Assembly: GCF_014204325.1 (NCBI RefSeq)
Contig: NZ_JACHKT010000014.1
Coordinates: forward strand, 1 to 64,000
Length of the DNA: 64,000 nucleotides
Source: Arcicella rosea
GTDB lineage: Bacteria > Bacteroidota > Bacteroidia > Cytophagales > Spirosomataceae
Direction: 5' to 3'
The position numbers and the translations under genes were made by a program. This document shows positions 1 through 64,000 of the stretch, piece after piece; position 1 is the first letter of the stretch; each line of letters opens with the position of its first letter. The notes under the pieces are model-generated. The model was given only the letters and a program-made list of their open reading frames with translations. It made no database searches and was not told the origin of the DNA.

Positions 1-392
1 GACTAATCTCTCAATCTTACCAAATCTAGCTACAATTATCTTCCTAATTGCTCCCTCTTCTCAACCCGTTGGCGTCGTTTGGGAGTGCAAAGATGCAAGC
101 TTTATTTTTAAATACAATGGCTACACCTAAAAAAAATTGACTTTTTTTGAAAATATTTTATAAGTATTCTGTTTTTCAATAAGTTAAAATCGAAAATATT
201 TTTCAGAAAAAATGATTAAAAAGTAATGACAAAAACTACTCAATTTTATCTAATTAGAATATTTATAAAAAAACAAAAAATAAACATGTTGTGTTTTTTG
301 TAAGAATTAATCTAAGCCTAGATAAAACTAAAATATCCAAGCCACTCATTGAAAGTAACTTGGATATTTACGACTTACTGATGCGTAGATGC
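1..392. other. Non-coding flank downstream of rep
   Basis: No convincing gene is present. Positions 1-110 are more mixed in composition and pyrimidine-rich (for example cccgttggcgtcgtttggg near 66), followed by very AT-rich DNA to about 300. The phrase ggagtgcaaagatg near 80 followed by T-rich DNA resembles sequence I associate with boundaries of repeated elements in Bacteroidota, but I cannot name an element. Confidence 0.4.
331..369 (-). terminator. Hairpin downstream of rep
   Basis: Perfect 11-bp inverted repeat: aaatatccaag at 331-341 pairs with cttggatattt at 359-369 across a 17-nt loop, 24 bases past the rep stop codon. The T-run on the minus strand is weak, so termination is plausible rather than certain. 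Confidence 0.45.
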
Positions 393-1877
393 CTAATAAT
401 TTAGCAATTGTATCATATCATCAGATATTTCTACTTCTCTTCCTTCTTTACTCATCCAATATTGGAATTTTTCTAATCGGTTATAAGGATTATATAGATC
501 TCTTAATGAGAAAATCATGCCCATGTGCTGTTTGGCAATTTGAGTTGGTTGGTTATCTATACTGAAATACCATTCGCTATTTCGTCCTGCGTCTTGCATT
601 TCATTTATTAAGATAAGCTTGTCATTATCATTCAAAGCATCGTATCTTCTTTCAAAGTAATTCAGTTCTGCTTCTTTAAATAACATCACAAGTCTTTTAA
701 ACTCCTCTTGTCTATTGGCTTTCTCTGCTTCCTGCTTTATCTTCTGTTTTTTCTCTTCTACTTTCTTCTTTTTCTGTTTGGTATAACCTTGATGTTGCTC
801 GAACAGATTTTTCGTACTAAAGTATGCCATACTTCGTACTATTACTTTTTTATCTATCAAAGCATTGAAACAATCTTCTACTAATTCCCTCCCGTTGTTT
901 TCTACATAAGTATCTATTTCTATTTCTATGGTATTTATTTCTGGTTTCTCTACTAAATTAATCTTCTTGAAGAGTGTATATAAGTATGTATTATTATTCT
1001 CGGGTTGTTCTTCTTGCTTCAAAGGTTCTTTCATTTCTGAGAAACTTTCGAATTCAATCATTCTAATAGCATCGTCGTCGGTTGATGAGGCTTTCTTTTT
1101 TAACTTAATGAAAAACAATAATCCTGTTATTTTAGGGCGTAGTTTATCAAGGTTCGTTCCTTTTTTTTGATAAGTAATAAAGATGTCTGTTTTATCATTG
1201 ATTTCTTCAATGGCTGGGATGAGTACTCTTTTCTCAAGATTAGAGAATTTCAAATATCCACTGGTATTGTATTCAAATTGAATTTTGAAGCGTTCAATGT
1301 CTATTTCATAGAAGCCTTTGTTTAACCAAGACTTGAAAAATGGATATAATTTAATCGATTGGCTATTCTGTAATCTAAAGAAGTTCTCTTTCAAGAAACT
1401 AAAATTCTCTCTTTCATTTACTTCAAGAATCTTTTGAGCTAAATCTCGCACGATAAAAAGCTGTATTTTACCAGAACCTTCGTCATGAATCATTTGAGAA
1501 ATAATCGTCGTACTTACTTCTAATTTTCCTTCACGCCACTTTAATAAAGTCGTTTGAAGCATTTCAGCACTTTCTATCAAATAATTATAGCCCTTTTTAT
1601 GGGTTACTCCTATTCTTTCTAAAAAGTCTTTAATATGAATGGTAAAGCAAACACTTTCGTTTTGCTCCATTCCGAACAAATGTGAGGGCTTTAGACGAGA
1701 AGCTATTTCAATGAATAGTTTTCTTGTATAAATATCATCTACCGAAACCGATTCATTCTTAGAAATTCTTCTGATGAATTTGGGATTAGCTAATGGATTG
1801 TTGAAAATCAGGTAATCTGGATTATTCTGAAATAATTCAATACTTAAGCTTGGTTCTAATTCATTTTTCATCTGCAT
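393..1877 (-). CDS. Replication initiator protein, Rep_3/RepB type
   Basis: Predicted plasmid-type replication initiator of 494 residues. The N-terminal two thirds (about residues 40-260) resembles the tandem winged-helix Rep_3 fold, with the segment LFIEIASRLKPSHLF and later KFSNLEKRVLIPAIEEIN, a characteristic second-winged-helix motif. A Lys/Glu-rich coiled segment near residues 365-395 (KQKKKKVEEKKQKIKQEAEK) precedes a C-terminal extension, making the protein longer than many Rep_3 members. It is transcribed away from the iteron array directly upstream (2030-2796), the usual arrangement for an iteron-binding initiator. Start: ATG at 1877, with a second ATG two codons later; a consensus promoter ends only about 16 bases upstream, so the leader is very short. 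Known for the family: Rep binds iterons and opens an adjacent AT-rich region. Family assignment is confident; the exact subfamily is not. Confidence 0.88.
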   Translation of the reverse strand: MQMKNELEPSLSIELFQNNPDYLIFNNPLANPKFIRRISKNESVSVDDIYTRKLFIEIASRLKPSHLFGMEQNESVCFTIHIKDFLERIGVTHKKGYNYLIESAEMLQTTLLKWREGKLEVSTTIISQMIHDEGSGKIQLFIVRDLAQKILEVNERENFSFLKENFFRLQNSQSIKLYPFFKSWLNKGFYEIDIERFKIQFEYNTSGYLKFSNLEKRVLIPAIEEINDKTDIFITYQKKGTNLDKLRPKITGLLFFIKLKKKASSTDDDAIRMIEFESFSEMKEPLKQEEQPENNNTYLYTLFKKINLVEKPEINTIEIEIDTYVENNGRELVEDCFNALIDKKVIVRSMAYFSTKNLFEQHQGYTKQKKKKVEEKKQKIKQEAEKANRQEEFKRLVMLFKEAELNYFERRYDALNDNDKLILINEMQDAGRNSEWYFSIDNQPTQIAKQHMGMIFSLRDLYNPYNRLEKFQYWMSKEGREVEISDDMIQLLNY

Positions 1878-1880
1878 ATT

Positions 1881-1924
1881 GGTTACCTAATTACAAAACT
1901 AATTTCTTTTGGCAACTTTACAAA
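1881..1924 (-). promoter_or_regulatory. rep promoter overlapped by inverted partial iterons
   Basis: On the minus strand TTTG (1924-1921), a 19-nt spacer and TAGTTTTG (1901-1894) match the Bacteroidota promoter pattern TTTG-N19-TAnnTTTG exactly. Immediately downstream, ggttacctaatta (1881-1893) resembles the 3' half of the origin iteron (gttgcctaatt), and ggcaac at 1911-1916, within ttttggcaac (1907-1916), is the same element inverted and lies in the spacer. This arrangement suggests Rep represses its own gene; that is inference. Confidence 0.65.
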
Positions 1925-2029
1925 AAAATGTTTCCAAATAGTATCCTTTTTTAATAGCATATTTAGGTCGTATTTTTAATAGACAAAACCAAAGATTATC
2001 ATTCGAAAATCTCCTCTATATAATTACTT

Positions 2030-2796
2030 ACCTACAATTTGTTGCCTAATAAAATATGAATTAATCAGGACGAAAAGCTCATATTTCATAAGAATACCTA
2101 CAATTTGTTGCATAATTAAGATATTTGATAGACTTCATCTCTTTCTAAAACATGGAATTGGTTTAAAGTAGCAAAGAATTGATGTACGATGATATTAAAG
2201 AGAGTATATAGACTAGCATATCTGTATTTTACCTACAATTTGTTGCTTAATTAGTCGTAAAACATCATGTAAAGCTTATATCATATTTTCACCTACAATT
2301 TGTTGCTTAATTCAAGTAGAAAAGCAACAAATAAAGCCTCAAAATACACCTACAATTTGTTGCCTAATTGATAGAAAGGAAGACCATATTTACTTTAGGC
2401 TTGATAAACAAAATGGATAAATAGAAAGGATGAAAAACGCTTTTTGAAAAGCATATTTTTAAAAGTGAAAAATATGCTTTTACCTACATTTTGTTGCCTA
2501 ATACTTCAAAGCAAGAAGATTATCGACATTTCCAAGTTTTTTTCTAGTAATTTGTACTCAAACCTACAATTTGTTGCCTAACGATTTTATAAATATCTAT
2601 AAATCATTAACTTAAAGAATATTGATTTTATTCATAATCATCGTTTACCTACATTTTGTTGCTTAACACCTACAATTTGTTGCCTAATACCTACAATTTG
2701 TTGCTTAATTACCTACAATTTGTTGCCTATCACCTACAATTTGTTGCCAAACCACCTACAATTTGTTGCCAAACCACCTACAATTTGTTGCCAAAA
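2030..2796. repeat. Origin of replication: 14 direct iterons
   Basis: Fourteen direct copies of a 21-bp iteron, core acctacaatttgttgc followed by cttaat, cctaat or ccaaac-like ends. Starts: 2030, 2096, 2231, 2291, 2348, 2482, 2562, 2647, 2668, 2689, 2711, 2732, 2754 and 2776. The last seven are tandem, one every 21-22 bp (two helical turns); the first seven are spread 57-135 bp apart. Copies at 2482 and 2647 read acctacattttgttgc, and 2096 has gcataat at its end. All point the same way. Location between rep and parA and the phased tandem block identify an iteron-regulated origin. Confidence 0.93.
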
Positions 2797-2950
2797 TATG
2801 ATATAACAATCTGATTTTCAATTGATTACAGAGGTACTAAAAAATATATTAAAAAACTCTTTTAAAAATATATTTAAAAAAGCCTCTCTCAAAAAATAAA
2901 AATTGAGAGAGAGATTTTTTAATTTTTATTTTTTACAAAAAACGTTTGTA
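2797..2950. other. AT-rich unwinding region with hairpin
   Basis: Directly after the last iteron the DNA is almost pure A/T, as expected of a duplex unwinding element. It contains an inverted repeat, ctctctcaa (2884-2892) and ttgagagag (2903-2911), followed by a T-run. This could be a terminator for a short transcript crossing the origin or a structure used during initiation; the sequence alone does not decide. Confidence 0.5.
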
Positions 2951-2974
2951 TGAAATTTTATGCTTTTTGTAAAA

Positions 2975-3010
2975 TTTTGCATAATATATCATGCAAAACC
3001 AGTACATTTG
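2975..3010 (+). promoter_or_regulatory. parAB promoter with inverted-repeat operator
   Basis: TACATTTG at 3003-3010 matches the -7 consensus TAnnTTTG, with TTTG at 2976-2979 as a -33 element at a slightly long 23-nt spacing. A perfect inverted repeat, TTTTGCAT (2975-2982) and ATGCAAAA (2991-2998), fills the spacer. ParA proteins with an N-terminal HTH, as here, often repress their own promoter, so this is a likely operator. Confidence 0.5.
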
Positions 3011-3040
3011 ATAATATTTTCATTTCAAATCATTATATAA

Positions 3041-3988
3041 ATGTTGACTCAAGAATTATTATTGAGATTTCTCAGAAGAAGAAATGCCATTTCAGTGGCG
3101 ACATTAGAGAGAGAAGCAGGACTGGCGAAGGATACTTTAGCCAAAGCATTGAAAGGTGAACGTAATTTAAGTGAAAAGCATTTAGAGCTACTTTTGCCAG
3201 TGGTTACTTCTTATGGGTTTTCAATTGATTTGTATGAAAAGGCTAGAGTAGTTTCGGTAATCAATCATAAAGGGGGAGTTGGTAAAACCACAACGACAGG
3301 ATATTTGGGTGAAGCAATTGCCAAAAAAGGCTTTAAAGTATTAATTATTGATTTAGATCCACAGGGAAATTTGAGCCAAATTTTTGATGTACAGATTCGT
3401 GATGAGCAACAAGTTTATACAAGTTTGGTGAAATTAGCCGATTTACCCATCTATAATATTGGTGAAAACTTAGACATTGCCCCTTCTGATATTGAATTAG
3501 CAAAAGCTGAAACAGAATTAGTAAATAAAGTAGGAGGAGAGCAACGTTTGAAAATATTGATTGCGAGATTGAGTCAGAATTATGATTTCATCTTGATTGA
3601 CTGTCCGCCGTCATTGAATATTCTTACGATGAGTGCGATGCAGGCTTCTAATAGTTGCTTAATTACTCTTTTGCCTGAAATGTCGGCTTTAAAAGGCTTA
3701 AACACTTTATTAGAACGCATTTCGGAAGCTCGTCAGATATTTAATCCAGCTTTACAAGTGGATGGAATTGTGTTTACGATGGTTAGGAAAAATACCGTTC
3801 ACGATGGTATTAAAGAGACTGTGAGAAGTATTTTCCCGCATACCAAAGTATTTGATAAAGAGATTAAGCACTTGATTGCTTTTCAAAAAGCACAGATAGA
3901 GCAAATTCCTATCAGAACGTTTGACAAAGATTCAGAAGCGGCAAAATGCTACGAAGAATTTTGTGACGAATACTTATCATTATTTTAA
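3041..3988 (+). CDS. parA: ParA family partition ATPase with N-terminal HTH
   Basis: Partition ATPase of 315 residues that would move or position replicon copies with its partner ParB. Residues 1-60 are a small helix-turn-helix-like DNA-binding region (ATLEREAGLAKDTLAKAL). Residues 77-84 are the deviant Walker A motif KGGVGKTT; Walker A' follows as VLIIDLDPQGN, and FILIDCPPSLN is the Walker B region, both classic for ParA/Soj. The extra N-terminal domain is the plasmid-type (ParA Ia) feature linked to autoregulation, and an inverted repeat lies in its promoter. parB starts 20 bases after the stop, so the two are an operon. The ATG at 3041 gives the complete HTH domain and fits the promoter. 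Confidence 0.93.
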   Translation: MLTQELLLRFLRRRNAISVATLEREAGLAKDTLAKALKGERNLSEKHLELLLPVVTSYGFSIDLYEKARVVSVINHKGGVGKTTTTGYLGEAIAKKGFKVLIIDLDPQGNLSQIFDVQIRDEQQVYTSLVKLADLPIYNIGENLDIAPSDIELAKAETELVNKVGGEQRLKILIARLSQNYDFILIDCPPSLNILTMSAMQASNSCLITLLPEMSALKGLNTLLERISEARQIFNPALQVDGIVFTMVRKNTVHDGIKETVRSIFPHTKVFDKEIKHLIAFQKAQIEQIPIRTFDKDSEAAKCYEEFCDEYLSLF

Positions 3989-4008
3989 ATCAGTTAACAT
4001 TTTAGAAA

Positions 4009-4929
4009 ATGGCAAAGAATATCAAAATGTCGATTGCTGAAAAAGCGAGAGTAGCTATCACAAATAGTAGTTTTTCACCCTTGGAATCGATTAAACAGAA
4101 TATTACTGTTCTTGAAGAATTAAAAAGCTTTATTCCGCCACTGTTAGATGCCGAATTGGCACAACTAAAAGCTAATTTATTGGCAAATGGCTGTAAAGAC
4201 CCTTTGTTGCTTTGGGAAACTACCAAAGATGTTATTGGTCTAGGAAGCAGAGAAGAGCCAGCTTATGTGTTAATTGATGGACACAACCGTTACGGAATTT
4301 GCAAGGAATTTGGGATTACTTTCAATGTTCAATTATTGTCGTTCAATTCTTTTAAAGAAGTAAAAGAACACATGATTGATTTGCAATTGGGACGAAGAAA
4401 CTTGAATGCACAGCAGGCTTCGTATTTACGTGGATTACGCTATAACACTGAGAAAAACGATGTTATTGATAATTTACAAGGCAAAAAAGAGGAAATAGAT
4501 TCAGATGGTCAAAATGTCCATTTGGAGAAAGAACCTAAAATTACCACTGCTGAAAGATTAGCAAAAGAGTATAACGTTGGTGAAAAGACAATTAGAAGAG
4601 ATGCCGCTTTTGCCGAAGGATTAGAAAAACTAACACCTACACTTCGTAATGAAGTACTTTCGGGCAAGAAGAAAGTTGACAAAAATAAAATTCAATTATT
4701 AGCAAAATCGAATGAAGAAAACCAATCAATTGATGATATTGAAAAAGTAGATGAAATTTTACAACAAGTAACAAAAGAGAAAAGTACAGAGAATAATCAA
4801 ATTGATATTGCTCAAGAAAAATATAACAAAGTTTTAAGTACGATTAACGAAGCTTATCAAACCAGAAGTATTCAAGCTTTTGAAGCAGTTGAAATTGCTT
4901 TACAAGAATTCAAAATGATATTAAACTAA
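4009..4929 (+). CDS. parB: ParB-like centromere-binding protein
   Basis: ParB/Spo0J-type protein of 306 residues, partner of the upstream ParA. The ParB/sulfiredoxin-like N-domain is visible around VLIDGHNRYGICKEFG and LQLGRRNLNAQQASYLRG (residues about 85-145), and a helix-turn-helix follows near 180-205 (TAERLAKEYNVGEKTIRRD). The C-terminal 80 residues are charged and probably helical, fitting a dimerisation region. A parS-like palindrome (4505-4521) lies inside the gene, between the N-domain and HTH, and two more lie just beyond its stop. The canonical GERR CTP-binding motif is not obvious; the nearest equivalent may be LGRR. Function in partition is well supported by position; biochemical detail is not. 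Confidence 0.88.
   Translation: MAKNIKMSIAEKARVAITNSSFSPLESIKQNITVLEELKSFIPPLLDAELAQLKANLLANGCKDPLLLWETTKDVIGLGSREEPAYVLIDGHNRYGICKEFGITFNVQLLSFNSFKEVKEHMIDLQLGRRNLNAQQASYLRGLRYNTEKNDVIDNLQGKKEEIDSDGQNVHLEKEPKITTAERLAKEYNVGEKTIRRDAAFAEGLEKLTPTLRNEVLSGKKKVDKNKIQLLAKSNEENQSIDDIEKVDEILQQVTKEKSTENNQIDIAQEKYNKVLSTINEAYQTRSIQAFEAVEIALQEFKMILN
4505..4521. promoter_or_regulatory. parS-like palindrome 1 (inside parB)
   Basis: ATGGTCAAAATGTCCAT fits ATGGNCANNNTGNCCAT and continues outward as CAG and TTG. The identical 17-mer occurs at 4941. Inferred ParB binding site. Confidence 0.6.
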
Positions 4930-4940
4930 GTATTTGTCAG

Positions 4941-4957
4941 ATGGTCAAAATGTCCAT
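4941..4957. promoter_or_regulatory. parS-like palindrome 2 (after parB)
   Basis: An exact copy of the 17-mer at 4505, 11 bases after the parB stop codon. The repetition outside coding sequence argues that it is kept as a DNA site and not for the residues it encodes. Confidence 0.62.
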
Positions 4958-5000
4958 TAGGAAAAATAATTGACCAGATAGAAATTAATGAATTTTAAAA

Positions 5001-5037
5001 AAAAGCTCAGATGGACATTTTGACCATCTGAGCTTTT
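5001..5037. terminator. Bidirectional terminator carrying parS-like palindrome 3
   Basis: Perfect 14-bp stem: aaaagctcagatgg (5001-5014) pairs with ccatctgagctttt (5024-5037), with A-runs before and T-runs after. It separates the converging parB and phosphodiesterase genes. The upper stem and loop (5011-5027) are themselves the palindrome ATGGACATTTTGACCAT, so one element appears to serve as both terminator and partition site. Confidence 0.8.
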
Positions 5038-5042
5038 TCGTT

Positions 5043-6308
5043 TTACTTCTTTAAAATTCCGTCTAAAACTTTCAGTTTACCGTCGATTTTATGCTCGTAT
5101 TTTAAGCCAAGAATTTTGCTAATCATTGGATAAATATTCACGTTTTCAAATCCGTCAATTTTTGTTTGTGATTTAAAAGCTGGTCCCCAAGCAAAAAATG
5201 TTGCGTGCATATCCTCCAAAGCTGGGTCGAAACCGTGTTTGCCTGGGGTAGTTGATTTTCCCGTAATGCCAAATACTTTTGGTAAATGCGGTACAAGCAA
5301 AATATCACCAATACGATTATACTTGTCGTCTTTTTTTGCGTAATGCCAACGGCTTGGAATATCTTTCTTCAAATACACATCAAAATCTTTCGCTTCTTTT
5401 TTCAAGGCTTTGTAAGTTGGCAAAATGTCTTTTTTGTCTTTTGCATAAAGCTGGAGTAAAGCATCGCCACGAGGAATGATAAATTTGGTGGGGTCAATCG
5501 CAGCAGGTAAAAGCATTGGATGTTCGTTTTCAACTTTAGTCATTCCGTGGTCAGAAACAAAAACAAAGTTTATTGGCAAATGAAGTGAATCTACCGTAGC
5601 TACGAGTTTCCCAATACTTTTATCGACAAAATGTACGGCTTCTTCAGTTTCTTTTGAATCTGGTCCATAAGTATGTGCTTCGTGATCTACTTCAGGAAAA
5701 TAGAAAGTAATAATATGCGGACGTTTATCTTCTGGCAATTGCAACCAGTTTTTTACCGTTTGGATACGAGTATCAATATCAATTTTCTCGTTGTAATTGT
5801 AATAATAAGTAGGCAAAATACCTTGAATATTACTTTCAGAAGCCACCCAATAAAAGCTGGCACTGAGCATCTGTTGTTTTTCTGCCAAAACCCAAAGTGG
5901 CGTTCCGCCATACCAAGAGCCATCGGCAACGGCTTTTTTATTACTCATTCCATAATTTTCTTGGCGTTGAGCATCATAAAATGAATTATCAACCAAACCA
6001 TGATGAGAAGGATACATTCCTGTAACGATGCTATAATGGTTTGGGAAAGTAAGTGATGGAAAAGAAGGAAGCATAAACGAAGCCGTTACGCCATCATTAC
6101 TTAGTTTACGAAGATTTTTTGCTTGATATTTATCAGTAAAATCTGCCCTAAAACCATCTGCTGAAATTAATATAACATAAGGTTTTTGCTGCTGTTCTTG
6201 GCTATTTGTACGGTTTGGAATGATTTGCTGTGTTAAATCCTGAGAAAAGCCATTGTACAAACACAAATATGAAAGAACGAAGAAGAATAGTTTTGTTGAT
6301 TTTTTCAT
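5043..6308 (-). CDS. Ectonucleotide pyrophosphatase/phosphodiesterase (alkaline phosphatase superfamily)
   Basis: Exported enzyme of 421 residues in the type I phosphodiesterase/nucleotide pyrophosphatase family, expected to hydrolyse phosphodiester or pyrophosphate bonds of extracellular nucleotides. After a signal peptide (KKSTKLFFFVLSYLCLYNG) the metal and nucleophile motifs are clear: ISADGFRADF (first Asp), PSLTFPNHYS (Thr nucleophile in TFPNHY), EVDHEAHTYGP (Asp and His ligands), VSDHGM (Asp-His) and GKHGF (His). Length is typical for bacterial NPPs. I chose ATG 6308; an in-frame TTG five codons upstream would add residues before the signal peptide. It converges on parB and is divergent from the regulator gene at 6572. 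Its place beside a phytase locus suggests phosphate scavenging. Confidence 0.87.
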   Translation of the reverse strand: MKKSTKLFFFVLSYLCLYNGFSQDLTQQIIPNRTNSQEQQQKPYVILISADGFRADFTDKYQAKNLRKLSNDGVTASFMLPSFPSLTFPNHYSIVTGMYPSHHGLVDNSFYDAQRQENYGMSNKKAVADGSWYGGTPLWVLAEKQQMLSASFYWVASESNIQGILPTYYYNYNEKIDIDTRIQTVKNWLQLPEDKRPHIITFYFPEVDHEAHTYGPDSKETEEAVHFVDKSIGKLVATVDSLHLPINFVFVSDHGMTKVENEHPMLLPAAIDPTKFIIPRGDALLQLYAKDKKDILPTYKALKKEAKDFDVYLKKDIPSRWHYAKKDDKYNRIGDILLVPHLPKVFGITGKSTTPGKHGFDPALEDMHATFFAWGPAFKSQTKIDGFENVNIYPMISKILGLKYEHKIDGKLKVLDGILKK

Positions 6309-6450
6309 TTGAAATACTATCAAAAATTGATAGGCTTTAAAATTTGTTGAAGTGAATTGATGATTTGTAAAATCTGTAAAAGCAATTTAGCCCATAACTA
6401 GTCAAAAATCAAAAACTTGTTCTTTTCCTTCATCAAATCGGCACAAAAAT

Positions 6451-6484
6451 CAAATTTAAAATATCGAAGCACATCATCGTTACA
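6451..6484 (-). promoter_or_regulatory. Candidate promoter of the phosphodiesterase gene
   Basis: On the minus strand TAAATTTG (6458-6451) matches the -7 consensus. At the -33 position, 19 nt away, the expected TTTG is replaced by TGTAACG (6484-6478). TGTAACG also occurs near 8238, 8346 and 8365 before the receptor gene. An activator-dependent promoter is possible. Confidence 0.35.
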
Positions 6485-6571
6485 TTAAATGTTTGTTAAA
6501 CTTCTGTGTGGCGTACAAATTATGAGAAGTATCAAGTGGAAATTTGAAAGATTTTTTATTTGATATTCCTT

Positions 6572-8218
6572 ATGAATTACTTCAAACATTACTTCCTTTT
6601 TCGTTTTCTGAAAAGCTTTTTGCTAATCATTCTTTTTCTGCCCAACATTTTTTCACAATCGCTTAAACAAGACGAGAATGAAAATATTGGATTATTCTCG
6701 CATAATCCAGACGCTACTTTTAGGCTGTTGAAAGAAAAATATACGAAAGCCAACGAGCAGAAAGATGCCGTACAGGCAGGCATTTACTTGCAACAAATGG
6801 GACAAATCTGTTATCATTTTGGGCATTATCCGCAGGCTTTGGATTTTCATTTACAAGCCGGTAAGCTATTCAAGGCGAATCAGAAGAAAGATTTATTGGC
6901 AGAAAACTTAAACGATTTAGGTGTTTTGTATTACTATAATCGTCAGCGAAAGCTTGCTCGCCAACATTACGATGAAGCTTTTGCTATTTATAAAAGTAAT
7001 CAGAATGACTTGGGCATGGCGAATACTTTGGGTAAAATCGGGCAATTGTACGAAAAACAACAGAAGTACGATAGTGCCTTTACCTATCAGCGACAAGCGA
7101 TGAGTCATTACCAAAAAATCAATAATCGTCAGGGAATGTCTAAGATTTATGAAAATATCGGAAGTATTTATGAAGATTTAGCACGCTACGATTCGGCTTA
7201 TTTTTATTATCAACAAGCATTTGTAGTCAATCAAAAAACTAAAAATCACATTGCTCAAATTGAAGTACTGAATAATTTGGGCGATGTTTTGAGGAAAACA
7301 GGAAAGCTAAAAGAGGGTTTGGGGTATTCAAAAAAAGCCTTGGATTTGGCTTTGGTTTCTAAGGAAACGTATCAATTATCGGGTGCTTATCGAGACATTG
7401 CGAAAGGATTTAATTTAATGGGTCGGAATGACAGTGCTTTTCATTATTTAGAATTAAGTCGAAAAACGGCTTTGGATATTTACGACGAAAACAGCAATAA
7501 ACAACTGGCTTTGCTACAAGTGATGTACGACATTACGAAAAAAAATAATGAAATAGAGCAACTGAATAATGCCCGAAAGACGAATCAAATTATTGGTTTT
7601 GCCATTGGAATTGTTACGATTTTGTTGGCAGCTTTGGCAACGGTTATCATTAGTCGCCAGCGTTTGAAAATTAAGAGTGAACGTTTTTTGAATGAAGAAA
7701 AAAATCATGTGTATGAAACACAAAAAACCTTGATGGAAGTAGCTTTACGCAACAAAGTATTGGAAGAAGAAAACCTAAAAAATCTGTTGGAAATTAAATC
7801 AAAAGAATTGAGTTCGCATACGTTGCACGTGATTCAGAAAAACCAATTGCTTGAAAAGCTCTATCACCGATTAGAAGAAATGATTAAAGACGACCGCCGA
7901 GACCCCAAACGTCAGCTTCGACAAATCATGCAGGAAATCAACCAAAGTTTTAATCACGACCAGTATTGGGAAGAATTTAGAGGAATTTTTGAACAAGTAC
8001 ACCAAAGCTTTTTTGATAAACTAAAAGCTACTTCCGATAACCTTACGGCAAATGATTTACGATTGATTGCTTTGCTAAAAATGAATCTTACTTCTGCCGA
8101 TATTTCTTCCCTCTTGGGCATCTCTCAAGATAGTTTAAGAGTAGTTCGATACCGATTACGAAAGAAATTAAACCTTGCTCAAGGTGATAGTCTTTCGGCA
8201 TTTATTCAAGCTTTATAA
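6572..8218 (+). CDS. Membrane-anchored TPR protein with C-terminal HTH (regulator)
   Basis: Predicted regulator of 548 residues. An N-terminal hydrophobic segment (FLKSFLLIILFLPNIFS) acts as signal or anchor, residues about 50-330 hold several tetratricopeptide repeats (for example YPQALDFHLQAGKLF, QKYDSAFTYQRQAMSHY, ARYDSAYFYYQQAFVV), one membrane helix lies near 338-362 (IGFAIGIVTILLAALATVI), then a coiled coil and a C-terminal LuxR-like helix-turn-helix near 490-536 (TSADISSLLGISQDSLRVVR). This periplasmic-TPR, membrane, cytoplasmic-HTH layout is common in Bacteroidota. It precedes the receptor-lipoprotein-phytase genes by 281 bases on the same strand, so it probably controls them. ATG 6572 is chosen over an in-frame TTG at 6560. 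The ligand is not predictable. Confidence 0.75.
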   Translation: MNYFKHYFLFRFLKSFLLIILFLPNIFSQSLKQDENENIGLFSHNPDATFRLLKEKYTKANEQKDAVQAGIYLQQMGQICYHFGHYPQALDFHLQAGKLFKANQKKDLLAENLNDLGVLYYYNRQRKLARQHYDEAFAIYKSNQNDLGMANTLGKIGQLYEKQQKYDSAFTYQRQAMSHYQKINNRQGMSKIYENIGSIYEDLARYDSAYFYYQQAFVVNQKTKNHIAQIEVLNNLGDVLRKTGKLKEGLGYSKKALDLALVSKETYQLSGAYRDIAKGFNLMGRNDSAFHYLELSRKTALDIYDENSNKQLALLQVMYDITKKNNEIEQLNNARKTNQIIGFAIGIVTILLAALATVIISRQRLKIKSERFLNEEKNHVYETQKTLMEVALRNKVLEEENLKNLLEIKSKELSSHTLHVIQKNQLLEKLYHRLEEMIKDDRRDPKRQLRQIMQEINQSFNHDQYWEEFRGIFEQVHQSFFDKLKATSDNLTANDLRLIALLKMNLTSADISSLLGISQDSLRVVRYRLRKKLNLAQGDSLSAFIQAL

Positions 8219-8499
8219 GTGCTTAATGATTTAGAAATGTAACGGTAACAATTTGATAATGTATCGAAAGTCAATTTTTATATTACTGAAAATCAGCTAC
8301 TTGTATTGTGTTTGTTACTCTTGTTGCCTTCTTGTTTATGGGCTTTGTAACGCTGTTGCTTTTTTGTAACGCCCAAAATTTGCTTCTGTTCTGATTGTAT
8401 TTGCACCTTTGTCTCATCAAAAAAACGAGTGCAAATAAATTTTTATTTCTCTTACGAGTAAAATATCAGCAAGTGAAATAAAAGCAATACAAAGAAAAC
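8219..8499. promoter_or_regulatory. Upstream region of the phytase-locus receptor
   Basis: Contains three TGTAACG words (8238-8244, 8346-8352, 8365-8371); the last two sit in the repeat TTTGTAACGC at 8344-8353 and 8363-8372, 19 bp apart. TGTATTTG at 8396-8403 is a one-mismatch -7 element. A regulator binding site is possible, but the spacing is not that of a classical Pho box. Confidence 0.3.
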
Positions 8500-11256
8500 A
8501 TGAACAGAATTTACAGCCTAATAAGTTGTTTTATCCTACTGTCATTTACCGCTTTTTCAGGAACATTTAGTGGAAAAGTAATCGACAAAGAAACAGGAGA
8601 ACCTTTGATTGGAGCGAATGTAAGATTGGATAAAAAAGGCTTTTATGATGCCACAGGTTTAGACGGTTCTTTCAGCATCAAGCAATTGCCAGCAGGGAAA
8701 TATCAAATAAAAATTAGCTATGTTTCATATCAGAGTGTCACCAAAGAAATCACGATTGGCAAAGAAGACCTTTTTCTAAGCTTTAGTTTAGAGCCAGACG
8801 TAAAACAGTCTTTGAATGAAGTAGTAGTAAGAGCCAGTGCCGATAAATCAACCGAAAATTCTGCTCGTTTTTCAGAACGAAAAGCCAATCAGTTGATGAA
8901 TATTGTTTCGGGAAGAGCCATAGAAATTTCACCAGATTTGACGGTGGCAAATTTAATCCAAAGAGTATCGGGCGTTTCTATTGAACGCAATAGCAATGGC
9001 GATGGACAATACGCCATTTTGCGAGGCATGGACAAGCGTTACAATTATACTTTGGTGAATGGCATCAAAATTCCAAGTCCCGACAATAAGTATCGTTATG
9101 TGCCTTTAGATATTTTTCCTTCAGAATTGTTAGGACGATTAGAAGTATTCAAAACCTTAACGCCTGATTTAGAAGGTGATGCCGTTGGCGGTGTAGTAAA
9201 TATGGTGATGAAAGACGCACCAAATCAGTTAGAAATCAAAGGAAATTTGGCAGGCGGTTATAATGAATTATTTATGAATCGTGATTTTACAAGTTTCAAT
9301 GCCAGTCAGATTCAGCAATTATCGCCTTATGAATTAAACGGAAATACTTATTCAGCCACAGCCAAAGATTTTCCAAAAGGAACACTAACACTTCAAAGCA
9401 AAAAACCTATTCCAAACCTTGTAGGCGGTTTCTCTATTGGAAACCGCTTCCTACAAAACCGTTTGGGGGTAATTTTAGCAGGAAGTTATCAGAATACTTA
9501 TCGTGGCAGTAATAGTAAATTTTACTCTTCAACGGTGTATGATACCGAAAGAACGTCAAGAATTACCAGTTTGGCAGAACGCCAATACTCTGAGCGTCAG
9601 GAGCGTTTGGGTTTGCACGCTAAAATAGATTTTCGCTTGAACGAAAACAATAAAATTCAATGGTACAATGCCTACATGAATTTGCTGAATGAACAATTGC
9701 GTGATACCAAAACCACAGAATACTCTTCGGGTGGCTACGACCCCGAAAAAGGAAATGCAGGCTTAACTTTCGGCATTCGTTCAAGAGTAACCCAACAGCA
9801 AATTTTCAACAGTACTTTGCAAGGAACGCATCAATTAAACGACAAATTAAAATTCAATTGGTCGGCTGTATATTCTACGGCCTCAAATCAAACGCCAGAT
9901 AATACCAGTTTTAGCGTATTGGGTAAAAGAGAAAATTTTGTAGAAACGAAAATCTATCCGCAACAAAGTAGCCGACGTTGGGAACATAACGACGACCGAG
10001 ATTTAGCGACTTACTTGAATCTAACTTATTTAAGTGAATTGAAAGGTAATCCATTGGAAATCAGTACGGGCGTATTGTATCGAGATAAGCAAAGAAATAA
10101 TTTTTATAATAATTACATCCTACAACCAACCAATCTTTTGGCGGTTTACGGAAAAGATTTTAACAGCTACGACGAAGTAAATTTTACCGTTCAAAATCCA
10201 AGAGGAACAGTCGCTTCTGCTTTGAATTATGATGCTACTGAAAAAATTGCGGCAGGGTATTTAATGGCAAAATTGAGTACAAAAGCTACGCAAATTATCG
10301 GTGGAATGCGGGTAGAACATACAGACCAAGGTTATCAAATGCTTTTTCCATTGGGCGAACTTCGTCCTTCGGGCAATCAGGTTTATACCGATTTTTTACC
10401 AAGTTTGAATATCAAGCATAGTTTGAGCGACGCTCAAAACCTGCGTACTTCTTATTTCCGTTCAATCAATCGTCCTGGATTTTTTGAAATAGTACCGGGA
10501 AAAGTCGTAAACGAAGAATTTCAAGAAAGAGGAAATCCAGATTTACAGCGTGCCATTGCGGATAATATTGATTTACGATACGAGTACTTTCCCAATCCAA
10601 CAGACCAAGTAATGGCAGGGATTTTTTATAAGGCAATCAAAAATCCGATTGAATATACTTTACAAGTAGATGAAACCCGTGGGCAAGATGTTTTTTATAC
10701 GCCCGGTAATTTCGGCAATGCCAATAATTATGGTTTTGAATTAGATGCCATCAAGTATTTTAAAAACTTCGGAATCAAAGCGAATTATACTTATACCAAC
10801 TCTTCTATCACCACCAAAAAGAATATCAGAGTGCGTGATAATGCAGGGAATTTGAGTTCTATTTCCGTCAATCAAACTCGTCCACTTTATGGACAATCAG
10901 AACATATCGGTAATTTTTCTTTACTCTATAAAAATAATAAAACAGGTTGGGATGCCCAGTTAGCGGCTTCGTACACAGGAGACCGTATCAATACCGTTTC
11001 GCAGTTTTTAGACAATGATTTGTGGCAAGAAGCCTTTATTCAAATGGATTTTTCGGTAGAAAAGAAACTCAACGACCGCTGGGTGATTTTTGCCAAAGCC
11101 AACAATTTATTGAATACGCCCATGCGAGTTTTCATTAAAAATACCAACCCCGTAAACAGTAATATTCCAGATCAAGCCAGCAGTAATGGCAAAACTTTGA
11201 TTCGGGAAGATTTTTATCAAAGAAGTTATTTAATCGGCATAAAATTCAAATACTAA
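8500..11256 (+). CDS. TonB-dependent outer membrane receptor of the phytase locus
   Basis: Outer membrane importer of 918 residues. Signal peptide (YSLISCFILLSFTAFS), carboxypeptidase-regulatory-like beta-sandwich at about 22-105 (SGKVIDKETGEPLIGANVRL), plug at about 120-240 (LRGMDKRYNYTLVNGIKIP; DLEGDAVGGVVNMVMKDAP) and a long beta-barrel ending in the aromatic residues YLIGIKFKY, as outer membrane barrels do. It starts a block with a surface lipoprotein (27 bases downstream) and a phytase, so the likely cargo is a phytate breakdown product or phosphate-bearing compound; this is inference from neighbours. No SusD homologue is present, unlike glycan systems. Confidence 0.88.
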   Translation: MNRIYSLISCFILLSFTAFSGTFSGKVIDKETGEPLIGANVRLDKKGFYDATGLDGSFSIKQLPAGKYQIKISYVSYQSVTKEITIGKEDLFLSFSLEPDVKQSLNEVVVRASADKSTENSARFSERKANQLMNIVSGRAIEISPDLTVANLIQRVSGVSIERNSNGDGQYAILRGMDKRYNYTLVNGIKIPSPDNKYRYVPLDIFPSELLGRLEVFKTLTPDLEGDAVGGVVNMVMKDAPNQLEIKGNLAGGYNELFMNRDFTSFNASQIQQLSPYELNGNTYSATAKDFPKGTLTLQSKKPIPNLVGGFSIGNRFLQNRLGVILAGSYQNTYRGSNSKFYSSTVYDTERTSRITSLAERQYSERQERLGLHAKIDFRLNENNKIQWYNAYMNLLNEQLRDTKTTEYSSGGYDPEKGNAGLTFGIRSRVTQQQIFNSTLQGTHQLNDKLKFNWSAVYSTASNQTPDNTSFSVLGKRENFVETKIYPQQSSRRWEHNDDRDLATYLNLTYLSELKGNPLEISTGVLYRDKQRNNFYNNYILQPTNLLAVYGKDFNSYDEVNFTVQNPRGTVASALNYDATEKIAAGYLMAKLSTKATQIIGGMRVEHTDQGYQMLFPLGELRPSGNQVYTDFLPSLNIKHSLSDAQNLRTSYFRSINRPGFFEIVPGKVVNEEFQERGNPDLQRAIADNIDLRYEYFPNPTDQVMAGIFYKAIKNPIEYTLQVDETRGQDVFYTPGNFGNANNYGFELDAIKYFKNFGIKANYTYTNSSITTKKNIRVRDNAGNLSSISVNQTRPLYGQSEHIGNFSLLYKNNKTGWDAQLAASYTGDRINTVSQFLDNDLWQEAFIQMDFSVEKKLNDRWVIFAKANNLLNTPMRVFIKNTNPVNSNIPDQASSNGKTLIREDFYQRSYLIGIKFKY

Positions 11257-11283
11257 AACAAAATTTTAACATTTATCCTTATC

Positions 11284-12534
11284 ATGAAAAATTCAAAAAT
11301 GTTTGTGGGCATCTTTTTATTGATGACCTTGTTCGCTGCGTGTAGCAAAGACGACAATACGACAACACCAGTTGTTGAGCAGTCGGTAACAGGTGAAGTA
11401 TCAGGTACTTGGGCAAAAGGCTCTATCATTCAAGTAAAAACAGATATTATCATTCCAGCAGGAAAAAGCTTGACGATTGAAGAAGGCGTAACCGTAGTAA
11501 TGGATACAACGACTAAGCCAGAAATCATCGTAAACGGTAATTTGTATGTGTTGGGAAGTACGGCGAGTCCAGTGAAATTGACCGTTCCAGAAGGAGCAAG
11601 AATTACCAAAAACAAATTTGGTAAATTATGGGGCGGAATTTTGGCTTCAAAAACTTGTTCTGAATTAGTAATCAGCAATGCGATTTTAGAATATGGCGGA
11701 GCAGTAACGACAGAATCTTCAACTTCTGTAAAGCAAGGTTTATACAAAGCCGTTAGCGGTGAATTCGACCCAGCAATCTGGTTTTCAAATACCGCAGGAA
11801 AATTAGTGATGCAAAATTCAACCGTTCGTTTTTGGCAAGACGACTGTACTTATTTGGAAGGAGGAAGTATCATTTTTACCAATAATACTTTTCATACAAC
11901 GGGCGAAAGCGGTGGCGAAGGCATTAATATTAAATCAGGTTGTGTGGCTGACGTTGCCTATAATTTGATTTACAGCACTAACACAAACGCTTTGAAATTA
12001 TCAAATTCTGGCGACCGTACTCCACAAGCTTATGTGGTTGCTTACAACAACACGATTGTAAACACAGGCTGGAGAAGACCAACGATTAAAGGTGGTTCTA
12101 TCTGGTTAGAAGCAAGTGTGCGTGCAGAATTGTACAATAATTTGATGGCAAATACTCGTTTCGGTATCAAAAGAGATGTGAAGAAACCAGAAGATAGTCG
12201 TTCTAAGGCAAGTAATTCTTTGTATTATTCGTATTCTCAAGAAGGAGCAACGCAATTCCAACCAAGTGCTGAAATCTTAACTGGAACAAACGATATTATC
12301 AGTAATAAAGCAGGCGATAACGACCCTAAATTTGTGAATTATCCAGTAAGTACGAGTCAATCAAATGCAGATTTCTCTACTTCTTGGGATTTTCACTTGG
12401 CGACAGGTTCGCCAGCCTTGAACAAAGGAATTACTACTTTCACCAGAAATTTCAAAGACGGAATTACGATTAACGGACAAACCTACAAATCGCCAGAACC
12501 AGCTTCTTATATTGGTGCTTTTGGAGTTAAATAA
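11284..12534 (+). CDS. Surface lipoprotein with parallel beta-helix
   Basis: Lipoprotein of 416 residues. The signal peptide ends in lipobox FAAC, followed by SKDDN, which resembles the lipoprotein export signal that places Bacteroidota lipoproteins on the cell surface. The body shows repeated short strand units rich in Asn, Gly and Thr (LVISNAILEYGGAV, LVMQNSTVRFWQDD, IIFTNNTFHTTGE, YVVAYNNTIVNTG), typical of right-handed beta-helix proteins such as pectate-lyase-like folds. No catalytic signature was recognised. It sits 27 bases after the receptor gene and before phytase, so it may bind substrate for the receptor. Function unknown. Confidence 0.72.
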   Translation: MKNSKMFVGIFLLMTLFAACSKDDNTTTPVVEQSVTGEVSGTWAKGSIIQVKTDIIIPAGKSLTIEEGVTVVMDTTTKPEIIVNGNLYVLGSTASPVKLTVPEGARITKNKFGKLWGGILASKTCSELVISNAILEYGGAVTTESSTSVKQGLYKAVSGEFDPAIWFSNTAGKLVMQNSTVRFWQDDCTYLEGGSIIFTNNTFHTTGESGGEGINIKSGCVADVAYNLIYSTNTNALKLSNSGDRTPQAYVVAYNNTIVNTGWRRPTIKGGSIWLEASVRAELYNNLMANTRFGIKRDVKKPEDSRSKASNSLYYSYSQEGATQFQPSAEILTGTNDIISNKAGDNDPKFVNYPVSTSQSNADFSTSWDFHLATGSPALNKGITTFTRNFKDGITINGQTYKSPEPASYIGAFGVK

Positions 12535-12714
12535 TTGTGAGTTAGTGAGTTGTTATTGAGTGAGTTAGATATTGAGTGTGTTAGTGATTGAGTGAATTAG
12601 TGATTGATAAAATAATAATCAAACAAATAACAATCATTGAATTTTTGATGAGTTATTAACCTTTTAATCACTCAATCACAACTCACTAACTCACTCAATA
12701 TCTAACTCACAATT
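12533..12714. repeat. Low-complexity inverted repeat in an operon junction
   Basis: Between the beta-helix lipoprotein and phytase genes, the left arm (12533-12600) consists of words such as GTGAGTTAGTGAGTTG and ATTGAGTGAGTTAGATATTG; the right arm (12665-12714) holds the same words inverted, with their order shuffled. The two arms can form a long imperfect hairpin. Similar structures occur at 43042, 44311, 52056 and 58954. Confidence 0.75.
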
Positions 12715-12730
12715 AAAAAAAAGATAAATA

Positions 12731-13804
12731 ATGAATCATCGGTTTTTAACCATTTTTTTGCTTGGCTTTTCGCTTACTGCTTGTAAACAAGTAGCAGTTC
12801 AAACAAAAACTAATAACAGCGAACAACAGGTTATTCAGCCTACTTTTATCACTGAACCTGTAAAACACGATACCGACGACCCAGCAGTTTGGATTAATCC
12901 ACAAGATGCCAGCAAAAGTCTGGTGATTGGTACAGATAAAGACATTGACGGAGCTTTGTATGTGTATGATTTACAAGGAAAAATTCAAGAAGATAAAGTA
13001 GTTCGTAACCTGAAAAGACCTGATAATGTGGATATTGAGTATGGTTTAAAACTCAATAACAAAGCCACAGACATTGCAGTAACAACAGAACGTTTTACGC
13101 ATAAACTCCGAATTTACGCTTTGCCAGACATGAAACCTGTTGATAATGGAGGCATTGAAGTTTTTGAGAATGAAACAGGAGCAGAGTTTCGTGATTTGAT
13201 GGGCATTGCCTTATACAAAAATAAAGCAGGGGAAATTTATGCGATTGTCGGAAGAAAATCTGGTCCAACAGATGGTACTTATCTTTGGCAATATTTGCTG
13301 GAAGATGACGGAAAAGGACAAGTAAAAGCTACTTTAGTAAGAAAATTTGGAGCTTACAGTGGCAAAAAAGAAATAGAATCCATTGCCGTTGACGACGAGT
13401 TGGGTTATATCTATTATTCTGATGAAGGCGTTGGCGTAAGAAAGTATTTTGCTGAACCTTCAAAAGGTAATCAAGAATTGGCTTTATTTGCGACTACAGG
13501 TTTTACAGAAGACCACGAAGGAATTTCTATTTATCAGACTTCCCAAGATAAAGGCTATATTTTGGTTTCCGACCAAGGAGCAAACCAATTTCATATTTTT
13601 AGTCGTGAAGGAACAGCTCAAAATCCACACGAGCATACTTTATTGAAAGTAGTAAAAGTAAAAGCCGTACAAAGCGATGGCTCAGAAGTAGTTTCTGTAC
13701 CTTTAAACAGTACTTTCAAAAAGGGATTATTCATCGCCATGAGCGACGACCGTACTTTTCATTTCTATAAATGGGAAGATATCGCAGGAAAAGAACTGAA
13801 ATAA
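12731..13804 (+). CDS. Beta-propeller phytase (3-phytase) lipoprotein
   Basis: Phytase of 357 residues that would release phosphate from myo-inositol hexakisphosphate in a calcium-dependent reaction. The family hallmark is clear near residues 45-80 (DTDDPAVWINPQDASKSLV and GTDKDIDGALYVYDLQGK), with further propeller blades giving Ca and substrate ligands: AVTTERFTHKLRIY, YAIVGRKSGPTDGTYLWQY and GYIYYSDEGVGVRKYF. The signal peptide ends in LTAC, so it is a lipoprotein. Length matches Bacillus-type phytases. With the receptor and beta-helix lipoprotein before it, it makes a likely phytate-use unit. A long hairpin separates it from the preceding gene. Confidence 0.92.
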   Translation: MNHRFLTIFLLGFSLTACKQVAVQTKTNNSEQQVIQPTFITEPVKHDTDDPAVWINPQDASKSLVIGTDKDIDGALYVYDLQGKIQEDKVVRNLKRPDNVDIEYGLKLNNKATDIAVTTERFTHKLRIYALPDMKPVDNGGIEVFENETGAEFRDLMGIALYKNKAGEIYAIVGRKSGPTDGTYLWQYLLEDDGKGQVKATLVRKFGAYSGKKEIESIAVDDELGYIYYSDEGVGVRKYFAEPSKGNQELALFATTGFTEDHEGISIYQTSQDKGYILVSDQGANQFHIFSREGTAQNPHEHTLLKVVKVKAVQSDGSEVVSVPLNSTFKKGLFIAMSDDRTFHFYKWEDIAGKELK

Positions 13805-13810
13805 ATGTTG

Positions 13811-13872
13811 AGTTTGGAGTGCGGAGTGATGAATGACAAATAAGTTTTACTCTTCGTTCTACACTCCAAACT
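13811..13872. terminator. Inverted repeat between converging genes
   Basis: agtttggagtg (13811-13821) pairs with cactccaaact (13862-13872). It starts seven bases past the phytase stop and faces a minus-strand gene ending at 13889. The loop is long (40 nt) and there is no strong T-run, so its role as a terminator is tentative. Confidence 0.4.
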
Positions 13873-13888
13873 TAGCACTTAAGGACTT

Positions 13889-14221
13889 TTAGTTTTTATT
13901 GATATTAACAACTCTATGAGCTTCTACCAACAAGGCAATCTCTTCCATCATTTCTAATACTTCGTCAATTTCGCTCTCTTTCCACAAAATATAATAGTTT
14001 TTCAAGGGCGTTCGCATCATAAATTCTTTGCCGTGCGAAGTCCAGAAGTCAAGAATACCAACTCTGTTTTCTAACATTTCCTGAAAAGCACCAAATTCAA
14101 ATTCATTGAGAATGAATAAGGAATTTTTGTATGCAAGATTGTACTTCCTGCAACATGGACAATAGCCAATATAACCGTTTTCATTTTCGGTTAATGTATT
14201 GAAATCGTGTGAATTTTCCAT
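13889..14221 (-). CDS. Small Cys-rich protein, DUF6686-like (copy 1)
   Basis: Soluble protein of 110 residues without signal peptide. Near residues 20-30 it has a CPCC motif (GYIGYCPCCRKYNLAYKN) followed by alternating hydrophobic residues and a final helix (ESEIDEVLEMMEEIALL). The same plan, CxCC then LxFKNTLMTF-like strand then a C-terminal helix, is found in the gene at 15679, and a Cys-poor relative is at 28356. I think these belong to the DUF6686-like group of Bacteroidota, but that name is from memory. ATG 14221 is chosen over an upstream TTG. All three copies lie beside iron or heme uptake genes, which hints at a role there; function unknown. Confidence 0.6.
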   Translation of the reverse strand: MENSHDFNTLTENENGYIGYCPCCRKYNLAYKNSLFILNEFEFGAFQEMLENRVGILDFWTSHGKEFMMRTPLKNYYILWKESEIDEVLEMMEEIALLVEAHRVVNINKN

Positions 14222-14284
14222 AAAAATAGCTTTTAGCAAGAAGTATTGAACCTTAAATTTCCGATATTATATCCAGAATTTAAG

Positions 14285-14315
14285 AAAAACTACCACCGCA
14301 AAGCAGTGGCAGTTT
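14285..14315 (-). terminator. Terminator of the heme operon
   Basis: aaactaccac (14287-14296) and gtggcagttt (14306-14315) form a 10-bp stem with one G-U pair and a 9-nt loop; on the minus strand it is followed by a T-rich run. It lies 50 bases past the HmuY-like stop. Confidence 0.65.
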
Positions 14316-14364
14316 ATGCAAGAGAGTGATGTCTTTTACTCTCTCATTGAGCGATTCAATATGA

Positions 14365-14982
14365 TCAGTTAAACTTTGTACTCGCTTCAGGTTGATACAC
14401 ATATCTGAAAGTATAATAACGAGCAGCATCAGTGGCAGCAGGCGTTGTTGGAGCACCTTTGTAATAGCTCAAAATTTCTACTTTTGCGTATTTCCCTTCC
14501 GCTGTTTTGATTAAGATTACTTTCCCAGCAGTTGGTGAAATAATCCCATTTGCATAACTATACCAGCCATTTCCAGAACCTGTCGGAACAGCAAATGCTG
14601 TTTTTGAGTCTTGTGCAAAAGTAGCCGATGCTGGCACTTCTGTAATTTCATTAAAAATGCCGTTTAGCACTACAGCAGCGGCTTGTCCGCTACCCGAAGT
14701 TCCACCGTTTGTGATGATTGTCGTTGCCTTAAAACCAATGTCCCATTTCAAACTTGCAGAGTCTGTACTTGCTACGATACCGTTTTTAAAACTAAAAAAA
14801 GTATATTTTCCTGTGCTAGTTGGCTGTCCGTTTGCTCCAACAGAAGTGGTTGGGTCGGCGGGTAAATCTTTTACTGTTTCAGATTTTACAGGTTGTACTA
14901 CAACGTCATCGTCTTTTTTGCAAGCAGAAAAAAGTGTACTAATTACTAAAGTTGATAAGGTAAATTTTTGAAAAGAATTCAT
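14365..14982 (-). CDS. HmuY-like heme-binding lipoprotein
   Basis: Lipoprotein of 205 residues resembling HmuY hemophores, which bind heme at the surface and pass it to the receptor HmuR. The signal peptide ends in FSAC followed by KKDDD, a surface-export-type sequence. Family features are SLKWDIGFKATTIITNGG, a Gly-rich loop (TSGSGQAAAV), GNGWYSYANGIISPTAGK and the strongly conserved end GKYAKVEILSYYKGAP. The axial ligands of Porphyromonas HmuY are His residues; this copy has no His in the mature part, so heme ligation, if it occurs, must differ (Met is also scarce). It is the last gene of a minus-strand cluster led by an HmuR-like receptor. Confidence 0.82.
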   Translation of the reverse strand: MNSFQKFTLSTLVISTLFSACKKDDDVVVQPVKSETVKDLPADPTTSVGANGQPTSTGKYTFFSFKNGIVASTDSASLKWDIGFKATTIITNGGTSGSGQAAAVVLNGIFNEITEVPASATFAQDSKTAFAVPTGSGNGWYSYANGIISPTAGKVILIKTAEGKYAKVEILSYYKGAPTTPAATDAARYYTFRYVYQPEASTKFN

Positions 14983-15049
14983 TTTGTGTAAGTTAATTGT
15001 ATGATAATGAAAGCTTTGAGCCTTTAGCTCAAAGCCATTTAATTTGATG

Positions 15050-15262
15050 TTAAGATATTTTCTCGCATTGATAACCTAAGCCTGCAAGAGCATTAATGAT
15101 TTTTTCACAAGGTGTAAATTGTTCAGATACAATTTTTAAAATCTTGTTCACATCGTGAAAGTCAATGTTGAAATTGCTAATTCCGATTGACTTGAGGGCG
15201 TCCCAAATGGCTTGTATGCCAATAGGAGAGGCAATGTTTGTTTTAAACACTAATGTTTCCAT
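15050..15262 (-). CDS. Small protein with HMA-like fold, no CxxC
   Basis: 70 residues, no signal peptide. The pattern of a first strand (ETLVFKTNI), a helix (GIQAIWDALKSIGI), a strand (NFNIDFHDVNKILKIVS) and a second helix ending LAGLGYQCEKI resembles heavy-metal-associated (ferredoxin-like) domains, but the CxxC metal site in the first loop is replaced by IASPIG. It lies between the STAS-like and HmuY-like genes and is probably co-transcribed. The fold call is tentative and no function can be assigned. Confidence 0.5.
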   Translation of the reverse strand: METLVFKTNIASPIGIQAIWDALKSIGISNFNIDFHDVNKILKIVSEQFTPCEKIINALAGLGYQCEKIS

Positions 15263-15272
15263 CTGATTGATT

Positions 15273-15674
15273 TTATTGTTTAGGAGTTAAATACAAGTCC
15301 ATTAACCATCTTTGAGCATCGGAGCGATTTTCAAAAATATTTACAGGACAGCCATAAGTACGTTTGGCTAAATATTGTACAATATGGTGATAGACGTTTG
15401 CCATGAAAAAAGATTTTGTAACGATTGCAATGCCAAAACACTGTTTTGAAAACTCTCTACGATAATGTTTGAACCAAGTAGTTTCTAGTTTGATGACACC
15501 TCTTTCACGACAAAGATTTCCTTCTGGATAATCGAAGAGTAAACCGAAGTTCTCATTTTTACCAATTAATTTACTCATTTCTGATAAATAGCCTCTGGTA
15601 TCTTCCTGAGTAGTTTTTCCGCTGATTTTCATCGAAAAAACAGGGCATTTAAAATGCGTTTCAATCTGTACCAT
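15273..15674 (-). CDS. Small cytoplasmic protein, possibly SpoIIAA/STAS-like
   Basis: 133 residues without signal peptide. The alternation of strands and helices (HFKCPVFSMKISGKT, a helix near GYLSEMSKLIG, FGLLFDYPEGN, QCFGIAIVTKSFF) and the end in FENRSDAQRWLMDLY resemble SpoIIAA-like proteins, whose members often end in an EAxxWL helix. It is separated by 4 bases from the upstream DUF6686-like gene and 10 bases from the next gene, so it belongs to the heme operon. No catalytic motif was seen; function unknown. Confidence 0.5.
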   Translation of the reverse strand: MVQIETHFKCPVFSMKISGKTTQEDTRGYLSEMSKLIGKNENFGLLFDYPEGNLCRERGVIKLETTWFKHYRREFSKQCFGIAIVTKSFFMANVYHHIVQYLAKRTYGCPVNIFENRSDAQRWLMDLYLTPKQ

Positions 15675-15678
15675 TGGC

Positions 15679-16032
15679 TTAGTTGTTATGAAGTGTATTC
15701 TTGAAAATTAAGTCTAAATCAATTCTTTCACAGGCTGTGTGCAATACAAATAAAAACTCATTCATTTCGGTATTACTTAAACAAATTCCTGATGAAAATA
15801 CATCTGTTTGTATTGATGGAATATCTCTTAAATTGCATAATTCTATGACATAAAATTTTTCGGCATGAGGTGCTTCTTTTAATTTTTTCAAAAAACGAAT
15901 CATTGAAATCCATTCAAAAGTCATCAATGTGTTTTTGAATTGAATTTGTATTTCATTACAGCACTTGCATTGCCAAGCACTGGCATTATCTGTTTCGATT
16001 AAAATGATATGTTTTTGTTGTATCTCTTTCAT
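15679..16032 (-). CDS. Small Cys-rich protein, DUF6686-like (copy 2)
   Basis: 117 residues, no signal peptide. Residues around 18-35 read AWQCKCCNEIQIQFKNTL, matching the CPCC-LAYKNSL pattern of the gene at 13889; both have a hydrophobic C-terminal helix (EMNEFLFVLHTACERI here). The CxCC site could bind a metal or iron-sulfur cluster, but further ligands are not evident. It follows the HmuR-like gene by 180 bases and is tightly packed with the next gene, so it is probably in the heme operon. Function unknown. Confidence 0.62.
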   Translation of the reverse strand: MKEIQQKHIILIETDNASAWQCKCCNEIQIQFKNTLMTFEWISMIRFLKKLKEAPHAEKFYVIELCNLRDIPSIQTDVFSSGICLSNTEMNEFLFVLHTACERIDLDLIFKNTLHNN

Positions 16033-16212
16033 CTTGATAAAGTTTAGTAGAAAGCTTTTTAAAAACAGCCTTGATATTCAAGACTGTTTTTGTACCATGT
16101 GAACGAAAAGAAAAAATAAAAACTAACTGTATTAGAAATGGCTATGATAAAATTGTAGTCATTTACTATATTCTCGTGAATTCCAAGTCTTCCCACACAT
16201 TAAAATCCACCA

Positions 16213-18315
16213 CTATTGTTCTGTAATCTTGTGTTTTTCAAGGTTTATTCCTACACTTAACCAAATGAGTCTTCCAGCTAAATTTGGAATGTTTTTAGTA
16301 TCTGTATAACCAAGTGCATTATCAATCCCAGCTTGTACTCTGAATTGTTCTTTGAAGGTTTTACTGGCAGAAATATTCCAAGTAACATAACCTTTTACAA
16401 ATTCATTGTCAACATCGGCAATTCCATTTCCATTATAATCAGCAAAACCGTATCTACTTCTATAAATCCCTCTTAATGAGGCTGTTAATCCATTTTTTGT
16501 GTTTTCGTAGAATACTTTAAAATTAGCTGAATGACGAGAACGATTGAAAAGTCCTTCATAATCAGATGCTTTTACTCTTTCGGTTATCAATGTTTCAGGG
16601 TCACGTCTGAAAAGCTCACCTTTTTCAATTTTGTCAACTACTTCTTTATCTTTTGCTTCCAAAAATTGGTAACCAGCACTTAGCGTAATGGGCGATTGTT
16701 GGTTTGCAATCGTATAACTAGCATCCAATTCAATGCCTTGCGTAAAAGCTTTGGTGAGATTCATGTAACTAAAAACACTTTGTCCGTTAGTTTTCAGTGC
16801 AACTGCTTGGGTTTGAATCAAGTTTGAAATATCATTTCTAAAAGTATTTACTTTGATTTTCAGTCCATTATCTAAATCAATTTTTCCACCAAAATTATAA
16901 GCAAGTGAACTTTCAGCTTTTAGTTCTCCGAGTTTAGTCACATCAAATAATACTTCTGAAATCTGGTTTTCGGCTTGTAAACGAGCCAAATTCAAGGCGA
17001 CTTCTTGCGTACCAAACACGCTATAACCAGCCACAGCGTTGGTGAAATTAAGATACAATTGTCGGAAATCTGGGGCTTTGAAACCCACTCCAACAGAGCC
17101 GTTGAGCCTTACCTTTTTAGATAAGTCGTAAGCCACCGATACTTTGGGGCTAAACTGTGCTTTGTAAGCGGAGTGAGCGTCAAAACGACCGCCAACTGTT
17201 AGGTTTAGAGCTTTCACCAGTAAGTTTTCGTACTGAAAGAAACCATAATTGGTTTCAAATCTTTTGGTATCGTCGTATCGAGTAGCTTCTACACTTTCCC
17301 AAATTTTACCGCCGCCCAGTGTTAAAAATTGTTTTTTCCCTAAAGCATAATCCACCTGAATTTCGGGTCTTTGGAAGGTTTGAGAAAAGTACGTAGCATC
17401 ATATACGTTATTGTCTTTCTGATATAAAAGCTCAGAATTGGTTTTGTAATGCGTATTATAAAATCTGAAAACTGCTTTTAGGTTTTGATTGAAGGCAATT
17501 CTCAGATTTGGGTTAATGTTCCAATCTTTTACAGAACCCGTTCCAGCGATTTGGTCACTTCCAACCAGTAAACTACTTTGTTGATTTTCAATATTATATC
17601 TTGTCGAAATATTCAAACTAATATTTTTAGAAAAATCATAAGTAAACTTTGGTGTAATGGTATAATTCTGGAAAGGCGAAACAGTTGCTCCAAAAGTTTC
17701 AGGCGTAAAATCGTAACCGCCAGAAGCATAACGATTTAAAAAAAGGTTAAAACCCGATTTTTTCGTTTTCATGCTTAAATTTCCAGCTAAATCACTTGTC
17801 TGATTCGTTCCGTATCTTGCAGAAAAAGAACCTTTTGTACCACTTGGTCTTTCAGTAATAATATTCACCACGCCAGCCAACGCTTCAGAACCATACAAAC
17901 TTGACGACGGCCCTTTTACAATTTCAATCTGTTTAATGTTGGCAACCGCCAATCTTGATAATTCTAGAGTACCAGCCGTTCGCCCAACTAAAGGTTCTCC
18001 ATCCAAAAGTATTAAAGTATAATCTGGATTAAAACCTTGAATTTGAATACCTTGTCCGTGATCATTCACGATAAAAAGTCCTGTTTGTTCTGCCAATACT
18101 TCGCTTAATCGCAATGAACCCATTGCCCGAATCTGTTTCTGCCCAATCAGTGTTACAGGCATGGGGACAGCATTTAAAGCTCTTTCATTGCGAGTAGCGG
18201 TTACAACAACTTCATTCAAATTACTTGTTTTTAAACTATCATTTACAACATGTTTTTGTTGCCCAAACATGTTTAAAGTCCAAAATATTAATAGTAAGGA
18301 AATTAACCCTTTCAT
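16213..18315 (-). CDS. HmuR-like TonB-dependent heme receptor
   Basis: Outer membrane receptor of 700 residues. Signal peptide KGLISLLLIFWTLNMFGQ, TonB box region near SNLNEVVVTATRNERA, plug with IQGFNPDYTLILLDGEPLVG and IEIVKGPSSSLYGSEALAGV, and a barrel. It lacks the carboxypeptidase-like N-domain of the other receptors here. The segment VGFKAPDFRQLYLNF matches the FRAP/YRAP-type region of heme receptors, and LKAESS stands where many have NPNL. With the HmuY-like gene in the same cluster, heme is the likely cargo. The open frame extends 49 codons further upstream, but ATG 18315 begins a good signal peptide and the extension has none. Confidence 0.85.
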   Translation of the reverse strand: MKGLISLLLIFWTLNMFGQQKHVVNDSLKTSNLNEVVVTATRNERALNAVPMPVTLIGQKQIRAMGSLRLSEVLAEQTGLFIVNDHGQGIQIQGFNPDYTLILLDGEPLVGRTAGTLELSRLAVANIKQIEIVKGPSSSLYGSEALAGVVNIITERPSGTKGSFSARYGTNQTSDLAGNLSMKTKKSGFNLFLNRYASGGYDFTPETFGATVSPFQNYTITPKFTYDFSKNISLNISTRYNIENQQSSLLVGSDQIAGTGSVKDWNINPNLRIAFNQNLKAVFRFYNTHYKTNSELLYQKDNNVYDATYFSQTFQRPEIQVDYALGKKQFLTLGGGKIWESVEATRYDDTKRFETNYGFFQYENLLVKALNLTVGGRFDAHSAYKAQFSPKVSVAYDLSKKVRLNGSVGVGFKAPDFRQLYLNFTNAVAGYSVFGTQEVALNLARLQAENQISEVLFDVTKLGELKAESSLAYNFGGKIDLDNGLKIKVNTFRNDISNLIQTQAVALKTNGQSVFSYMNLTKAFTQGIELDASYTIANQQSPITLSAGYQFLEAKDKEVVDKIEKGELFRRDPETLITERVKASDYEGLFNRSRHSANFKVFYENTKNGLTASLRGIYRSRYGFADYNGNGIADVDNEFVKGYVTWNISASKTFKEQFRVQAGIDNALGYTDTKNIPNLAGRLIWLSVGINLEKHKITEQ

Positions 18316-18462
18316 AAGACGTGTTGATAATGAGCAACCTTTTTCGGGTCTCAGTTTTCTAAATAGTATTTTATTGATTATATAGGTTTCGATGAAAATA
18401 TTGAAATTATCTTTAAAAATTCCTTCAAGGTTTAACTTATAACTCTTGTTTCTTACAGTCAT

Positions 18463-18592
18463 AAAGTCTTCAAGTCCAAGCCATTCATCTTATTTCTTGC
18501 ATCTTGACTCTTGCTTCTTCAAGTCCAAACCCTTCGTGTTGTTTCTAGCATCTTGTCTCTTTCGTCTCCAAGTCCTCAAGTCTCCCAGAGTA
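18463..18592. repeat. Low-complexity leader of quasi-repeats
   Basis: Non-coding stretch made of recurring pyrimidine-rich words: cttcaagtccaa twice, gcatcttg twice, and variants of tcttgactcttgc and caagtcctcaagtctcc. It lies between the inferred hmuR promoter and its start codon, so it would be in a long 5' leader. A smaller patch of similar type (gcaagatacaagacgag, attcaagtccta) lies near 27322-27355. Confidence 0.55.
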
Positions 18593-18598
18593 ACATGA

Positions 18599-18678
18599 CA
18601 AAGGTAAATGATTATTTAGAAACATTCCAAATAAAAACTGAAATTATTTTGAATTAGTCTAAATAAATACAATATTTG
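18599..18678. promoter_or_regulatory. Divergent iron/heme promoters with paired palindromes
   Basis: Leftward promoter for the heme operon: TTTG (18631-18628), 21-nt spacer, TACCTTTG (18606-18599). Rightward promoter for the gene at 18736: TTTG (18648-18651), 19-nt spacer, AATATTTG (18671-18678). Two 17-bp palindromes overlap the -33 elements: TTTAGAAACATTCCAAA (18615-18631) and TTTTGAATTAGTCTAAA (18647-18663), both near TTTnGAAnnnTTCnAAA, with centres 32 bp (three turns) apart. A related copy is at 28773. The promoters match consensus well; the operator role is inferred. Confidence 0.65.
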
Positions 18679-18735
18679 CATCGTCAAATAAGCATTTGCA
18701 AGTATTTCGTAAATAATCCTTATTAAAATAGTATC

Positions 18736-19002
18736 ATGAAAAAACAATTATCAAAACACGTTATTCGTCTGATATTCAGTAGTTTTTTAGTATTTCATAG
18801 CGTGTTTTCATTTGCTCAGAAAACAGCCATAATAAAAGGAAAAGTATTTACAAGTGACGGTAAAGCAGCAGAATTTGTAAACGTATCGTTGAAAGGCACA
18901 AACAAAGGTGTAGTAGCAGACGAGAACGGTTATTATGAAATTAAAGAGATAAAACCCGGAAAATATACAGTACAAGCGAGTTTTGTAGGATTGGACTCCT
19001 AA
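18736..19002 (+). pseudogene. Truncated TonB-dependent receptor (N-domain only)
   Basis: 88 residues: a signal peptide (LIFSSFLVFHSVFSFAQ) and most of a carboxypeptidase-regulatory-like domain (IIKGKVFTSDGKAAEFVN, GTNKGVVADENGYYEI), ending at GLDS where the intact receptor at 20327 continues as GLETKEQRIEV with plug and barrel. Only 19 bases separate the stop from a PepSY gene, as in the intact receptor-PepSY pair at 22757-26360. The simplest reading is an internal deletion that removed about 2 kb of receptor. The start and promoter are preserved, so transcription of the downstream genes can continue. A functional short periplasmic protein cannot be excluded. Confidence 0.72.
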
Positions 19003-19021
19003 TCAAATATAGTAAGATTGT

Positions 19022-20176
19022 ATGCAAAATTTTAAAAAAATCATCGGAAAGATTCATCTTTGGCTTGGGCTTGCGTCTGGTATTGTGGTGTTTATTGTTT
19101 CCATTACGGGTTGTTTATATGCTTTTCAAGAAGAAATTCAAGACTTTACTCAGCCTTTTCGCTTTGTGGAAGCTCAGAATAAAGCATTTTTAGCACCTTC
19201 TAAGTTAGAAGCAATTGCCAAAAAAGCTTTGCCAAACAAACAGCTTCATGCGATAATGTACTCGGCAAATGAACGAGCAGCTCAGGCTATTTTTTATCAT
19301 TACGAACCATCTTATTATTACATTGCTTACTTGAATCCTTACACGGGTGAAGTACTGAAAATAAAAGATATGGATAGCGATTTTTTTAGAATTGTACTCG
19401 TCGGGCATTATTATTTGTGGCTTCCGCCCAATATTGGTCAGCCAATGGTGGCGATTTTAACTTTGATTTTTGTCGTAATGCTGATTTCTGGTATCGTTTT
19501 GTGGTGGCCAAAAAACGAAAGTGCCGCCAAGCAACGTTTCTGGTTTCGCTGGAAAAACACCACAAAATGGAAGCGAAAAAACTATGATTTACACAATGTA
19601 TTAGGTTTTTATTCCGCTTGGATTGTGCTGATTATCGCTCTAACGGGTTTGGTTTGGGGCTTTCAATGGTTTGCCAATTCGGTTTATTGGCGTTTGGGAG
19701 GCGAAAAATCGACCGTTTTTTCTGAAGTATATTCAAACACTAAACAGAAAACAGCCTTAACAGCACAATCGCCAGTCATTGATAGAATTTGGCAGAAAAT
19801 GATGGCAGAACATCCCGATGCTAAAACGATGGAAGTGCACATTCCCGAATCAGATTCTGCTTCAATAAATGTCAATATTAATACTGAAATCGGGACAAAC
19901 TGGAAAATTGATTACCGATACTTCGACCAATATTCTTTGAAAGAATTATCGGTCAATCACCTTTACGGCAGATTTCACGAAGCAAAATTGGCTGAGAAAG
20001 CTATCCGAATGAATTATGATATTCATGTTGGAGCAATTTTTGGTTTTGCGGGAAAAGTACTTGCCTTTTTAGTGAGTTTGGTTGCTGCAAGTTTGCCCAT
20101 TTCAGGTGTATTTATTTGGTGGGGGAGAAGGAAAAAGCAAGCCACAGCTACTGCCAGTAGCAAAGTATATAGCTAA
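19022..20176 (+). CDS. PepSY-associated inner membrane protein (putative ferric reductase type)
   Basis: 384 residues with the PepSY-associated transmembrane architecture: first helix IHLWLGLASGIVVFIVSITG, a periplasmic PepSY region, helix PMVAILTLIFVVMLISGIVL, the NYDLHNVLGFYSAWIVLI segment with conserved His, a second large loop, and a last helix ending in ISGVFIWWGRRKK. Proteins of this family (PiuB/FpvG-like) accompany siderophore receptors and are thought to reduce or process ferric-siderophore iron at the inner membrane. It follows the truncated receptor by 19 bases and precedes a complete receptor by 150 bases. Confidence 0.82.
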   Translation: MQNFKKIIGKIHLWLGLASGIVVFIVSITGCLYAFQEEIQDFTQPFRFVEAQNKAFLAPSKLEAIAKKALPNKQLHAIMYSANERAAQAIFYHYEPSYYYIAYLNPYTGEVLKIKDMDSDFFRIVLVGHYYLWLPPNIGQPMVAILTLIFVVMLISGIVLWWPKNESAAKQRFWFRWKNTTKWKRKNYDLHNVLGFYSAWIVLIIALTGLVWGFQWFANSVYWRLGGEKSTVFSEVYSNTKQKTALTAQSPVIDRIWQKMMAEHPDAKTMEVHIPESDSASINVNINTEIGTNWKIDYRYFDQYSLKELSVNHLYGRFHEAKLAEKAIRMNYDIHVGAIFGFAGKVLAFLVSLVAASLPISGVFIWWGRRKKQATATASSKVYS

Positions 20177-20326
20177 AAGCTTGGTTTTGTTTTGAATCGT
20201 TTATCAAAGTAAAGTTTATTAAAAATCAATTATTACCCCCAATAATCATTTTTGGGGTAGGGGATTTTCATGTTAAAACCTTAATAAATTCTTAAAAAAC
20301 ACTGAATATAATCAGTACTTTAATCC

Positions 20327-22744
20327 ATGAAAAATTCATACTTTTTTAGAAAGAGTATATCCATCGTCATTATTTTATTAATGACTGTCAATGCTATTTT
20401 CGCTCAAAATGCCATTATCAAAGGTAAAATAACTACTGCTGATGGCAAGCCTGCCGAATTTGTAAATGTACAATTGAATGGCACTAACAAAGGGACAATT
20501 TCGGACGTAAACGGAGCATATCGTTTGGAACGTGTAAAATCAGGAAGTTTTACGATTAAAGTAAGTTTAATCGGATTGGAAACCAAAGAGCAACGCATAG
20601 AAGTAAAAGCAGGAAAAACGTTCGTCGTTGATTTTACTTTAGCCGAAACAGCCAATCAATTGCAAGAAGTAGTGGTTTCTGCCAACAATAAATTCGCCCA
20701 AAAAGAAACGGACTTTGTAGCTAGAATGCCTTTGAAAAACCTTGAAAATCCACAAGCTTATAATGTGGTGAGTAAAGAACTTTTGAAAGAACAATTGGTG
20801 ACAAGTTTTGACGATGCCATTAAAAATGCACCGGGAGTTAATCGCCTTTGGACAGCCACTGGAAGAGGTGGAGACGGTGCGGGCTATTTTTCGATGCGTG
20901 GGTTTTCAGTACAACCAACCATGATTAATGGCGTAGCAGGACAAACCAACGGAGGTATCGACCCAGCCAATATCGAACGCATTGAAAGTATCAAAGGGCC
21001 ATCAGGAACACTTTTTGGAAGTAGCTTGATTTCTTTTGGCGGTCTGTTGAACATTGTTACCAAGAAACCTTATGAAAGTTTTGGCGGAGAAATTAGCTAT
21101 TCTTTAGGTGGTTATGATTTAAGCAGACTTGCCGTGGATGTCAATACGCCACTTGATAAAGAACAACACGCTTTGTTGAGAATCAATGGCTCTACGAATT
21201 ATCAAGGTAGTTTCCAAGATGCAGGTTTTAGAAAAAGTACTTTTGTGGCACCAAGCCTTACTTATAAAGTGAATGATAAATTGTCGGTGAATATTACGAC
21301 AGAATTCATGACGCAAACGGGGACAAATCCATTGATGATTTTCTTGAACAGAGCTCGTCCATTAATTGCAAAAACGCCAGAAGAATTACAGTTTAATTAT
21401 TTCCGCTCTTATACAAGTAATGATATTACAATTACAAACAACACGCTTAATGTTTTTGGTCAGGCAAATTACAAGATTTCTGATAAATGGACTTCGCAAA
21501 CGAATATTTCTAAAAGTGTCAGAAATTCAGACGGTTACTATTCTTATATCATGTATCAACAAGCGAGTGATACTTTGATAAACCGCTTGATTAGCGACCA
21601 AACTGCCACAGGAACAACGACGAATCTTCAACAAAACTTTATTGGCGATTTCAACATTGGTAAAATTCGTAATCGTTTGTTGGCGGGTGTAGATTACCTG
21701 CAACTCATTACGCATAACAATAGCTCGGCTTATATTTTATTCGACCAAATAAATACCAGCAAAGAAAACGACCCACGTTATGCGATGCTAACGAAACAAG
21801 CTTTAGATGCAAAATTGGCGGCGAATACTGCACCAACAAAATCGCAAACGGAATCTAAAACTTATAGTGCTTATGTTTCAGATGTGTTTAATCTTACAGA
21901 GAAATTAATGGTAATGGCAAGTTTACGTTTCGACCATTTTGAAAATATCGGGACAACCAATTTTGCCACAGGGGTTACGTCGGGGAATTATACACAAAAT
22001 GCCTTGTCACCAAAACTGGGTCTTGTGTATCAAGTATTGAAAGATAAAGTAGCCATTTTTGGAAATTATATGAATGGTTTCAGAAATGTAGCACCTGTTA
22101 CGCAGCCTTTTGCAGACATCGACGGAACCTTTAAACCTCAACAAGCTAACCAATATGAAGGTGGTGTTAAGCTCGACCTTTTACATAATCGACTGAGTTT
22201 AACGGCAAGTTATTATGACATCATGATCAATAACATAACTCGTTCAGACATCCTGATTCGTGATGGAAGACAATACAATGTTACTGTTCAAGATGGTTCT
22301 CAACAAAGTAAAGGTATTGAATTTGATTTAGTTGCGAATCCAATCAATGGTTTAAATATAATGTTTGGCTATGCTCATAACGACAGTAAGCAAACTAAAG
22401 TAGCTGAAAGTTTATTGAACCGTCGTCCTAATAGTGCAGGGCCAGCTGATTTGGTGAATTTTTGGGCGAGCTATACTTTCCTAAAAGGACAAGTAAAAGG
22501 CTTAGGTTTAGGGTTTGGTGGAAACTATGCCAGTAAAAACGAAATCACCAACAATGCTATCACGGGCGTATTTACTTTGCCAAGTTATACAGTGTTGAAT
22601 GCAACGGTATTTTATGGGATACAAAAATTCAGAGTGGGCTTGAAAGTAGATAACCTGACCAACAAAGAGTATTTCAGTGGTTGGTCAACCGTAGAACCAC
22701 AAATGCCTCGTCGTTTAATGGGTAGCGTTACTTTCAAATTTTAA
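20327..22744 (+). CDS. TonB-dependent siderophore-type receptor 1
   Basis: Outer membrane receptor of 805 residues: signal peptide, carboxypeptidase-like domain at about 28-110 (IIKGKITTADGKPAEFVNVQ), plug at about 130-260 (FSMRGFSVQPTMINGVAGQ; IERIESIKGPSGTLFGSS) and a barrel ending in RRLMGSVTFKF with a C-terminal Phe. The FhuA/FecA-like plug and its position between two PepSY genes indicate ferric siderophore uptake; the siderophore is unknown. Its N-domain is very like that of the truncated gene at 18736, suggesting duplication. The next receptor starts 12 bases after its stop. Confidence 0.87.
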   Translation: MKNSYFFRKSISIVIILLMTVNAIFAQNAIIKGKITTADGKPAEFVNVQLNGTNKGTISDVNGAYRLERVKSGSFTIKVSLIGLETKEQRIEVKAGKTFVVDFTLAETANQLQEVVVSANNKFAQKETDFVARMPLKNLENPQAYNVVSKELLKEQLVTSFDDAIKNAPGVNRLWTATGRGGDGAGYFSMRGFSVQPTMINGVAGQTNGGIDPANIERIESIKGPSGTLFGSSLISFGGLLNIVTKKPYESFGGEISYSLGGYDLSRLAVDVNTPLDKEQHALLRINGSTNYQGSFQDAGFRKSTFVAPSLTYKVNDKLSVNITTEFMTQTGTNPLMIFLNRARPLIAKTPEELQFNYFRSYTSNDITITNNTLNVFGQANYKISDKWTSQTNISKSVRNSDGYYSYIMYQQASDTLINRLISDQTATGTTTNLQQNFIGDFNIGKIRNRLLAGVDYLQLITHNNSSAYILFDQINTSKENDPRYAMLTKQALDAKLAANTAPTKSQTESKTYSAYVSDVFNLTEKLMVMASLRFDHFENIGTTNFATGVTSGNYTQNALSPKLGLVYQVLKDKVAIFGNYMNGFRNVAPVTQPFADIDGTFKPQQANQYEGGVKLDLLHNRLSLTASYYDIMINNITRSDILIRDGRQYNVTVQDGSQQSKGIEFDLVANPINGLNIMFGYAHNDSKQTKVAESLLNRRPNSAGPADLVNFWASYTFLKGQVKGLGLGFGGNYASKNEITNNAITGVFTLPSYTVLNATVFYGIQKFRVGLKVDNLTNKEYFSGWSTVEPQMPRRLMGSVTFKF

Positions 22745-22756
22745 ACCTCTGCATTC

Positions 22757-25213
22757 ATGAAATTATATTTAACAAGTATTTTTATTTTTCTGAGCATGTG
22801 TGTTTATGCTCAGAAAAGTACTTTGTCGGGAAGTATTTCTGATACAAAAAATGCCAAATTACCGGGCATCAATGTAATATTGAAAGGCACAAAATTTGGT
22901 ACGACGACGAATCAAGACGGTTTTTTCTCAATTGCCAACGTCAAAGAAGGCGAATATACTTTGCAATTTTCGGGAATTGGTTATGAAACCCTTCTTCAAA
23001 AAGTAAAAATTACCTCTGAAAACTCATCGTTAGCGATTCAATTAAATGAATCGCTAACGGAATTGCAAACCGTTGAAATTACAGGTAGAAAAGAGACAGA
23101 ATACAAGAACAATTCAACTTTTATCGGTTCTAAATCGGCAACTGCACTAAAAGACCTTCCGCAGTCAATCAGTTATGTTACCAAAGAATTGATTCAAGAT
23201 CAAGCTGCTTTTAGGGTAAACGATATTGTGAAAAATATGAGTGGTGTAAGTCAATTTTCATTTTATAATGATTTGACTATCAGAGGTCATCGTGTAAGCG
23301 GAAACGATAATTATTCCATGTTAGTAAACGGAATGCGTGCTTTTACGAGTTTTTGGAAACAGCAATTAATTCCGCATATCGAACGTGTTGAAGTCATCAA
23401 AGGTCCATCGTCGGCACTTTTTGGAAATGCAGCGGCGGGCGGTTCGTTGAATCGTGTAACGAAAAAACCTTTAGACGAAAAACGTCAATCTTTCAATATT
23501 TCGATGGGAAGTTTTGCTAATTTCCGTACCACAGCCGATTTTACAGGGCCAATGAACGAAGAGAAAACACTCTTGTATCGTTTGAATTTGGGCTATGAGA
23601 ATTCTGGTTCGTTCAGAGATTTACAATTCGAAAAAAACTATATCATTGCTCCGTCCTTTTCCTTCTTACCCAATAATAAAACCCGTTTAAATTTTGATAT
23701 TGTTCTACAAAGTGGTGATTCTCGATTAGACAGGGGTCAATCAGTGTTGGGAACAGGCGATTTATATTCTACGCCCATTTCTAAATCATTAAACCGTTCA
23801 AATGATTATTTGAAAGAAAACGTATATAATGCTACGATTTCCTTGAATCATAAGTTTTCAAATCATGTTAGTTTCAATTCTTCATTTATGCGTACTGCTT
23901 ATGACGAAGATTTATTGGAACATCGTTCAGCCAATACTTATGCCAAAAATGCAACGGGCGGATTGATAGATTCGGAAATAGAAATGCAGGTTTTTATTCG
24001 TAAAAGAACCTTTAATGTTGATAATGTTTCTAATTACTTCAACATTGATTTTGGCTTAGGACAAACTGCTCATAAAGTGGTTTTGGGCTATGATTATGCT
24101 CAAGAAGTATTAGCCCCAGGCGGTTCGCAACTTACGGCAAGAGGTTATAGAAACGCAACGAACACAGGAAGTATCAATACTTATGACCCGACGAAAAAAG
24201 CTAATTACTTATTAGATGCCAAAGGAAATCCCGTGCCAAATGTTGCTCATTATGATTTGACGGCAGCAAATCCTTATTTTTTGGCAGATATGAGTAAATA
24301 TTTCTATCAAAGAACAGATTATGCACCAACGTTTTATTCAACACAAGGCGTGTATTTGCAAGACCAGATTACGTATAAAAAACTACAAGTACTTTTAGGT
24401 TTACGTCAAGACTATTTTACAGATTTAGAAAATTATAAAACGGCAACCGAAAATAAAGTAACACAAAAAGCCCTTATTCCGAGATTAGGATTGGTTTATA
24501 GCCTGAACAAAAACGTGAATGCTTATGGTACTTTCGTGAAAGGTTATCAGCCACAAACTTCTACAGCGGTTTCTAATGTAAATGCTGGTGGTCCTTTCGA
24601 CCCACTTTACAGTACACTTTATGAAGTTGGTGCAAAATCGGATTGGTTCGATAAACGTCTCACAGCCAATGTTTCAATTTATCAATTAACGGTTGATGGT
24701 GCTTTGTACAATGCAGGCGTAAGTGGTCAGCCCGATTTATTGACACAAGTAGGGCGTGAAGTATCAAAAGGGATAGAATTGGATGTTATTGGACAATTGG
24801 CAACCAACTGGAATTTAATCATCAATTATTCCTACAACGATGCCACTTTTACCCAAAGTAAAGACGAAACTTTAATCGGTCGCCAGAAACCAAACGCCCC
24901 AAAACATCAAGGAAATATCTGGACGAAATACGTTATCGGAAAAGGAAGTTTAAGTGGTTTGGGTATTGGTTTAGGAACAAATTTCGCTACCGAACGTTTG
25001 GGTTCGATTGTAGCCGCCAATGCCGAACCACAAGTAATACCTGCGTATCAGCTTTTTACAGGAGCGATTTACTATAAAATTGCTAAATGCCAAATACAAT
25101 TAAATGCCAATAACCTGACCAATAAAACTTATTGGGTGGGCGGATATGATAAAATCAGAATGTTTCCGGGTGCACCACGGAACTGGATGCTAAGTATTAA
25201 CTATACTTTATAA
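22757..25213 (+). CDS. TonB-dependent siderophore-type receptor 2
   Basis: Outer membrane receptor of 818 residues, distinct in sequence from receptor 1. Signal peptide LTSIFIFLSMCVYAQ, N-domain near 19-95 (LSGSISDTKNAKLPGINV), plug with SISYVTKELIQDQAAF, DLTIRGHRVSGND and VEVIKGPSSALFGNAAAGG, and a barrel ending in PRNWMLSINYTL. The phrase LPQSISYVTKELI is typical of ferric-siderophore receptors of the FhuE/FpvA kind. The PepSY gene follows after one base, so both are co-translated. Substrate unknown. Confidence 0.87.
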   Translation: MKLYLTSIFIFLSMCVYAQKSTLSGSISDTKNAKLPGINVILKGTKFGTTTNQDGFFSIANVKEGEYTLQFSGIGYETLLQKVKITSENSSLAIQLNESLTELQTVEITGRKETEYKNNSTFIGSKSATALKDLPQSISYVTKELIQDQAAFRVNDIVKNMSGVSQFSFYNDLTIRGHRVSGNDNYSMLVNGMRAFTSFWKQQLIPHIERVEVIKGPSSALFGNAAAGGSLNRVTKKPLDEKRQSFNISMGSFANFRTTADFTGPMNEEKTLLYRLNLGYENSGSFRDLQFEKNYIIAPSFSFLPNNKTRLNFDIVLQSGDSRLDRGQSVLGTGDLYSTPISKSLNRSNDYLKENVYNATISLNHKFSNHVSFNSSFMRTAYDEDLLEHRSANTYAKNATGGLIDSEIEMQVFIRKRTFNVDNVSNYFNIDFGLGQTAHKVVLGYDYAQEVLAPGGSQLTARGYRNATNTGSINTYDPTKKANYLLDAKGNPVPNVAHYDLTAANPYFLADMSKYFYQRTDYAPTFYSTQGVYLQDQITYKKLQVLLGLRQDYFTDLENYKTATENKVTQKALIPRLGLVYSLNKNVNAYGTFVKGYQPQTSTAVSNVNAGGPFDPLYSTLYEVGAKSDWFDKRLTANVSIYQLTVDGALYNAGVSGQPDLLTQVGREVSKGIELDVIGQLATNWNLIINYSYNDATFTQSKDETLIGRQKPNAPKHQGNIWTKYVIGKGSLSGLGIGLGTNFATERLGSIVAANAEPQVIPAYQLFTGAIYYKIAKCQIQLNANNLTNKTYWVGGYDKIRMFPGAPRNWMLSINYTL

Positions 25214-25214
25214 T

Positions 25215-26360
25215 ATGAAAAGTATTAAGAAAATTATTGGACAAATACACCTCTGGCTCGGACTAATCTCTGGGCTGGTGGTGTTTGTGGTGTCTATTAC
25301 CGGAGCATTGTATGCTTTTCAGGAAGAATTTGACAACGTTTCTAAACCTGATTTTTTGTATGTCAATGACTTCGGAAATCATCAGCGATTAGCTCCAAGT
25401 GTTTTACTGAATAATTTCAAAAAAGCCTATCCCAAAGAAAAGGTAAATCAATTGAGGCTAAAAACGATTCCCGAAAATGCTGCCGCTCTTGTTATTACCC
25501 AGAAAAAGAAAGTAATAGCATTAAACCCATTCACGGGAAAAATTCATGGAGAAAGACAACTCGACCGAGATTTTATGACAGTTGTGGTACAAATTCACAT
25601 AAACCTACTGTTGGGACATATTGGCGAAGAAATTATCAAGTGGAATACGCTTATCTTTTTTGTGATGTTGCTTTCGGGCTTGTATTTGTGGTTTCCTTCC
25701 AAACGAAATCAATTAAAGTCAGCATTCAAGATGAAATGGAATGCTACTCGAAAACGCATTAATTACGATTTACACAATGTTTGGGGCTTTTATATGCTCT
25801 GGATTTTATTGCCTATTACGCTTACTGGACTTTTTTGGGTGTTCGACAGCGTACCAGAAGCTATTTACAAAATCAGTAATACCAAAATGACCTACAACAA
25901 AAAGGTCAACTCTGTGTATCAACCTCATGCCAAAATGGTATCGGTAGATTCACTTTTGAATGTTGTAAGTACTTATGGCAATTACGCTACTGCCAATATT
26001 CAACTGCCCAAAGACAGCATCGGAAATTATCGTTTTGTGATGCGTTATCCTTATCGCTGGGTACGAAAACAAAATACTTTTACTTTCGACCAATATACGG
26101 GCAAATTACTCAATCAAGATTTGTACGAGAACTTTACTACTGCCGATAAAATCAGGGTGTCCAACTACGATATTCATACGGGACGAATGTTTGGTTTTAT
26201 CGGTAAAATTTTAGCCCTTTTAGCAGGACTTTTCGGAGCAAGTTTGCCCATTACAGGCTTTTATATTTGGTGGGGACGACGAAAAAAAGAGAAACAAAAA
26301 ACAAAAAATACAAACCATTCCAAAGGAGTATCACAAAAAATAATGTTAAAAATATCATGA
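25215..26360 (+). CDS. PepSY-associated inner membrane protein 2
   Basis: 381 residues, the same architecture as the protein at 19022 with which it shares IHLWLGLxSGxVVFxVSITG, the middle INYDLHNVWGFYMLWILLP segment and the final GFYIWWGRRKKEK. Four or so membrane helices with two large periplasmic loops. Likely the inner membrane partner of receptor 2, perhaps reducing ferric iron from siderophores. Its stop codon overlaps the next start as ATGA (26357-26360), so translation is coupled. Confidence 0.82.
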   Translation: MKSIKKIIGQIHLWLGLISGLVVFVVSITGALYAFQEEFDNVSKPDFLYVNDFGNHQRLAPSVLLNNFKKAYPKEKVNQLRLKTIPENAAALVITQKKKVIALNPFTGKIHGERQLDRDFMTVVVQIHINLLLGHIGEEIIKWNTLIFFVMLLSGLYLWFPSKRNQLKSAFKMKWNATRKRINYDLHNVWGFYMLWILLPITLTGLFWVFDSVPEAIYKISNTKMTYNKKVNSVYQPHAKMVSVDSLLNVVSTYGNYATANIQLPKDSIGNYRFVMRYPYRWVRKQNTFTFDQYTGKLLNQDLYENFTTADKIRVSNYDIHTGRMFGFIGKILALLAGLFGASLPITGFYIWWGRRKKEKQKTKNTNHSKGVSQKIMLKIS

Positions 26361-27295
26361 AAAAACTATTCACCGCTATTGTATTGATGGGAGTATCAAT
26401 CTTAGCAAATGCTCAAAAATCAGAAGACATCAAGGCTATTAAAGGTCAATGTGGTTGTTTTGATATAAAATTCAGTTATGCCGAAACCTTTGCACCTGAT
26501 AAAAATTACCAATTTCATGACCGTTACGTAACAGGCGGAAGAGAATGGGTTTTTGTGGACGAAGAAAGTAAAGATAAATTAGTGTTAATGCACTTGTTGG
26601 TCATTAATGACACCATGGTGATAAAACACTGGCGTGAAGATTGGCAATATGAAAACACAGATTTATTGGCTTTTGATAAAGGAATGACTTGGAAAGCAAC
26701 CCAATTACCTAAAAACCAAGTAAAAGGACAATGGACGCAATCTGTTTTTGAAGTAAACGATATGCCACGTTATGAAGGAACGGCTTCGTGGATTCATAAA
26801 GATGGCAAACACCTTTGGGCAAATATTACGGATGCACCACTGCCAAGAAGAGAATATACTAAACGTTCTGATTATCAAGTATTAAGAAGAAATAATCGTA
26901 TTCATGTAACGCCTGCTGGTTATTTGCATGAACAAGATAACGATAAAGTAATGCGTGATGCTTCGGGCGATAAATTATTGGCTCAAGAAAAAGGATTGAA
27001 CGATTATCAAAAAATAGATGATGCTAAATGTAAACAAGCCATTGATTTTTGGGCAAAAAATAAAGAATACTGGGTAGATGTACGTGCTGTTTGGGGACAA
27101 TTGATTGCTCAAAACAAAGGATTAAGCCTAAAAGCTAAATCAGAAGACGGAAAAATGTTGTGGAAAGAATTAGATGATTTGGTTGAAGGATTCAAGAAAA
27201 TAGAAGTAAAAAGTGCAGCTCAACGCCAAACAGAAATTCGTTCGTTAATTAATAAGTATTTGATTAATAGCGAATTATATTCCTTCAAAAATTAA
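26357..27295 (+). CDS. Exported protein, DUF6607-like
   Basis: 312 residues with a clear signal peptide (MKKLFTAIVLMGVSILANA). The mature part has GCFDIKFSYAETFAPDKNYQFHD, strands rich in Trp and Tyr (HWREDWQYEN, KGQWTQSVFEVNDMPRYEG) and a Lys-rich C-terminal helix bundle. From memory it fits the DUF6607 family, found near iron-uptake genes in Bacteroidota; no enzymatic motif is evident. The listed frame opens 30 codons earlier inside the PepSY gene, but ATG 26357 starts the signal peptide and overlaps the upstream stop. It ends the siderophore operon. Confidence 0.68.
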   Translation: MKKLFTAIVLMGVSILANAQKSEDIKAIKGQCGCFDIKFSYAETFAPDKNYQFHDRYVTGGREWVFVDEESKDKLVLMHLLVINDTMVIKHWREDWQYENTDLLAFDKGMTWKATQLPKNQVKGQWTQSVFEVNDMPRYEGTASWIHKDGKHLWANITDAPLPRREYTKRSDYQVLRRNNRIHVTPAGYLHEQDNDKVMRDASGDKLLAQEKGLNDYQKIDDAKCKQAIDFWAKNKEYWVDVRAVWGQLIAQNKGLSLKAKSEDGKMLWKELDDLVEGFKKIEVKSAAQRQTEIRSLINKYLINSELYSFKN

Positions 27296-27439
27296 CTTGT
27301 AATAAGAAAGATTTTAGAGGCAAGATACAAGACGAGTGATAAATTCAAGTCCTAGTTCCTGATTGGAAATAAAAGGCAAATTGAAATACGAAATAGATAT
27401 ATCAATGTATATTTGTTTCGTATTTTAATTGAAAAAGAG

Positions 27440-27691
27440 ATGAGTTTCCCAGAAAAAACAATTTTTGTATGCGATGGCAAAAAATGCAGTAAGTATAAAG
27501 ATGTCCGTAAATTTTTGAAGGAGTCTATCAAAAAGCATGGTATGGATGATACCGTCGGTATCGTAAAAATAGAATGTACCGATCATTGCAAGGATGCTCC
27601 TGTGATGTGTTTTCAGCCCAGTAACCAATGGTTTACTGAGGTTTCGATGTGGCAAGCAGACCAACTTTTTAAGGAAATAATTTTAAGCTAA
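27440..27691 (+). CDS. [2Fe-2S] ferredoxin-like protein, thioredoxin fold
   Basis: 83 residues resembling the small thioredoxin-like [2Fe-2S] ferredoxins. The four expected cysteines are present as CDGKKC near residues 10-15 and CTDHC near 46-50, followed by DAPVMCFQPSNQWF. It could pass electrons in iron release or reduction. ATG 27440 is chosen over an in-frame TTG nine codons earlier. It stands between the siderophore operon and ferritin and shares a bidirectional terminator with the latter. Confidence 0.77.
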   Translation: MSFPEKTIFVCDGKKCSKYKDVRKFLKESIKKHGMDDTVGIVKIECTDHCKDAPVMCFQPSNQWFTEVSMWQADQLFKEIILS

Positions 27692-27693
27692 AT

Positions 27694-27732
27694 AAAAAAG
27701 AGCTTTCTGAATTACTCAGAAAGCTCTTTTTT
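27694..27732. terminator. Bidirectional terminator between ferredoxin-like and ferritin genes
   Basis: Perfect 17-bp stem, 27694-27710 with 27716-27732, 5-nt loop attac, six A at the left edge and six T at the right edge. It starts two bases past the ferredoxin-like stop and ends two bases before the ferritin stop. Confidence 0.93.
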
Positions 27733-27733
27733 A

Positions 27734-28261
27734 TTACTCCTCACTACCAATTTTTGCGATTTCTTTATCCAGTACAAATTTCCCTGTTGGGCTTTCTGAA
27801 TCAATCAAATCGAATAATTCTAAGGCTCTGCGAGCATTCTTTTCTTCTTCTCTTTGTTCAGTTACAAACCACATCATAAAATCTTCCGTAGCATAATCGT
27901 TTACTTCACGAGCTTTCGCTACAATTTTATTAATTGAAATGGTTACTGCAATTTCACTTTGTAAAGCGATTTCAAAAACACTTTTTAAAGAAGCGAATTC
28001 CTGTGCTACTTCATCAATCACTGGTGTGATAGCCGTTCCGCCTACTTCTGTGATATATTTAAAAATCTTAAGGAAGTGTTCTCTTTCTTCTTCAGCTTGT
28101 TTGTAAAGATATTCAGCTGATTTTGCATATCCATTTCTATCTAGCCACGAAGCCATCGCTAAATATCTTTGAGAAGCCTCAGCTTCTATTTTGCACTGAG
28201 CATTTAATGCTATTTCGATTTCTTCTTTGAGCGAAGTACGGAGTCTTAGTAAGTCTTTCAT
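27734..28261 (-). CDS. Ferritin (non-heme, FtnA type)
   Basis: Iron storage protein of 175 residues, expected to form a 24-mer that oxidises and stores iron. The four-helix bundle carries the ferroxidase ligands in order: Glu in the first helix (KIEAEASQRYLAMASW), the E-x-x-H pair (EEEREHFLKIFKYI), Glu in helix C (QSEIAVTISINKI) and Glu/Gln in helix D (FVTEQREEEKNA). Length and the absence of a heme-ligand Met match bacterial ferritin FtnA. It lies in the iron region; a palindrome about 80 bases upstream (28338-28359) may regulate it. Confidence 0.92.
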   Translation of the reverse strand: MKDLLRLRTSLKEEIEIALNAQCKIEAEASQRYLAMASWLDRNGYAKSAEYLYKQAEEEREHFLKIFKYITEVGGTAITPVIDEVAQEFASLKSVFEIALQSEIAVTISINKIVAKAREVNDYATEDFMMWFVTEQREEEKNARRALELFDLIDSESPTGKFVLDKEIAKIGSEE

Positions 28262-28337
28262 CTTATTCCTCTTTTATTTAATATAAGGAAAATTAATAAA
28301 AAAGAGGATAGAAAGATTGGGAAATGATGGAAAATGC

Positions 28338-28359
28338 TTAGAATTTGTACTAAGTCTAA
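28338..28359. promoter_or_regulatory. Palindrome upstream of ferritin
   Basis: 22-bp palindrome matching its complement at 18 of 22 positions: TTAGAATTTGT (28338-28348) opposite ACTAAGTCTAA (28349-28359). The right half shares AAGTCTAAA with the inferred iron box at 28773. It overlaps the stop of the upstream gene. A regulatory role for ferritin is inferred. Confidence 0.4.
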
Positions 28360-28712
28360 ACAACTTCGAAGTCTCCTAATACTTCATGCAACATAGAATA
28401 CATTTCAATAGCGAACCTTGCTCCATCAAGTAATTCTCTTAATTGAACAATATCACACAACGTTAATTTAAGCGAAAGTTGATTTTGAGGAAACTCAAGA
28501 ATCTCAAAATCATATTGATCTGAAATGTTAAAAATCATTTCATGAATATTAACCGCTTGAACTTTTCTTCTGAAAGCTAAAAAATCTTGAATTTTAAAAG
28601 CAAAGCTCAATTCTTTAAAATTCAAATAAATTTTATCCGACAAATCGCATTGCAAAACACTTCCCTTTTGGGTTGTGAATAATTCATGTTGGTAAGTACT
28701 CGAAAATAACAT
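28356..28712 (-). CDS. Small protein related to the DUF6686-like genes (copy 3)
   Basis: 118 residues without signal peptide. Its order of elements, QCDLSDKIYLNFKELSFAF, then a helix (IQDFLAFRRKVQAV), strands, and a last helix (CDIVQLRELLDGARFAIEMY), parallels the proteins at 13889 and 15679, but the CxCC site is reduced to one Cys. The similarity is one of layout and needs confirmation. It lies upstream of ferritin on the same strand, 94 bases away, and an iron-box-like palindrome sits about 60-80 bases before it. Function unknown. Confidence 0.55.
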   Translation of the reverse strand: MLFSSTYQHELFTTQKGSVLQCDLSDKIYLNFKELSFAFKIQDFLAFRRKVQAVNIHEMIFNISDQYDFEILEFPQNQLSLKLTLCDIVQLRELLDGARFAIEMYSMLHEVLGDFEVV

Positions 28713-28772
28713 TGATTCTCATTTTTTATCTTCCTCAAAATTAAGCTTCAAAAAGAATTAAATCAAGTATTA

Positions 28773-28789
28773 TTTGAAATAAGTCTAAA
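28773..28789. promoter_or_regulatory. Third copy of the iron-region palindrome
   Basis: TTTGAAATAAGTCTAAA matches the 17-bp element at 18647 (TTTTGAATTAGTCTAAA) except for one shifted base, and both continue with TAAA. It lies 61 bases before the start of the gene at 28712. Its recurrence next to another gene of the iron region supports a shared regulator. Confidence 0.5.
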
Positions 28790-28884
28790 TAAAATTTAAC
28801 AACGATGATATTTTAAATGAAAAACAACTAAAATGCCTTATTTTGGCATATAACTAATTACATTCTAGTACTTTACTCTTTCAA

Positions 28885-31203
28885 CTAAACCGTTTTCTTT
28901 TTTTGTTGATAGTCAGCAATCGTCAGTAATAATGATGGTAATAGAATTAAATTGGTAACCATCGCAACCAATAAAGTAATTGAAACCATTACGCCCATTG
29001 CCGCAGTACCACCAAAACTTGAAACCGCAAAAATTGAGAAACCACAGAAAAGAATAATGGCTGTATAAACCATACTTAAACCCGTGCCAAAAATACTGTT
29101 GGTGATGGCCTGCGAAACGCTATGACCCCTTTCGTATAATTCCTGACGATACCTTGTTAGGAAATAAACCGTTCCATCGGAAGCAATTCCGAAAGTGATG
29201 CTAAATACTAGAATGGTAGAAGGTTTAAAGTGAATATCCCAGAAACCCATCAAACCTGCTGTTAATGCCAAAGGAATTAAACAAGGAAGTTTTGAGAGAA
29301 TAATTACTGGAATAGAACGGAAAAGTGCCATGCCAACAATCGCAATTAAACCAATGGCAATCAATAAACTTTCGTAGAGATTCGCAAGTAAGTAATCATT
29401 ACTTTTCAAGAAAACTAAGCTATGCCCCGTTAGACTTACTTTGTATTCTTTTGGGTCGAAGATTTCATCTACTTGCGGGCGAATTTCATCTATTAATTCT
29501 TTAATGCGAACAGAACCCACGTCAGCCATTTGGAAACTGATACGAGTAACGCTTTTATCTTCATTCAAAAACGATTTGAATTGTTTTGAAGAAGCGCTAC
29601 CATTCTGTACATATTCCGTCAATTTAGCAAGTTCCAACACGTTCGGCAATACAAAATACTTGGCATCGCCACCACGATATGATTGATATAAAAATCTAGT
29701 TGCTTCAACAATTGATAATGGTTTTGAGAACTCCTTGTAAGCTCTCATTTTGTTTTGTAAAGCCTTGATTTTATATAAAGTACGTGCTTGATTTGCAAAA
29801 ACGCCATTGGGTTTTTTGGTATCAATCATGATTTCAAAAGGTAAAACGCCATTGAAATTTTTCTCGAAAAATCTTAAATCTGTATAAATTGGGTCATTTT
29901 TTGGTAAATCATCAACCACATAACCAATCACTTGTACTTTCGTGATGCCATAAGCCGAAATCAGCACCACAATAAAAACCACCGAATAAATGGCTTTTCG
30001 TTGATGATGTACCAAGTAATTGATTTTTGCTAGAAAATTATTAATCCATTTTACTTCCAAATGTTTTAAATGACGAGCCTTCGGCAAGCCCATATAAAAC
30101 AACGCAATCGGAATTAATAGAATACAAAGCAGATAAGTAATCATGACATTGAGTGCGGCAATGACACCAAATTCAACCAAAAGACTACTGTTGGTAAAGT
30201 AAAAAACGCCGAAACCAATGGCTGTAGTGACATTCGCCAAGAAAGTAGAAAGTCCAATGCCAGTAATCATGTTGTTAAGAGCAAGCTCTTTATTACCATG
30301 CTGAATTAATTCTGCTTGGTATTTATTAATTAAAAATACAGCATTTGGAATGCCAATTACGATTAATAATGGTGGTATTAAACCTGTAAGAATTGTGATT
30401 TTATAACCTAATAATTGAAGTGTTCCGAGCGAGAAAATTACCCCAATCAGAACTACGAAAATTGAAAGTAAGGTAAAACGAACCGAACGGAAAAAGAACC
30501 AAAGAATTAAACCCGTAATCAAAATGGCTAAACCCATAAACAGTTTCATTTCTTTAGATACCTTTAGCATCGTAGCTGTACGAATAAAAGGCATACCAGA
30601 AAAGTGTAGCTCGGTTTGATTTTTAATAGAGTAATCTGTGGCCAGTTTTTTTATCTGATTTACAATGGCAATTCTATTGACTGAATTCAATGTTTTTTCA
30701 TTGAAAGTAATAGCCATTAAAGCTGTGTTGCTTTCTTGATTAATTACCTTGCCGTCGTAAAATTTCAAGGCTAAAACTTTTTGCTGAATAGAATCTAATT
30801 GTACTTGAGAAATAGGCGTATTGCCATGAATCGGCACTACTTCAAATTTTTTGAGGACATCATTCCGCTTTAATTCGTATAAATTGGCAATCGAAATAAT
30901 GTTTTTGATACCGTCTAATTGTTTAATATCTTCTGTTAGCTTAACAAGGTTTTGATACTTTTCTAATTCAAAAAGCTTGGGAGATTGCCAGCCAATTACC
31001 ATGATACTTCCGTCTTCACCAAAAGTTTTACGAAAATCTTGATACTCTTTCTCGATAGGGTCGTAAGCGGGAAGAATCCTAGCAATTTCATAAGAAAGCT
31101 CTATTTTGCTGGCTTCAAAACCCGTAAAAACCGTTGAGCTAAGAATAATTCCTATCCAGAGGATGCGATATTGAATGATTAATTTGGCAATTGTATTCCA
31201 CAT
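28885..31203 (-). CDS. RND superfamily exporter, MMPL type
   Basis: Inner membrane protein of 772 residues. Two halves each begin with one membrane helix and a large periplasmic domain followed by a five-helix bundle: first loop after IIQYRILWIGIILSSTVFTG, bundle from KLFMGLAILITGLILWFFF, second half after AIYSVVFIVVLISAYGI, bundle from SLLIAIGLIAIVGMALF. GIPNAVFLINKYQAEL and GIASDGTVYFLTRYRQEL are the equivalents of RND motif D, as in MMPL/HpnN-type lipid exporters. No adaptor or outer membrane channel is adjacent. The substrate is probably lipid or hydrophobic, but unknown. Confidence 0.82.
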   Translation of the reverse strand: MWNTIAKLIIQYRILWIGIILSSTVFTGFEASKIELSYEIARILPAYDPIEKEYQDFRKTFGEDGSIMVIGWQSPKLFELEKYQNLVKLTEDIKQLDGIKNIISIANLYELKRNDVLKKFEVVPIHGNTPISQVQLDSIQQKVLALKFYDGKVINQESNTALMAITFNEKTLNSVNRIAIVNQIKKLATDYSIKNQTELHFSGMPFIRTATMLKVSKEMKLFMGLAILITGLILWFFFRSVRFTLLSIFVVLIGVIFSLGTLQLLGYKITILTGLIPPLLIVIGIPNAVFLINKYQAELIQHGNKELALNNMITGIGLSTFLANVTTAIGFGVFYFTNSSLLVEFGVIAALNVMITYLLCILLIPIALFYMGLPKARHLKHLEVKWINNFLAKINYLVHHQRKAIYSVVFIVVLISAYGITKVQVIGYVVDDLPKNDPIYTDLRFFEKNFNGVLPFEIMIDTKKPNGVFANQARTLYKIKALQNKMRAYKEFSKPLSIVEATRFLYQSYRGGDAKYFVLPNVLELAKLTEYVQNGSASSKQFKSFLNEDKSVTRISFQMADVGSVRIKELIDEIRPQVDEIFDPKEYKVSLTGHSLVFLKSNDYLLANLYESLLIAIGLIAIVGMALFRSIPVIILSKLPCLIPLALTAGLMGFWDIHFKPSTILVFSITFGIASDGTVYFLTRYRQELYERGHSVSQAITNSIFGTGLSMVYTAIILFCGFSIFAVSSFGGTAAMGVMVSITLLVAMVTNLILLPSLLLTIADYQQKKKTV

Positions 31204-31408
31204 AATGATATGATTTTGGAATCCTGATGTAGTAACAAAAGGATTATTTCCTGAAATAACAATCAGGAATTAGTAAAGATATTTCTCTTCACTTTTAGAT
31301 TTTTCTAAAATATGAAAAGAAATAAATTGATAAAACTAGTGATAGAGTAACGTAAAATCATCAAAAACTCTGTAAAGCTTTTGTGAAATTGTTTTTATGA
31401 GAAGAAAC

Positions 31409-31750
31409 TCAAGGGGCATTTTTTGCAATAAAATGCTCAAATAAAATCTGATAAAAATAGCGTTTAAAATGAGATGGTGTTTCAAACTGGAATGCTAATG
31501 GATTGGTATTTTGAATGTAAGAAAGGACTGATAGTGCGTCTGGTTGCTCGCTTGTAGCGTTTAAATCCACAAATACTCTAATATTAGAACCGAGGGTTTG
31601 TTGTTCGCTTGGGCTTTCGATTTTACATTTATGCTTGCCAAAATGTTGAGCTTGTTTCACCGACAATGTTCTTCCATAAACAGAAAACACCAATATTTGG
31701 CACATTAAGAATGTGCTAAATAACCGTATTATGAAAGATTTTTTTTGCAT
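31409..31750 (-). CDS. Hypothetical small exported protein
   Basis: 113 residues with a likely signal peptide (IIRLFSTFLMCQILVFSVYG). The mature part has a single Cys and a His/Lys cluster (HFGKHKCKIES) and a C-terminal aromatic helix (HFKRYFYQILFEHFIAK). I do not recognise a family. It stands alone, 206 bases upstream of the MMPL gene. ATG 31750 is preferred over ATG/TTG four codons upstream because it leads straight into the signal peptide. Could be a real short gene or a low-value open frame. Confidence 0.45.
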   Translation of the reverse strand: MQKKSFIIRLFSTFLMCQILVFSVYGRTLSVKQAQHFGKHKCKIESPSEQQTLGSNIRVFVDLNATSEQPDALSVLSYIQNTNPLAFQFETPSHFKRYFYQILFEHFIAKNAP

Positions 31751-31887
31751 ATCAGAATGCAAAATTACGGTGTTTTTTGTTAGAAAGAAATATTTTACTA
31801 AGAAGAGACTAGGAGTAAAGTAACAAGAAAAAGCCCTGCATCAGAATGACGCAAGGCTGAATTACAAATTGAAAGCAAAGAGGGTTC

Positions 31888-32889
31888 TTAAACTTTTGTT
31901 TTAACCAGTTTTGAAAGTCCTTTTGTCGCTCTCCACTGGTCATTTCCGCCAAGTACATTTTGAACAGTATATTTTTTGACGTCTGATTTTGCTAATTGTT
32001 TTGACCATTGTACTCTTGCTTGCGAAATACCACCTACTTCTCTTGAGTGATACTCTGCATAAAAAGCAGTTTTTTCCGCATTTACTTTATGCCAATTATG
32101 CCATCCTTCTGGCTTAATGATGTTCGACATTTCACAACATAAAAATACCGTTTTAGCATAATCTCGCCACGGCCTTCCTAAATAATAAGTAGCTGCTGGG
32201 GCACTTCCTGTTAAAGTACAACGATTAAATACAAAACCATGAGATTGATTCTCTGGCGTTGAGGCAGCCGTAAAGAAGCCTGCATCTAATTTACCATTTA
32301 ATTGGCAATGGTCAAAATACGCAATTGCCCAGCCAAAAATAAAATCTACCGTACCTTCAATATAACAGTTTTTATAATACTGTCGAGTACCAGCACGCTT
32401 TGGGTATAAAGTATCTTGAAATCCTAAAAAACGACAATTGATAAAACGAGCCTTATCGCCGTCAACTAACATCGCTACTGCTTGTCCTACAGGGCCAGCA
32501 CCATTTGCAAAAGTAATGTTTACGGCAGTAAAATCATCTGCAACGATTCTGGTGGATGCGGAAGTCGTAGTACTTATTTTTATACCATTTTGACCTAATT
32601 TTCCAGAAAAATCATCGAAAGTTAAAATGGTACCAGAGGCATTTTCTCCGACGAGCGTCACCATATTTTTGGTAGAATCTAGGACGATTTTTTCCTTATA
32701 AGTACCACTTTTAACAAAAATTAGTACAGGAGTATTGTTATTAAGAGGAACAGCATCAAAAGCTTCTTGAATACTTTTGAAATCTCCACTACCATCTTTC
32801 GCCACCGTTATTTGTTTGGCTGGTGAAGCCAATAAATCCATACTTAGCATACAGCAGAAGTAAAGGAAAAGGAATTTTAATTTTGACAT
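31888..32889 (-). CDS. Pectinesterase (pectin methylesterase)
   Basis: Exported carbohydrate esterase (family CE8) of 333 residues that removes methyl groups from homogalacturonan. Signal peptide KFLFLYFCCMLSMDLLA; then the beta-helix opening ITVAKDGSGDFKSIQEAFDA. Active-site motifs are complete: GPVGQAVAM (Gln), FLGFQDTLYP (Gln and Asp), GTVDFIFGWA (nucleophile Asp) and YLGRPWRDYA (Arg, Trp). Length is normal for a single-domain enzyme. It neighbours a large secreted glycosidase, suggesting plant polysaccharide use. Confidence 0.92.
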   Translation of the reverse strand: MSKLKFLFLYFCCMLSMDLLASPAKQITVAKDGSGDFKSIQEAFDAVPLNNNTPVLIFVKSGTYKEKIVLDSTKNMVTLVGENASGTILTFDDFSGKLGQNGIKISTTTSASTRIVADDFTAVNITFANGAGPVGQAVAMLVDGDKARFINCRFLGFQDTLYPKRAGTRQYYKNCYIEGTVDFIFGWAIAYFDHCQLNGKLDAGFFTAASTPENQSHGFVFNRCTLTGSAPAATYYLGRPWRDYAKTVFLCCEMSNIIKPEGWHNWHKVNAEKTAFYAEYHSREVGGISQARVQWSKQLAKSDVKKYTVQNVLGGNDQWRATKGLSKLVKTKV

Positions 32890-33189
32890 GATATTTATCT
32901 ATTCAATATCAGGAATAATTTCGGCTCGAATTGCTAAATCAAGTCAAAATGCGTCCTCATTTAATGTTTAGTAATTGTTTTTGGTTAAGTAATTTTGAAT
33001 CATGTAAATTTATATAAACTTTTCAATATAAATTATGATTTTAATTGTTTTTTGTAAATATTAGTCATTAAATGAAGTTGATAGGTAGAAGTATCTGCTT
33101 TAAAACGAAAAAAGACCTCTAAATAAATAGAAGTCTTCTTTCGTTGAATCTGGATGAATTTTACTAAATTGTAATTGCTTAAATATTAA
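32890..33189. other. Gap between pectinesterase and 33190 gene, with a hairpin
   Basis: AT-rich DNA with no gene. The one structure seen is a terminator-like hairpin at about 33112-33142 (aaagacctcta pairing with tagaagtcttc around a short A/T loop). No gene reads into it from the left, so it might end a small transcript or lie in the leader of the gene at 33190. Confidence 0.3.
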
Positions 33190-33447
33190 ATGGTTATGGC
33201 TGATTCAATTTATTTTAAGGATATATTTTTATCAACAATTTACGATGCTAAAAGTAAAAGAATAAGAGTACGCCCAAAAGAAGGACAAAAGGTTCCAGTT
33301 TTGTGGGTGAGCTGCTCCAGAAAACAACGTAGCCAAATGCAATTAGGTACGGTTTTTAGAACAGACGTTAAATTGATTAATACTGGAAAAAGAAAACCTT
33401 ACTTAGCTGCCACTAAAAAAATTATCGGACAGCTAAGTTTGTTCTAA
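33190..33447 (+). CDS. Small basic hypothetical protein
   Basis: 85 residues (83 if ATG 33196 is used), rich in Lys and Arg (KSKRIRVRPKEGQKVPVL, SCSRKQRSQMQ, GKRKPYLAATKK), no signal peptide. The strand-rich pattern might be a small nucleic-acid-binding domain, but I recognise no family. Its stop codon overlaps that of the converging glycosidase gene by four bases (33444-33447), leaving no room for a terminator. Confidence 0.5.
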   Translation: MVMADSIYFKDIFLSTIYDAKSKRIRVRPKEGQKVPVLWVSCSRKQRSQMQLGTVFRTDVKLINTGKRKPYLAATKKIIGQLSLF

Positions 33448-36400
33448 TTTGTTTTGATAATTTTTTTCACCATTTGCTCTTTTCCTTGAATCACTTCGAT
33501 GGCATAATTTCCAGCAGGTAAGTCGCTAAAGCTTATTTTTTGAGAGAATCTTACGCCTGTTTTTTCATAAACATCTTGTATCATTACTCTGCCTAGTGTT
33601 AAGTCGCTTACTTTTACGGCTAAATTTTCTGTGCTTTCGTTTTCAAGGGTTAATAATACATAATCTGTTGTTGGATTAGGATATGTATTTAATGATGCTA
33701 AAGCTGGCATTTCGTCAATTGATTTCTCTGTACTAGCAAGGCTAAACATTTCTTTTGTAGGAATAATGTTTCCTGTTTTAGTTGTTGCTGTTTCTGTAGC
33801 AGTTGGTATAAAGAAAATCGGCGTTTCAGTAACGTTTATAGTAAATTGTCCTGAGCTACCAGTAAGTGCAGAAACACTCATAGAATCTGCCCCTATTTTT
33901 GGAGTATATAAATTTGCTTTTGAAACATTACCAAGATTGAACGTATAGCTTCCTGTACGACCTTTTTCATCTGGAATAAATAACACGTAAGCAGATTTTC
34001 CGTTTAATTCATATCTATCAACCATTGGGTCTTGCGAAATCGTTTCTTTATATACATACTCACCCATCAATTTATTAGTTTGATATAAGTAATCTGCTGC
34101 TGGTCTGCGTGTTTTATCTTGATTGATTAAACCAGATGAACTAAAATGTAGCGGGTTTGCAAAGTTATCGTCATAGATTTCATAAAAGAAAGTTTTAGCA
34201 ACGCCTAAACGATTGTACAACAATGATGATCTTAAAGTCCAGTCTGCTTGCGTAACATATTCAGATTTATTTCCGATTGGAATCGCTTTCAATGAACTTC
34301 CTTGATTGATGTCATAACCTAATTCTGAAATCCAAACAGGCATATCGTAGGCATAATCATGTGCCATTTGAACAAAGTCTTTAGCTGTTTGACCTGCACT
34401 AGATACTTCTGGTGCAACACCACGACTAGATGTTCCGCTTTGGCTAGAATTAGCATCATCAGAGTAAAGGTGATAGTTGATTACATCCCAACATAAATCA
34501 ACCTTTCCATCAGCTTTATAGCCTCTGAATTCTTTACACCAGTCAATCATACCTCTTACATAATCTGTTGATGCTGATGCCAAGCCTGCCATTACAACGT
34601 TCATTGTTGGGTCTGCATTTTTTACACCTACACCAGGTCCCATTGTATTTTTGTGACCATCATAGAAAGCAGATAAGTTTGCGGCATGTTCACGGGCAGT
34701 TTGGTAAGCACTACGTCCTTTCCACCATTTATCACGTTCGTTACCACATTCCATGTATTTTACTACTCCCAAACCAACTTTAACAGTATTTACACGGTCG
34801 AAAGTCCATCTAGGTTTATCATAAACACTCAAAAGACTTCTATCAACATTCGTATTATTTCCATAACGGGCTGCAAATTGAAAAGCAACACGAGCTTGTT
34901 GAATATAAGAAGCAGGGTCAGTGACAGATTTTCCGTATTTAACAGGAGTAACATTTCTATCTCTTTGTTCTTCAGGATAGGTATTTACAAGCCAATCTGG
35001 AGCTGTTTGGATACATGCTAAAACTTCAATACCTTGTTTTTTACAACGGTCATATACTTTATCGTAATCCCAACCACCATTAAATGTAGGGTTGAAAGTA
35101 TAGCTTCCTTCACGAGCTTCCAGTTTATCCCAGTCGATATAATGGCGGAAACCAGTAAAAGATTTAACAGCATTGAATTTTGTTTCGTCAATTTCATCAG
35201 CATCAAATGGGTTATAAAAATCCCATTCAAAACCGTTTGCACCAAAACCATCTCTCATTTTAACGGTATTGTGTGCTACTGTTACAGGTTTAGTACTTTG
35301 TTTATGTGTACCATACAATTCCATTTCAGTTGGATATTGACCATGAGTATTGATAACCAAGTATTTAATTTTTCCAGTTGGAGGAGTTGCTAACACGAAG
35401 GAGTTAGGATTGGCAGGATCTGGCCCAACCCATGCGTTATAAGCTTCACCTGTGAATTTAGCAACAGGAATTCTTTCCCATTTATCTGTAATGATAGAAA
35501 GGGTCATTGGGTCATTAGTAAATATACCTTGTCCATCATAAAAACGAATACTTTCTAATGTAATTTCTTCATCATCAAGAAGTGGATAGTAAGCATCGTA
35601 ATTCGTCATTACTTTTACCCAACTTTGTTCAACAGTAGTTGTTAAATCGCCATCCACTAATTCTTTCAAGCCTCGTCCAATGGTATTAAGTTCATACCAA
35701 CGTTTCGGGTCGATTGTGATTTTTGTACCTTTTACAACAGGGATTGGGGTAGGTGTTGGTGTAACGACCACAGGCTCTGGTTCTGGTATTACCACTGGTT
35801 CTTCTGGTATTATTACAGCAGGAGTTGTAGCCGCTAATCCATAAACATATACTTTTTGTGGAATATCATTTCCGTATTTACGTACAATAATCGCATCAGC
35901 ATCAAATGGGCTTGCGACTACAATATCTACAAATGTTTTGTAGGTAAGTCCTTCAAAAGTACCGAGTAATACTTTATTCGTTCCATCTTGTGCATATAGA
36001 GATACAGGATGCTCTGTGAAAGTGCCTTCAGTATCATACAAAGATAATTTTGTGATTTTACTACGTTTCTCTAAAGTCAATTTTACATCAACCCATTTAT
36101 TATTACTGCTTCCCCAAGCATTTTGAACGTAATCGTTCAAATCATCATTCAACCAAGGCGTAAAATCTTGCCCTGTGTTTGAACTAGGTTTGATAGTAAT
36201 GATTTTGATGCGTTCAGCAACAGGCGTTGGGTCTATTGGAGCTGTTGGTTGTGTCGTAGCCGGTGTTGTTGGTTCAGTTGGTGCTGGAGCTGTTGGTTCT
36301 GTTGGCGTTGTTGGTTCTGTCGGTGCTGGTGTTGTTGGTTCAGCCAGCGTCGGTGTTGTTGGCTCTGGTTCTGGTGTTACCACTGGTTCTTCAAGTATTG

Positions 36401-37331
36401 TTACAGCAGGAGTTGTAGCCTCTAATCCATAAACATATACTTTTTGTGGAATATCGTTTCCGTATTTACGTACAATAATCGCATCAGCATCAAATGGGCT
36501 TGTCACCACAATGTTTACAAATGTTTTGTAGGTAAGTCCTTCAAAAGTACCGAGTAATATTTTATTCGTTCCATCTAGTGCATAAAGAGATACAGGATGA
36601 TCTGTGAAAGTACCTTCAGTATCATACAAAGATAATTTTGTGATTTTACTGCGTTTCTCTAAAGTTAATTTTACATCAACCCATTTATTATTACTGCTTC
36701 CCCAAGCATTTTGAACGTAATCGTTCAAATCATCATTCAACCAAGGCGTAAAATCTTGACCTGTGTTTTCGCTAGGTTTTACAGCTGTTATTTTAATGCG
36801 TTGAGCTTCTGGAGTAACAACAACAGGTGCTGGCGTTGGTTGGATTACTACTGCTGGTGTTTCAGGGATGATTATTGGGCTCGTCGGAATACCATAAATT
36901 TGTACCTTTTGAGGAATATCATTGGCATATTTACGAACAATAATAGCCTTTGCATCAACTGGAGTATTAACTGTGATATCAAAAAATGAGTTATAACTTA
37001 GCCCTTTAAAAAGACCCAATAAAACCTTATTTGTACCATCTGTAGCATAAATTGATACGGGAGTATTTTCAAAAGTTCCTTGAGCATCGTACAAAGAAAT
37101 TTTAGTAACCTTGCATGATCTTTCCAAAGAAAGAGTTACATCTACCCATTTGAAATTACCAGACCAAGCACTTTCCACTTGGTCGTTTAAATCATCATTT
37201 AGCCATGGACTATAATCTTGCCCTGTATTTTCACTAGCGGTGATAGAGGCAATTTTGATTCTTTCAACATTTTGGCTAAAACCTAGAAGCGGAGCTAGGT
37301 ATAACAAGATAAAAAGTAAGCGTTTTTCCAT
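33444..37331 (-). CDS. Type IX-secreted modular glycosidase with repeated binding modules
   Basis: 1295 residues. Signal peptide; three homologous beta-sandwich modules at about 22-152, 176-305 and 373-500 (each with ENTGQDxxPWLNDDLND or a close form, KWVDV, AIIVRKY and DIPQKV); Pro/Thr/Glu linkers at about 306-372 and 506-530; a fourth, different module at about 535-670; a (beta/alpha)8-like catalytic domain at about 685-1120 with GNERDKW (acid/base Glu865) and VWISELGYD (nucleophile Glu1003), the clan GH-A pattern; and a C-terminal sorting domain (NTYPNPTTDYVLLTLEN to the end) for type IX secretion. I cannot place it in a numbered GH family. The pectinesterase next door suggests a plant or algal polysaccharide substrate. 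Confidence 0.8.
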   Translation of the reverse strand: MEKRLLFILLYLAPLLGFSQNVERIKIASITASENTGQDYSPWLNDDLNDQVESAWSGNFKWVDVTLSLERSCKVTKISLYDAQGTFENTPVSIYATDGTNKVLLGLFKGLSYNSFFDITVNTPVDAKAIIVRKYANDIPQKVQIYGIPTSPIIIPETPAVVIQPTPAPVVVTPEAQRIKITAVKPSENTGQDFTPWLNDDLNDYVQNAWGSSNNKWVDVKLTLEKRSKITKLSLYDTEGTFTDHPVSLYALDGTNKILLGTFEGLTYKTFVNIVVTSPFDADAIIVRKYGNDIPQKVYVYGLEATTPAVTILEEPVVTPEPEPTTPTLAEPTTPAPTEPTTPTEPTAPAPTEPTTPATTQPTAPIDPTPVAERIKIITIKPSSNTGQDFTPWLNDDLNDYVQNAWGSSNNKWVDVKLTLEKRSKITKLSLYDTEGTFTEHPVSLYAQDGTNKVLLGTFEGLTYKTFVDIVVASPFDADAIIVRKYGNDIPQKVYVYGLAATTPAVIIPEEPVVIPEPEPVVVTPTPTPIPVVKGTKITIDPKRWYELNTIGRGLKELVDGDLTTTVEQSWVKVMTNYDAYYPLLDDEEITLESIRFYDGQGIFTNDPMTLSIITDKWERIPVAKFTGEAYNAWVGPDPANPNSFVLATPPTGKIKYLVINTHGQYPTEMELYGTHKQSTKPVTVAHNTVKMRDGFGANGFEWDFYNPFDADEIDETKFNAVKSFTGFRHYIDWDKLEAREGSYTFNPTFNGGWDYDKVYDRCKKQGIEVLACIQTAPDWLVNTYPEEQRDRNVTPVKYGKSVTDPASYIQQARVAFQFAARYGNNTNVDRSLLSVYDKPRWTFDRVNTVKVGLGVVKYMECGNERDKWWKGRSAYQTAREHAANLSAFYDGHKNTMGPGVGVKNADPTMNVVMAGLASASTDYVRGMIDWCKEFRGYKADGKVDLCWDVINYHLYSDDANSSQSGTSSRGVAPEVSSAGQTAKDFVQMAHDYAYDMPVWISELGYDINQGSSLKAIPIGNKSEYVTQADWTLRSSLLYNRLGVAKTFFYEIYDDNFANPLHFSSSGLINQDKTRRPAADYLYQTNKLMGEYVYKETISQDPMVDRYELNGKSAYVLFIPDEKGRTGSYTFNLGNVSKANLYTPKIGADSMSVSALTGSSGQFTINVTETPIFFIPTATETATTKTGNIIPTKEMFSLASTEKSIDEMPALASLNTYPNPTTDYVLLTLENESTENLAVKVSDLTLGRVMIQDVYEKTGVRFSQKISFSDLPAGNYAIEVIQGKEQMVKKIIKTN
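35773..36778. repeat. Near-identical tandem duplication inside the glycosidase gene
   Basis: DNA at about 35773-36190 recurs at 36361-36778, offset exactly 588 bp (196 codons), with few differences. It covers binding modules 3 and 2 and their linkers. Between them, 36200-36360 holds low-complexity repeats encoding Pro/Thr/Glu runs (EPTTPAPTEPTTP). Duplication looks recent. Confidence 0.85.
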
Positions 37332-37935
37332 TGTTATTGGCGGTTAAAAATGGAGTGAATAAAAAATAAAATAACAGGAAAATTCTTGTATTATTTGTAA
37401 ATTTTCAAACACTTTTGGTTTAAACGATGAATTTATTATCCTAAGTTAAAAAAATATGTTTGATATTTTTTTTAAAATATTAAAAAACAATTAAAATTTA
37501 TTTTTAGGATTTGTTTTTCGTCACTGATTTTCTTGAAATTTTTTTAAAAAATCACGCTAAAAATTATTTAGCGTGTATTTATGACTTTTATTCTTCAAAA
37601 TGTCTTTTCTAAAAAATAAAAAAGATGTTTCTACAAAATATACGAAATATTATAAGGTTTGGTCGTAATATTTAAAAAAATGAGAACAAATACTTATATG
37701 TTTTTTTTACAATATTAGGAATGAGGGACGCAATAAACAGATGAGGGTTGTTTCCTTAAAACCTGATTGATGTCAAATACTGTATTTTAGCTGTATGAGA
37801 AAAGTCAGATTATTACGAGTAAAAGGGTAGAATCATAAACCTTATGTATTTAAGTCTGAGATTTTGTTACAATAGAATTGGATTGATTGTATTTCCTTAC
37901 GATTTTTGTAACAAACCCTTTTTAACAAATTGAAT
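37332..37935. other. 604-bp gap before the MFS gene
   Basis: Very AT-rich between two divergent genes; no gene seen. It contains an inverted repeat, cacgctaaa (37553-37561) and tttagcgtg (37567-37575), which could be an operator or terminator. Promoters for both flanking genes must lie here, but I found no clear consensus pair. Confidence 0.45.
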
Positions 37936-39180
37936 ATGACTAATACGCTTTCAAAAACTCCCTTACAGCATCTTCTGAGTATTCCTGTGATTGTTGCCTC
38001 TCTAGGTTATTTTGTTGATATTTATGACCTTCTTTTATTTGGAATTGTTCGGGTTTCAAGTTTGCGAGATTTAGGGTTGAATGATGAGGAAATCTCGTCT
38101 GTCGGAAAAGATATTCTCAACTGGCAAATGGGCGGTTTATTAATTGGAGGGATTTTATGGGGCGTTTTAGGAGATAAAAAAGGAAGATTATCTGTACTTT
38201 TTGGCTCTATTATTACTTATTCTATTGCCAATATTGCTTGTGGTTTTATCCAAGACCCAACAACTTATGCTATTTTACGATTCGTCGCTGGTGTAGGCTT
38301 GGCGGGTGAATTAGGTGCTGGCATCACTTTAGTTTCGGAAGTATTACCAAAAGAATTGAGAGCCTTAGGCACATCATTAGTGGCAGGGATTGGCTTATTT
38401 GGTGCGGTGGCGGCATATTTTACCGTAACACAGTTTGGAGGTTGGCGAAATGCTTACTTTATCGGTGGCGGTTTGGGTATAATATTACTGTTGATGCGAA
38501 TCAGTGTTTTTGAATCGGGAATTTTTGAAAATATTAAAAAGCAGAAACACGTTACTAAAGGTAACTTCTTTTCCTTATTTACAAATTTGGATAGATGTAA
38601 ACGTTATTTGAAATGTATTGGTATCGGAATGCCTACTTGGTTTGTTATTGGGATTTTAGCCACTTTCGCCAATGAATTTGGAAAGAAATTAGGCATTCCA
38701 GAAAACATTGAGCCTGGAAGAGCCATTATGTTTTGCTATGTAGGTATTGCCTTTGGAGATTTATCAAGCGGTATTATTAGTCAATTGTTGAAATCTCGTA
38801 AAAAAGCTGTTACTATTCTATTAGTACTCTCATTGATTTGTAGTGTTGTTTTTCTTTATGGAGGAATTTCTACGGCATCAGGTTTATATACACTTTGTGT
38901 GTTTATGGGTTTTTCAGCAGGATACTGGGCAATGTTTGTAACGATTGGAGCAGAACAATTCGGAACAAACCTCAGAGCAACGGCTGCTACAACTGTTCCG
39001 AATATGGTAAGAGGAACTGTCATTGGAATGACATTATTGTATTCAAGTTTAAAAGGAGATATTGGCGTATTTCATTCGGCAGCCATTGTCGGAGCTATCT
39101 GTTTTATAATAGCTTTCTATTCTATTTTAACCATTCAAGAGACACATGGGAAGGATTTGGATTATTTAGAAGAAGAATAA
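37936..39180 (+). CDS. MFS transporter (metabolite:proton symporter type)
   Basis: 414 residues with about 12 membrane helices. The sugar/organic acid porter signatures are present: GILWGVLGDKKGRLSVLFG after helix 2 (GxLxDRxGRR-like) and GVGLAGELGAGITLVSEVLPKELRA after helix 4. It resembles the metabolite:H+ symporter group rather than drug antiporters. ATG 37936 is chosen over a TTG two codons earlier. It converges with mqo, and one shared terminator lies between them; a dicarboxylate such as malate would fit the neighbour, but that is only inference. Confidence 0.8.
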   Translation: MTNTLSKTPLQHLLSIPVIVASLGYFVDIYDLLLFGIVRVSSLRDLGLNDEEISSVGKDILNWQMGGLLIGGILWGVLGDKKGRLSVLFGSIITYSIANIACGFIQDPTTYAILRFVAGVGLAGELGAGITLVSEVLPKELRALGTSLVAGIGLFGAVAAYFTVTQFGGWRNAYFIGGGLGIILLLMRISVFESGIFENIKKQKHVTKGNFFSLFTNLDRCKRYLKCIGIGMPTWFVIGILATFANEFGKKLGIPENIEPGRAIMFCYVGIAFGDLSSGIISQLLKSRKKAVTILLVLSLICSVVFLYGGISTASGLYTLCVFMGFSAGYWAMFVTIGAEQFGTNLRATAATTVPNMVRGTVIGMTLLYSSLKGDIGVFHSAAIVGAICFIIAFYSILTIQETHGKDLDYLEEE

Positions 39181-39194
39181 AAATAGATTTTAAT

Positions 39195-39235
39195 AAAAAT
39201 TCCCAAATGGTCAAATTGTCCATTTGGGAATTTTT
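39195..39235. terminator. Bidirectional terminator carrying parS-like palindrome 4
   Basis: Perfect 16-bp stem, 39195-39210 with 39220-39235, nine-base loop, A-run before and T-run after. Its top (39207-39223) is ATGGTCAAATTGTCCAT, fitting ATGGNCANNNTGNCCAT. This repeats the design of the parB terminator 34 kb away. Confidence 0.8.
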
Positions 39236-39306
39236 ATTTTGTCCCTAACCATAAAAGTCCATCAAGGTTTCCCTAAATTGACTTTTTATATCTAAAAATA
39301 TGAGGA

Positions 39307-40812
39307 TTATACTGCTACTTCTAACTGAAGGACTTCCGCTGTTTGAATTCTTATGTTTTCGCTTAATTCAGCATTTTCACTCAAAGATTCACCGAATGAA
39401 GGAATCATTTGCTTTAGTTTTTCTTGCCATTCATCAGATTTTAATTGTTCTGGATAGCAACGTTCCAACAAAGTAAGCATGATTGAAACAGCAGTTGATG
39501 CACCCGGAGAAGCTCCTAATAAAGCAGCGATTGAACCGTCGGCTGCACTCACTACTTCTGTTCCAAATTCAAGAACTCCGCCATGTTTTGGGTCTTTCTT
39601 AATTACTTGTACACGCTGACCAGCCGTTTCTAATTCCCAATCTTCCATTTTAGCATTTGGTAAATAGTCTCTAAGAGCCACCAAACGATCTTCAGGCGAT
39701 TGACGAACTTGGTCGATTAAATATTTTGTCAACGGAATATTGGCTAAACCAGCCGAAATCATTGGAAAAACATTATTTGGTTTGATAGACAAAGGTAAAT
39801 CTAACAAAGAACCATTTTTCAAGAAACGAGTAGAGAAACCAGCGTAAGGACCAAAAAGTAATGCTTTTTTACCATCAATCATACGAGTATCCAAGTGGGG
39901 AACCGACATTGGCGGAGAACCAACAGCAGCTTTTCCATATACTTTAGCGTTGTGACGCTCAATAATTTCTGGATTCACACATTTCAACCATTGTCCACTT
40001 ACAGGGAAACCGCCAAAACCTTTTCCTTCTGGAATCGCAGCTTTTTCTAATAATGGTAAAGAACCACCACCAGCACCGATAAAGACGAACTTCGCTCTAA
40101 CAACTCTTTTCTCGCCAGTTGTCAAATCTTTTACTTTTATTTTCCAGAAACCGTCTTTTTTCTTCAGTTTTCTTACTTCATGATTGAAATGAATGGAAAC
40201 ATTTTGGTCGTTTTGTAAGTCTTCAAACATAATTCTGGTTAAAGCACCAAAATTTACGTCTGTTCCCAAATCCATTCTAGTCGCAGCTACTTTTTCTTCA
40301 GGATTTCTTCCTTCCATGACCAAAGGCATCCATTCTGAAAGTAATTGAGTGTCTTCAGAATAAACCATTCCATTAAATAAATGGGATTCTTGCAAACGGG
40401 TAAATCGTTTATGTAAATAATCTACATTTTTTTCGCCCCAAACAAAGCTCATGTGCGGAGTACTTTTGATAAAAGCCTCTGGCGACACATCATTTCTTTT
40501 CTGTACTAGATAAGACCAAAACTGTTTTGATACTTCAAACGATTCTGCAATAGCAATTGCTTTTGAAATTTCAACAGAACCATCAGGTAATTGAGGCGTA
40601 TAGTTTAATTCGCAAAAAGCCGAGTGGCCAGTTCCCGCATTATTCCAAGCATCCGAACTTTCGGCTGCGGCAATGTCTAAGCGTTCAAAAATTTCTATAC
40701 TTAAATCTGGTTGCAGTTCTTTGAGTAATGCACCTAAAGTGGCACTCATAATTCCTGCTCCAATCAATACTACATCAAGAGCTTCGTCTGAATTATTATT
40801 TTTACTAGTCAT
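39307..40812 (-). CDS. mqo: Malate:quinone oxidoreductase
   Basis: Membrane-associated FAD enzyme of 501 residues that oxidises malate to oxaloacetate and reduces quinone, feeding the respiratory chain. FAD-binding motif [18 protein letters not shown] near residues 13-30, then [24 protein letters not shown], the strongly conserved Mqo segment, and [17 protein letters not shown] plus [11 protein letters not shown]. Length is typical. A central metabolic gene on a replicon with plasmid-type Rep and Par is noteworthy. It converges on the MFS gene. Confidence 0.95.
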
Positions 40813-41654
40813 AAATCAATTAATTTTAGGACAATTCTACAAGAAGAAAAAATGGATTTTATCAGTTTGAAAATTGGAGATTCATAATAGGATTTATCCA
40901 ATATTTAGTTCATCAAACAAAGTTATTACCTCAATAATCCTAAACAAACAGCTAGGTATAATCTTATAAGTTAAGTCCAATTAGTCATTGGAATTAATCT
41001 ATAAATTGTGGAAAAACTTTACAGTGTCTTTACAGATTTTATAAAAAAATTACTTTGAAGAAAAATGAAAGGGAGAAGCACTGTATTTGTTTAGGGCTTT
41101 GTGAATCAGCAATTAAGGAGAAAACAGCTTTTATCAAATACTGATTCGTATCAGTAATAATGGTAGGAATAACAGGAATGAGTATAACATTTACTACTAA
41201 AAAATGAAGGAACTTTGTTTTCAAATTATAATAATATCTATTTTGATGAAATCTGAGGCACTATTTATAAGGTATTAGAAGCCTTTTACCTTCATTATTA
41301 ATATTACATACTTGTAAAGTATAGATGGGTTCGATATGAAAAACATGATTTTAGCATTCATAAGCTAATCATTTTACTTTTCGCTAGATATGCAAACCGA
41401 TAAAACAGTAAAACGCTGTATAGAAGAGAATACTGTATAGTTTGTATAAAAATACTATTTATTTACAGAAGAGGATGTTAATGAAGAATTACTAAAATCC
41501 TATTTTATTTAAAAATAGACAACAAAATTGACTATTTTTAAATATTCGTGAACGAATATCATTTTTTGTAGGTTATAAAGTCACCTTATTATCCAAATAA
41601 AGTAAAAATTCCATTTATATTTATTCAAAATAAATTATTTTACTTATCAAATTC
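40813..41654. other. 842-bp regulatory gap between mqo and the efflux operon
   Basis: No credible gene; the only open frame of note (41039-41224, minus) lacks coding character. Two operator-like palindromes stand out: TACTGAT-TCGT-ATCAGTA at 41139-41156 and ATATTCGT-GA-ACGAATAT at 41542-41559. The rest is AT-rich. Confidence 0.5.
41542..41559. promoter_or_regulatory. Operator-like palindrome before efflux operon 1
   Basis: Perfect 8-bp inverted repeat ATATTCGT/ACGAATAT with a 2-bp centre, 96 bases before the TolC-like start. Size and position suit a TetR-family repressor, but no such gene is in the window, so the regulator would act from elsewhere. Confidence 0.5.
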
Positions 41655-43022
41655 ATGCGTCAGACTAGAAAAATACTATCAATGATGTTGCTGACAACTT
41701 TATTGGTTTTAAAAATTCCCTCGAATCTATATTCTCAAACGGCTGTTCAAGAAAATTCGTCGGAAAAACTTGTGGCAACGCCCAAATTAGATGATGCCAC
41801 GCTTGAGAATGTAGTACAATATGCCATTAAAAATCATCCACAGATTCAGCAATCACTCATCGACCAACGCATCGTTGAAAACACCATCAAGGGAAAATTA
41901 GCTGATTGGTATCCTCAAATTAATTTCAATTACAATCTACAGCATAACTTTTTGGTTCAGACAAATATCATCGGTGGTAATCCAGTAAAATTGGGCGTTG
42001 ATAATACTTCTGCAGCACAGTTTTCACTTTCCCAAAACATCTTTAATCGTGATGCACTTTTAGCAAATAGAAGTCAAAACGACGTGCGTTTACAAGCCAG
42101 CCAAACAACAGCGAATACTAAAATCAATTTAGCGGCGAATGTTTCAAAAGCTTTTTATGCAGTGTTGGCAACCAAACAGCAGATTAAAGTAACCGAAGGC
42201 GACATTATTCGTTTGCAAAGAAGTTTGAAAGATGCTAAAAATCAATACAATGCAGGAACGACTGATAAAATCGACTACAAAAGAGTAAGCATTACGTTGA
42301 ACAATACTTTGGCTTTGAAGAAAAGCAATGAAGAATTGTTGAAAGCAAGATTACAAAACTTAAAATCGTTGATGGCATATCCTGAAAATGAAGAATTGGT
42401 GATTGTATATGATACTTTACAGTTAGACAGAGACATCGTGATTGATACTTTACAACAATCAGATTTTACTTCACGCATCGAATACAAACAGTTGGCTACG
42501 TTAAAAAACCTTCGTGAAGCAGAATTGAAGTATAATAAGTGGAGTTACTTACCTACGGTTGCTTTCAACGGAGCGTATAATCTCAACTTTTTGAATAACT
42601 CGTTTACAGATTTATATTCAAGAAATTATCCGAACTCTTTCGCTAACATAACGCTTTCTTTACCGATTTTTCAAGGAGGAAAACGCAAGGCAAATATCAA
42701 TTCTGCCGAATGGCAACTCAAGCGTGTAGATTTAGACGTTAAGAATCTGAAATTGAGCGTCAACACAGAATACCAGCAAGCGTTAGCTACTTATAAGAGT
42801 AATTTGGCAGTGTTTCTTTCACAAAAAGAAAACATGGAGTTGGCAAAAGAAGTCTATGATTTAATTCAATTGCAATATCGTTCGGGTATTAAAACGTATT
42901 TAGAAGTAATTACTTCTGAAACCGACCTTCGCACGGCAAGAATCAATTATTATAATTCACTTTACTTGGTGTTATCGAGCAAAGTAGATGTACAAAAATC
43001 ATTAGGACAATTAGTTTATTAA
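41655..43022 (+). CDS. TolC-family outer membrane channel (efflux operon 1)
   Basis: 455 residues: signal peptide, then the duplicated TolC/OEP helical repeat (LENVVQYAIKNHPQIQQSL and VYDLIQLQYRSGIKTYLEVI near the ends, with the QYNAGTTDKIDYKRV loop in the middle). It forms the trans-periplasmic exit duct of a tripartite pump with the adaptor and permease that follow in order. The gene order channel-adaptor-permease on one strand indicates an operon, with a long hairpin in each junction. Confidence 0.9.
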   Translation: MRQTRKILSMMLLTTLLVLKIPSNLYSQTAVQENSSEKLVATPKLDDATLENVVQYAIKNHPQIQQSLIDQRIVENTIKGKLADWYPQINFNYNLQHNFLVQTNIIGGNPVKLGVDNTSAAQFSLSQNIFNRDALLANRSQNDVRLQASQTTANTKINLAANVSKAFYAVLATKQQIKVTEGDIIRLQRSLKDAKNQYNAGTTDKIDYKRVSITLNNTLALKKSNEELLKARLQNLKSLMAYPENEELVIVYDTLQLDRDIVIDTLQQSDFTSRIEYKQLATLKNLREAELKYNKWSYLPTVAFNGAYNLNFLNNSFTDLYSRNYPNSFANITLSLPIFQGGKRKANINSAEWQLKRVDLDVKNLKLSVNTEYQQALATYKSNLAVFLSQKENMELAKEVYDLIQLQYRSGIKTYLEVITSETDLRTARINYYNSLYLVLSSKVDVQKSLGQLVY

Positions 43023-43041
43023 TTAATAGATGAGTTGTGAG

Positions 43042-43099
43042 TTAGTGAATTGTGAATGAAATTTTCTTTAAAATGATTCACTCATTCACAATTCACTAA
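43042..43099 (+). repeat. Hairpin between channel and adaptor genes
   Basis: Perfect 18-bp stem: ttagtgaattgtgaatga (43042-43059) pairs with tcattcacaattcactaa (43082-43099), loop 22 nt. Built of the same word type as the repeat at 12533. There is no T-run, so it is not a simple terminator; it could stabilise or process the operon mRNA. Confidence 0.8.
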
Positions 43100-43142
43100 A
43101 TAAATCTTCTGGTAAAAATAGCAACGAATAACAGACAAATAA

Positions 43143-44285
43143 ATGAACAGAATCAATATGTTTTTCGATAAATCAACACAATTTTCAATCATTGCAGCTT
43201 TATTTTTATTAAGCTCATGCGGTGATAAAAAGGCAGCACAAATGCCAACGGCTCCGCCAGTTCCTGTAACGATTGAAGCCGTAGAAGTAACAGATGCTTC
43301 GTATCATGATGAATATCCTGCTACGGTAACAGCTTTGGATGTGGTAGAATTAAGACCACAAGTAAGCGGTTTCATTACGGGTGTACATTTCAGCGATGGT
43401 TCAAGAGTACGCAAAGGACAATTGTTGTATTCAATTGATACACAGTTGTATGAAGCAAATTACGACCAAGCCGTGGCGAATTTAAACGTGCAAGAAGCCA
43501 ATTTAGCAAAAGCACAAAAAGATGCGAATCGTTTTCAAGAATTAGCGAAAAATGATGCCGTTGCCAAACAATTGGTCGATAATGCCGATGCAGCTTTGGA
43601 AGTAGCAAAAAAACAAGTTGAAGCTTCAAAAGCAAATATCAAAGGAGTACAAACTAATGTGCGTTATACCAAAGTATATGCACCTTTTGATGGAACGATT
43701 GGTATTTCTTTAGTGAAAAAAGGAGCGGCTGTAACGGCAGGACAAACGATTTTGAATACGGTTTCTACGGATAATCAATTAGCGGTTGATTTTAACGTTG
43801 ACCAAAAAGATATTTACTACTTCAGCAACTTAATCCAAAAAGGGAAAGCCAACAATGATTCTACTTTTACACTTGCATTTGGGGGAGATATTTATCCACA
43901 CACAGGAAAAATCTTGTTGATGGATAGAGCCGTTGACCCACAAACTGGAACGATAAAAACTAGACTGGCTTTCCCTAATCCTAAAAATTTACTTCGTTCG
44001 GGCATGACTGGAACCGTTAGAGTTTTGAGTACTTCTAGCAAAGCCGTTGTGATTCCTTACAAAGCAATTTCTGAACAATTGGGAGAATTCTTTGTGTATG
44101 TACCGGGCGATAGCAGTAAAGCGACTCAAAAAAGAGTACAATTAGGGACAAGCCTAGGAACAAAAATCATCGTAAAAGATGGTTTGAAAGAAGGGGATAA
44201 AATTATCGTTGAAGGAATTCAAAATTTACGTGAAGGTGCTGTTTATACCACTGAAGTTCCTTCGGCTACACCAGCGAAAAAATAA
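43143..44285 (+). CDS. RND efflux periplasmic adaptor (efflux operon 1)
   Basis: Membrane fusion lipoprotein of 380 residues, lipobox LSSC near residue 26. Lipoyl halves are visible at VELRPQVSGFITGVHFSDGS and TKVYAPFDGTIGISLVKKG, with a helical hairpin between (NLNVQEANLAKAQKDANRF) and beta-barrel then membrane-proximal regions after (GKILLMDRAVDPQTGTIKTR). It is the AcrA-type partner of the permease downstream. Junction hairpins lie before and after the gene. Confidence 0.9.
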   Translation: MNRINMFFDKSTQFSIIAALFLLSSCGDKKAAQMPTAPPVPVTIEAVEVTDASYHDEYPATVTALDVVELRPQVSGFITGVHFSDGSRVRKGQLLYSIDTQLYEANYDQAVANLNVQEANLAKAQKDANRFQELAKNDAVAKQLVDNADAALEVAKKQVEASKANIKGVQTNVRYTKVYAPFDGTIGISLVKKGAAVTAGQTILNTVSTDNQLAVDFNVDQKDIYYFSNLIQKGKANNDSTFTLAFGGDIYPHTGKILLMDRAVDPQTGTIKTRLAFPNPKNLLRSGMTGTVRVLSTSSKAVVIPYKAISEQLGEFFVYVPGDSSKATQKRVQLGTSLGTKIIVKDGLKEGDKIIVEGIQNLREGAVYTTEVPSATPAKK

Positions 44286-44310
44286 GCTTATTGAGAGTTT
44301 ATGAGTGGAC

Positions 44311-44388
44311 GAGTTTAAGGTTTATGAGTACAATGTTTATGAGTTCAAAATCATAAAAATATCTTATAAACTCATAAACTTTAAACTC
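44311..44388 (+). repeat. Hairpin between adaptor and permease genes
   Basis: gagtttaaggtttatgagt (44311-44329) pairs with actcataaactttaaactc (44370-44388), 19 bp with one G-U pair. Surrounding bases repeat the word TTATGAG several more times. Same design as 43042 but different words. Confidence 0.78.
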
Positions 44389-44434
44389 ATGAACTTATGA
44401 ACTCAAGGACTCAAAAAAATTAAAAAATATAGAA

Positions 44435-47400
44435 ATGATAGCAGATGTTTTTATAAAAAGGCCAATCACCGCAATTGTTACCTCATTGGTGCTTGTCATC
44501 GTAGGAATCATTGCCTTGACTACATTGCCTATCTCACAATATCCAGATATTACGCCTCCAACCGTTACTGTATCAGGTAACTTTACAGGAGCAGATGCCC
44601 AGACGGTGGAGCAAACCACCACCACGCCGATTGAAACACAAATCAACGGTACACCGGGCATGACTTATATGTCGAGTAACAGTACCAGTAGCGGACAAAG
44701 TAGTATTAACGTTACTTTCGATATTGGAACAGACGTAAACATTGCCGCATTGGATGTGCAGAACCGTGTAAGTGTGGCACAACCTACTTTGCCAGATGCC
44801 GTAAAACGCCTTGGTTTAACGGTTCGTAAGCGTAATCCAAGTATCATGATGGCATTGGCTTTGTACTCGCCAAAAGGTACACATGATGCAAAATTCATCG
44901 GAAACTTTGCCAATATCTATGTAAAAGATGCCTTGCAAAGAGTAAAAGGAGTAGGAGATATTGTATCAAGAGCGGATGATTTTGGGATGAGAATCTGGTT
45001 GAATCCAGAAAAATTGGCTGCCATGCGTATGACGCCAAGCGATATTACAGCGGCTTTGGCAGAACAAAACCTACAGATTGCAGCAGGTACAATTGGTGGA
45101 AATCCACAACCTTCAACGCAAGCTTTTGAATATAGTGTATTGACAAACAGTCGTTTAAATACGAAAGACCAATTTGAAAATATTATCGTTCGTACTGTGC
45201 CAGCTACAGGAAGTATTGTGTATTTGAAAGACGTAGCCAGAGTAGAACTAGGAAGATTTGATTATGGCGTAAATGCTTTTGTTTCGGGAAAACCTGCGGC
45301 TTTTGTAATTATTTACCTTGCACCAGGAGGAAATACACTAAAAACCTATGAAGGAGTGGTTGCCGCTTTGACGGAAATGAAAAAGACTTTCCCGAAAGAT
45401 ATTGACTACGTAGTGCCTTTAGAATCAGCTTCGGTTGTAAAAGTTTCTATTGAAGAGGTAATTCATACCTTGGTTGAAGCCCTGATTTTGGTAATTCTGG
45501 TAGTATTCTTATTCCTTCAAAACTGGAGAGCTACGTTAATTCCAATTTTGGCAATTCCTGTGTCATTAATCGGAACGTTTATTTTCTTTATTCCTTTTGG
45601 TTTTACGATTAATACACTTACCCTTTTTGCCTTTGTATTAGCCATTGGTATTGTGGTGGATGATGCCATTGTAGTGGTTGAAGCCGTACAGCACAATATG
45701 GATGAATACGGAATGACGCCAAAACAAGCAACTAAGAAAGCCATGAAAGATATTTCTGGGCCAGTAATCGCTATTGCGTTAATTCTTGCGGCAGTGTTTG
45801 TTCCAGTAAGTTTTGTGCCGGGAATCGTTGGTAGATTATATCAACAATTTGCTATTACCATTGCAGTTTCTGTAATTCTTTCTGCTTTTGTAGCACTTTC
45901 TTTAACGCCAGCATTATGTACAATTATGCTGAAACCATCGAAAGATAAAAATGCTAAAAAGAATATTTTAGAAAAATTCTTCGCTTGGTTCAATACTAAG
46001 TTTGATAGCCTTTCACTTTCTTATACAAGAGGGGTTGCGAAATGGATTAAAGCAACGCCAATGGTTTTGGTGATGATGGTTTGTTTATTTGTTGGTTTAG
46101 GATATTTGTTCAAAACAAAACCAACAGGTTTTATTCCAACAGAAGATGAAGGACGTTTATATGTAACTTACGAAATGCCAGAGGCGACATCTACAAGCCG
46201 AAACGTAGCGTTGTTTCAAACCATTATGAAACGTTTGGAAGTATTGCCAGAAGTAAGAGTAGTAGGTGGTATCGCTGGTTTGAACATCGTAAGTTTTTCT
46301 AACAAAACAAACGTTGGTACTTTCTTTGTAAACTTAAAACCTTGGTCGGATAGAGAAGGGAAAGAACATCAAGTACAAGCGGTCATTGAAAAAATTAAAA
46401 AGAGTACGGCTGATATTAAAGAAGCCAGAGTCCTTGCAATTGCACCGCCAGCAATTCCTGGACTAGGGCAAACCGCAGGTTTTACGTTTGAACTTTTACA
46501 GACAACCAGTCCTGATAATGTACAGCAATTTGAAAAAGTAGCTCGTAAATTTTTGGCGGCTGTCAATCAGCGTCCAGAAATTGGCATGGCATTTACATTC
46601 TTTAGTTCACGCACGCCAAGTTATCAGATTGATGTAGATCGTGATCAAGCCAAAAAACAAGGGGTACAAGTATCGGATGTTTTTGGTACACTTTCTACTT
46701 TATTGGGTAGTTCGTACATCAACGATTTTACTTTATATGGTAGAAACTTTAGGGTAATGGTGCAGGCAGATAGTAGTTACCGTTCTTCTTTAGAGAAAAT
46801 CGAAAAGTTTTATGTAAGAAATAACGTTGGAAACATGGTGCCATTAAAAGCTTTGGTAAAAGCAAAAGTGGTTGAGAATGCTGCTTTGATTTCGCATTAT
46901 AACGTTTATCGTTCTATTGAAATCAATGGTTCGCCAAAACCTGGTTTTAGTAGTGGACAAGCCATTACGGCTTTGAAAGAAGTAGCCGCTACCACCTTGC
47001 CAACGGGTTATTCGTATGAATTTTCCGGGATGAGTAGTGAAGAATTAAAAGCAGGCGATAGCACAACATTGATTTTTGGAATTTCTATCGTGTTCGTATT
47101 CTTGTTCTTAGCTGCTTTGTATGAAAGCTGGTCGATTCCATTCTCAGTATTGTTTGCCGTTCCGATTGGGGCTTTTGGTTCAATCTTAACGCTTACTTTC
47201 TTACCGAATCTCTCTAATAACATTTATGCCCAAATCGGTTTGATTACTTTGATTGGTTTGGCGGCGAAAAACGCTATTTTGATTGTAGAATTTGCCAAAG
47301 AACGGGTTGATAAAGGAATGGAATTAATTCCTGCTACTTTAGAAGCCGTACAATTACGTTTACGACCAATCATTATGACTTCCCTCGCTTTCATTCTGGG

Positions 47401-47593
47401 TGTTTTGCCTTTGGCATTTGCCAGTGGTGCAGCGGCTGAATCTCGTAAAACCATTGGTTGGACAGTATTCGGTGGGATGTTAGCCGCAACCTCTCTAGCG
47501 ATTTTCGTCGTACCAGTACTTTTTGTATTGATTGAAAAAATTGCAGGGGGAAAGAAAAAGAAGGAAATTGAAACTGATTTAGCAATCGAGTAA
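44435..47593 (+). CDS. RND multidrug efflux permease, HAE1/AcrB type
   Basis: Inner membrane drug:proton antiporter of 1052 residues. N-terminus MIADVFIKRPITAIVTSLVL is characteristic. Proton relay residues are intact: Asp409-Asp410 in GIVVDDAIVVVEAV and Lys945 in GLAAKNAILIVEF. Two large periplasmic loops (NFTGADAQTVEQTTTTPIE starts the first) and 12 membrane helices complete the AcrB plan. Length is typical. Likely exports hydrophobic or amphiphilic compounds with the two preceding gene products. A strong terminator follows. Confidence 0.95.
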   Translation: MIADVFIKRPITAIVTSLVLVIVGIIALTTLPISQYPDITPPTVTVSGNFTGADAQTVEQTTTTPIETQINGTPGMTYMSSNSTSSGQSSINVTFDIGTDVNIAALDVQNRVSVAQPTLPDAVKRLGLTVRKRNPSIMMALALYSPKGTHDAKFIGNFANIYVKDALQRVKGVGDIVSRADDFGMRIWLNPEKLAAMRMTPSDITAALAEQNLQIAAGTIGGNPQPSTQAFEYSVLTNSRLNTKDQFENIIVRTVPATGSIVYLKDVARVELGRFDYGVNAFVSGKPAAFVIIYLAPGGNTLKTYEGVVAALTEMKKTFPKDIDYVVPLESASVVKVSIEEVIHTLVEALILVILVVFLFLQNWRATLIPILAIPVSLIGTFIFFIPFGFTINTLTLFAFVLAIGIVVDDAIVVVEAVQHNMDEYGMTPKQATKKAMKDISGPVIAIALILAAVFVPVSFVPGIVGRLYQQFAITIAVSVILSAFVALSLTPALCTIMLKPSKDKNAKKNILEKFFAWFNTKFDSLSLSYTRGVAKWIKATPMVLVMMVCLFVGLGYLFKTKPTGFIPTEDEGRLYVTYEMPEATSTSRNVALFQTIMKRLEVLPEVRVVGGIAGLNIVSFSNKTNVGTFFVNLKPWSDREGKEHQVQAVIEKIKKSTADIKEARVLAIAPPAIPGLGQTAGFTFELLQTTSPDNVQQFEKVARKFLAAVNQRPEIGMAFTFFSSRTPSYQIDVDRDQAKKQGVQVSDVFGTLSTLLGSSYINDFTLYGRNFRVMVQADSSYRSSLEKIEKFYVRNNVGNMVPLKALVKAKVVENAALISHYNVYRSIEINGSPKPGFSSGQAITALKEVAATTLPTGYSYEFSGMSSEELKAGDSTTLIFGISIVFVFLFLAALYESWSIPFSVLFAVPIGAFGSILTLTFLPNLSNNIYAQIGLITLIGLAAKNAILIVEFAKERVDKGMELIPATLEAVQLRLRPIIMTSLAFILGVLPLAFASGAAAESRKTIGWTVFGGMLAATSLAIFVVPVLFVLIEKIAGGKKKKEIETDLAIE

Positions 47594-47610
47594 AATAATA
47601 GTTGAATTGC

Positions 47611-47651
47611 AAAAAGCTTCATCGTGAAATCGTTTCACGGTGAAGCTTTTT
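47611..47651 (+). terminator. Terminator of efflux operon 1
   Basis: 19-bp stem with one mismatch (47611-47629 with 47633-47651), loop tcg, then a run of T. Located 17 bases after the permease stop. Confidence 0.9.
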
Positions 47652-47691
47652 TTGTTTTCTGGTATTAAAAAAATGCAATAGCATAAATTAT

Positions 47692-47774
47692 ATGTAGTGG
47701 TAACCTTTAGGGGTACCGTTTCTTATCTTAATTAATTAATTGTCAATCGGTAACTGCAAGAGTTACCGCTACAT
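47692..47774. repeat. REPIN-like double palindrome
   Basis: Two 27-base arms in inverted orientation, 47692-47718 and 47748-47774, agree at 19 of 27 positions (shared ATGTAG, GGTAAC and TACCG). Each arm is itself a hairpin, the right one perfect: GGTAACT-gcaag-AGTTACC. The AT-rich middle includes attaattaat. This is the structure of REP doublets mobilised by RAYT transposases; no such transposase lies in the window. Confidence 0.65.
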
Positions 47775-48080
47775 GCAAATACTTTAAAACCTTTGTAAAC
47801 CTACTTAATCTTTATAACGCTGTTTTACTTCTCTCCAACATTTTTTCATTACAAAGAGTATTAAATACAAAAATCTGTCTATTTAGGAAATAAAGTATTT
47901 GTAAATGGCAAAGAGTCAGGATTGGTTTACCCCCTAATTTTGACGAAAAACCAGACAGTATTATGCTTTCTACTTTATAAATTTGTATTATTCAATACAA
48001 TTGTTGAATAAACGCTTTATTTCTCTAAATTGAAGAGATGTCAAATCTTTGTATTTTATTATTTAATTAATATACACTCA

Positions 48081-50843
48081 ATGTTTATTTCCTTCGCTAA
48101 ATACAGTTTATATCTAGGAGCATTTCTAGGTTTAAGCTCTCTTGCCCATGAATCTATGACCACACCAGTAAAAGCCGAGAACGCACAGGTGTGGGCAGAT
48201 ACTTTAAATCGACCAGAGGAAAACCGTTTTACAAAAAGCGTACTTTCTAATGACCTCAACGAACCGATGGAATTGGCTGTTGCACCCGACGGTCGTGTTT
48301 TCTTTGTAGAAAGAGCGGGCAAATTTTATGTATATGACCCCGTACAGAAAAAAACAAGATTACTTTATGATTTCCCTGTAAAAGCGGTTGATAAATACTT
48401 GAATGGTTTATTAGGGATGACGATTGACCCTAATTTTGCGAAAAACCATTATCTCTACTTCTTTTATACTATTGAAGATAAAGGACAAACCAAGCAACGA
48501 ATCGGAAGATTTAAAGTAAATGATGATAGCACGCTTGATATTGAAAGCGAAAAATCTATCATCGAATTTCCACTTGATTTAGAAGTAAGTGCACATACAG
48601 GTGGTTCTATGGCTTGGGATGCTCATGGTAATTTGTTTATTTCAACAGGTGATAATACAGTGCCTTTTGAATCAAACGGACATGCACCTATCGACGAAAG
48701 AGAAAAAAGACCCATTTTTGATGCACAACGTTCGGCAGGAAATCCGAACGATTTACGTGGAAAAATTCTTCGTATTCATGTAGAATCAGATGGCTCTTAT
48801 ACCATTCCAGAAGGTAATTTATTTCCGAAAGGAATGGAAGGTACTCGTCCTGAAATTTATGTAATGGGTTGTCGTAATCCATACCGTATTTCGGTTGACC
48901 CAGCTACTTCCATTTTATATTGGGGCGAAATTGGTCCTGATGCAGGAACGGATGGCGTACAAGGTCCACGTGGTTATGACGAATTCAACCAAGCGAAAAA
49001 AGCAGGAAATTATGGCTGGCCATATTTTGTGGGCGATAACAAAGCGTATAATCAGTATGATTTTGCGACTAAAAAAGTAGGTACTCCTTTTGATGCAAAT
49101 GCTCTCGTAAACAATTCTCCTTATAATACAGGGATGAAAAATTTGCCTCCAGCTCAAAAAGCAATGATTTGGTATCCATATAATCAATCTGCTGAATTTC
49201 CAAAATTAGGTGTTGGCGGTAGATGTGCAATGGGCGGCCCTGTGTATCATTTTGATGCTTCCGTATCAAACCCAAATAAATTGCCTGCTTATTATGATAA
49301 AGCTTTATTTGTGTACGATTGGATGCGTAATTGGATTTATGCAGTACGTTTAGACGAACAACAAAATTACCAATCAATGGAAGCATTTATGCCAACGACG
49401 GGCGATTTCCGTCGTCCAGTAGATATGGAAATTGGTCCAGACGGTAGTGTTTATTTATTAGAGTATGGTTCGGTTTATGGTATTGATAACGAAGATGCAC
49501 GTTTAGTGAAAGTGGATTTCAACAGCGGAAACCGTGCGCCAGTGGCACAAGCGATTGCGACGGATACTATCGGACTAGCTCCTTTTAAAGTAGCTTTCAC
49601 AGGAGATAAAAGCCATGATTTTGATAAAGGAGATAAGTTAAGTTACCAATGGAAATTTGAAGGAAAGGCAATTTCTACCGAAGTAAATCCAACTTATACT
49701 TTCAGTAAAAATGGTATCTATAAAGTAAGCCTTACCGTAAAAGACCAATTAGGAGCAAGTAGCACAAGTACTATCAATATTAAAGTTGGTAATACAGTAC
49801 CAGAAGTAGCCATCGCTACGACAGATAACAGTACTTTCTTCATTCCAACACAAACGCCTTTTAAATATGCTGTAAGTGTGAAAGATAAGGAAGACCAATT
49901 GATTGACCCAAAACGTGTTAAAGTGGTGTTGAATTATATTCCTAAAGTGAGTAAAGAGCCACAAATGGGACATCAGCAATTGACTTCTACTTTTAGCTTA
50001 GGAAAATCTTTAATTGCTGGTTCAGATTGTAAGGCTTGTCACCAAGTAAATGCAAAATCGGTTGGGCCATCATTCACAGAAGTTTCTAAAAGATATAGGG
50101 AAGACAAAACTGCGATTGCTAAATTGGCGAACAAAATCATCATCGGTGGTGGTGGCGTTTGGGACGAACGTGAAATGAGTGCTCACCCACAACTTTCTCG
50201 TGAAGAAACCACCGAAATGGTGAAGTATATTCTTTCATTAGGCAACGAACCAATTGAAAATAGAATTCCTCAAAAAGGTTCGGTTACGTTGAAAGAACAC
50301 GTTGGAAAAGAACAAGAAGGACGTTATGTTTTAACGGCTTCATATACAGATAAAGGTTCGTTAGTTGCTCCACAAGGCAAAACAAAAGCATTATTAGCTT
50401 TGAATAAAACAGATGTATTGGTGTTACGCCCAACTAAAGTATATGGTAGCGAAGCAGATGAATTGAACAACGTTAGCCGACAAGGAAAACGTTTGGGAAG
50501 TATTCATAATGGTTCATACTTTGTGTTGAAAAATATCGACCTGAAAAATATTGAACAGTTAACTTACCGTTATTCTTCAAGAGATAAAGGAGCAACGCTA
50601 GAAGTACATGCAGATTCGCCAACAGGTGCGTTGATAAGTACTTTAAACTATGAGCCAACAGGTAATTGGAATACTTATACAGAGAAGAGTGCGGCACTTC
50701 AAGCAACTACAGGAAAGCATGATTTGTACTTTGTATTTGTAAAAACAACAACGCCAAACAAAGATTTATTCAGCTTAGAATGGATAGATTTTGTACCAAC
50801 TGCTGTAGAGAAATCGGCTACTAAAGCGACGGTTGGAAAGTAA
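48081..50843 (+). CDS. PQQ-type sugar dehydrogenase with PKD, cytochrome c and CBM-like domains
   Basis: 920 residues. Signal-like N-terminus; a six-bladed glucose/sorbosone dehydrogenase domain at about 40-485 (LNEPMELAVAPDGRVFFVER, GLLGMTIDPNFAKNHYLYFF, GCRNPYRISVDPATSILYWG); a PKD domain at about 490-575 (GLAPFKVAFTGDKSHDFDKG); a class I cytochrome c domain with CKACH at 650-654 and a probable Met699 ligand; and a C-terminal CBM6-like beta-sandwich at about 780-905. It probably oxidises a sugar in the periplasm and passes electrons to its own heme. ATG 48081 is chosen because upstream in-frame TTG codons precede no signal sequence. It stands as a single gene. Confidence 0.85.
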   Translation: MFISFAKYSLYLGAFLGLSSLAHESMTTPVKAENAQVWADTLNRPEENRFTKSVLSNDLNEPMELAVAPDGRVFFVERAGKFYVYDPVQKKTRLLYDFPVKAVDKYLNGLLGMTIDPNFAKNHYLYFFYTIEDKGQTKQRIGRFKVNDDSTLDIESEKSIIEFPLDLEVSAHTGGSMAWDAHGNLFISTGDNTVPFESNGHAPIDEREKRPIFDAQRSAGNPNDLRGKILRIHVESDGSYTIPEGNLFPKGMEGTRPEIYVMGCRNPYRISVDPATSILYWGEIGPDAGTDGVQGPRGYDEFNQAKKAGNYGWPYFVGDNKAYNQYDFATKKVGTPFDANALVNNSPYNTGMKNLPPAQKAMIWYPYNQSAEFPKLGVGGRCAMGGPVYHFDASVSNPNKLPAYYDKALFVYDWMRNWIYAVRLDEQQNYQSMEAFMPTTGDFRRPVDMEIGPDGSVYLLEYGSVYGIDNEDARLVKVDFNSGNRAPVAQAIATDTIGLAPFKVAFTGDKSHDFDKGDKLSYQWKFEGKAISTEVNPTYTFSKNGIYKVSLTVKDQLGASSTSTINIKVGNTVPEVAIATTDNSTFFIPTQTPFKYAVSVKDKEDQLIDPKRVKVVLNYIPKVSKEPQMGHQQLTSTFSLGKSLIAGSDCKACHQVNAKSVGPSFTEVSKRYREDKTAIAKLANKIIIGGGGVWDEREMSAHPQLSREETTEMVKYILSLGNEPIENRIPQKGSVTLKEHVGKEQEGRYVLTASYTDKGSLVAPQGKTKALLALNKTDVLVLRPTKVYGSEADELNNVSRQGKRLGSIHNGSYFVLKNIDLKNIEQLTYRYSSRDKGATLEVHADSPTGALISTLNYEPTGNWNTYTEKSAALQATTGKHDLYFVFVKTTTPNKDLFSLEWIDFVPTAVEKSATKATVGK

Positions 50844-50868
50844 GTATTAGAACATTTTGGTAGAAAAT

Positions 50869-50904
50869 AAAAAGCATCCATTCATCATTGAATGGATGCT
50901 TTTT
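50869..50904. terminator. Bidirectional terminator
   Basis: Perfect 16-bp stem (50869-50884 with 50889-50904), loop tcat, A-run and T-run at the edges. It separates the converging sugar dehydrogenase and adaptor genes. Confidence 0.92.
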
Positions 50905-50924
50905 TGTTGGAAGATATATGAAAG

Positions 50925-52043
50925 TTAATCTTTCTTCACCTTCACTTCCGAGCCTTCTCTCACTTCTTCGGTTGCTACTTTTACTAATTGGTCGCCTTCT
51001 GATAAATCACCATAAATTTCTACTTTTCCTTCTGCTTCTCTACCTTTTCGTACTTCTACCCATTCAGCTTTTCCGTTGACGATTTTTACCACGAATACTT
51101 TTTCTGGAGCATTCGCCACGGCTGCTTTTGGTACAACAAAAGTCTTTTCTGTGGCTGGGAACGATATTTTTACTTCGGCAACCATGCCTGGTAACAATTT
51201 CTTTTGACTGTTATCAATGTCCATTTCAATACGTTCTGAGCGAAATTTTGTGTCTAAAGCTCCCGCCAAACGATTAATTTTTGCTTTAAATACTTCACTT
51301 GGAAAAGCTTTTACCGTAAAAGTGATTTCGTTTTTGTCGCCTAAATAAGAAGTGTAAGCTTCTGGAATTAAGACGATTAAACGTAATTTTTTCTGATCTT
51401 GTAAAGTAAACATCGGAAACTCTGAGCCTTTGCCTGATGGCCCAACATAAGCACCCACACTGATATTACGAGCCGTAATAAAACCACTGAATGGCGCTCG
51501 GATTGCCAAGTAATTCTTATTATCTGCAATTTCTTTATAGCTTGATTTGGCGGCATCTAATTGTGCGAAATCAGCATTTTTGCGTGCTAAAGCTTGGTCT
51601 AATTCATTGGGCGAGATTGTACCTGCGGTTTTGCTGGTTTGTAAAAGACGTTCGTACAAAGCTTTACTTGCTGCATATATGGCTTCTTGCGATTGTAATC
51701 TTGAAGCTGAGGCTGATAGTTGTGAAGAAAGTTCTGGTGCTTCCATCGTCACTAATAATTGTCCTTCTTTTACTTCAGAACCAACATCTACATTCATTTT
51801 TTGTACAAAGCTGTTTACTTTGGCGTATAAATCTACGCTGTGTTTGGCGATTAATTCCCCTGGAATTTGAATCGTGGTTGACATCATTCCTTTTTCCAAA
51901 GTAAAAACTTCTACACTGTGTATGGTTGGTGCGGTTGATTTTTCTTCTTTTTTCGTTTCCGAATGCCCGCAACTATTGAATAATATCGTGGCAGCAAATA
52001 AACCAGCGACAGTTAAAATTGATTTGATAGCTTTTGATTTCAT
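50925..52043 (-). CDS. RND efflux periplasmic adaptor (efflux operon 2)
   Basis: Lipoprotein adaptor of 372 residues with lipobox FNSC near residue 25. It has the lipoyl halves (HSVDLYAKVNSFVQKMNVDV and NKNYLAIRAPFSGFITARNI), the coiled-coil hairpin, the beta-barrel and the end KVEIYGDLSEGDQLVKV. It is the last gene of a minus-strand operon, channel-permease-adaptor, the reverse order of operon 1. A hairpin lies between it and the permease. Confidence 0.9.
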   Translation of the reverse strand: MKSKAIKSILTVAGLFAATILFNSCGHSETKKEEKSTAPTIHSVEVFTLEKGMMSTTIQIPGELIAKHSVDLYAKVNSFVQKMNVDVGSEVKEGQLLVTMEAPELSSQLSASASRLQSQEAIYAASKALYERLLQTSKTAGTISPNELDQALARKNADFAQLDAAKSSYKEIADNKNYLAIRAPFSGFITARNISVGAYVGPSGKGSEFPMFTLQDQKKLRLIVLIPEAYTSYLGDKNEITFTVKAFPSEVFKAKINRLAGALDTKFRSERIEMDIDNSQKKLLPGMVAEVKISFPATEKTFVVPKAAVANAPEKVFVVKIVNGKAEWVEVRKGREAEGKVEIYGDLSEGDQLVKVATEEVREGSEVKVKKD

Positions 52044-52055
52044 GGTTGTATTTAG

Positions 52056-52090
52056 CTGTTAGCTAATAGCTGTGAGCATTTAGCTAACAG
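52056..52090 (-). repeat. Hairpin between permease and adaptor genes
   Basis: ctgttagctaa (52056-52066) pairs with ttagctaacag (52080-52090). Further right, 52112-52140 carries the TCACTCAATCACAATTCACTAA-type words seen at 12665 and 43082, here without a full partner arm. Confidence 0.7.
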
Positions 52091-52141
52091 TTTTATTTTT
52101 GTTGAAAGATTTTAATCACTCAATCACAATTCACTAATTCA

Positions 52142-55100
52142 CTAATTTATTCCTCTCTCATAAATGGTAGGAATATAATGTTTACTTTCCTTGTCTTCTG
52201 GGTCGAGAGAAACAGATTCGGTAGAAGTATTTTCTTGAAACCAAGCAAAAACTAAAGGAAGTATAATTAAAGCAGCAAAAGTTGAGGCAATTAATCCGCC
52301 AATCACGGCACGAGCCAGCGGAGATGTTTGGTCACCACCTTCGCCCAAACCCGAAGCCATCGGAATCATCCCCACGACCATCGCCACACTTGTCATTAAA
52401 ATCGGTCGAATCCGCAAGGCTGCTGCTTCTTTGGCTGCTTCCAAAGCATTTCCTGTTACTTTTCGGAGTTGCTCGGCATTGGTAATGAGTAAAACGGCAT
52501 TGGCAATAGATACGCCGACCGACATGATAATTCCCATGTACGACTGTAAATTCAAGGTAGAATTCGTCAATTTCAGCATTAGTAAAGCTCCTAAAATCAC
52601 CGCAGGAATCGTTGTGAGAATGACGATAGATACTTTAAATGATTGAAAATTAGCTGCTAACATCAAGAAAATCACCACAATGGCAACTAATAAACCAGCT
52701 TGTAAACTGTCTAAAGTTTCTGTCAATACTTTACTTAAACCGATGGGTTCAATGGTTAAACCTCTTGGCAATTCTCCGAGCGAAGCAATCGCTTTACTTA
52801 CATCTGCTGTTGCTGTTCCTAAATCTTGTTTGTATAAATTGGCAGTTACCGAAAGCGTTGGTAAAGCTCCTAAGTTATCGTTTTCACCATAAATGGTATC
52901 GTTCTGAATCGTCGCAACGTCGCTCAGAACGGGCCTTATTGAATTTCTCTGCAAAGCAATTTCGCCAATATCACCCACGCTGGTCATTTTATTTTCAGGA
53001 ATTTGTACCTGTACACTGTAAGTCAAACCTGATTTTTCATCAACCCAAACACTTTTATCGGTATAACGAGACGAAGAAGTAGAGGCCGTAAGTGTACGTG
53101 AAATTTCACTCATATCCACACCCAATTGCGAAGCTCGTACTCGGTCGATATTAATATTAATCGCTGGGTATTTGATGGCTTGTCCCAATTGTACATCTCT
53201 CAAATAGCTGATTTCGTTTAATTTAGCAATCAACTTTTTGGCATATTCTTCGTTGTTTTTCTTACTTCTTCCTGCAAAACGTACTTCAATTGGCGTTGGC
53301 GAACCTTGGCTTAGAATTTTATCCGTCAATTCAATCGGTTCAAAAGAAAGTTTCAAATCAGGAATGGTTGCTTTGATTCTTTTTCTGAAATCATCCTTGA
53401 GTTCTTCCAAATCCACTTTAAAATGTTCGTTTAGTTGAACTTGTAAAACGGCTTCTTGTGGGCCACTCATAAACAAGTAAATCGGACTGGTAGAGAAAAG
53501 TCCGGGATGTTGCCCGACGAAAGCAGAAGTAATTTCAACGTTTTCTTTACCAACCATTTTTTCAAGAATGGCGATAGATTGAATCAGTTTTTGTTCGGTT
53601 CGTTCAATTCTTGTTCCTTCTTTGGCACGCAAACGTACTTGAAATTGTCCGCCATTGGTTTTGGGTAAAACGTCTCTTCCGATAGTACTTAGCAACAAAA
53701 ATGCTAAACCAGAAATAACGACTAAATAACTTATAACCAATATTTTACGATAAGGAAAAATCTTTTCAAGCATTGCTAAAAACGAATTTTTGAAACGGTC
53801 GAAAATACTTGGTTTTTTAGGAGGATGTTCTACAAAATACTTTTTCTGTGTAATCTGATTGAATTCTGATTGAACACTTATTTTAGAAGCAATGAAATCT
53901 TCATTATCTGGCAAATTGGTACTGTGTGGGCGTTCGTGCGTTTTCATCAACCAGTTTGCCATAATTGGCACAAAGGTTTGCGACAAAAGGAATGAAACCA
54001 ACATTGAAAAACCAATCGCCAAAGCCAAAGGCAAAAACAAAGCTCCAGGAATGCCCGTCATCGTAAAGGCTGGTGCAAAAACTGCCAAAATACAGAAGAG
54101 AATCAAGAGTTTCGGGAAAGCAATTTCTTTACAAGCATCCCAAACGGCTAAGGCTTTGGGCTTGCCCAAATCTAAATGTTGGTGAATATTTTCAATCGTT
54201 ACGGTGGACTCATCGACCAAAATACCAATGGCTAAAGAAAGTCCACTGAGCGTCATGATATTAATGGTTTGTCCGCACAATTGTAAAAAGAGTACGCCAG
54301 CAATGATGGAAGTCGGAATCGTCAGGATTACAATCAAAGCCCCTCTGACATCGCCCAAAAAGAGTAAAACCATCAAACCCGTTAAAATTGCCCCAATTGC
54401 TCCTTCGGTAAGTAAACTTTTTACGGCATTGATTACATAAACAGATTGGTCGAATTCATAAGAAAGTGTAACATCTTCGGGCAATTGACTTTGGAGTTTG
54501 GGCAAAGCTTTTTTAAGATTCTGCACTACTTCCCAAGTAGAAGCATTGGCAGATTTGGTAATTGCCAAGTAAACAGAACGTTTGGCATTGATTAAAGCAT
54601 AACTTCCCGTAATATCGGCGGCATCTTCTACTACAGCAACATCTCTCAGAAAAAGGTTTTGGACACCACCTTTAAATAGCGGGATTTGCTCAAAATCTTT
54701 GACCGTCCTAATCGTCGTGTTGGATGGCGTGATATAATTATAGTCACCAACACGCACGTTTCCAGAAGGAGAAGTTTGGTTATTGAGCCGAATGGCTTCT
54801 ACAATTTGATCGACCGTCATATTATGCGAACGCATCAATTCTGGGTCGGCTTTAATCACAACCGTTCGCACGTTTCCGCCAAATGGAGCAGGAGAAATCA
54901 ATCCCGGAATTGAACTAAAAGACGAACGAACATAAGTATTGGCAAGGTCGGATAATTCATTATTGGAACGAATTGGACTACTCAAAACCAATTGCCCAAC
55001 GGGTAAAGTAGAAGCATCAAAACGTAAAATAAAAGGCGGTTGCGAACCGGGCGGGAAAATTGCTTGGGCTCGGTTACTAAAAGCGGATACTTCTGCCGCC

Positions 55101-55411
55101 GCCTGAGCCATGTTTGTTCCTTGATAAAAAGTAAGTTTCATCAAGGTTAAGCCTTGTATGTTTTTGGTTTCTATGCTTTTTACACCAGAAACATAGAGTA
55201 AAAGATTAACGTATTGACGCCCAAAAAAAGACTCCATTTGTGTAGGCGTATAACCGCCAAATGGATGTGAAATATAAATCACGGGCATATTCATATCAGG
55301 GAAAATATCAATTTTGATATTCCTGATGGCATTGATACCAAAGAACAACAAACCCGCCACCAATACAAGTATCGTGATAGGTTTGCGTAAGGCTGTTTTG
55401 ATTAAATTCAT
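52142..55411 (-). CDS. RND efflux permease (efflux operon 2), divergent proton-relay motif
   Basis: Inner membrane permease of 1089 residues with the RND plan: N-terminus ALRKPITILVLVAGLLFFG, porter loops, and helix 4 motif GILVDESTVTIENIHQHL. The Asp-Asp pair of AcrB is Asp-Glu here, and the Lys of helix 10 is absent (GVSIANAVLLITNAEQL). This form is known among Bacteroidota and proteobacterial permeases of the HAE group, so it is a subfamily trait and not decay. The channel gene ends two bases upstream, so translation is coupled. Substrate unknown. Confidence 0.92.
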   Translation of the reverse strand: MNLIKTALRKPITILVLVAGLLFFGINAIRNIKIDIFPDMNMPVIYISHPFGGYTPTQMESFFGRQYVNLLLYVSGVKSIETKNIQGLTLMKLTFYQGTNMAQAAAEVSAFSNRAQAIFPPGSQPPFILRFDASTLPVGQLVLSSPIRSNNELSDLANTYVRSSFSSIPGLISPAPFGGNVRTVVIKADPELMRSHNMTVDQIVEAIRLNNQTSPSGNVRVGDYNYITPSNTTIRTVKDFEQIPLFKGGVQNLFLRDVAVVEDAADITGSYALINAKRSVYLAITKSANASTWEVVQNLKKALPKLQSQLPEDVTLSYEFDQSVYVINAVKSLLTEGAIGAILTGLMVLLFLGDVRGALIVILTIPTSIIAGVLFLQLCGQTINIMTLSGLSLAIGILVDESTVTIENIHQHLDLGKPKALAVWDACKEIAFPKLLILFCILAVFAPAFTMTGIPGALFLPLALAIGFSMLVSFLLSQTFVPIMANWLMKTHERPHSTNLPDNEDFIASKISVQSEFNQITQKKYFVEHPPKKPSIFDRFKNSFLAMLEKIFPYRKILVISYLVVISGLAFLLLSTIGRDVLPKTNGGQFQVRLRAKEGTRIERTEQKLIQSIAILEKMVGKENVEITSAFVGQHPGLFSTSPIYLFMSGPQEAVLQVQLNEHFKVDLEELKDDFRKRIKATIPDLKLSFEPIELTDKILSQGSPTPIEVRFAGRSKKNNEEYAKKLIAKLNEISYLRDVQLGQAIKYPAININIDRVRASQLGVDMSEISRTLTASTSSSRYTDKSVWVDEKSGLTYSVQVQIPENKMTSVGDIGEIALQRNSIRPVLSDVATIQNDTIYGENDNLGALPTLSVTANLYKQDLGTATADVSKAIASLGELPRGLTIEPIGLSKVLTETLDSLQAGLLVAIVVIFLMLAANFQSFKVSIVILTTIPAVILGALLMLKLTNSTLNLQSYMGIIMSVGVSIANAVLLITNAEQLRKVTGNALEAAKEAAALRIRPILMTSVAMVVGMIPMASGLGEGGDQTSPLARAVIGGLIASTFAALIILPLVFAWFQENTSTESVSLDPEDKESKHYIPTIYERGIN

Positions 55412-55413
55412 TA

Positions 55414-56817
55414 TTATCTAGCTTGTTTGATGAGTAAATCGATGTCTCCGTTGCTGGCTGCTTTCAATACTAAAGCTTGCCAAACGTTGGCATAGGCAAC
55501 GCTGATATTGGTTTCTGCTCTGTTCAGCACGAACAAAGCTTGCGTAAGGTCGATGATGTTTGAAAGTCCATTTTTGTACAAAACAGCTTTTTGTTCGTAA
55601 ACAATGCGAGCCGCATCTAATTGTATCGGTGATTCTTTGTAAGTCAACAAAGCATTTTCAATGCGTTGGTCTGCCAAAATCATTTGGCTTTTCAGTTGAT
55701 TTTCTATCAAATCGTATTCACTTTTTAAGCCTTCGCTGATAAACTGTTGAGCTTTAATTTGATGATTGATTTTGGTGGGCGACATAAAATTCCAGAACAT
55801 CCCAGCTCCAAGGATAAAATTACTTCTGGAAGGAGCAATGCCCGAAAAGTAGTTTTTATCCACATGATTATTGGTAGGAGAGTAGTCATAGTCAAAACCA
55901 GAGGCTTTCGACTGAAACGAACCGAACACACTAATTACGGGTAGTTTATTTCTGCTCAGGAGTTTCTGCGTATTTTCAGCAATGTTAATGCGTGATTTTA
56001 CCAATTGAAGAGTCGGATTATTTTCTATCGCTAAAGTAGAACCCAACTGCTCAGGAATTTTACTGAAATATAAAGTATCTAATTGAAAATGCTTTGTTGG
56101 CGTGTTCAATAAAATTGCCAATTGGTTAGTCGCCTGTAATTCAATGTTTTGTGCCTCAATTTCTCCGAGTCTGGCATTAGAAACCTCTGCATTAGTAATC
56201 GAAGAGTCCACGCCTGCATTCAAACCATTCGCTGTTCTTGCTTTGATTACATCACGCAAGGCTGATACTCTTTTGTAATTCTGCTTACTAATTTCTACGA
56301 ATTTTTGTGCAGTTAGAAGACTGAAATAGGCTGCGGTGATTTTAATAGCATGAGCAAATTTTTCTTGTTGTAAATCTAATGAATCTCTTGAAACTTGCGA
56401 ACGGGCAATGTCCACACTTGCTTTTAAGCGACCAAAAGTATATACATCCCAGTTCACGTTTGAGGCGTACAAAGCTCCAAAAGCCGTATTCCAATTTTGG
56501 CTTGCTGAACTTGGACCAGCCGCAGCCATCCCAACGCCTCTGTAAGGATACAAAGAGCCAAATTGACCGTTGGCTGTTCCGTAATTGTTTTGTATTGCCG
56601 CAGTTACATCTGGCAAAAACTGTTTCTGAGCATTTATTACTAAGGCTTCCGATGCTTTTAAGTAATTCTTTTTGGCTTTGATAGAATTGTAATTTTCTAA
56701 GCCTACCTGAATGGCATCGGATAATTTCAAGAAAGGTACTTGTGAAAATGTACTGCTACTGCCCAGAAAACAGCACAGTAAAAACAGAAGACTTATGTAT
56801 TTTTTGGAAATTATCAT
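55414..56817 (-). CDS. TolC-family outer membrane channel (efflux operon 2)
   Basis: 467 residues: signal peptide ISLLFLLCCFLGSSSTFSQ, then two OEP repeats (LSDAIQVGLENYNSIKAKKN at the start, AARIVYEQKAVLYKNGLSNI in the second half). First gene of the minus-strand operon with the permease and adaptor. ATG 56817 is used; ten codons upstream a TTG is in frame but precedes the signal sequence. Confidence 0.9.
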   Translation of the reverse strand: MIISKKYISLLFLLCCFLGSSSTFSQVPFLKLSDAIQVGLENYNSIKAKKNYLKASEALVINAQKQFLPDVTAAIQNNYGTANGQFGSLYPYRGVGMAAAGPSSASQNWNTAFGALYASNVNWDVYTFGRLKASVDIARSQVSRDSLDLQQEKFAHAIKITAAYFSLLTAQKFVEISKQNYKRVSALRDVIKARTANGLNAGVDSSITNAEVSNARLGEIEAQNIELQATNQLAILLNTPTKHFQLDTLYFSKIPEQLGSTLAIENNPTLQLVKSRINIAENTQKLLSRNKLPVISVFGSFQSKASGFDYDYSPTNNHVDKNYFSGIAPSRSNFILGAGMFWNFMSPTKINHQIKAQQFISEGLKSEYDLIENQLKSQMILADQRIENALLTYKESPIQLDAARIVYEQKAVLYKNGLSNIIDLTQALFVLNRAETNISVAYANVWQALVLKAASNGDIDLLIKQAR

Positions 56818-57116
56818 ACTGAAATGAATGATTGATGTGAAGTGCAATGAAATAGTCTATTGTGTTGACCAAATATATTCAAAGATTTTGATAGCATTTA
56901 TAGGTTCTTGTCTCTAAAATGGATATTTCTCATTCTATAAAACATTTATAGAATCTTTTGTAGAAAAAATAAAAAAATATAAATAATTTAAGAAATTGGT
57001 ACTGAGGAACAAGTACTTTTTAGCATTTGAAAGAATTAGAAATCATAATATTTCGATAACGAGCTACTATTTTATTCCTAATACTTTTGTGATTTTAAAA
57101 CATATTCACCAACACA

Positions 57117-58952
57117 ATGAAAAGACTTCATTTACTTTTTTTACTCTTTTTTATCGGAAATAAAGCGATGGCACAGCCTACAAGCTATTCCATGAAAAAT
57201 ACTCATGCCCATAACGATTACTTGCACGAACTTCCCTTTTATGAAGCCTACTCTTTACATTATGGTATGATTGAAGCCGACGTTTTCAAGCAAGGAGACG
57301 ATTTGATGGTAGCTCATGAAAAATCTTCTATTCGTCCGAATCGTACTTTTAAAAATTTATATATTGAACCGCTGTTAAAACAAATTAGCTTAAACAATGG
57401 AAAGGTTTATGCCAACGGACAAAGACTTCAATTGCTGATTGATATTAAAGAAAATGGATTTGAGGCTTTGCGATTGTTGGAAAAGCAATTAACACCTTAT
57501 CGTAATTATTTTGATGTAAAGAATAATCCTGATGCCGTTCAAATCGTCATCAGTGGCGATATGCCTGAAAGTATTGATTTCGATAAATTTGATGAGATTT
57601 TTTACTTCGATGGTCGTCCGAGACAAAATTATTCCGTAAAAAACTTCGAGCGTGTCGCTTTGCTAAGTACAAGTATTACAGATTTTACTCGTTGGAATGG
57701 CAAAGGACTCATCACAGCACCACAATACTTAAAAGTAAAAAACTTTGTGGATTCTGTGCATCGCATTGGCAAACCAGTACGTTTGTGGGCAGTTCCTAAT
57801 TCGTTGACGGCTTATAAAGCGTTGATGAAATTGGGCGTTGATTATATCGGTACGGATAATTTATCAGAACTGGCAAATTATATTAAAAATCTGGAGGCTT
57901 TTTCTGCCAAACCGATTGCTCAACACATTCCTTATTTGCCAATGTATCAAGTTGATGGTATTCAAAAGAAATCAAAAAATATCATTTTCTTGATTGGTGA
58001 CGGCATGGGATTAGCTCAAATTTATAGCGGCATTGCAGCCAATGGCGGAAAGCTGAATTGGACTAATTTCAAACACATTGGTTTTTCAAAAACTAATTCT
58101 GCGGATAGTTTCTGCACGGATTCAGCAGCAGGAGCGACGGCTTTTTCTACGGGCGAGAAAACTAACAATCGCTATATCGGCATGAGTACCGAACAGCAAC
58201 CTTTAGAAAATATTGCAGAGATTTTGGACAAAAAGAAAATCAAAGTAGGCTTGGTTGTTTCTGAAGAAATTACGGGAGCTACGCCAGCTTCTTTTTACGC
58301 TCATCAGCCAGAAAGAGATTGGTCACAACTGATTGCCAATGATTTAGCTACCAGTCCGATTTCATTGACGATTGGTGCAGGCGTAGAATCTTTCAGACCA
58401 GAAACGATTGAACAACTCAAGAAAAAAGGAAAAGTATTTACTAAAATTGAAGCTTTGGAACAGGTAAAAACCAAAGAAAAAACCTTTGTTTTTGTTGATA
58501 AAAACGAAGTACGCCCCAAACACGAAGGCAGAGGAGAGTATCTTTCAGAGGCTTTTGAGGCTGCCGTAAAACAATTGGAAAGTACTTCGCCAAACGGTTT
58601 TTTCTTGATGTTGGAAGGTTCAAAAATTGATTGGGGTGGACACGCCAACCAGTTGAATTATGTAACAAACGAAATGTTGGATTTCGACAAAGTAATCGGA
58701 AAGGCTTTGGAATATGCCGATAAAAATGGCGAAACCACGATTATTGTTACTGCCGACCATGAAACGGGCGGTTTGTCATTATTAGAAGGCGATTTCAAAA
58801 CAGGAAAATTAGAAGGAAGTTTCAGTACCAACGACCACTCAGGAATTGCTGTTCCAGTAGTAGCTTATGGCCCAAATGCACAAATATTCACGGGTTTTTA
58901 TGAAAATAATACTATTTTTGAGAAGTTGCTTAAATGCCTGCGGATAAAGTGA
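57117..58952 (+). CDS. Fusion of PLC/GDPD-like phosphodiesterase and alkaline phosphatase
   Basis: Exported protein of 611 residues. After the signal peptide (LHLLFLLFFIGNKAMA), residues about 25-265 form a PLC-like/glycerophosphodiesterase barrel (NTHAHNDYLHELPFYEAY, MIEADVF, VAHEKSS, KLGVDYIGTDNL). Residues about 283-610 are an alkaline phosphatase: IIFLIGDGMG with metal ligand Asp295, CTDSAAGATA with nucleophile Ser336, GGHANQLN (His) and VTADHETGG (Asp-His). The phosphatase part is shorter than E. coli PhoA. The fusion could hydrolyse a phosphodiester and then remove the phosphate. It is followed by a hairpin and the SNF2 gene. Confidence 0.88.
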   Translation: MKRLHLLFLLFFIGNKAMAQPTSYSMKNTHAHNDYLHELPFYEAYSLHYGMIEADVFKQGDDLMVAHEKSSIRPNRTFKNLYIEPLLKQISLNNGKVYANGQRLQLLIDIKENGFEALRLLEKQLTPYRNYFDVKNNPDAVQIVISGDMPESIDFDKFDEIFYFDGRPRQNYSVKNFERVALLSTSITDFTRWNGKGLITAPQYLKVKNFVDSVHRIGKPVRLWAVPNSLTAYKALMKLGVDYIGTDNLSELANYIKNLEAFSAKPIAQHIPYLPMYQVDGIQKKSKNIIFLIGDGMGLAQIYSGIAANGGKLNWTNFKHIGFSKTNSADSFCTDSAAGATAFSTGEKTNNRYIGMSTEQQPLENIAEILDKKKIKVGLVVSEEITGATPASFYAHQPERDWSQLIANDLATSPISLTIGAGVESFRPETIEQLKKKGKVFTKIEALEQVKTKEKTFVFVDKNEVRPKHEGRGEYLSEAFEAAVKQLESTSPNGFFLMLEGSKIDWGGHANQLNYVTNEMLDFDKVIGKALEYADKNGETTIIVTADHETGGLSLLEGDFKTGKLEGSFSTNDHSGIAVPVVAYGPNAQIFTGFYENNTIFEKLLKCLRIK

Positions 58953-58953
58953 T

Positions 58954-59012
58954 GAGCTTTGAGCCGTGAGCTATAAGCTTTTTTAATGCTCATAACTCAC
59001 GGCTCAAAGCTC
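58954..59012 (+). repeat. Hairpin between phosphatase and SNF2 genes
   Basis: 25-bp arms with two mismatches: 58954-58978 (words GAGCTTTGAGCCGTGAGC) and 58988-59012, loop 9 nt. It starts one base after the phosphatase stop and ends ten bases before the next start, filling the junction. Confidence 0.8.
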
Positions 59013-59022
59013 AAAGCCAAAT

Positions 59023-62000
59023 ATGCTCCCTCGTCAACATACATATACTTTTGAAAATACCCCTCTTTCAAATCTTACTTACCTTACGATTTTAAAGCAT
59101 AGTTCTTCGTTGATTGCTACGGATGAAAAAGGTTTTTTTGAGCTTCAACCCGAAAAAATCGACTTGAATTATGTAGAAATGCCCGTTTATCTGAATCGGC
59201 AAGATTTTCTTATCGTCACCGTCAAGCAAGAAAAAGACAGGCTCGACATGGCTTGTGAATGCAATGCAGCCATCAAAAATCTTTGCGAACATCAAGTACA
59301 AGTACTCCTCAACCTAACCGAACGCCAACATTTACGCATTTTTTTTGACGATGCTTTACGCCACAACAAAATGTTGGCTTTTGCCAAAGACTATGGTTTA
59401 GAAAACGAAAAAGCTTTAGACGAGTACTTTCAAATAGAATATCATCCTTTTAAAATTCAGATAAAACCTAAACTCAAAGAACTGATAGCGGTTAATCAAG
59501 CGGCGAATGAGTATTTGAGTACCAATTTATTGCCAAAATCGACTACACCAAATGGTCATTTTGACCATTTAGGAGAAAGTCAAAAAATGTTTATCGTAAT
59601 AGCCAAACATCGCTATTACGACCATTTGATGGTTGAACTTTACCAAGCTCCTTTTACGAAAGAAGGTAAACTCAAAAATCCACTAAAAATACTCAATCCA
59701 TTAGATTTTATCTGGAAAACTACTGAAATAGAAGAAGTTAAGTTTTTTTCAAGTGTGCTGAAATTTCAGCAACCCAATGGCGAAAAGGCATCAAAATTAC
59801 TTTTTGAAGGACTAAAAGCTTTGGCAAAAAATCCGCTAAATCTTGAAGTATTTTACCATGAACCTAAAATTTCAGAGAAAGTAAATGCCAGTTCTGTACT
59901 TCCAATTCATTTGAAATCGCTGAAAATGGACATGAAAATGCAGATTGATTACAAGGATATTTTTCATGAAGTTTCGGCTGAATTGTTAATAAATGATAGG
60001 GCTTATTCATTAGAAAACCTTACGGTTAAATTCGATTATTTTGTTCAAATCACCGATACTTTGTACTTGATTGAAAATCCTGATTTTCTGAAAGTCATTA
60101 CTTTTTTCAAGCAGCATAATCATAAAATGCTGGTGCATCGCTCTAAATTTGAAGAGTTTCAAAAGAATATTTTATACAAATTGGAGAACAAAATTCGAGT
60201 ACATTATTCCTACATTCGCCCCGCTACGCCTGCCCAAATTGAAGAAAATACCATTGATATAAATCAGCAAAAAATCATTTATTTATCTGATTCAGAGGAT
60301 TATATCTTGATTACGCCCGTGATTAAATACGGAAAAATTGAAGTGCCTGTTCTGTCAAAAAAACAGCTTTATGTATCGGATTTTAATGGAAATATTTTTT
60401 CATTAGACAGAGACGAAAAAGCAGAAATTCAATTTACGGCAGATTTAATCAGGCAACATCCAGATTTTGAAGACCAGCTCGACCTTGATTATTTCTATTT
60501 GCATCGTGGGGCTTTTTTGGATGAAGACTGGTTTTTAGAGGCTTTCGATACTTGGCAAAAGCAAGGAATTACGATTTTGGGCTTCAATGAACTCAAAGAA
60601 AATAAACGAAATTATCATAAAGCGGTCGTGAATGTCAGCGTAACCAGTGGCATTCGGTGGTTTGAAACAGAGCTTTCGGTTTTGTTTGGCAAACAGAAAG
60701 TTCCTTTAAAACAATTACAAAAATCGCTCAAGCACAGAAGTAAATATGTGCAATTGGGCGATGGCACTTTGGGCATTTTACCGACAGAATGGCTACAAAA
60801 ATTCACGGAGTATTTTGAAGCTGGCGAAATTGTTGAGCAAAAAATCAGGATTCCAAAGAGTAATTTTTCGGAAGTAAGAAAACTATTTAAAGAAGAATTT
60901 TTGGCAGATGAAGTAAAACAAGATTTGAAAATTTATGCTGAAAAACTGAAAAATTTCAAGCAAATCGAAAACGTAGCAATCCCCGAAGGTTTGAATGCGA
61001 CTTTGCGAGATTATCAAAAACAGGGCTTAAACTGGCTTAATTTCTTAGATGAATTTGGCTTCGGCGGTTGCTTGGCGGATGATATGGGCTTGGGTAAAAC
61101 GATACAAATTATTGCTTTTATTTTATCGCAAAGAAGTAAAAAAGTACAAAATACAAATCTGGTGGTAGTGCCTACTTCCTTGATTTTTAATTGGGAAGCC
61201 GAAGTTGCCAAATTTGCTCCTTCTATCAAAATCCTGAATGTTTATGGAGCAAACAGAGAGAAAAGCACCGCTAATTTTGATGACTACGAAATCATTTTAA
61301 CGTCTTACGGAACACTTTTGTCGGACATTACTTTCTTGAAAAAATATCATTTCAATTATGTTTTTCTGGATGAATCGCAAGCCATTAAAAACCCCAATTC
61401 TCAGCGTTATCAGGCGGCTCGTTTGCTGTCGGCTCGTAATAAAATTGTGCTGACAGGTACGCCCATCGAAAACAATACTTTTGATTTGTACGGTCAGTTG
61501 TCTTTTGCTTGTCCGGGTTTGCTTGGCGGGCTTCAACATTTCAAAGACCATTATTCAATGCCGATTGATAAGTTTAAAGACATAAAAAAAGCGAAGCAAT
61601 TACAAGAAAAAGTAAGTCCTTTTATTTTACGAAGAACCAAAAAACAAGTAGCCAAAGAATTGCCCGATAAAACCGAAGTAGTGATTTTTTGCGAAATGGG
61701 CGAGCAACAAAGAAAAGTATATGATGCTTATGAAAAGGAATTTAGAGACTTTCTGAATCATAAAATTGAAGGTGATATACCAAAAGAAAGTATGCACATT
61801 TTGTCTGGTCTGACGAAGCTCCGACAAATCTGTGATTCGCCAGCTTTGCTGAATGACGAAGAGTTTTATGGCGGAGAATCCTCTAAAATTGAGGCTTTGA
61901 TGGAAGAAATTGAAATGAAATCGTCGGAACATAAAATCTTAGTTTTTTCACAATTCGTCACCATGTTGGATTTGATAAAAAAAGAACTGGTAAAGCGAAG

Positions 62001-62391
62001 CATTTCATTTGAATACTTGACAGGTCAAACTAAAAACCGAGAAGAAAAAGTAAATGAATTTCAAGGCAACGAAGCAGTAAGAGTATTTTTAATCAGTTTA
62101 AAAGCAGGTGGAACAGGCTTGAATTTGACCGAAGCAGATTATGTATATTTGGTTGATCCTTGGTGGAATCCTTCGGTTGAAAATCAGGCAATTGACCGCT
62201 GTTATCGCATCGGACAAAAGAAAAATGTAGTGGCAGTAAGGTTGATTTGTCCGAATACACTTGAAGAAAAAATCATGCGTTTGCAGGAATCCAAAAAAGA
62301 TTTAGTCGGCGATTTAATCAAAACTGATACTTTGATGTTGAAGTCATTTAGCAAAGATGATTTATTGGCTTTGGTGGGCGGCAAGCCGTGA
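59023..62391 (+). CDS. SNF2-family helicase with SWIM-like zinc finger
   Basis: 1122 residues. A SWIM-type motif, Cys78-x-Cys80 with Cys88-x-His90, lies near the N-terminus, then a long unassigned middle, then the SNF2 motor from about 650: motif I DDMGLGKT (about 685-692), LTSYGTLL, motif II LDESQAIKN (DESQ instead of DEAH), VLTGTPIENN, LSGLTKLRQICDSP, and motif VI QAIDRCYRIGQKK. Bacterial SNF2 proteins of this type are ATP-driven DNA translocases; the particular role is unknown. A parS-like palindrome is embedded at 59552-59568. The start ATG 59023 follows a junction hairpin. Confidence 0.9.
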   Translation: MLPRQHTYTFENTPLSNLTYLTILKHSSSLIATDEKGFFELQPEKIDLNYVEMPVYLNRQDFLIVTVKQEKDRLDMACECNAAIKNLCEHQVQVLLNLTERQHLRIFFDDALRHNKMLAFAKDYGLENEKALDEYFQIEYHPFKIQIKPKLKELIAVNQAANEYLSTNLLPKSTTPNGHFDHLGESQKMFIVIAKHRYYDHLMVELYQAPFTKEGKLKNPLKILNPLDFIWKTTEIEEVKFFSSVLKFQQPNGEKASKLLFEGLKALAKNPLNLEVFYHEPKISEKVNASSVLPIHLKSLKMDMKMQIDYKDIFHEVSAELLINDRAYSLENLTVKFDYFVQITDTLYLIENPDFLKVITFFKQHNHKMLVHRSKFEEFQKNILYKLENKIRVHYSYIRPATPAQIEENTIDINQQKIIYLSDSEDYILITPVIKYGKIEVPVLSKKQLYVSDFNGNIFSLDRDEKAEIQFTADLIRQHPDFEDQLDLDYFYLHRGAFLDEDWFLEAFDTWQKQGITILGFNELKENKRNYHKAVVNVSVTSGIRWFETELSVLFGKQKVPLKQLQKSLKHRSKYVQLGDGTLGILPTEWLQKFTEYFEAGEIVEQKIRIPKSNFSEVRKLFKEEFLADEVKQDLKIYAEKLKNFKQIENVAIPEGLNATLRDYQKQGLNWLNFLDEFGFGGCLADDMGLGKTIQIIAFILSQRSKKVQNTNLVVVPTSLIFNWEAEVAKFAPSIKILNVYGANREKSTANFDDYEIILTSYGTLLSDITFLKKYHFNYVFLDESQAIKNPNSQRYQAARLLSARNKIVLTGTPIENNTFDLYGQLSFACPGLLGGLQHFKDHYSMPIDKFKDIKKAKQLQEKVSPFILRRTKKQVAKELPDKTEVVIFCEMGEQQRKVYDAYEKEFRDFLNHKIEGDIPKESMHILSGLTKLRQICDSPALLNDEEFYGGESSKIEALMEEIEMKSSEHKILVFSQFVTMLDLIKKELVKRSISFEYLTGQTKNREEKVNEFQGNEAVRVFLISLKAGGTGLNLTEADYVYLVDPWWNPSVENQAIDRCYRIGQKKNVVAVRLICPNTLEEKIMRLQESKKDLVGDLIKTDTLMLKSFSKDDLLALVGGKP
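59552..59568. promoter_or_regulatory. parS-like palindrome 5 (inside SNF2 gene)
   Basis: ATGGTCATTTTGACCAT, with matching arms ATGGTCA and TGACCAT around TTT. It fits the form of the sites at 4505, 4941, 5011 and 39207, and is flanked by CAA and TTA. It encodes NGHFDH in frame, so chance is possible. Confidence 0.4.
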
Positions 62392-62504
62392 GTTTAGTTA
62401 GTGAGTTGTGAATGAGTGATTTAGTGATTATTTTAATTCAAATGCTAAGATTGGGATAAGAATATGAGAAAAAGTATTTATTGATTTAGCCTAAAAACAA
62501 ATAA

Positions 62505-62523
62505 GGCGAGATGGAATCTCGCC
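62505..62523. repeat. Short GC-rich palindrome after the SNF2 gene
   Basis: ggcgagat (62505-62512) and atctcgcc (62516-62523) form a perfect 8-bp stem with loop gga, followed by ctacgg. It stands out from the AT-rich surroundings and lies just past the metE stop, so it may end metE transcription or be a repeat family member. Upstream, 62391-62440 has one-sided TTAGTGAGTTGTGA words. Confidence 0.5.
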
Positions 62524-62532
62524 CTACGGTTT

Positions 62533-64000
62533 TTAACAAACGCCCTCTTTTACTTTTTCTCTTAAAAGCGTAGTCGCTTTAATCATATTTTTCAAAGCCA
62601 ATTCTGTTTCTGCCCAACGGCGAGTTTTCAAGCCACAATCTGGATTTACCCATAAATTTCTGGCTGGAATATTGACTAAAGCTTTCTCTAACAAAACCAA
62701 CATTTCTTCGGTTTCGGGTACTCGTGGCGAGTGAATATCATATACCCCCGGCCCGATTTCGTTTGGATATTTGAAATCAACGAAAGCATCCAATAATTCC
62801 ATTTGCGAACGGGAAGTTTCAATCGTAATCACGTCAGCATCCATGTCGGCAATGTGTTTGATGATGTCATTAAATTCAGAATAACACATGTGCGTATGAA
62901 TTTGTGTTTCGTCTTTTACACCCGAAGCACTTAAACGGAAAGCCTCAACGGCCCATTGCAAGTAATTTTCCCAATCGGCACGACGCAGTGGCAAGCCTTC
63001 ACGAATGGCAGGTTCATCAATTTGTATCACTTTAATTCCTGCTTTTTCTAAATCTAATACTTCATCCCGAATCGCCATCGCAATTTGGAAAGCGGTGGTT
63101 TTGCGAGCTTGGTCGTCTCTTACAAATGACCATTGCAAAATCGTAATGGGACCAGTAAGCATTCCTTTCATCAGTTTTTGCGTTTTCGATTGTGCAAATT
63201 CCGACCAGCGAACTGTCATCGCCGTAGGGCGTTCAACGTCGCCATAAATAATTGGAGGTTTCACACAGCGACTACCATAACTTTGTACCCAACCGTTCTG
63301 AGAAAATACATAGCCCGATAATTGCTCGCCAAAATACTCTACCATATCGTTGCGTTCAAATTCGCCATGCACCAATACGTCCAAGCCAATTTCTTCTTGC
63401 CAATGGATAGATTTTTCAATTTCTATCGCAATTTGGGCATCGTACTCTTCTTGAGAAATTATTCCTTTTTTAAGGTTCGCTCTCAATACACGTACATCAT
63501 CCGTTTGCGGAAACGAACCAATGGTTGTAGTCGGGAAAAGTGGAAGTTTTAAGGTTTCCAATTGTAAAGCCTGACGAACACTAAACGGACTTGGACGATG
63601 TGAATCTTTTTCCGTCAAAGCGGTTACTCTTGCTTTTACTTGTGGTTTGTGAATCAGATTTGAATCTTTTCTACTTTGAATAGCCTGTTGATTTTCAGCC
63701 AATTGTTGAGTAAATAAGGGTGCAGATGCTGGTTCTGCAAGCTTTCTCAGCACATTTACTTCATTCAATTTTTGCTTGGCAAAAGCCATCCAATTTTTGA
63801 TTTCTGGTGTAAGTACTTGTTCGTTTTGCTCTAAATCTAAATCGCAAGGTGAATGCAATAAAGAACAAGAAGGGGCAATCATAACTCTTTCTTGTCCTAA
63901 AGTATCAATTGCTTTCTGAATGATTTTCAAGGATTTAGCATAATCGTTCTTCCAAATATTTCTACCATCGACAACACCAAGGGATAAGATTTTTTCAGTT
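62533..64000 (-). CDS. metE: Cobalamin-independent methionine synthase, C-terminal part (cut by window edge)
   Basis: Transfers a methyl group from 5-methyltetrahydrofolate-triglutamate to homocysteine, the last step of methionine synthesis. About 488 residues are in the window and the frame stays open to 64000 ([15 protein letters not shown] upstream of the first in-window start-like codon), so the gene begins outside; full-length MetE has about 750-770 residues. Seen motifs: [66 protein letters not shown] (zinc ligands His and Cys) and [11 protein letters not shown] (zinc ligand Cys). All catalytic features of the C-domain are intact. Confidence 0.95.

Follow-up and report, generated by a model that had tools for sequence, protein, structure and literature searches.

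A short palindrome, ATGGNCANNNTGNCCAT, recurs in and behind the parB gene of an Arcicella rosea plasmid, and the locus raises the question whether its copies are the centromere (parS) on which the partition proteins of the plasmid act. An earlier note on this DNA had suggested as much from five copies, and these are found exactly where it placed them, at 4505, 4941, 5011, 39207 and 59552, with no further copy in the window, i.e., the whole stretch of 64,000 nucleotides analysed (exact search; mean 0.00 copies across 100 dinucleotide shuffles of the window). The first copy lies inside parB and the next two just behind it (Table 1); the note, too, had copies in and next to parB.

Distribution of the palindrome

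The search of replicon and host chromosome that the note had proposed gave 0 copies in the remainder of the 132,528-bp contig and 0 in the rest of the genome (76 further contigs; 5.31 Mb in all). Only the site at 59552 is a perfect palindrome over the 17-mer, and at many sites, some of this plasmid among them, arm position 5 is mismatched (A.A or T.T). The peptide encoded at 59552 was absent from all five aligned helicase homologues of the SNF2 type, and the genomes of these five held no match to the motif.

Table 1. Features of the par region and of the distal sites (positions in the window)
Feature	Position	Strand	Basis or remark
Replication initiator, Rep_3 type, 494 aa	393..1877	-	Pfam Rep3_N and Rep3_C
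Probable replication origin, 14 iterons CCTACAWTTTGTTGC	2031..2791	+	22-bp tandem at 2647-2792
parA, ParA-type ATPase, 315 aa	3041..3988	+	Pfam AAA_31 1.1e-49
parB, 306 aa	4009..4929	+	Foldseek ParB-type matches; HTH with Lys193 and Arg196
Putative parS copy 1	4505..4521	+	inside parB; overlaps linker codons 166-171 (DGQNVH); in homologues, at the equivalent place of the linker
Putative parS copy 2	4941..4957	+	11 nt past parB stop; no stable hairpin (z -1.4)
Bidirectional terminator-like hairpin, parB/phosphodiesterase gap	5000..5038	.	sequence and RNA fold
Putative parS copy 3	5011..5027	-	top of hairpin 5000..5038
Type I phosphodiesterase-like gene, converging on parB	5043..6323	-	other flank of hairpin 5000..5038
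MFS transporter gene	37930..39180	+	converges with mqo
Bidirectional terminator-like hairpin, MFS/mqo gap	39192..39238	.	sequence and RNA fold
Putative parS copy 4	39207..39223	+	top of hairpin 39192..39238
Malate:quinone oxidoreductase gene (mqo)	39307..40812	-	Pfam Mqo 2.9e-242
Putative parS copy 5	59552..59568	+	perfect palindrome, variable loop of SNF2-type helicase gene

In a survey of 149 genomes the motif clustered only on this contig and on the contigs of the three most similar ParBs (56% identical to this ParB), where the clusters lie at parAB. These four cognate contigs carry 19 sites. The note had named equal abundance on replicons lacking this ParB as the outcome that would speak against a centromere; outside the cognate contigs the 149 genomes hold 8 single sites, an outcome in favour of the note. 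Upstream of parA the three relatives have copies at a spacing of 78-79 bp; they also have one in the parB linker, with a single mismatch, and, 17 nt past parB, one in a hairpin. The upstream array is missing from this plasmid: a candidate array upstream of parA was rejected, the repeats there being the rep iterons, and the iteron region contains no parS-like match when up to 2 mismatches are allowed.

A second subfamily, GGTTCA...TGAACC, has exactly 3 sites in each of four genomes, every one at a parB; the 11 further genomes searched had none (reversed control, 1). The pattern ATGGGCANNNTGTCCAT gave 4 real matches and 3 in the reversed control, and TGCTCANNNTGAGCA was dropped as too short for specificity. 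A pattern blind to the arms found 64 sites against 1 reversed-control match, 63 of them on contigs with a listed ParB match. Over 23 unique pairs the unspecified arms were complementary at 75 of 92 positions; 10,000 shuffles averaged 37.9 and did not exceed 61. Co-resident ParBs had half-sites in common in 0 of 42 cases; shuffles averaged 7.2, and a fraction of 0.0002 of them came down to 0. A scan of genome contigs with a single protein as query returned no match. In a group of 64 sites outside the 94 parB genes compared below, 8 were lone matches in other genomes and 6 lay within other or duplicate parB genes. The palindromes are thus replicon-specific and clustered at par, as in type I ParABS systems, and they have the form ATGGWCANNNTGWCCAT, not that of the canonical 16-bp chromosomal site, tGTTtCAcGTGAAAAa/g, quoted in PMC4368675.

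Linker palindromes and terminator-like hairpins

A palindrome within parB, in the linker preceding the DNA-reading helix, was found in 46 of 94 homologues with 1-3 sites each; 45 of the 94 had no site by the criteria used. Linker palindromes numbered 44 among the 94 against 12.7 expected from synonymous recoding, an expectation which implies that the linker peptide itself favours palindromes and explains part of them, and at least 3 of the 44 look spurious. Two parB genes with palindromes outside the linker (G052:C14 and G086:C4) were left out of the half-site, hairpin, partial-correlation, code and tree analyses, in which the site was set by hand for two others (G055:C2 and G008:C7); G058:C196, whose protein is identical to that of G043:C9, was restored for the half-site-sharing and hairpin analyses.

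The note had described perfect terminator stems between converging genes at 5011 and 39207. The hairpins and their setting hold, but the stems are not perfect: in each, a single pair within the parS core is mismatched (A.A at 5011, T.T at 39207). Folded as RNA on both strands, the hairpins reach -22.3/-25.8 kcal/mol at 5011 (z -5.7/-7.2) and -26.5/-25.5 kcal/mol at 39207 (z -7.1/-5.2), and in both a stable stem is followed by a U-run in either direction, so that they are predicted intrinsic terminators. A simple terminator scan listed neither of them, probably because of the mismatch and of A/T tracts that pair within the stem. Other plasmids with different parS arms also have hairpins carrying parS. 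A long hairpin containing a parS stands behind parB at 11 of 50 site-bearing ParB loci.

It is about an even question whether such hairpins are a mere by-product, an intergenic palindrome easily growing longer with no benefit to partition. The arrays upstream of parA and the copy at 4941 have no hairpin extension, and some long stems (G072:C37) lack T-runs, which speaks for a by-product. On the other hand, of 32 candidate copies located behind parB, 13 form 6 or more of the 8 outer pairs, where chance gives 0.0064 each (5 of the 32 have 3 mismatches and are probably chance matches; 27 copies at 15 loci remain without them), and the outer arms vary between copies while pairing is kept. It is far less probable that the hairpin copies are ordinary terminators which match by chance, only the copies at parB being parS. 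The combination of motif and hairpin can arise by chance, as illustrated by G078:C43, where the lone match is a terminator-like hairpin between converging ORFs in a genome for which the ParB search listed no match. However, hairpins are found behind parB repeatedly, in combination with five arm types that differ clearly, and a background of 8 singles in 149 genomes makes two distal chance matches on one 132-kb contig very unlikely.

ParB and its recognition helix

The partner genes fit a partition operon. ParA has the features of a Walker-type ATPase, matching CbiA/ParA families in addition to AAA_31, and directly behind its gene a protein with a ParB fold and an HTH is encoded. The model of this protein (pLDDT 89.3, with lower confidence in the linker at about 151-180) gave 28 PDB matches at E<=1e-3 with Foldseek, every one ParB, Noc, KorB or Spo0J, at TM-scores of 0.20-0.38 normalised to the query. 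The closest folds include CTP-binding ParB/Noc proteins. Classical ParB has the motif GERR; this family differs in its conserved DGHNR. In sequence searches, Pfam ParB models gave no match, NCBIfam did not recognise the protein as ParB, and a PDB sequence search returned no ParB, just a weak HTH match (E 0.42); HTH_11 was matched by 27 of 70 homologues. The assignment as ParB is based on the fold (TM-scores as above), the adjoining parA and a few annotated relatives.

As KorB structures are among the fold matches, it is conceivable that ParB (or ParA) uses the palindromes as operators for gene regulation, like KorB on RK2, and that the centromere lies elsewhere; long-range silencing by KorB is described in the accessible part of PMC11790492. 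Just one other palindrome family touches the par region, AT-rich and with 3 copies (2438, 3877 and 129772), which leaves some room for a centromere elsewhere. The operator reading is nevertheless improbable, since the sites are found within parB and past its end, inside a helicase gene, and in hairpins where gene ends face each other, and the relatives have spaced arrays.

The arms of the palindrome covary with two residues of the recognition helix. G4 in the arm was present with Lys193 in 32 of 32 cases and with another residue at 193 in 0 of 17; T2 accompanied Arg196 in 13 of 13 and a purine at this position Lys196 in 31 of 31. A new test set began with 160 loci; without 5 duplicates and 52 loci lacking a recognisable HTH, 103 were tested, and 43 of these had no site. 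Among 35 new site-bearing homologues Lys193 went with G4 in 19 of 19 and other residues at 193 with its absence in 14 of 16, while Arg196 went with T2 in 5 of 6 and Lys196 with a purine in 23 of 23, six having another residue at 196. The three exceptions are two viral proteins with Arg193 yet G4, and one Arg196 protein with C in one arm. On a ParB N-domain tree, three and four changes of protein and DNA share their branches, and the correlation of the arms with the HTH goes beyond that with the N-domain (partial r 0.38 vs. 0.03). On sequence grounds, residues 193 and 196 thus appear to predict the parS arms. Many kinds of protein bind palindromes of this size, but it is extremely unlikely that a recombinase, restriction enzyme, terminus factor or other DNA-binding protein reads these, as the arms track two ParB residues across lineages, new homologues included, and follow the HTH over and above the N-domain.

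Proposed model and comparison with known systems

That the five palindromes are the parS of this plasmid is well supported by their confinement to the replicon, their clustering at parAB in the relatives with the closest ParBs, and arms that track the recognition helix. From the computed positions, replicon specificity, arm-helix covariation and hairpins we infer that they are very probably bound by the HTH of the plasmid's own ParB and serve its partition by ParABS, and that hairpins may insulate the partition complex. A ParB dimer would read two half-sites, ATGG(A/T)CA, through its HTH, with Lys193 at G4 and Arg196 at T2. Sites 1-3, which span 523 bp in and behind parB, would nucleate a partition complex moved by ParA, while those at 39 and 59 kb may be accessory loading sites. 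Site 1 is embedded in the parB reading frame as a flexible linker peptide, so that the gene would carry the address that its own protein reads. Sites 3 and 4 sit atop bidirectional terminator-like hairpins between converging genes, a placement that may keep RNA polymerase and promoters off the partition complex.

More tentatively, and with a likelihood slightly short of even, this can be extended to a self-addressed centromere, in which parB of Cytophagales plasmids, and its homologues from cyanobacterial plasmids and viral contigs, would hold their own site in the linker before the DNA-reading helix, and selection would retain extra copies at the tops of bidirectional terminators. If so, a single gene would carry both specificity and centromere, which could then diverge jointly, and one DNA element would be both centromere and terminator, halting converging transcripts so that the partition complex stays free of transcription. 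Should the hairpins have a role in partition, they would illustrate how transcription is kept off a plasmid centromere. Each site-bearing homologue reports its own protein-DNA specificity because site and reader are in the same gene. Dozens of ParB-parS pairs thereby form a natural data set with a simple code, of use in the prediction of plasmid incompatibility and for orthogonal DNA labels.

Like type I ParABS, the system combines an ATPase of the ParA type with a protein of ParB fold and has short palindromic sites at its operon. It differs in that the sites are not of the chromosomal parS type, that its ParB falls outside the Pfam ParB models and that sites occupy the linker of parB and terminator-like hairpins. 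The presence of parS within parB is already known from Bacillus subtilis and the Streptomyces plasmid SCP1. In B. subtilis parS-359 lies within the parB coding sequence, according to the available text of PMC4442127 and PMC4333373, whereas here 1-3 linker sites occur in 46 of 94 homologues and their arms change with the protein's own recognition helix. SCP1 has a plasmid parS1 within its own parB1, and the main text of the source, as available, does not contain the word 'terminator' (PMC13245405). In repABC plasmids, parS sites are located near and inside ORFs, some far from the operon; the motif differs from that described here and the word 'terminator' is again absent from the main text as available (PMC9040568). 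In the open-licence literature no paper was found on parS in terminators. Compared with the ParB/Noc specificity residues in the accessible part of PMC7383237, the code described here, whose positions 193 and 196 follow the numbering of this ParB and not that of Caulobacter, is derived from natural covariation, with the sites in the same gene as their reader.

The motif and its replicon

The palindrome ATGGNCANNNTGNCCAT occurs at the five positions where the earlier note had placed a probable centromere, with no further copy in the window and a count of zero in 100 shuffles of it. When it was sought through the whole genome (5.31 Mb, 77 contigs), as had been advised, it was absent from the other contigs and from the remainder of the window's own contig, of whose 132,528 bp the window makes up the first 64 kb. 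Three of the sites follow in succession on a Rep_3 initiator gene, 14 repeats that are probably the iterons of a Rep_3 origin, parA and parB.

Features of the window's contig and of its genome (G000)
Feature	Position	Location	Remark
Site 1	4505	inside parB
Site 2	4941
Site 3	5011	parB/phosphodiesterase gap	hairpin 5000-5038
Site 4	39207	between MFS transporter gene and mqo	hairpin 39192-39238
Site 5	59552	SNF2-type helicase gene	variable loop, shorter in four of the five homologues aligned
CCTACAWTTTGTTGC, 14 copies	2031-2791	rep-parA gap	some in a 22-bp tandem
AT-rich palindrome TGCTTTTCAAAAAGCA, three on contig	2438, 3877, 129772	two in rep-parA region
Chromosome-like genes	8500-12534, 37930-43022	Rep_3/ParAB contig	Pfam identifies mqo and MFS; TonB-dependent receptor and TolC-like recognised by eye
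Four further ParB-family genes	139662, 186799; 88043; 46030	contigs C6; C13; C16	own, different internal palindrome in C6 139662 and C13

The window ParB matched no Pfam family. Its AlphaFold model (mean pLDDT 89.3) matched 28 chains at E<=1e-3, only ParB, Noc, KorB and Spo0J, with low query-normalised TM-scores of 0.20-0.38; the linker before the helix-turn-helix (HTH), whose codons include site 1, is its least certain region, the N-terminus aside. The peptide encoded by site 5 had no counterpart in any of five aligned helicase homologues. The contig is possibly a chromid, and the extra ParB-family genes suggest several co-resident plasmids.

A search of 149 related genomes with ATGGWCANNNTGWCCAT yielded 27 sites, spread over 11 genomes: five on the window contig, 6, 4 and 4 on contigs G081:C26, G043:C9 and G058:C196, and eight as singles elsewhere. 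These three contigs encode ParBs 56% identical to that of the window and carry site copies at 78-79 bp spacing upstream of parA, one copy (1 mismatch) at the corresponding linker position within parB, and one 17 nt after parB in a hairpin of 20-21 pairs. Of 15 genomes searched for a subfamily with GGTTCA arms, four (G008, G043, G058 and G081) have exactly three sites apiece, always at a parB, and 11 have none; the reversed pattern gave one hit. In three of the same 15 genomes ATGGGCANNNTGTCCAT gave four sites, all within a parB, a pattern that is weak taken alone because its reversed control gave three hits. Other repeated palindromes are scattered over G081:C26 and G058:C196, for instance TTCAAGACTTAGTCTTGGA, with 6 and 5 copies respectively, and AGACGTTACATGTAACGTCT, with 5 on each.

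The site within parB and its covariation with the protein

The homologue set comprised 95 ParBs longer than 200 aa, 94 of them distinct. A linker 17-mer with at least 6/7 pairs was found in 44 of the 94 parBs, against 12.7 expected from synonymous recoding of the same peptides, and a CA...TG centre with at least 5/7 pairs gave an internal site in 48. The linker peptide is frequently (H)KGQNVP(Y), encoded by CATAAGGGACAAAATGTCCCTTATG; the arms are variable yet mostly complementary, and at times TTT replaces the AAA centre, with QN changed to HF in otherwise similar proteins. With the arm-blind pattern CATAANNNNCAAAATGNNNNTTATG, 64 sites came from 23 of the 149 genomes (reversed control, one); of its four unspecified arm pairs, 4 were complementary in 29 sites, 3 in 27 and 2 in 8. 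For 63 of the 64 sites the contig also has a listed ParB match; the remaining one, on G089:C22, agrees in its arms with the parS of a co-resident contig.

Across 41 aligned ParBs site distance correlated most with the recognition-helix region (r 0.68), followed by the HTH (0.48), the N-domain (0.32) and the C-domain (0.19); controlling for the N-domain left a partial correlation of 0.38 with the HTH, and controlling for the HTH left one of 0.03 with the N-domain. Of the 48 ParBs with an internal site, two with the site outside the linker were dropped, leaving 46, to which three with a copy only behind the gene were added. In these 49 ParBs, which are related proteins, half-site base 4 is G with Lys193 (32/32) and never with other residues (0/17), and base 2 is T with Arg196 (13/13) and a purine with Lys196 (31/31); five have another residue 196, one Ile with T, one Leu with a purine and three Leu mixed. 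On the N-domain tree protein and DNA changes coincide on a branch 3 and 4 times.

The code was tested on at least 160 loci from public genomes and viral contigs, 103 of them testable, the new genome loci still being kin of the first set. A site was found in 60 of the 103, and 35 of these were new. G4 accompanied Lys193 in 19/19 and was missing in 14 of 16 others, both exceptions having Arg193; T2 accompanied Arg196 in 5/6 and a purine Lys196 in 23/23, residue 196 being another in six. Six of nine named plasmid genes contain an internal CA...TG palindrome (at least 6/7 pairs), that of SG7u.111 (offset 300) outside the linker; none was found within the genes of Mitsuaria, Aureibacter pAT3 and Runella rosea unnamed2. 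The sites of Oscillatoria and Persicobacter pPP8 (Lys193, Arg196 each) show G4 and T2, and that of Allocoleopsis (Ala193, Glu196) C4 and C2. On viral contigs (loci L321-L400) a palindrome precedes the HTH in 10 of 29 tested ParB-like genes, among the matches listed; this design may thus also be in use in phages or phage-like elements.

No same-genome pair of site-bearing ParBs (0/42) shares a 7-nt half-site, against 209/1183 different-genome pairs; label shuffling gave a mean of 7.2 and reached zero in a fraction of 0.0002. Such a lack of sharing is a prediction of partition-based incompatibility. The covariation with the ParB helix is a computed result, as are site positions, replicon specificity and hairpins; ParB would bind these putative centromeres.

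Hairpins around the sites

Both window hairpins are strong RNA folds on both strands. They had been described as perfect terminator stems, which is not right, as each has one A.A or T.T mismatch; a simple terminator scan returned neither. The 111 distinct sites comprise 47 within the 94 parBs and 64 outside, and pairing extends beyond the site (distance 16-19) at 20% and 55% of positions, respectively. Once 8 single matches are set aside, along with 6 sites within duplicate or further parB genes, the outside group shrinks to 50 sites, with 59% of 200 positions paired.

Within 700 nt after parB there were 32 candidate copies at 16 of 50 loci, or 27 at 15 loci once five with three mismatches were removed. 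At least 6/8 outer pairs were formed by 13 copies at 11 loci (chance 0.0064 each). Five clearly distinct types of arm occur at these loci (TGGWC, GGTTC, GTCCC, RGGWC and TACCC), so the arrangement does not represent a single inherited sequence. With one mismatch allowed, stems are up to 35 pairs long, and outer arms vary between copies. Many hairpins, not all, lie between converging ORFs, and the T-run is missing from several long ones (G072:C37); termination thus accounts for some hairpins, not all. A hairpin placed between converging genes is inferred to shield the partition complex from transcription, and the same placement would keep ParB off promoters.

At L210 and L153 (G072:C37 26505-27678) four parS-like, nearly perfect palindromes form stems of 27-35 pairs with different outer arms and no T-run; the first three have no 60-aa ORF within about 0.8 kb.

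Relation to known systems

Published papers place parS within parB in B. subtilis (PMC4442127, PMC4333373) and Streptomyces SCP1 (PMC13245405), and within ORFs in repABC replicons (PMC9040568) and P. aeruginosa (PMC4368675); ParB/Noc specificity residues were already known (PMC7383237). No paper on parS in terminator hairpins was found in literature searches covering mostly journals outside subscription. As in-gene parS and specificity residues are known and terminator-hairpin parS was not found described, the system is classed as a variant of ParABS.
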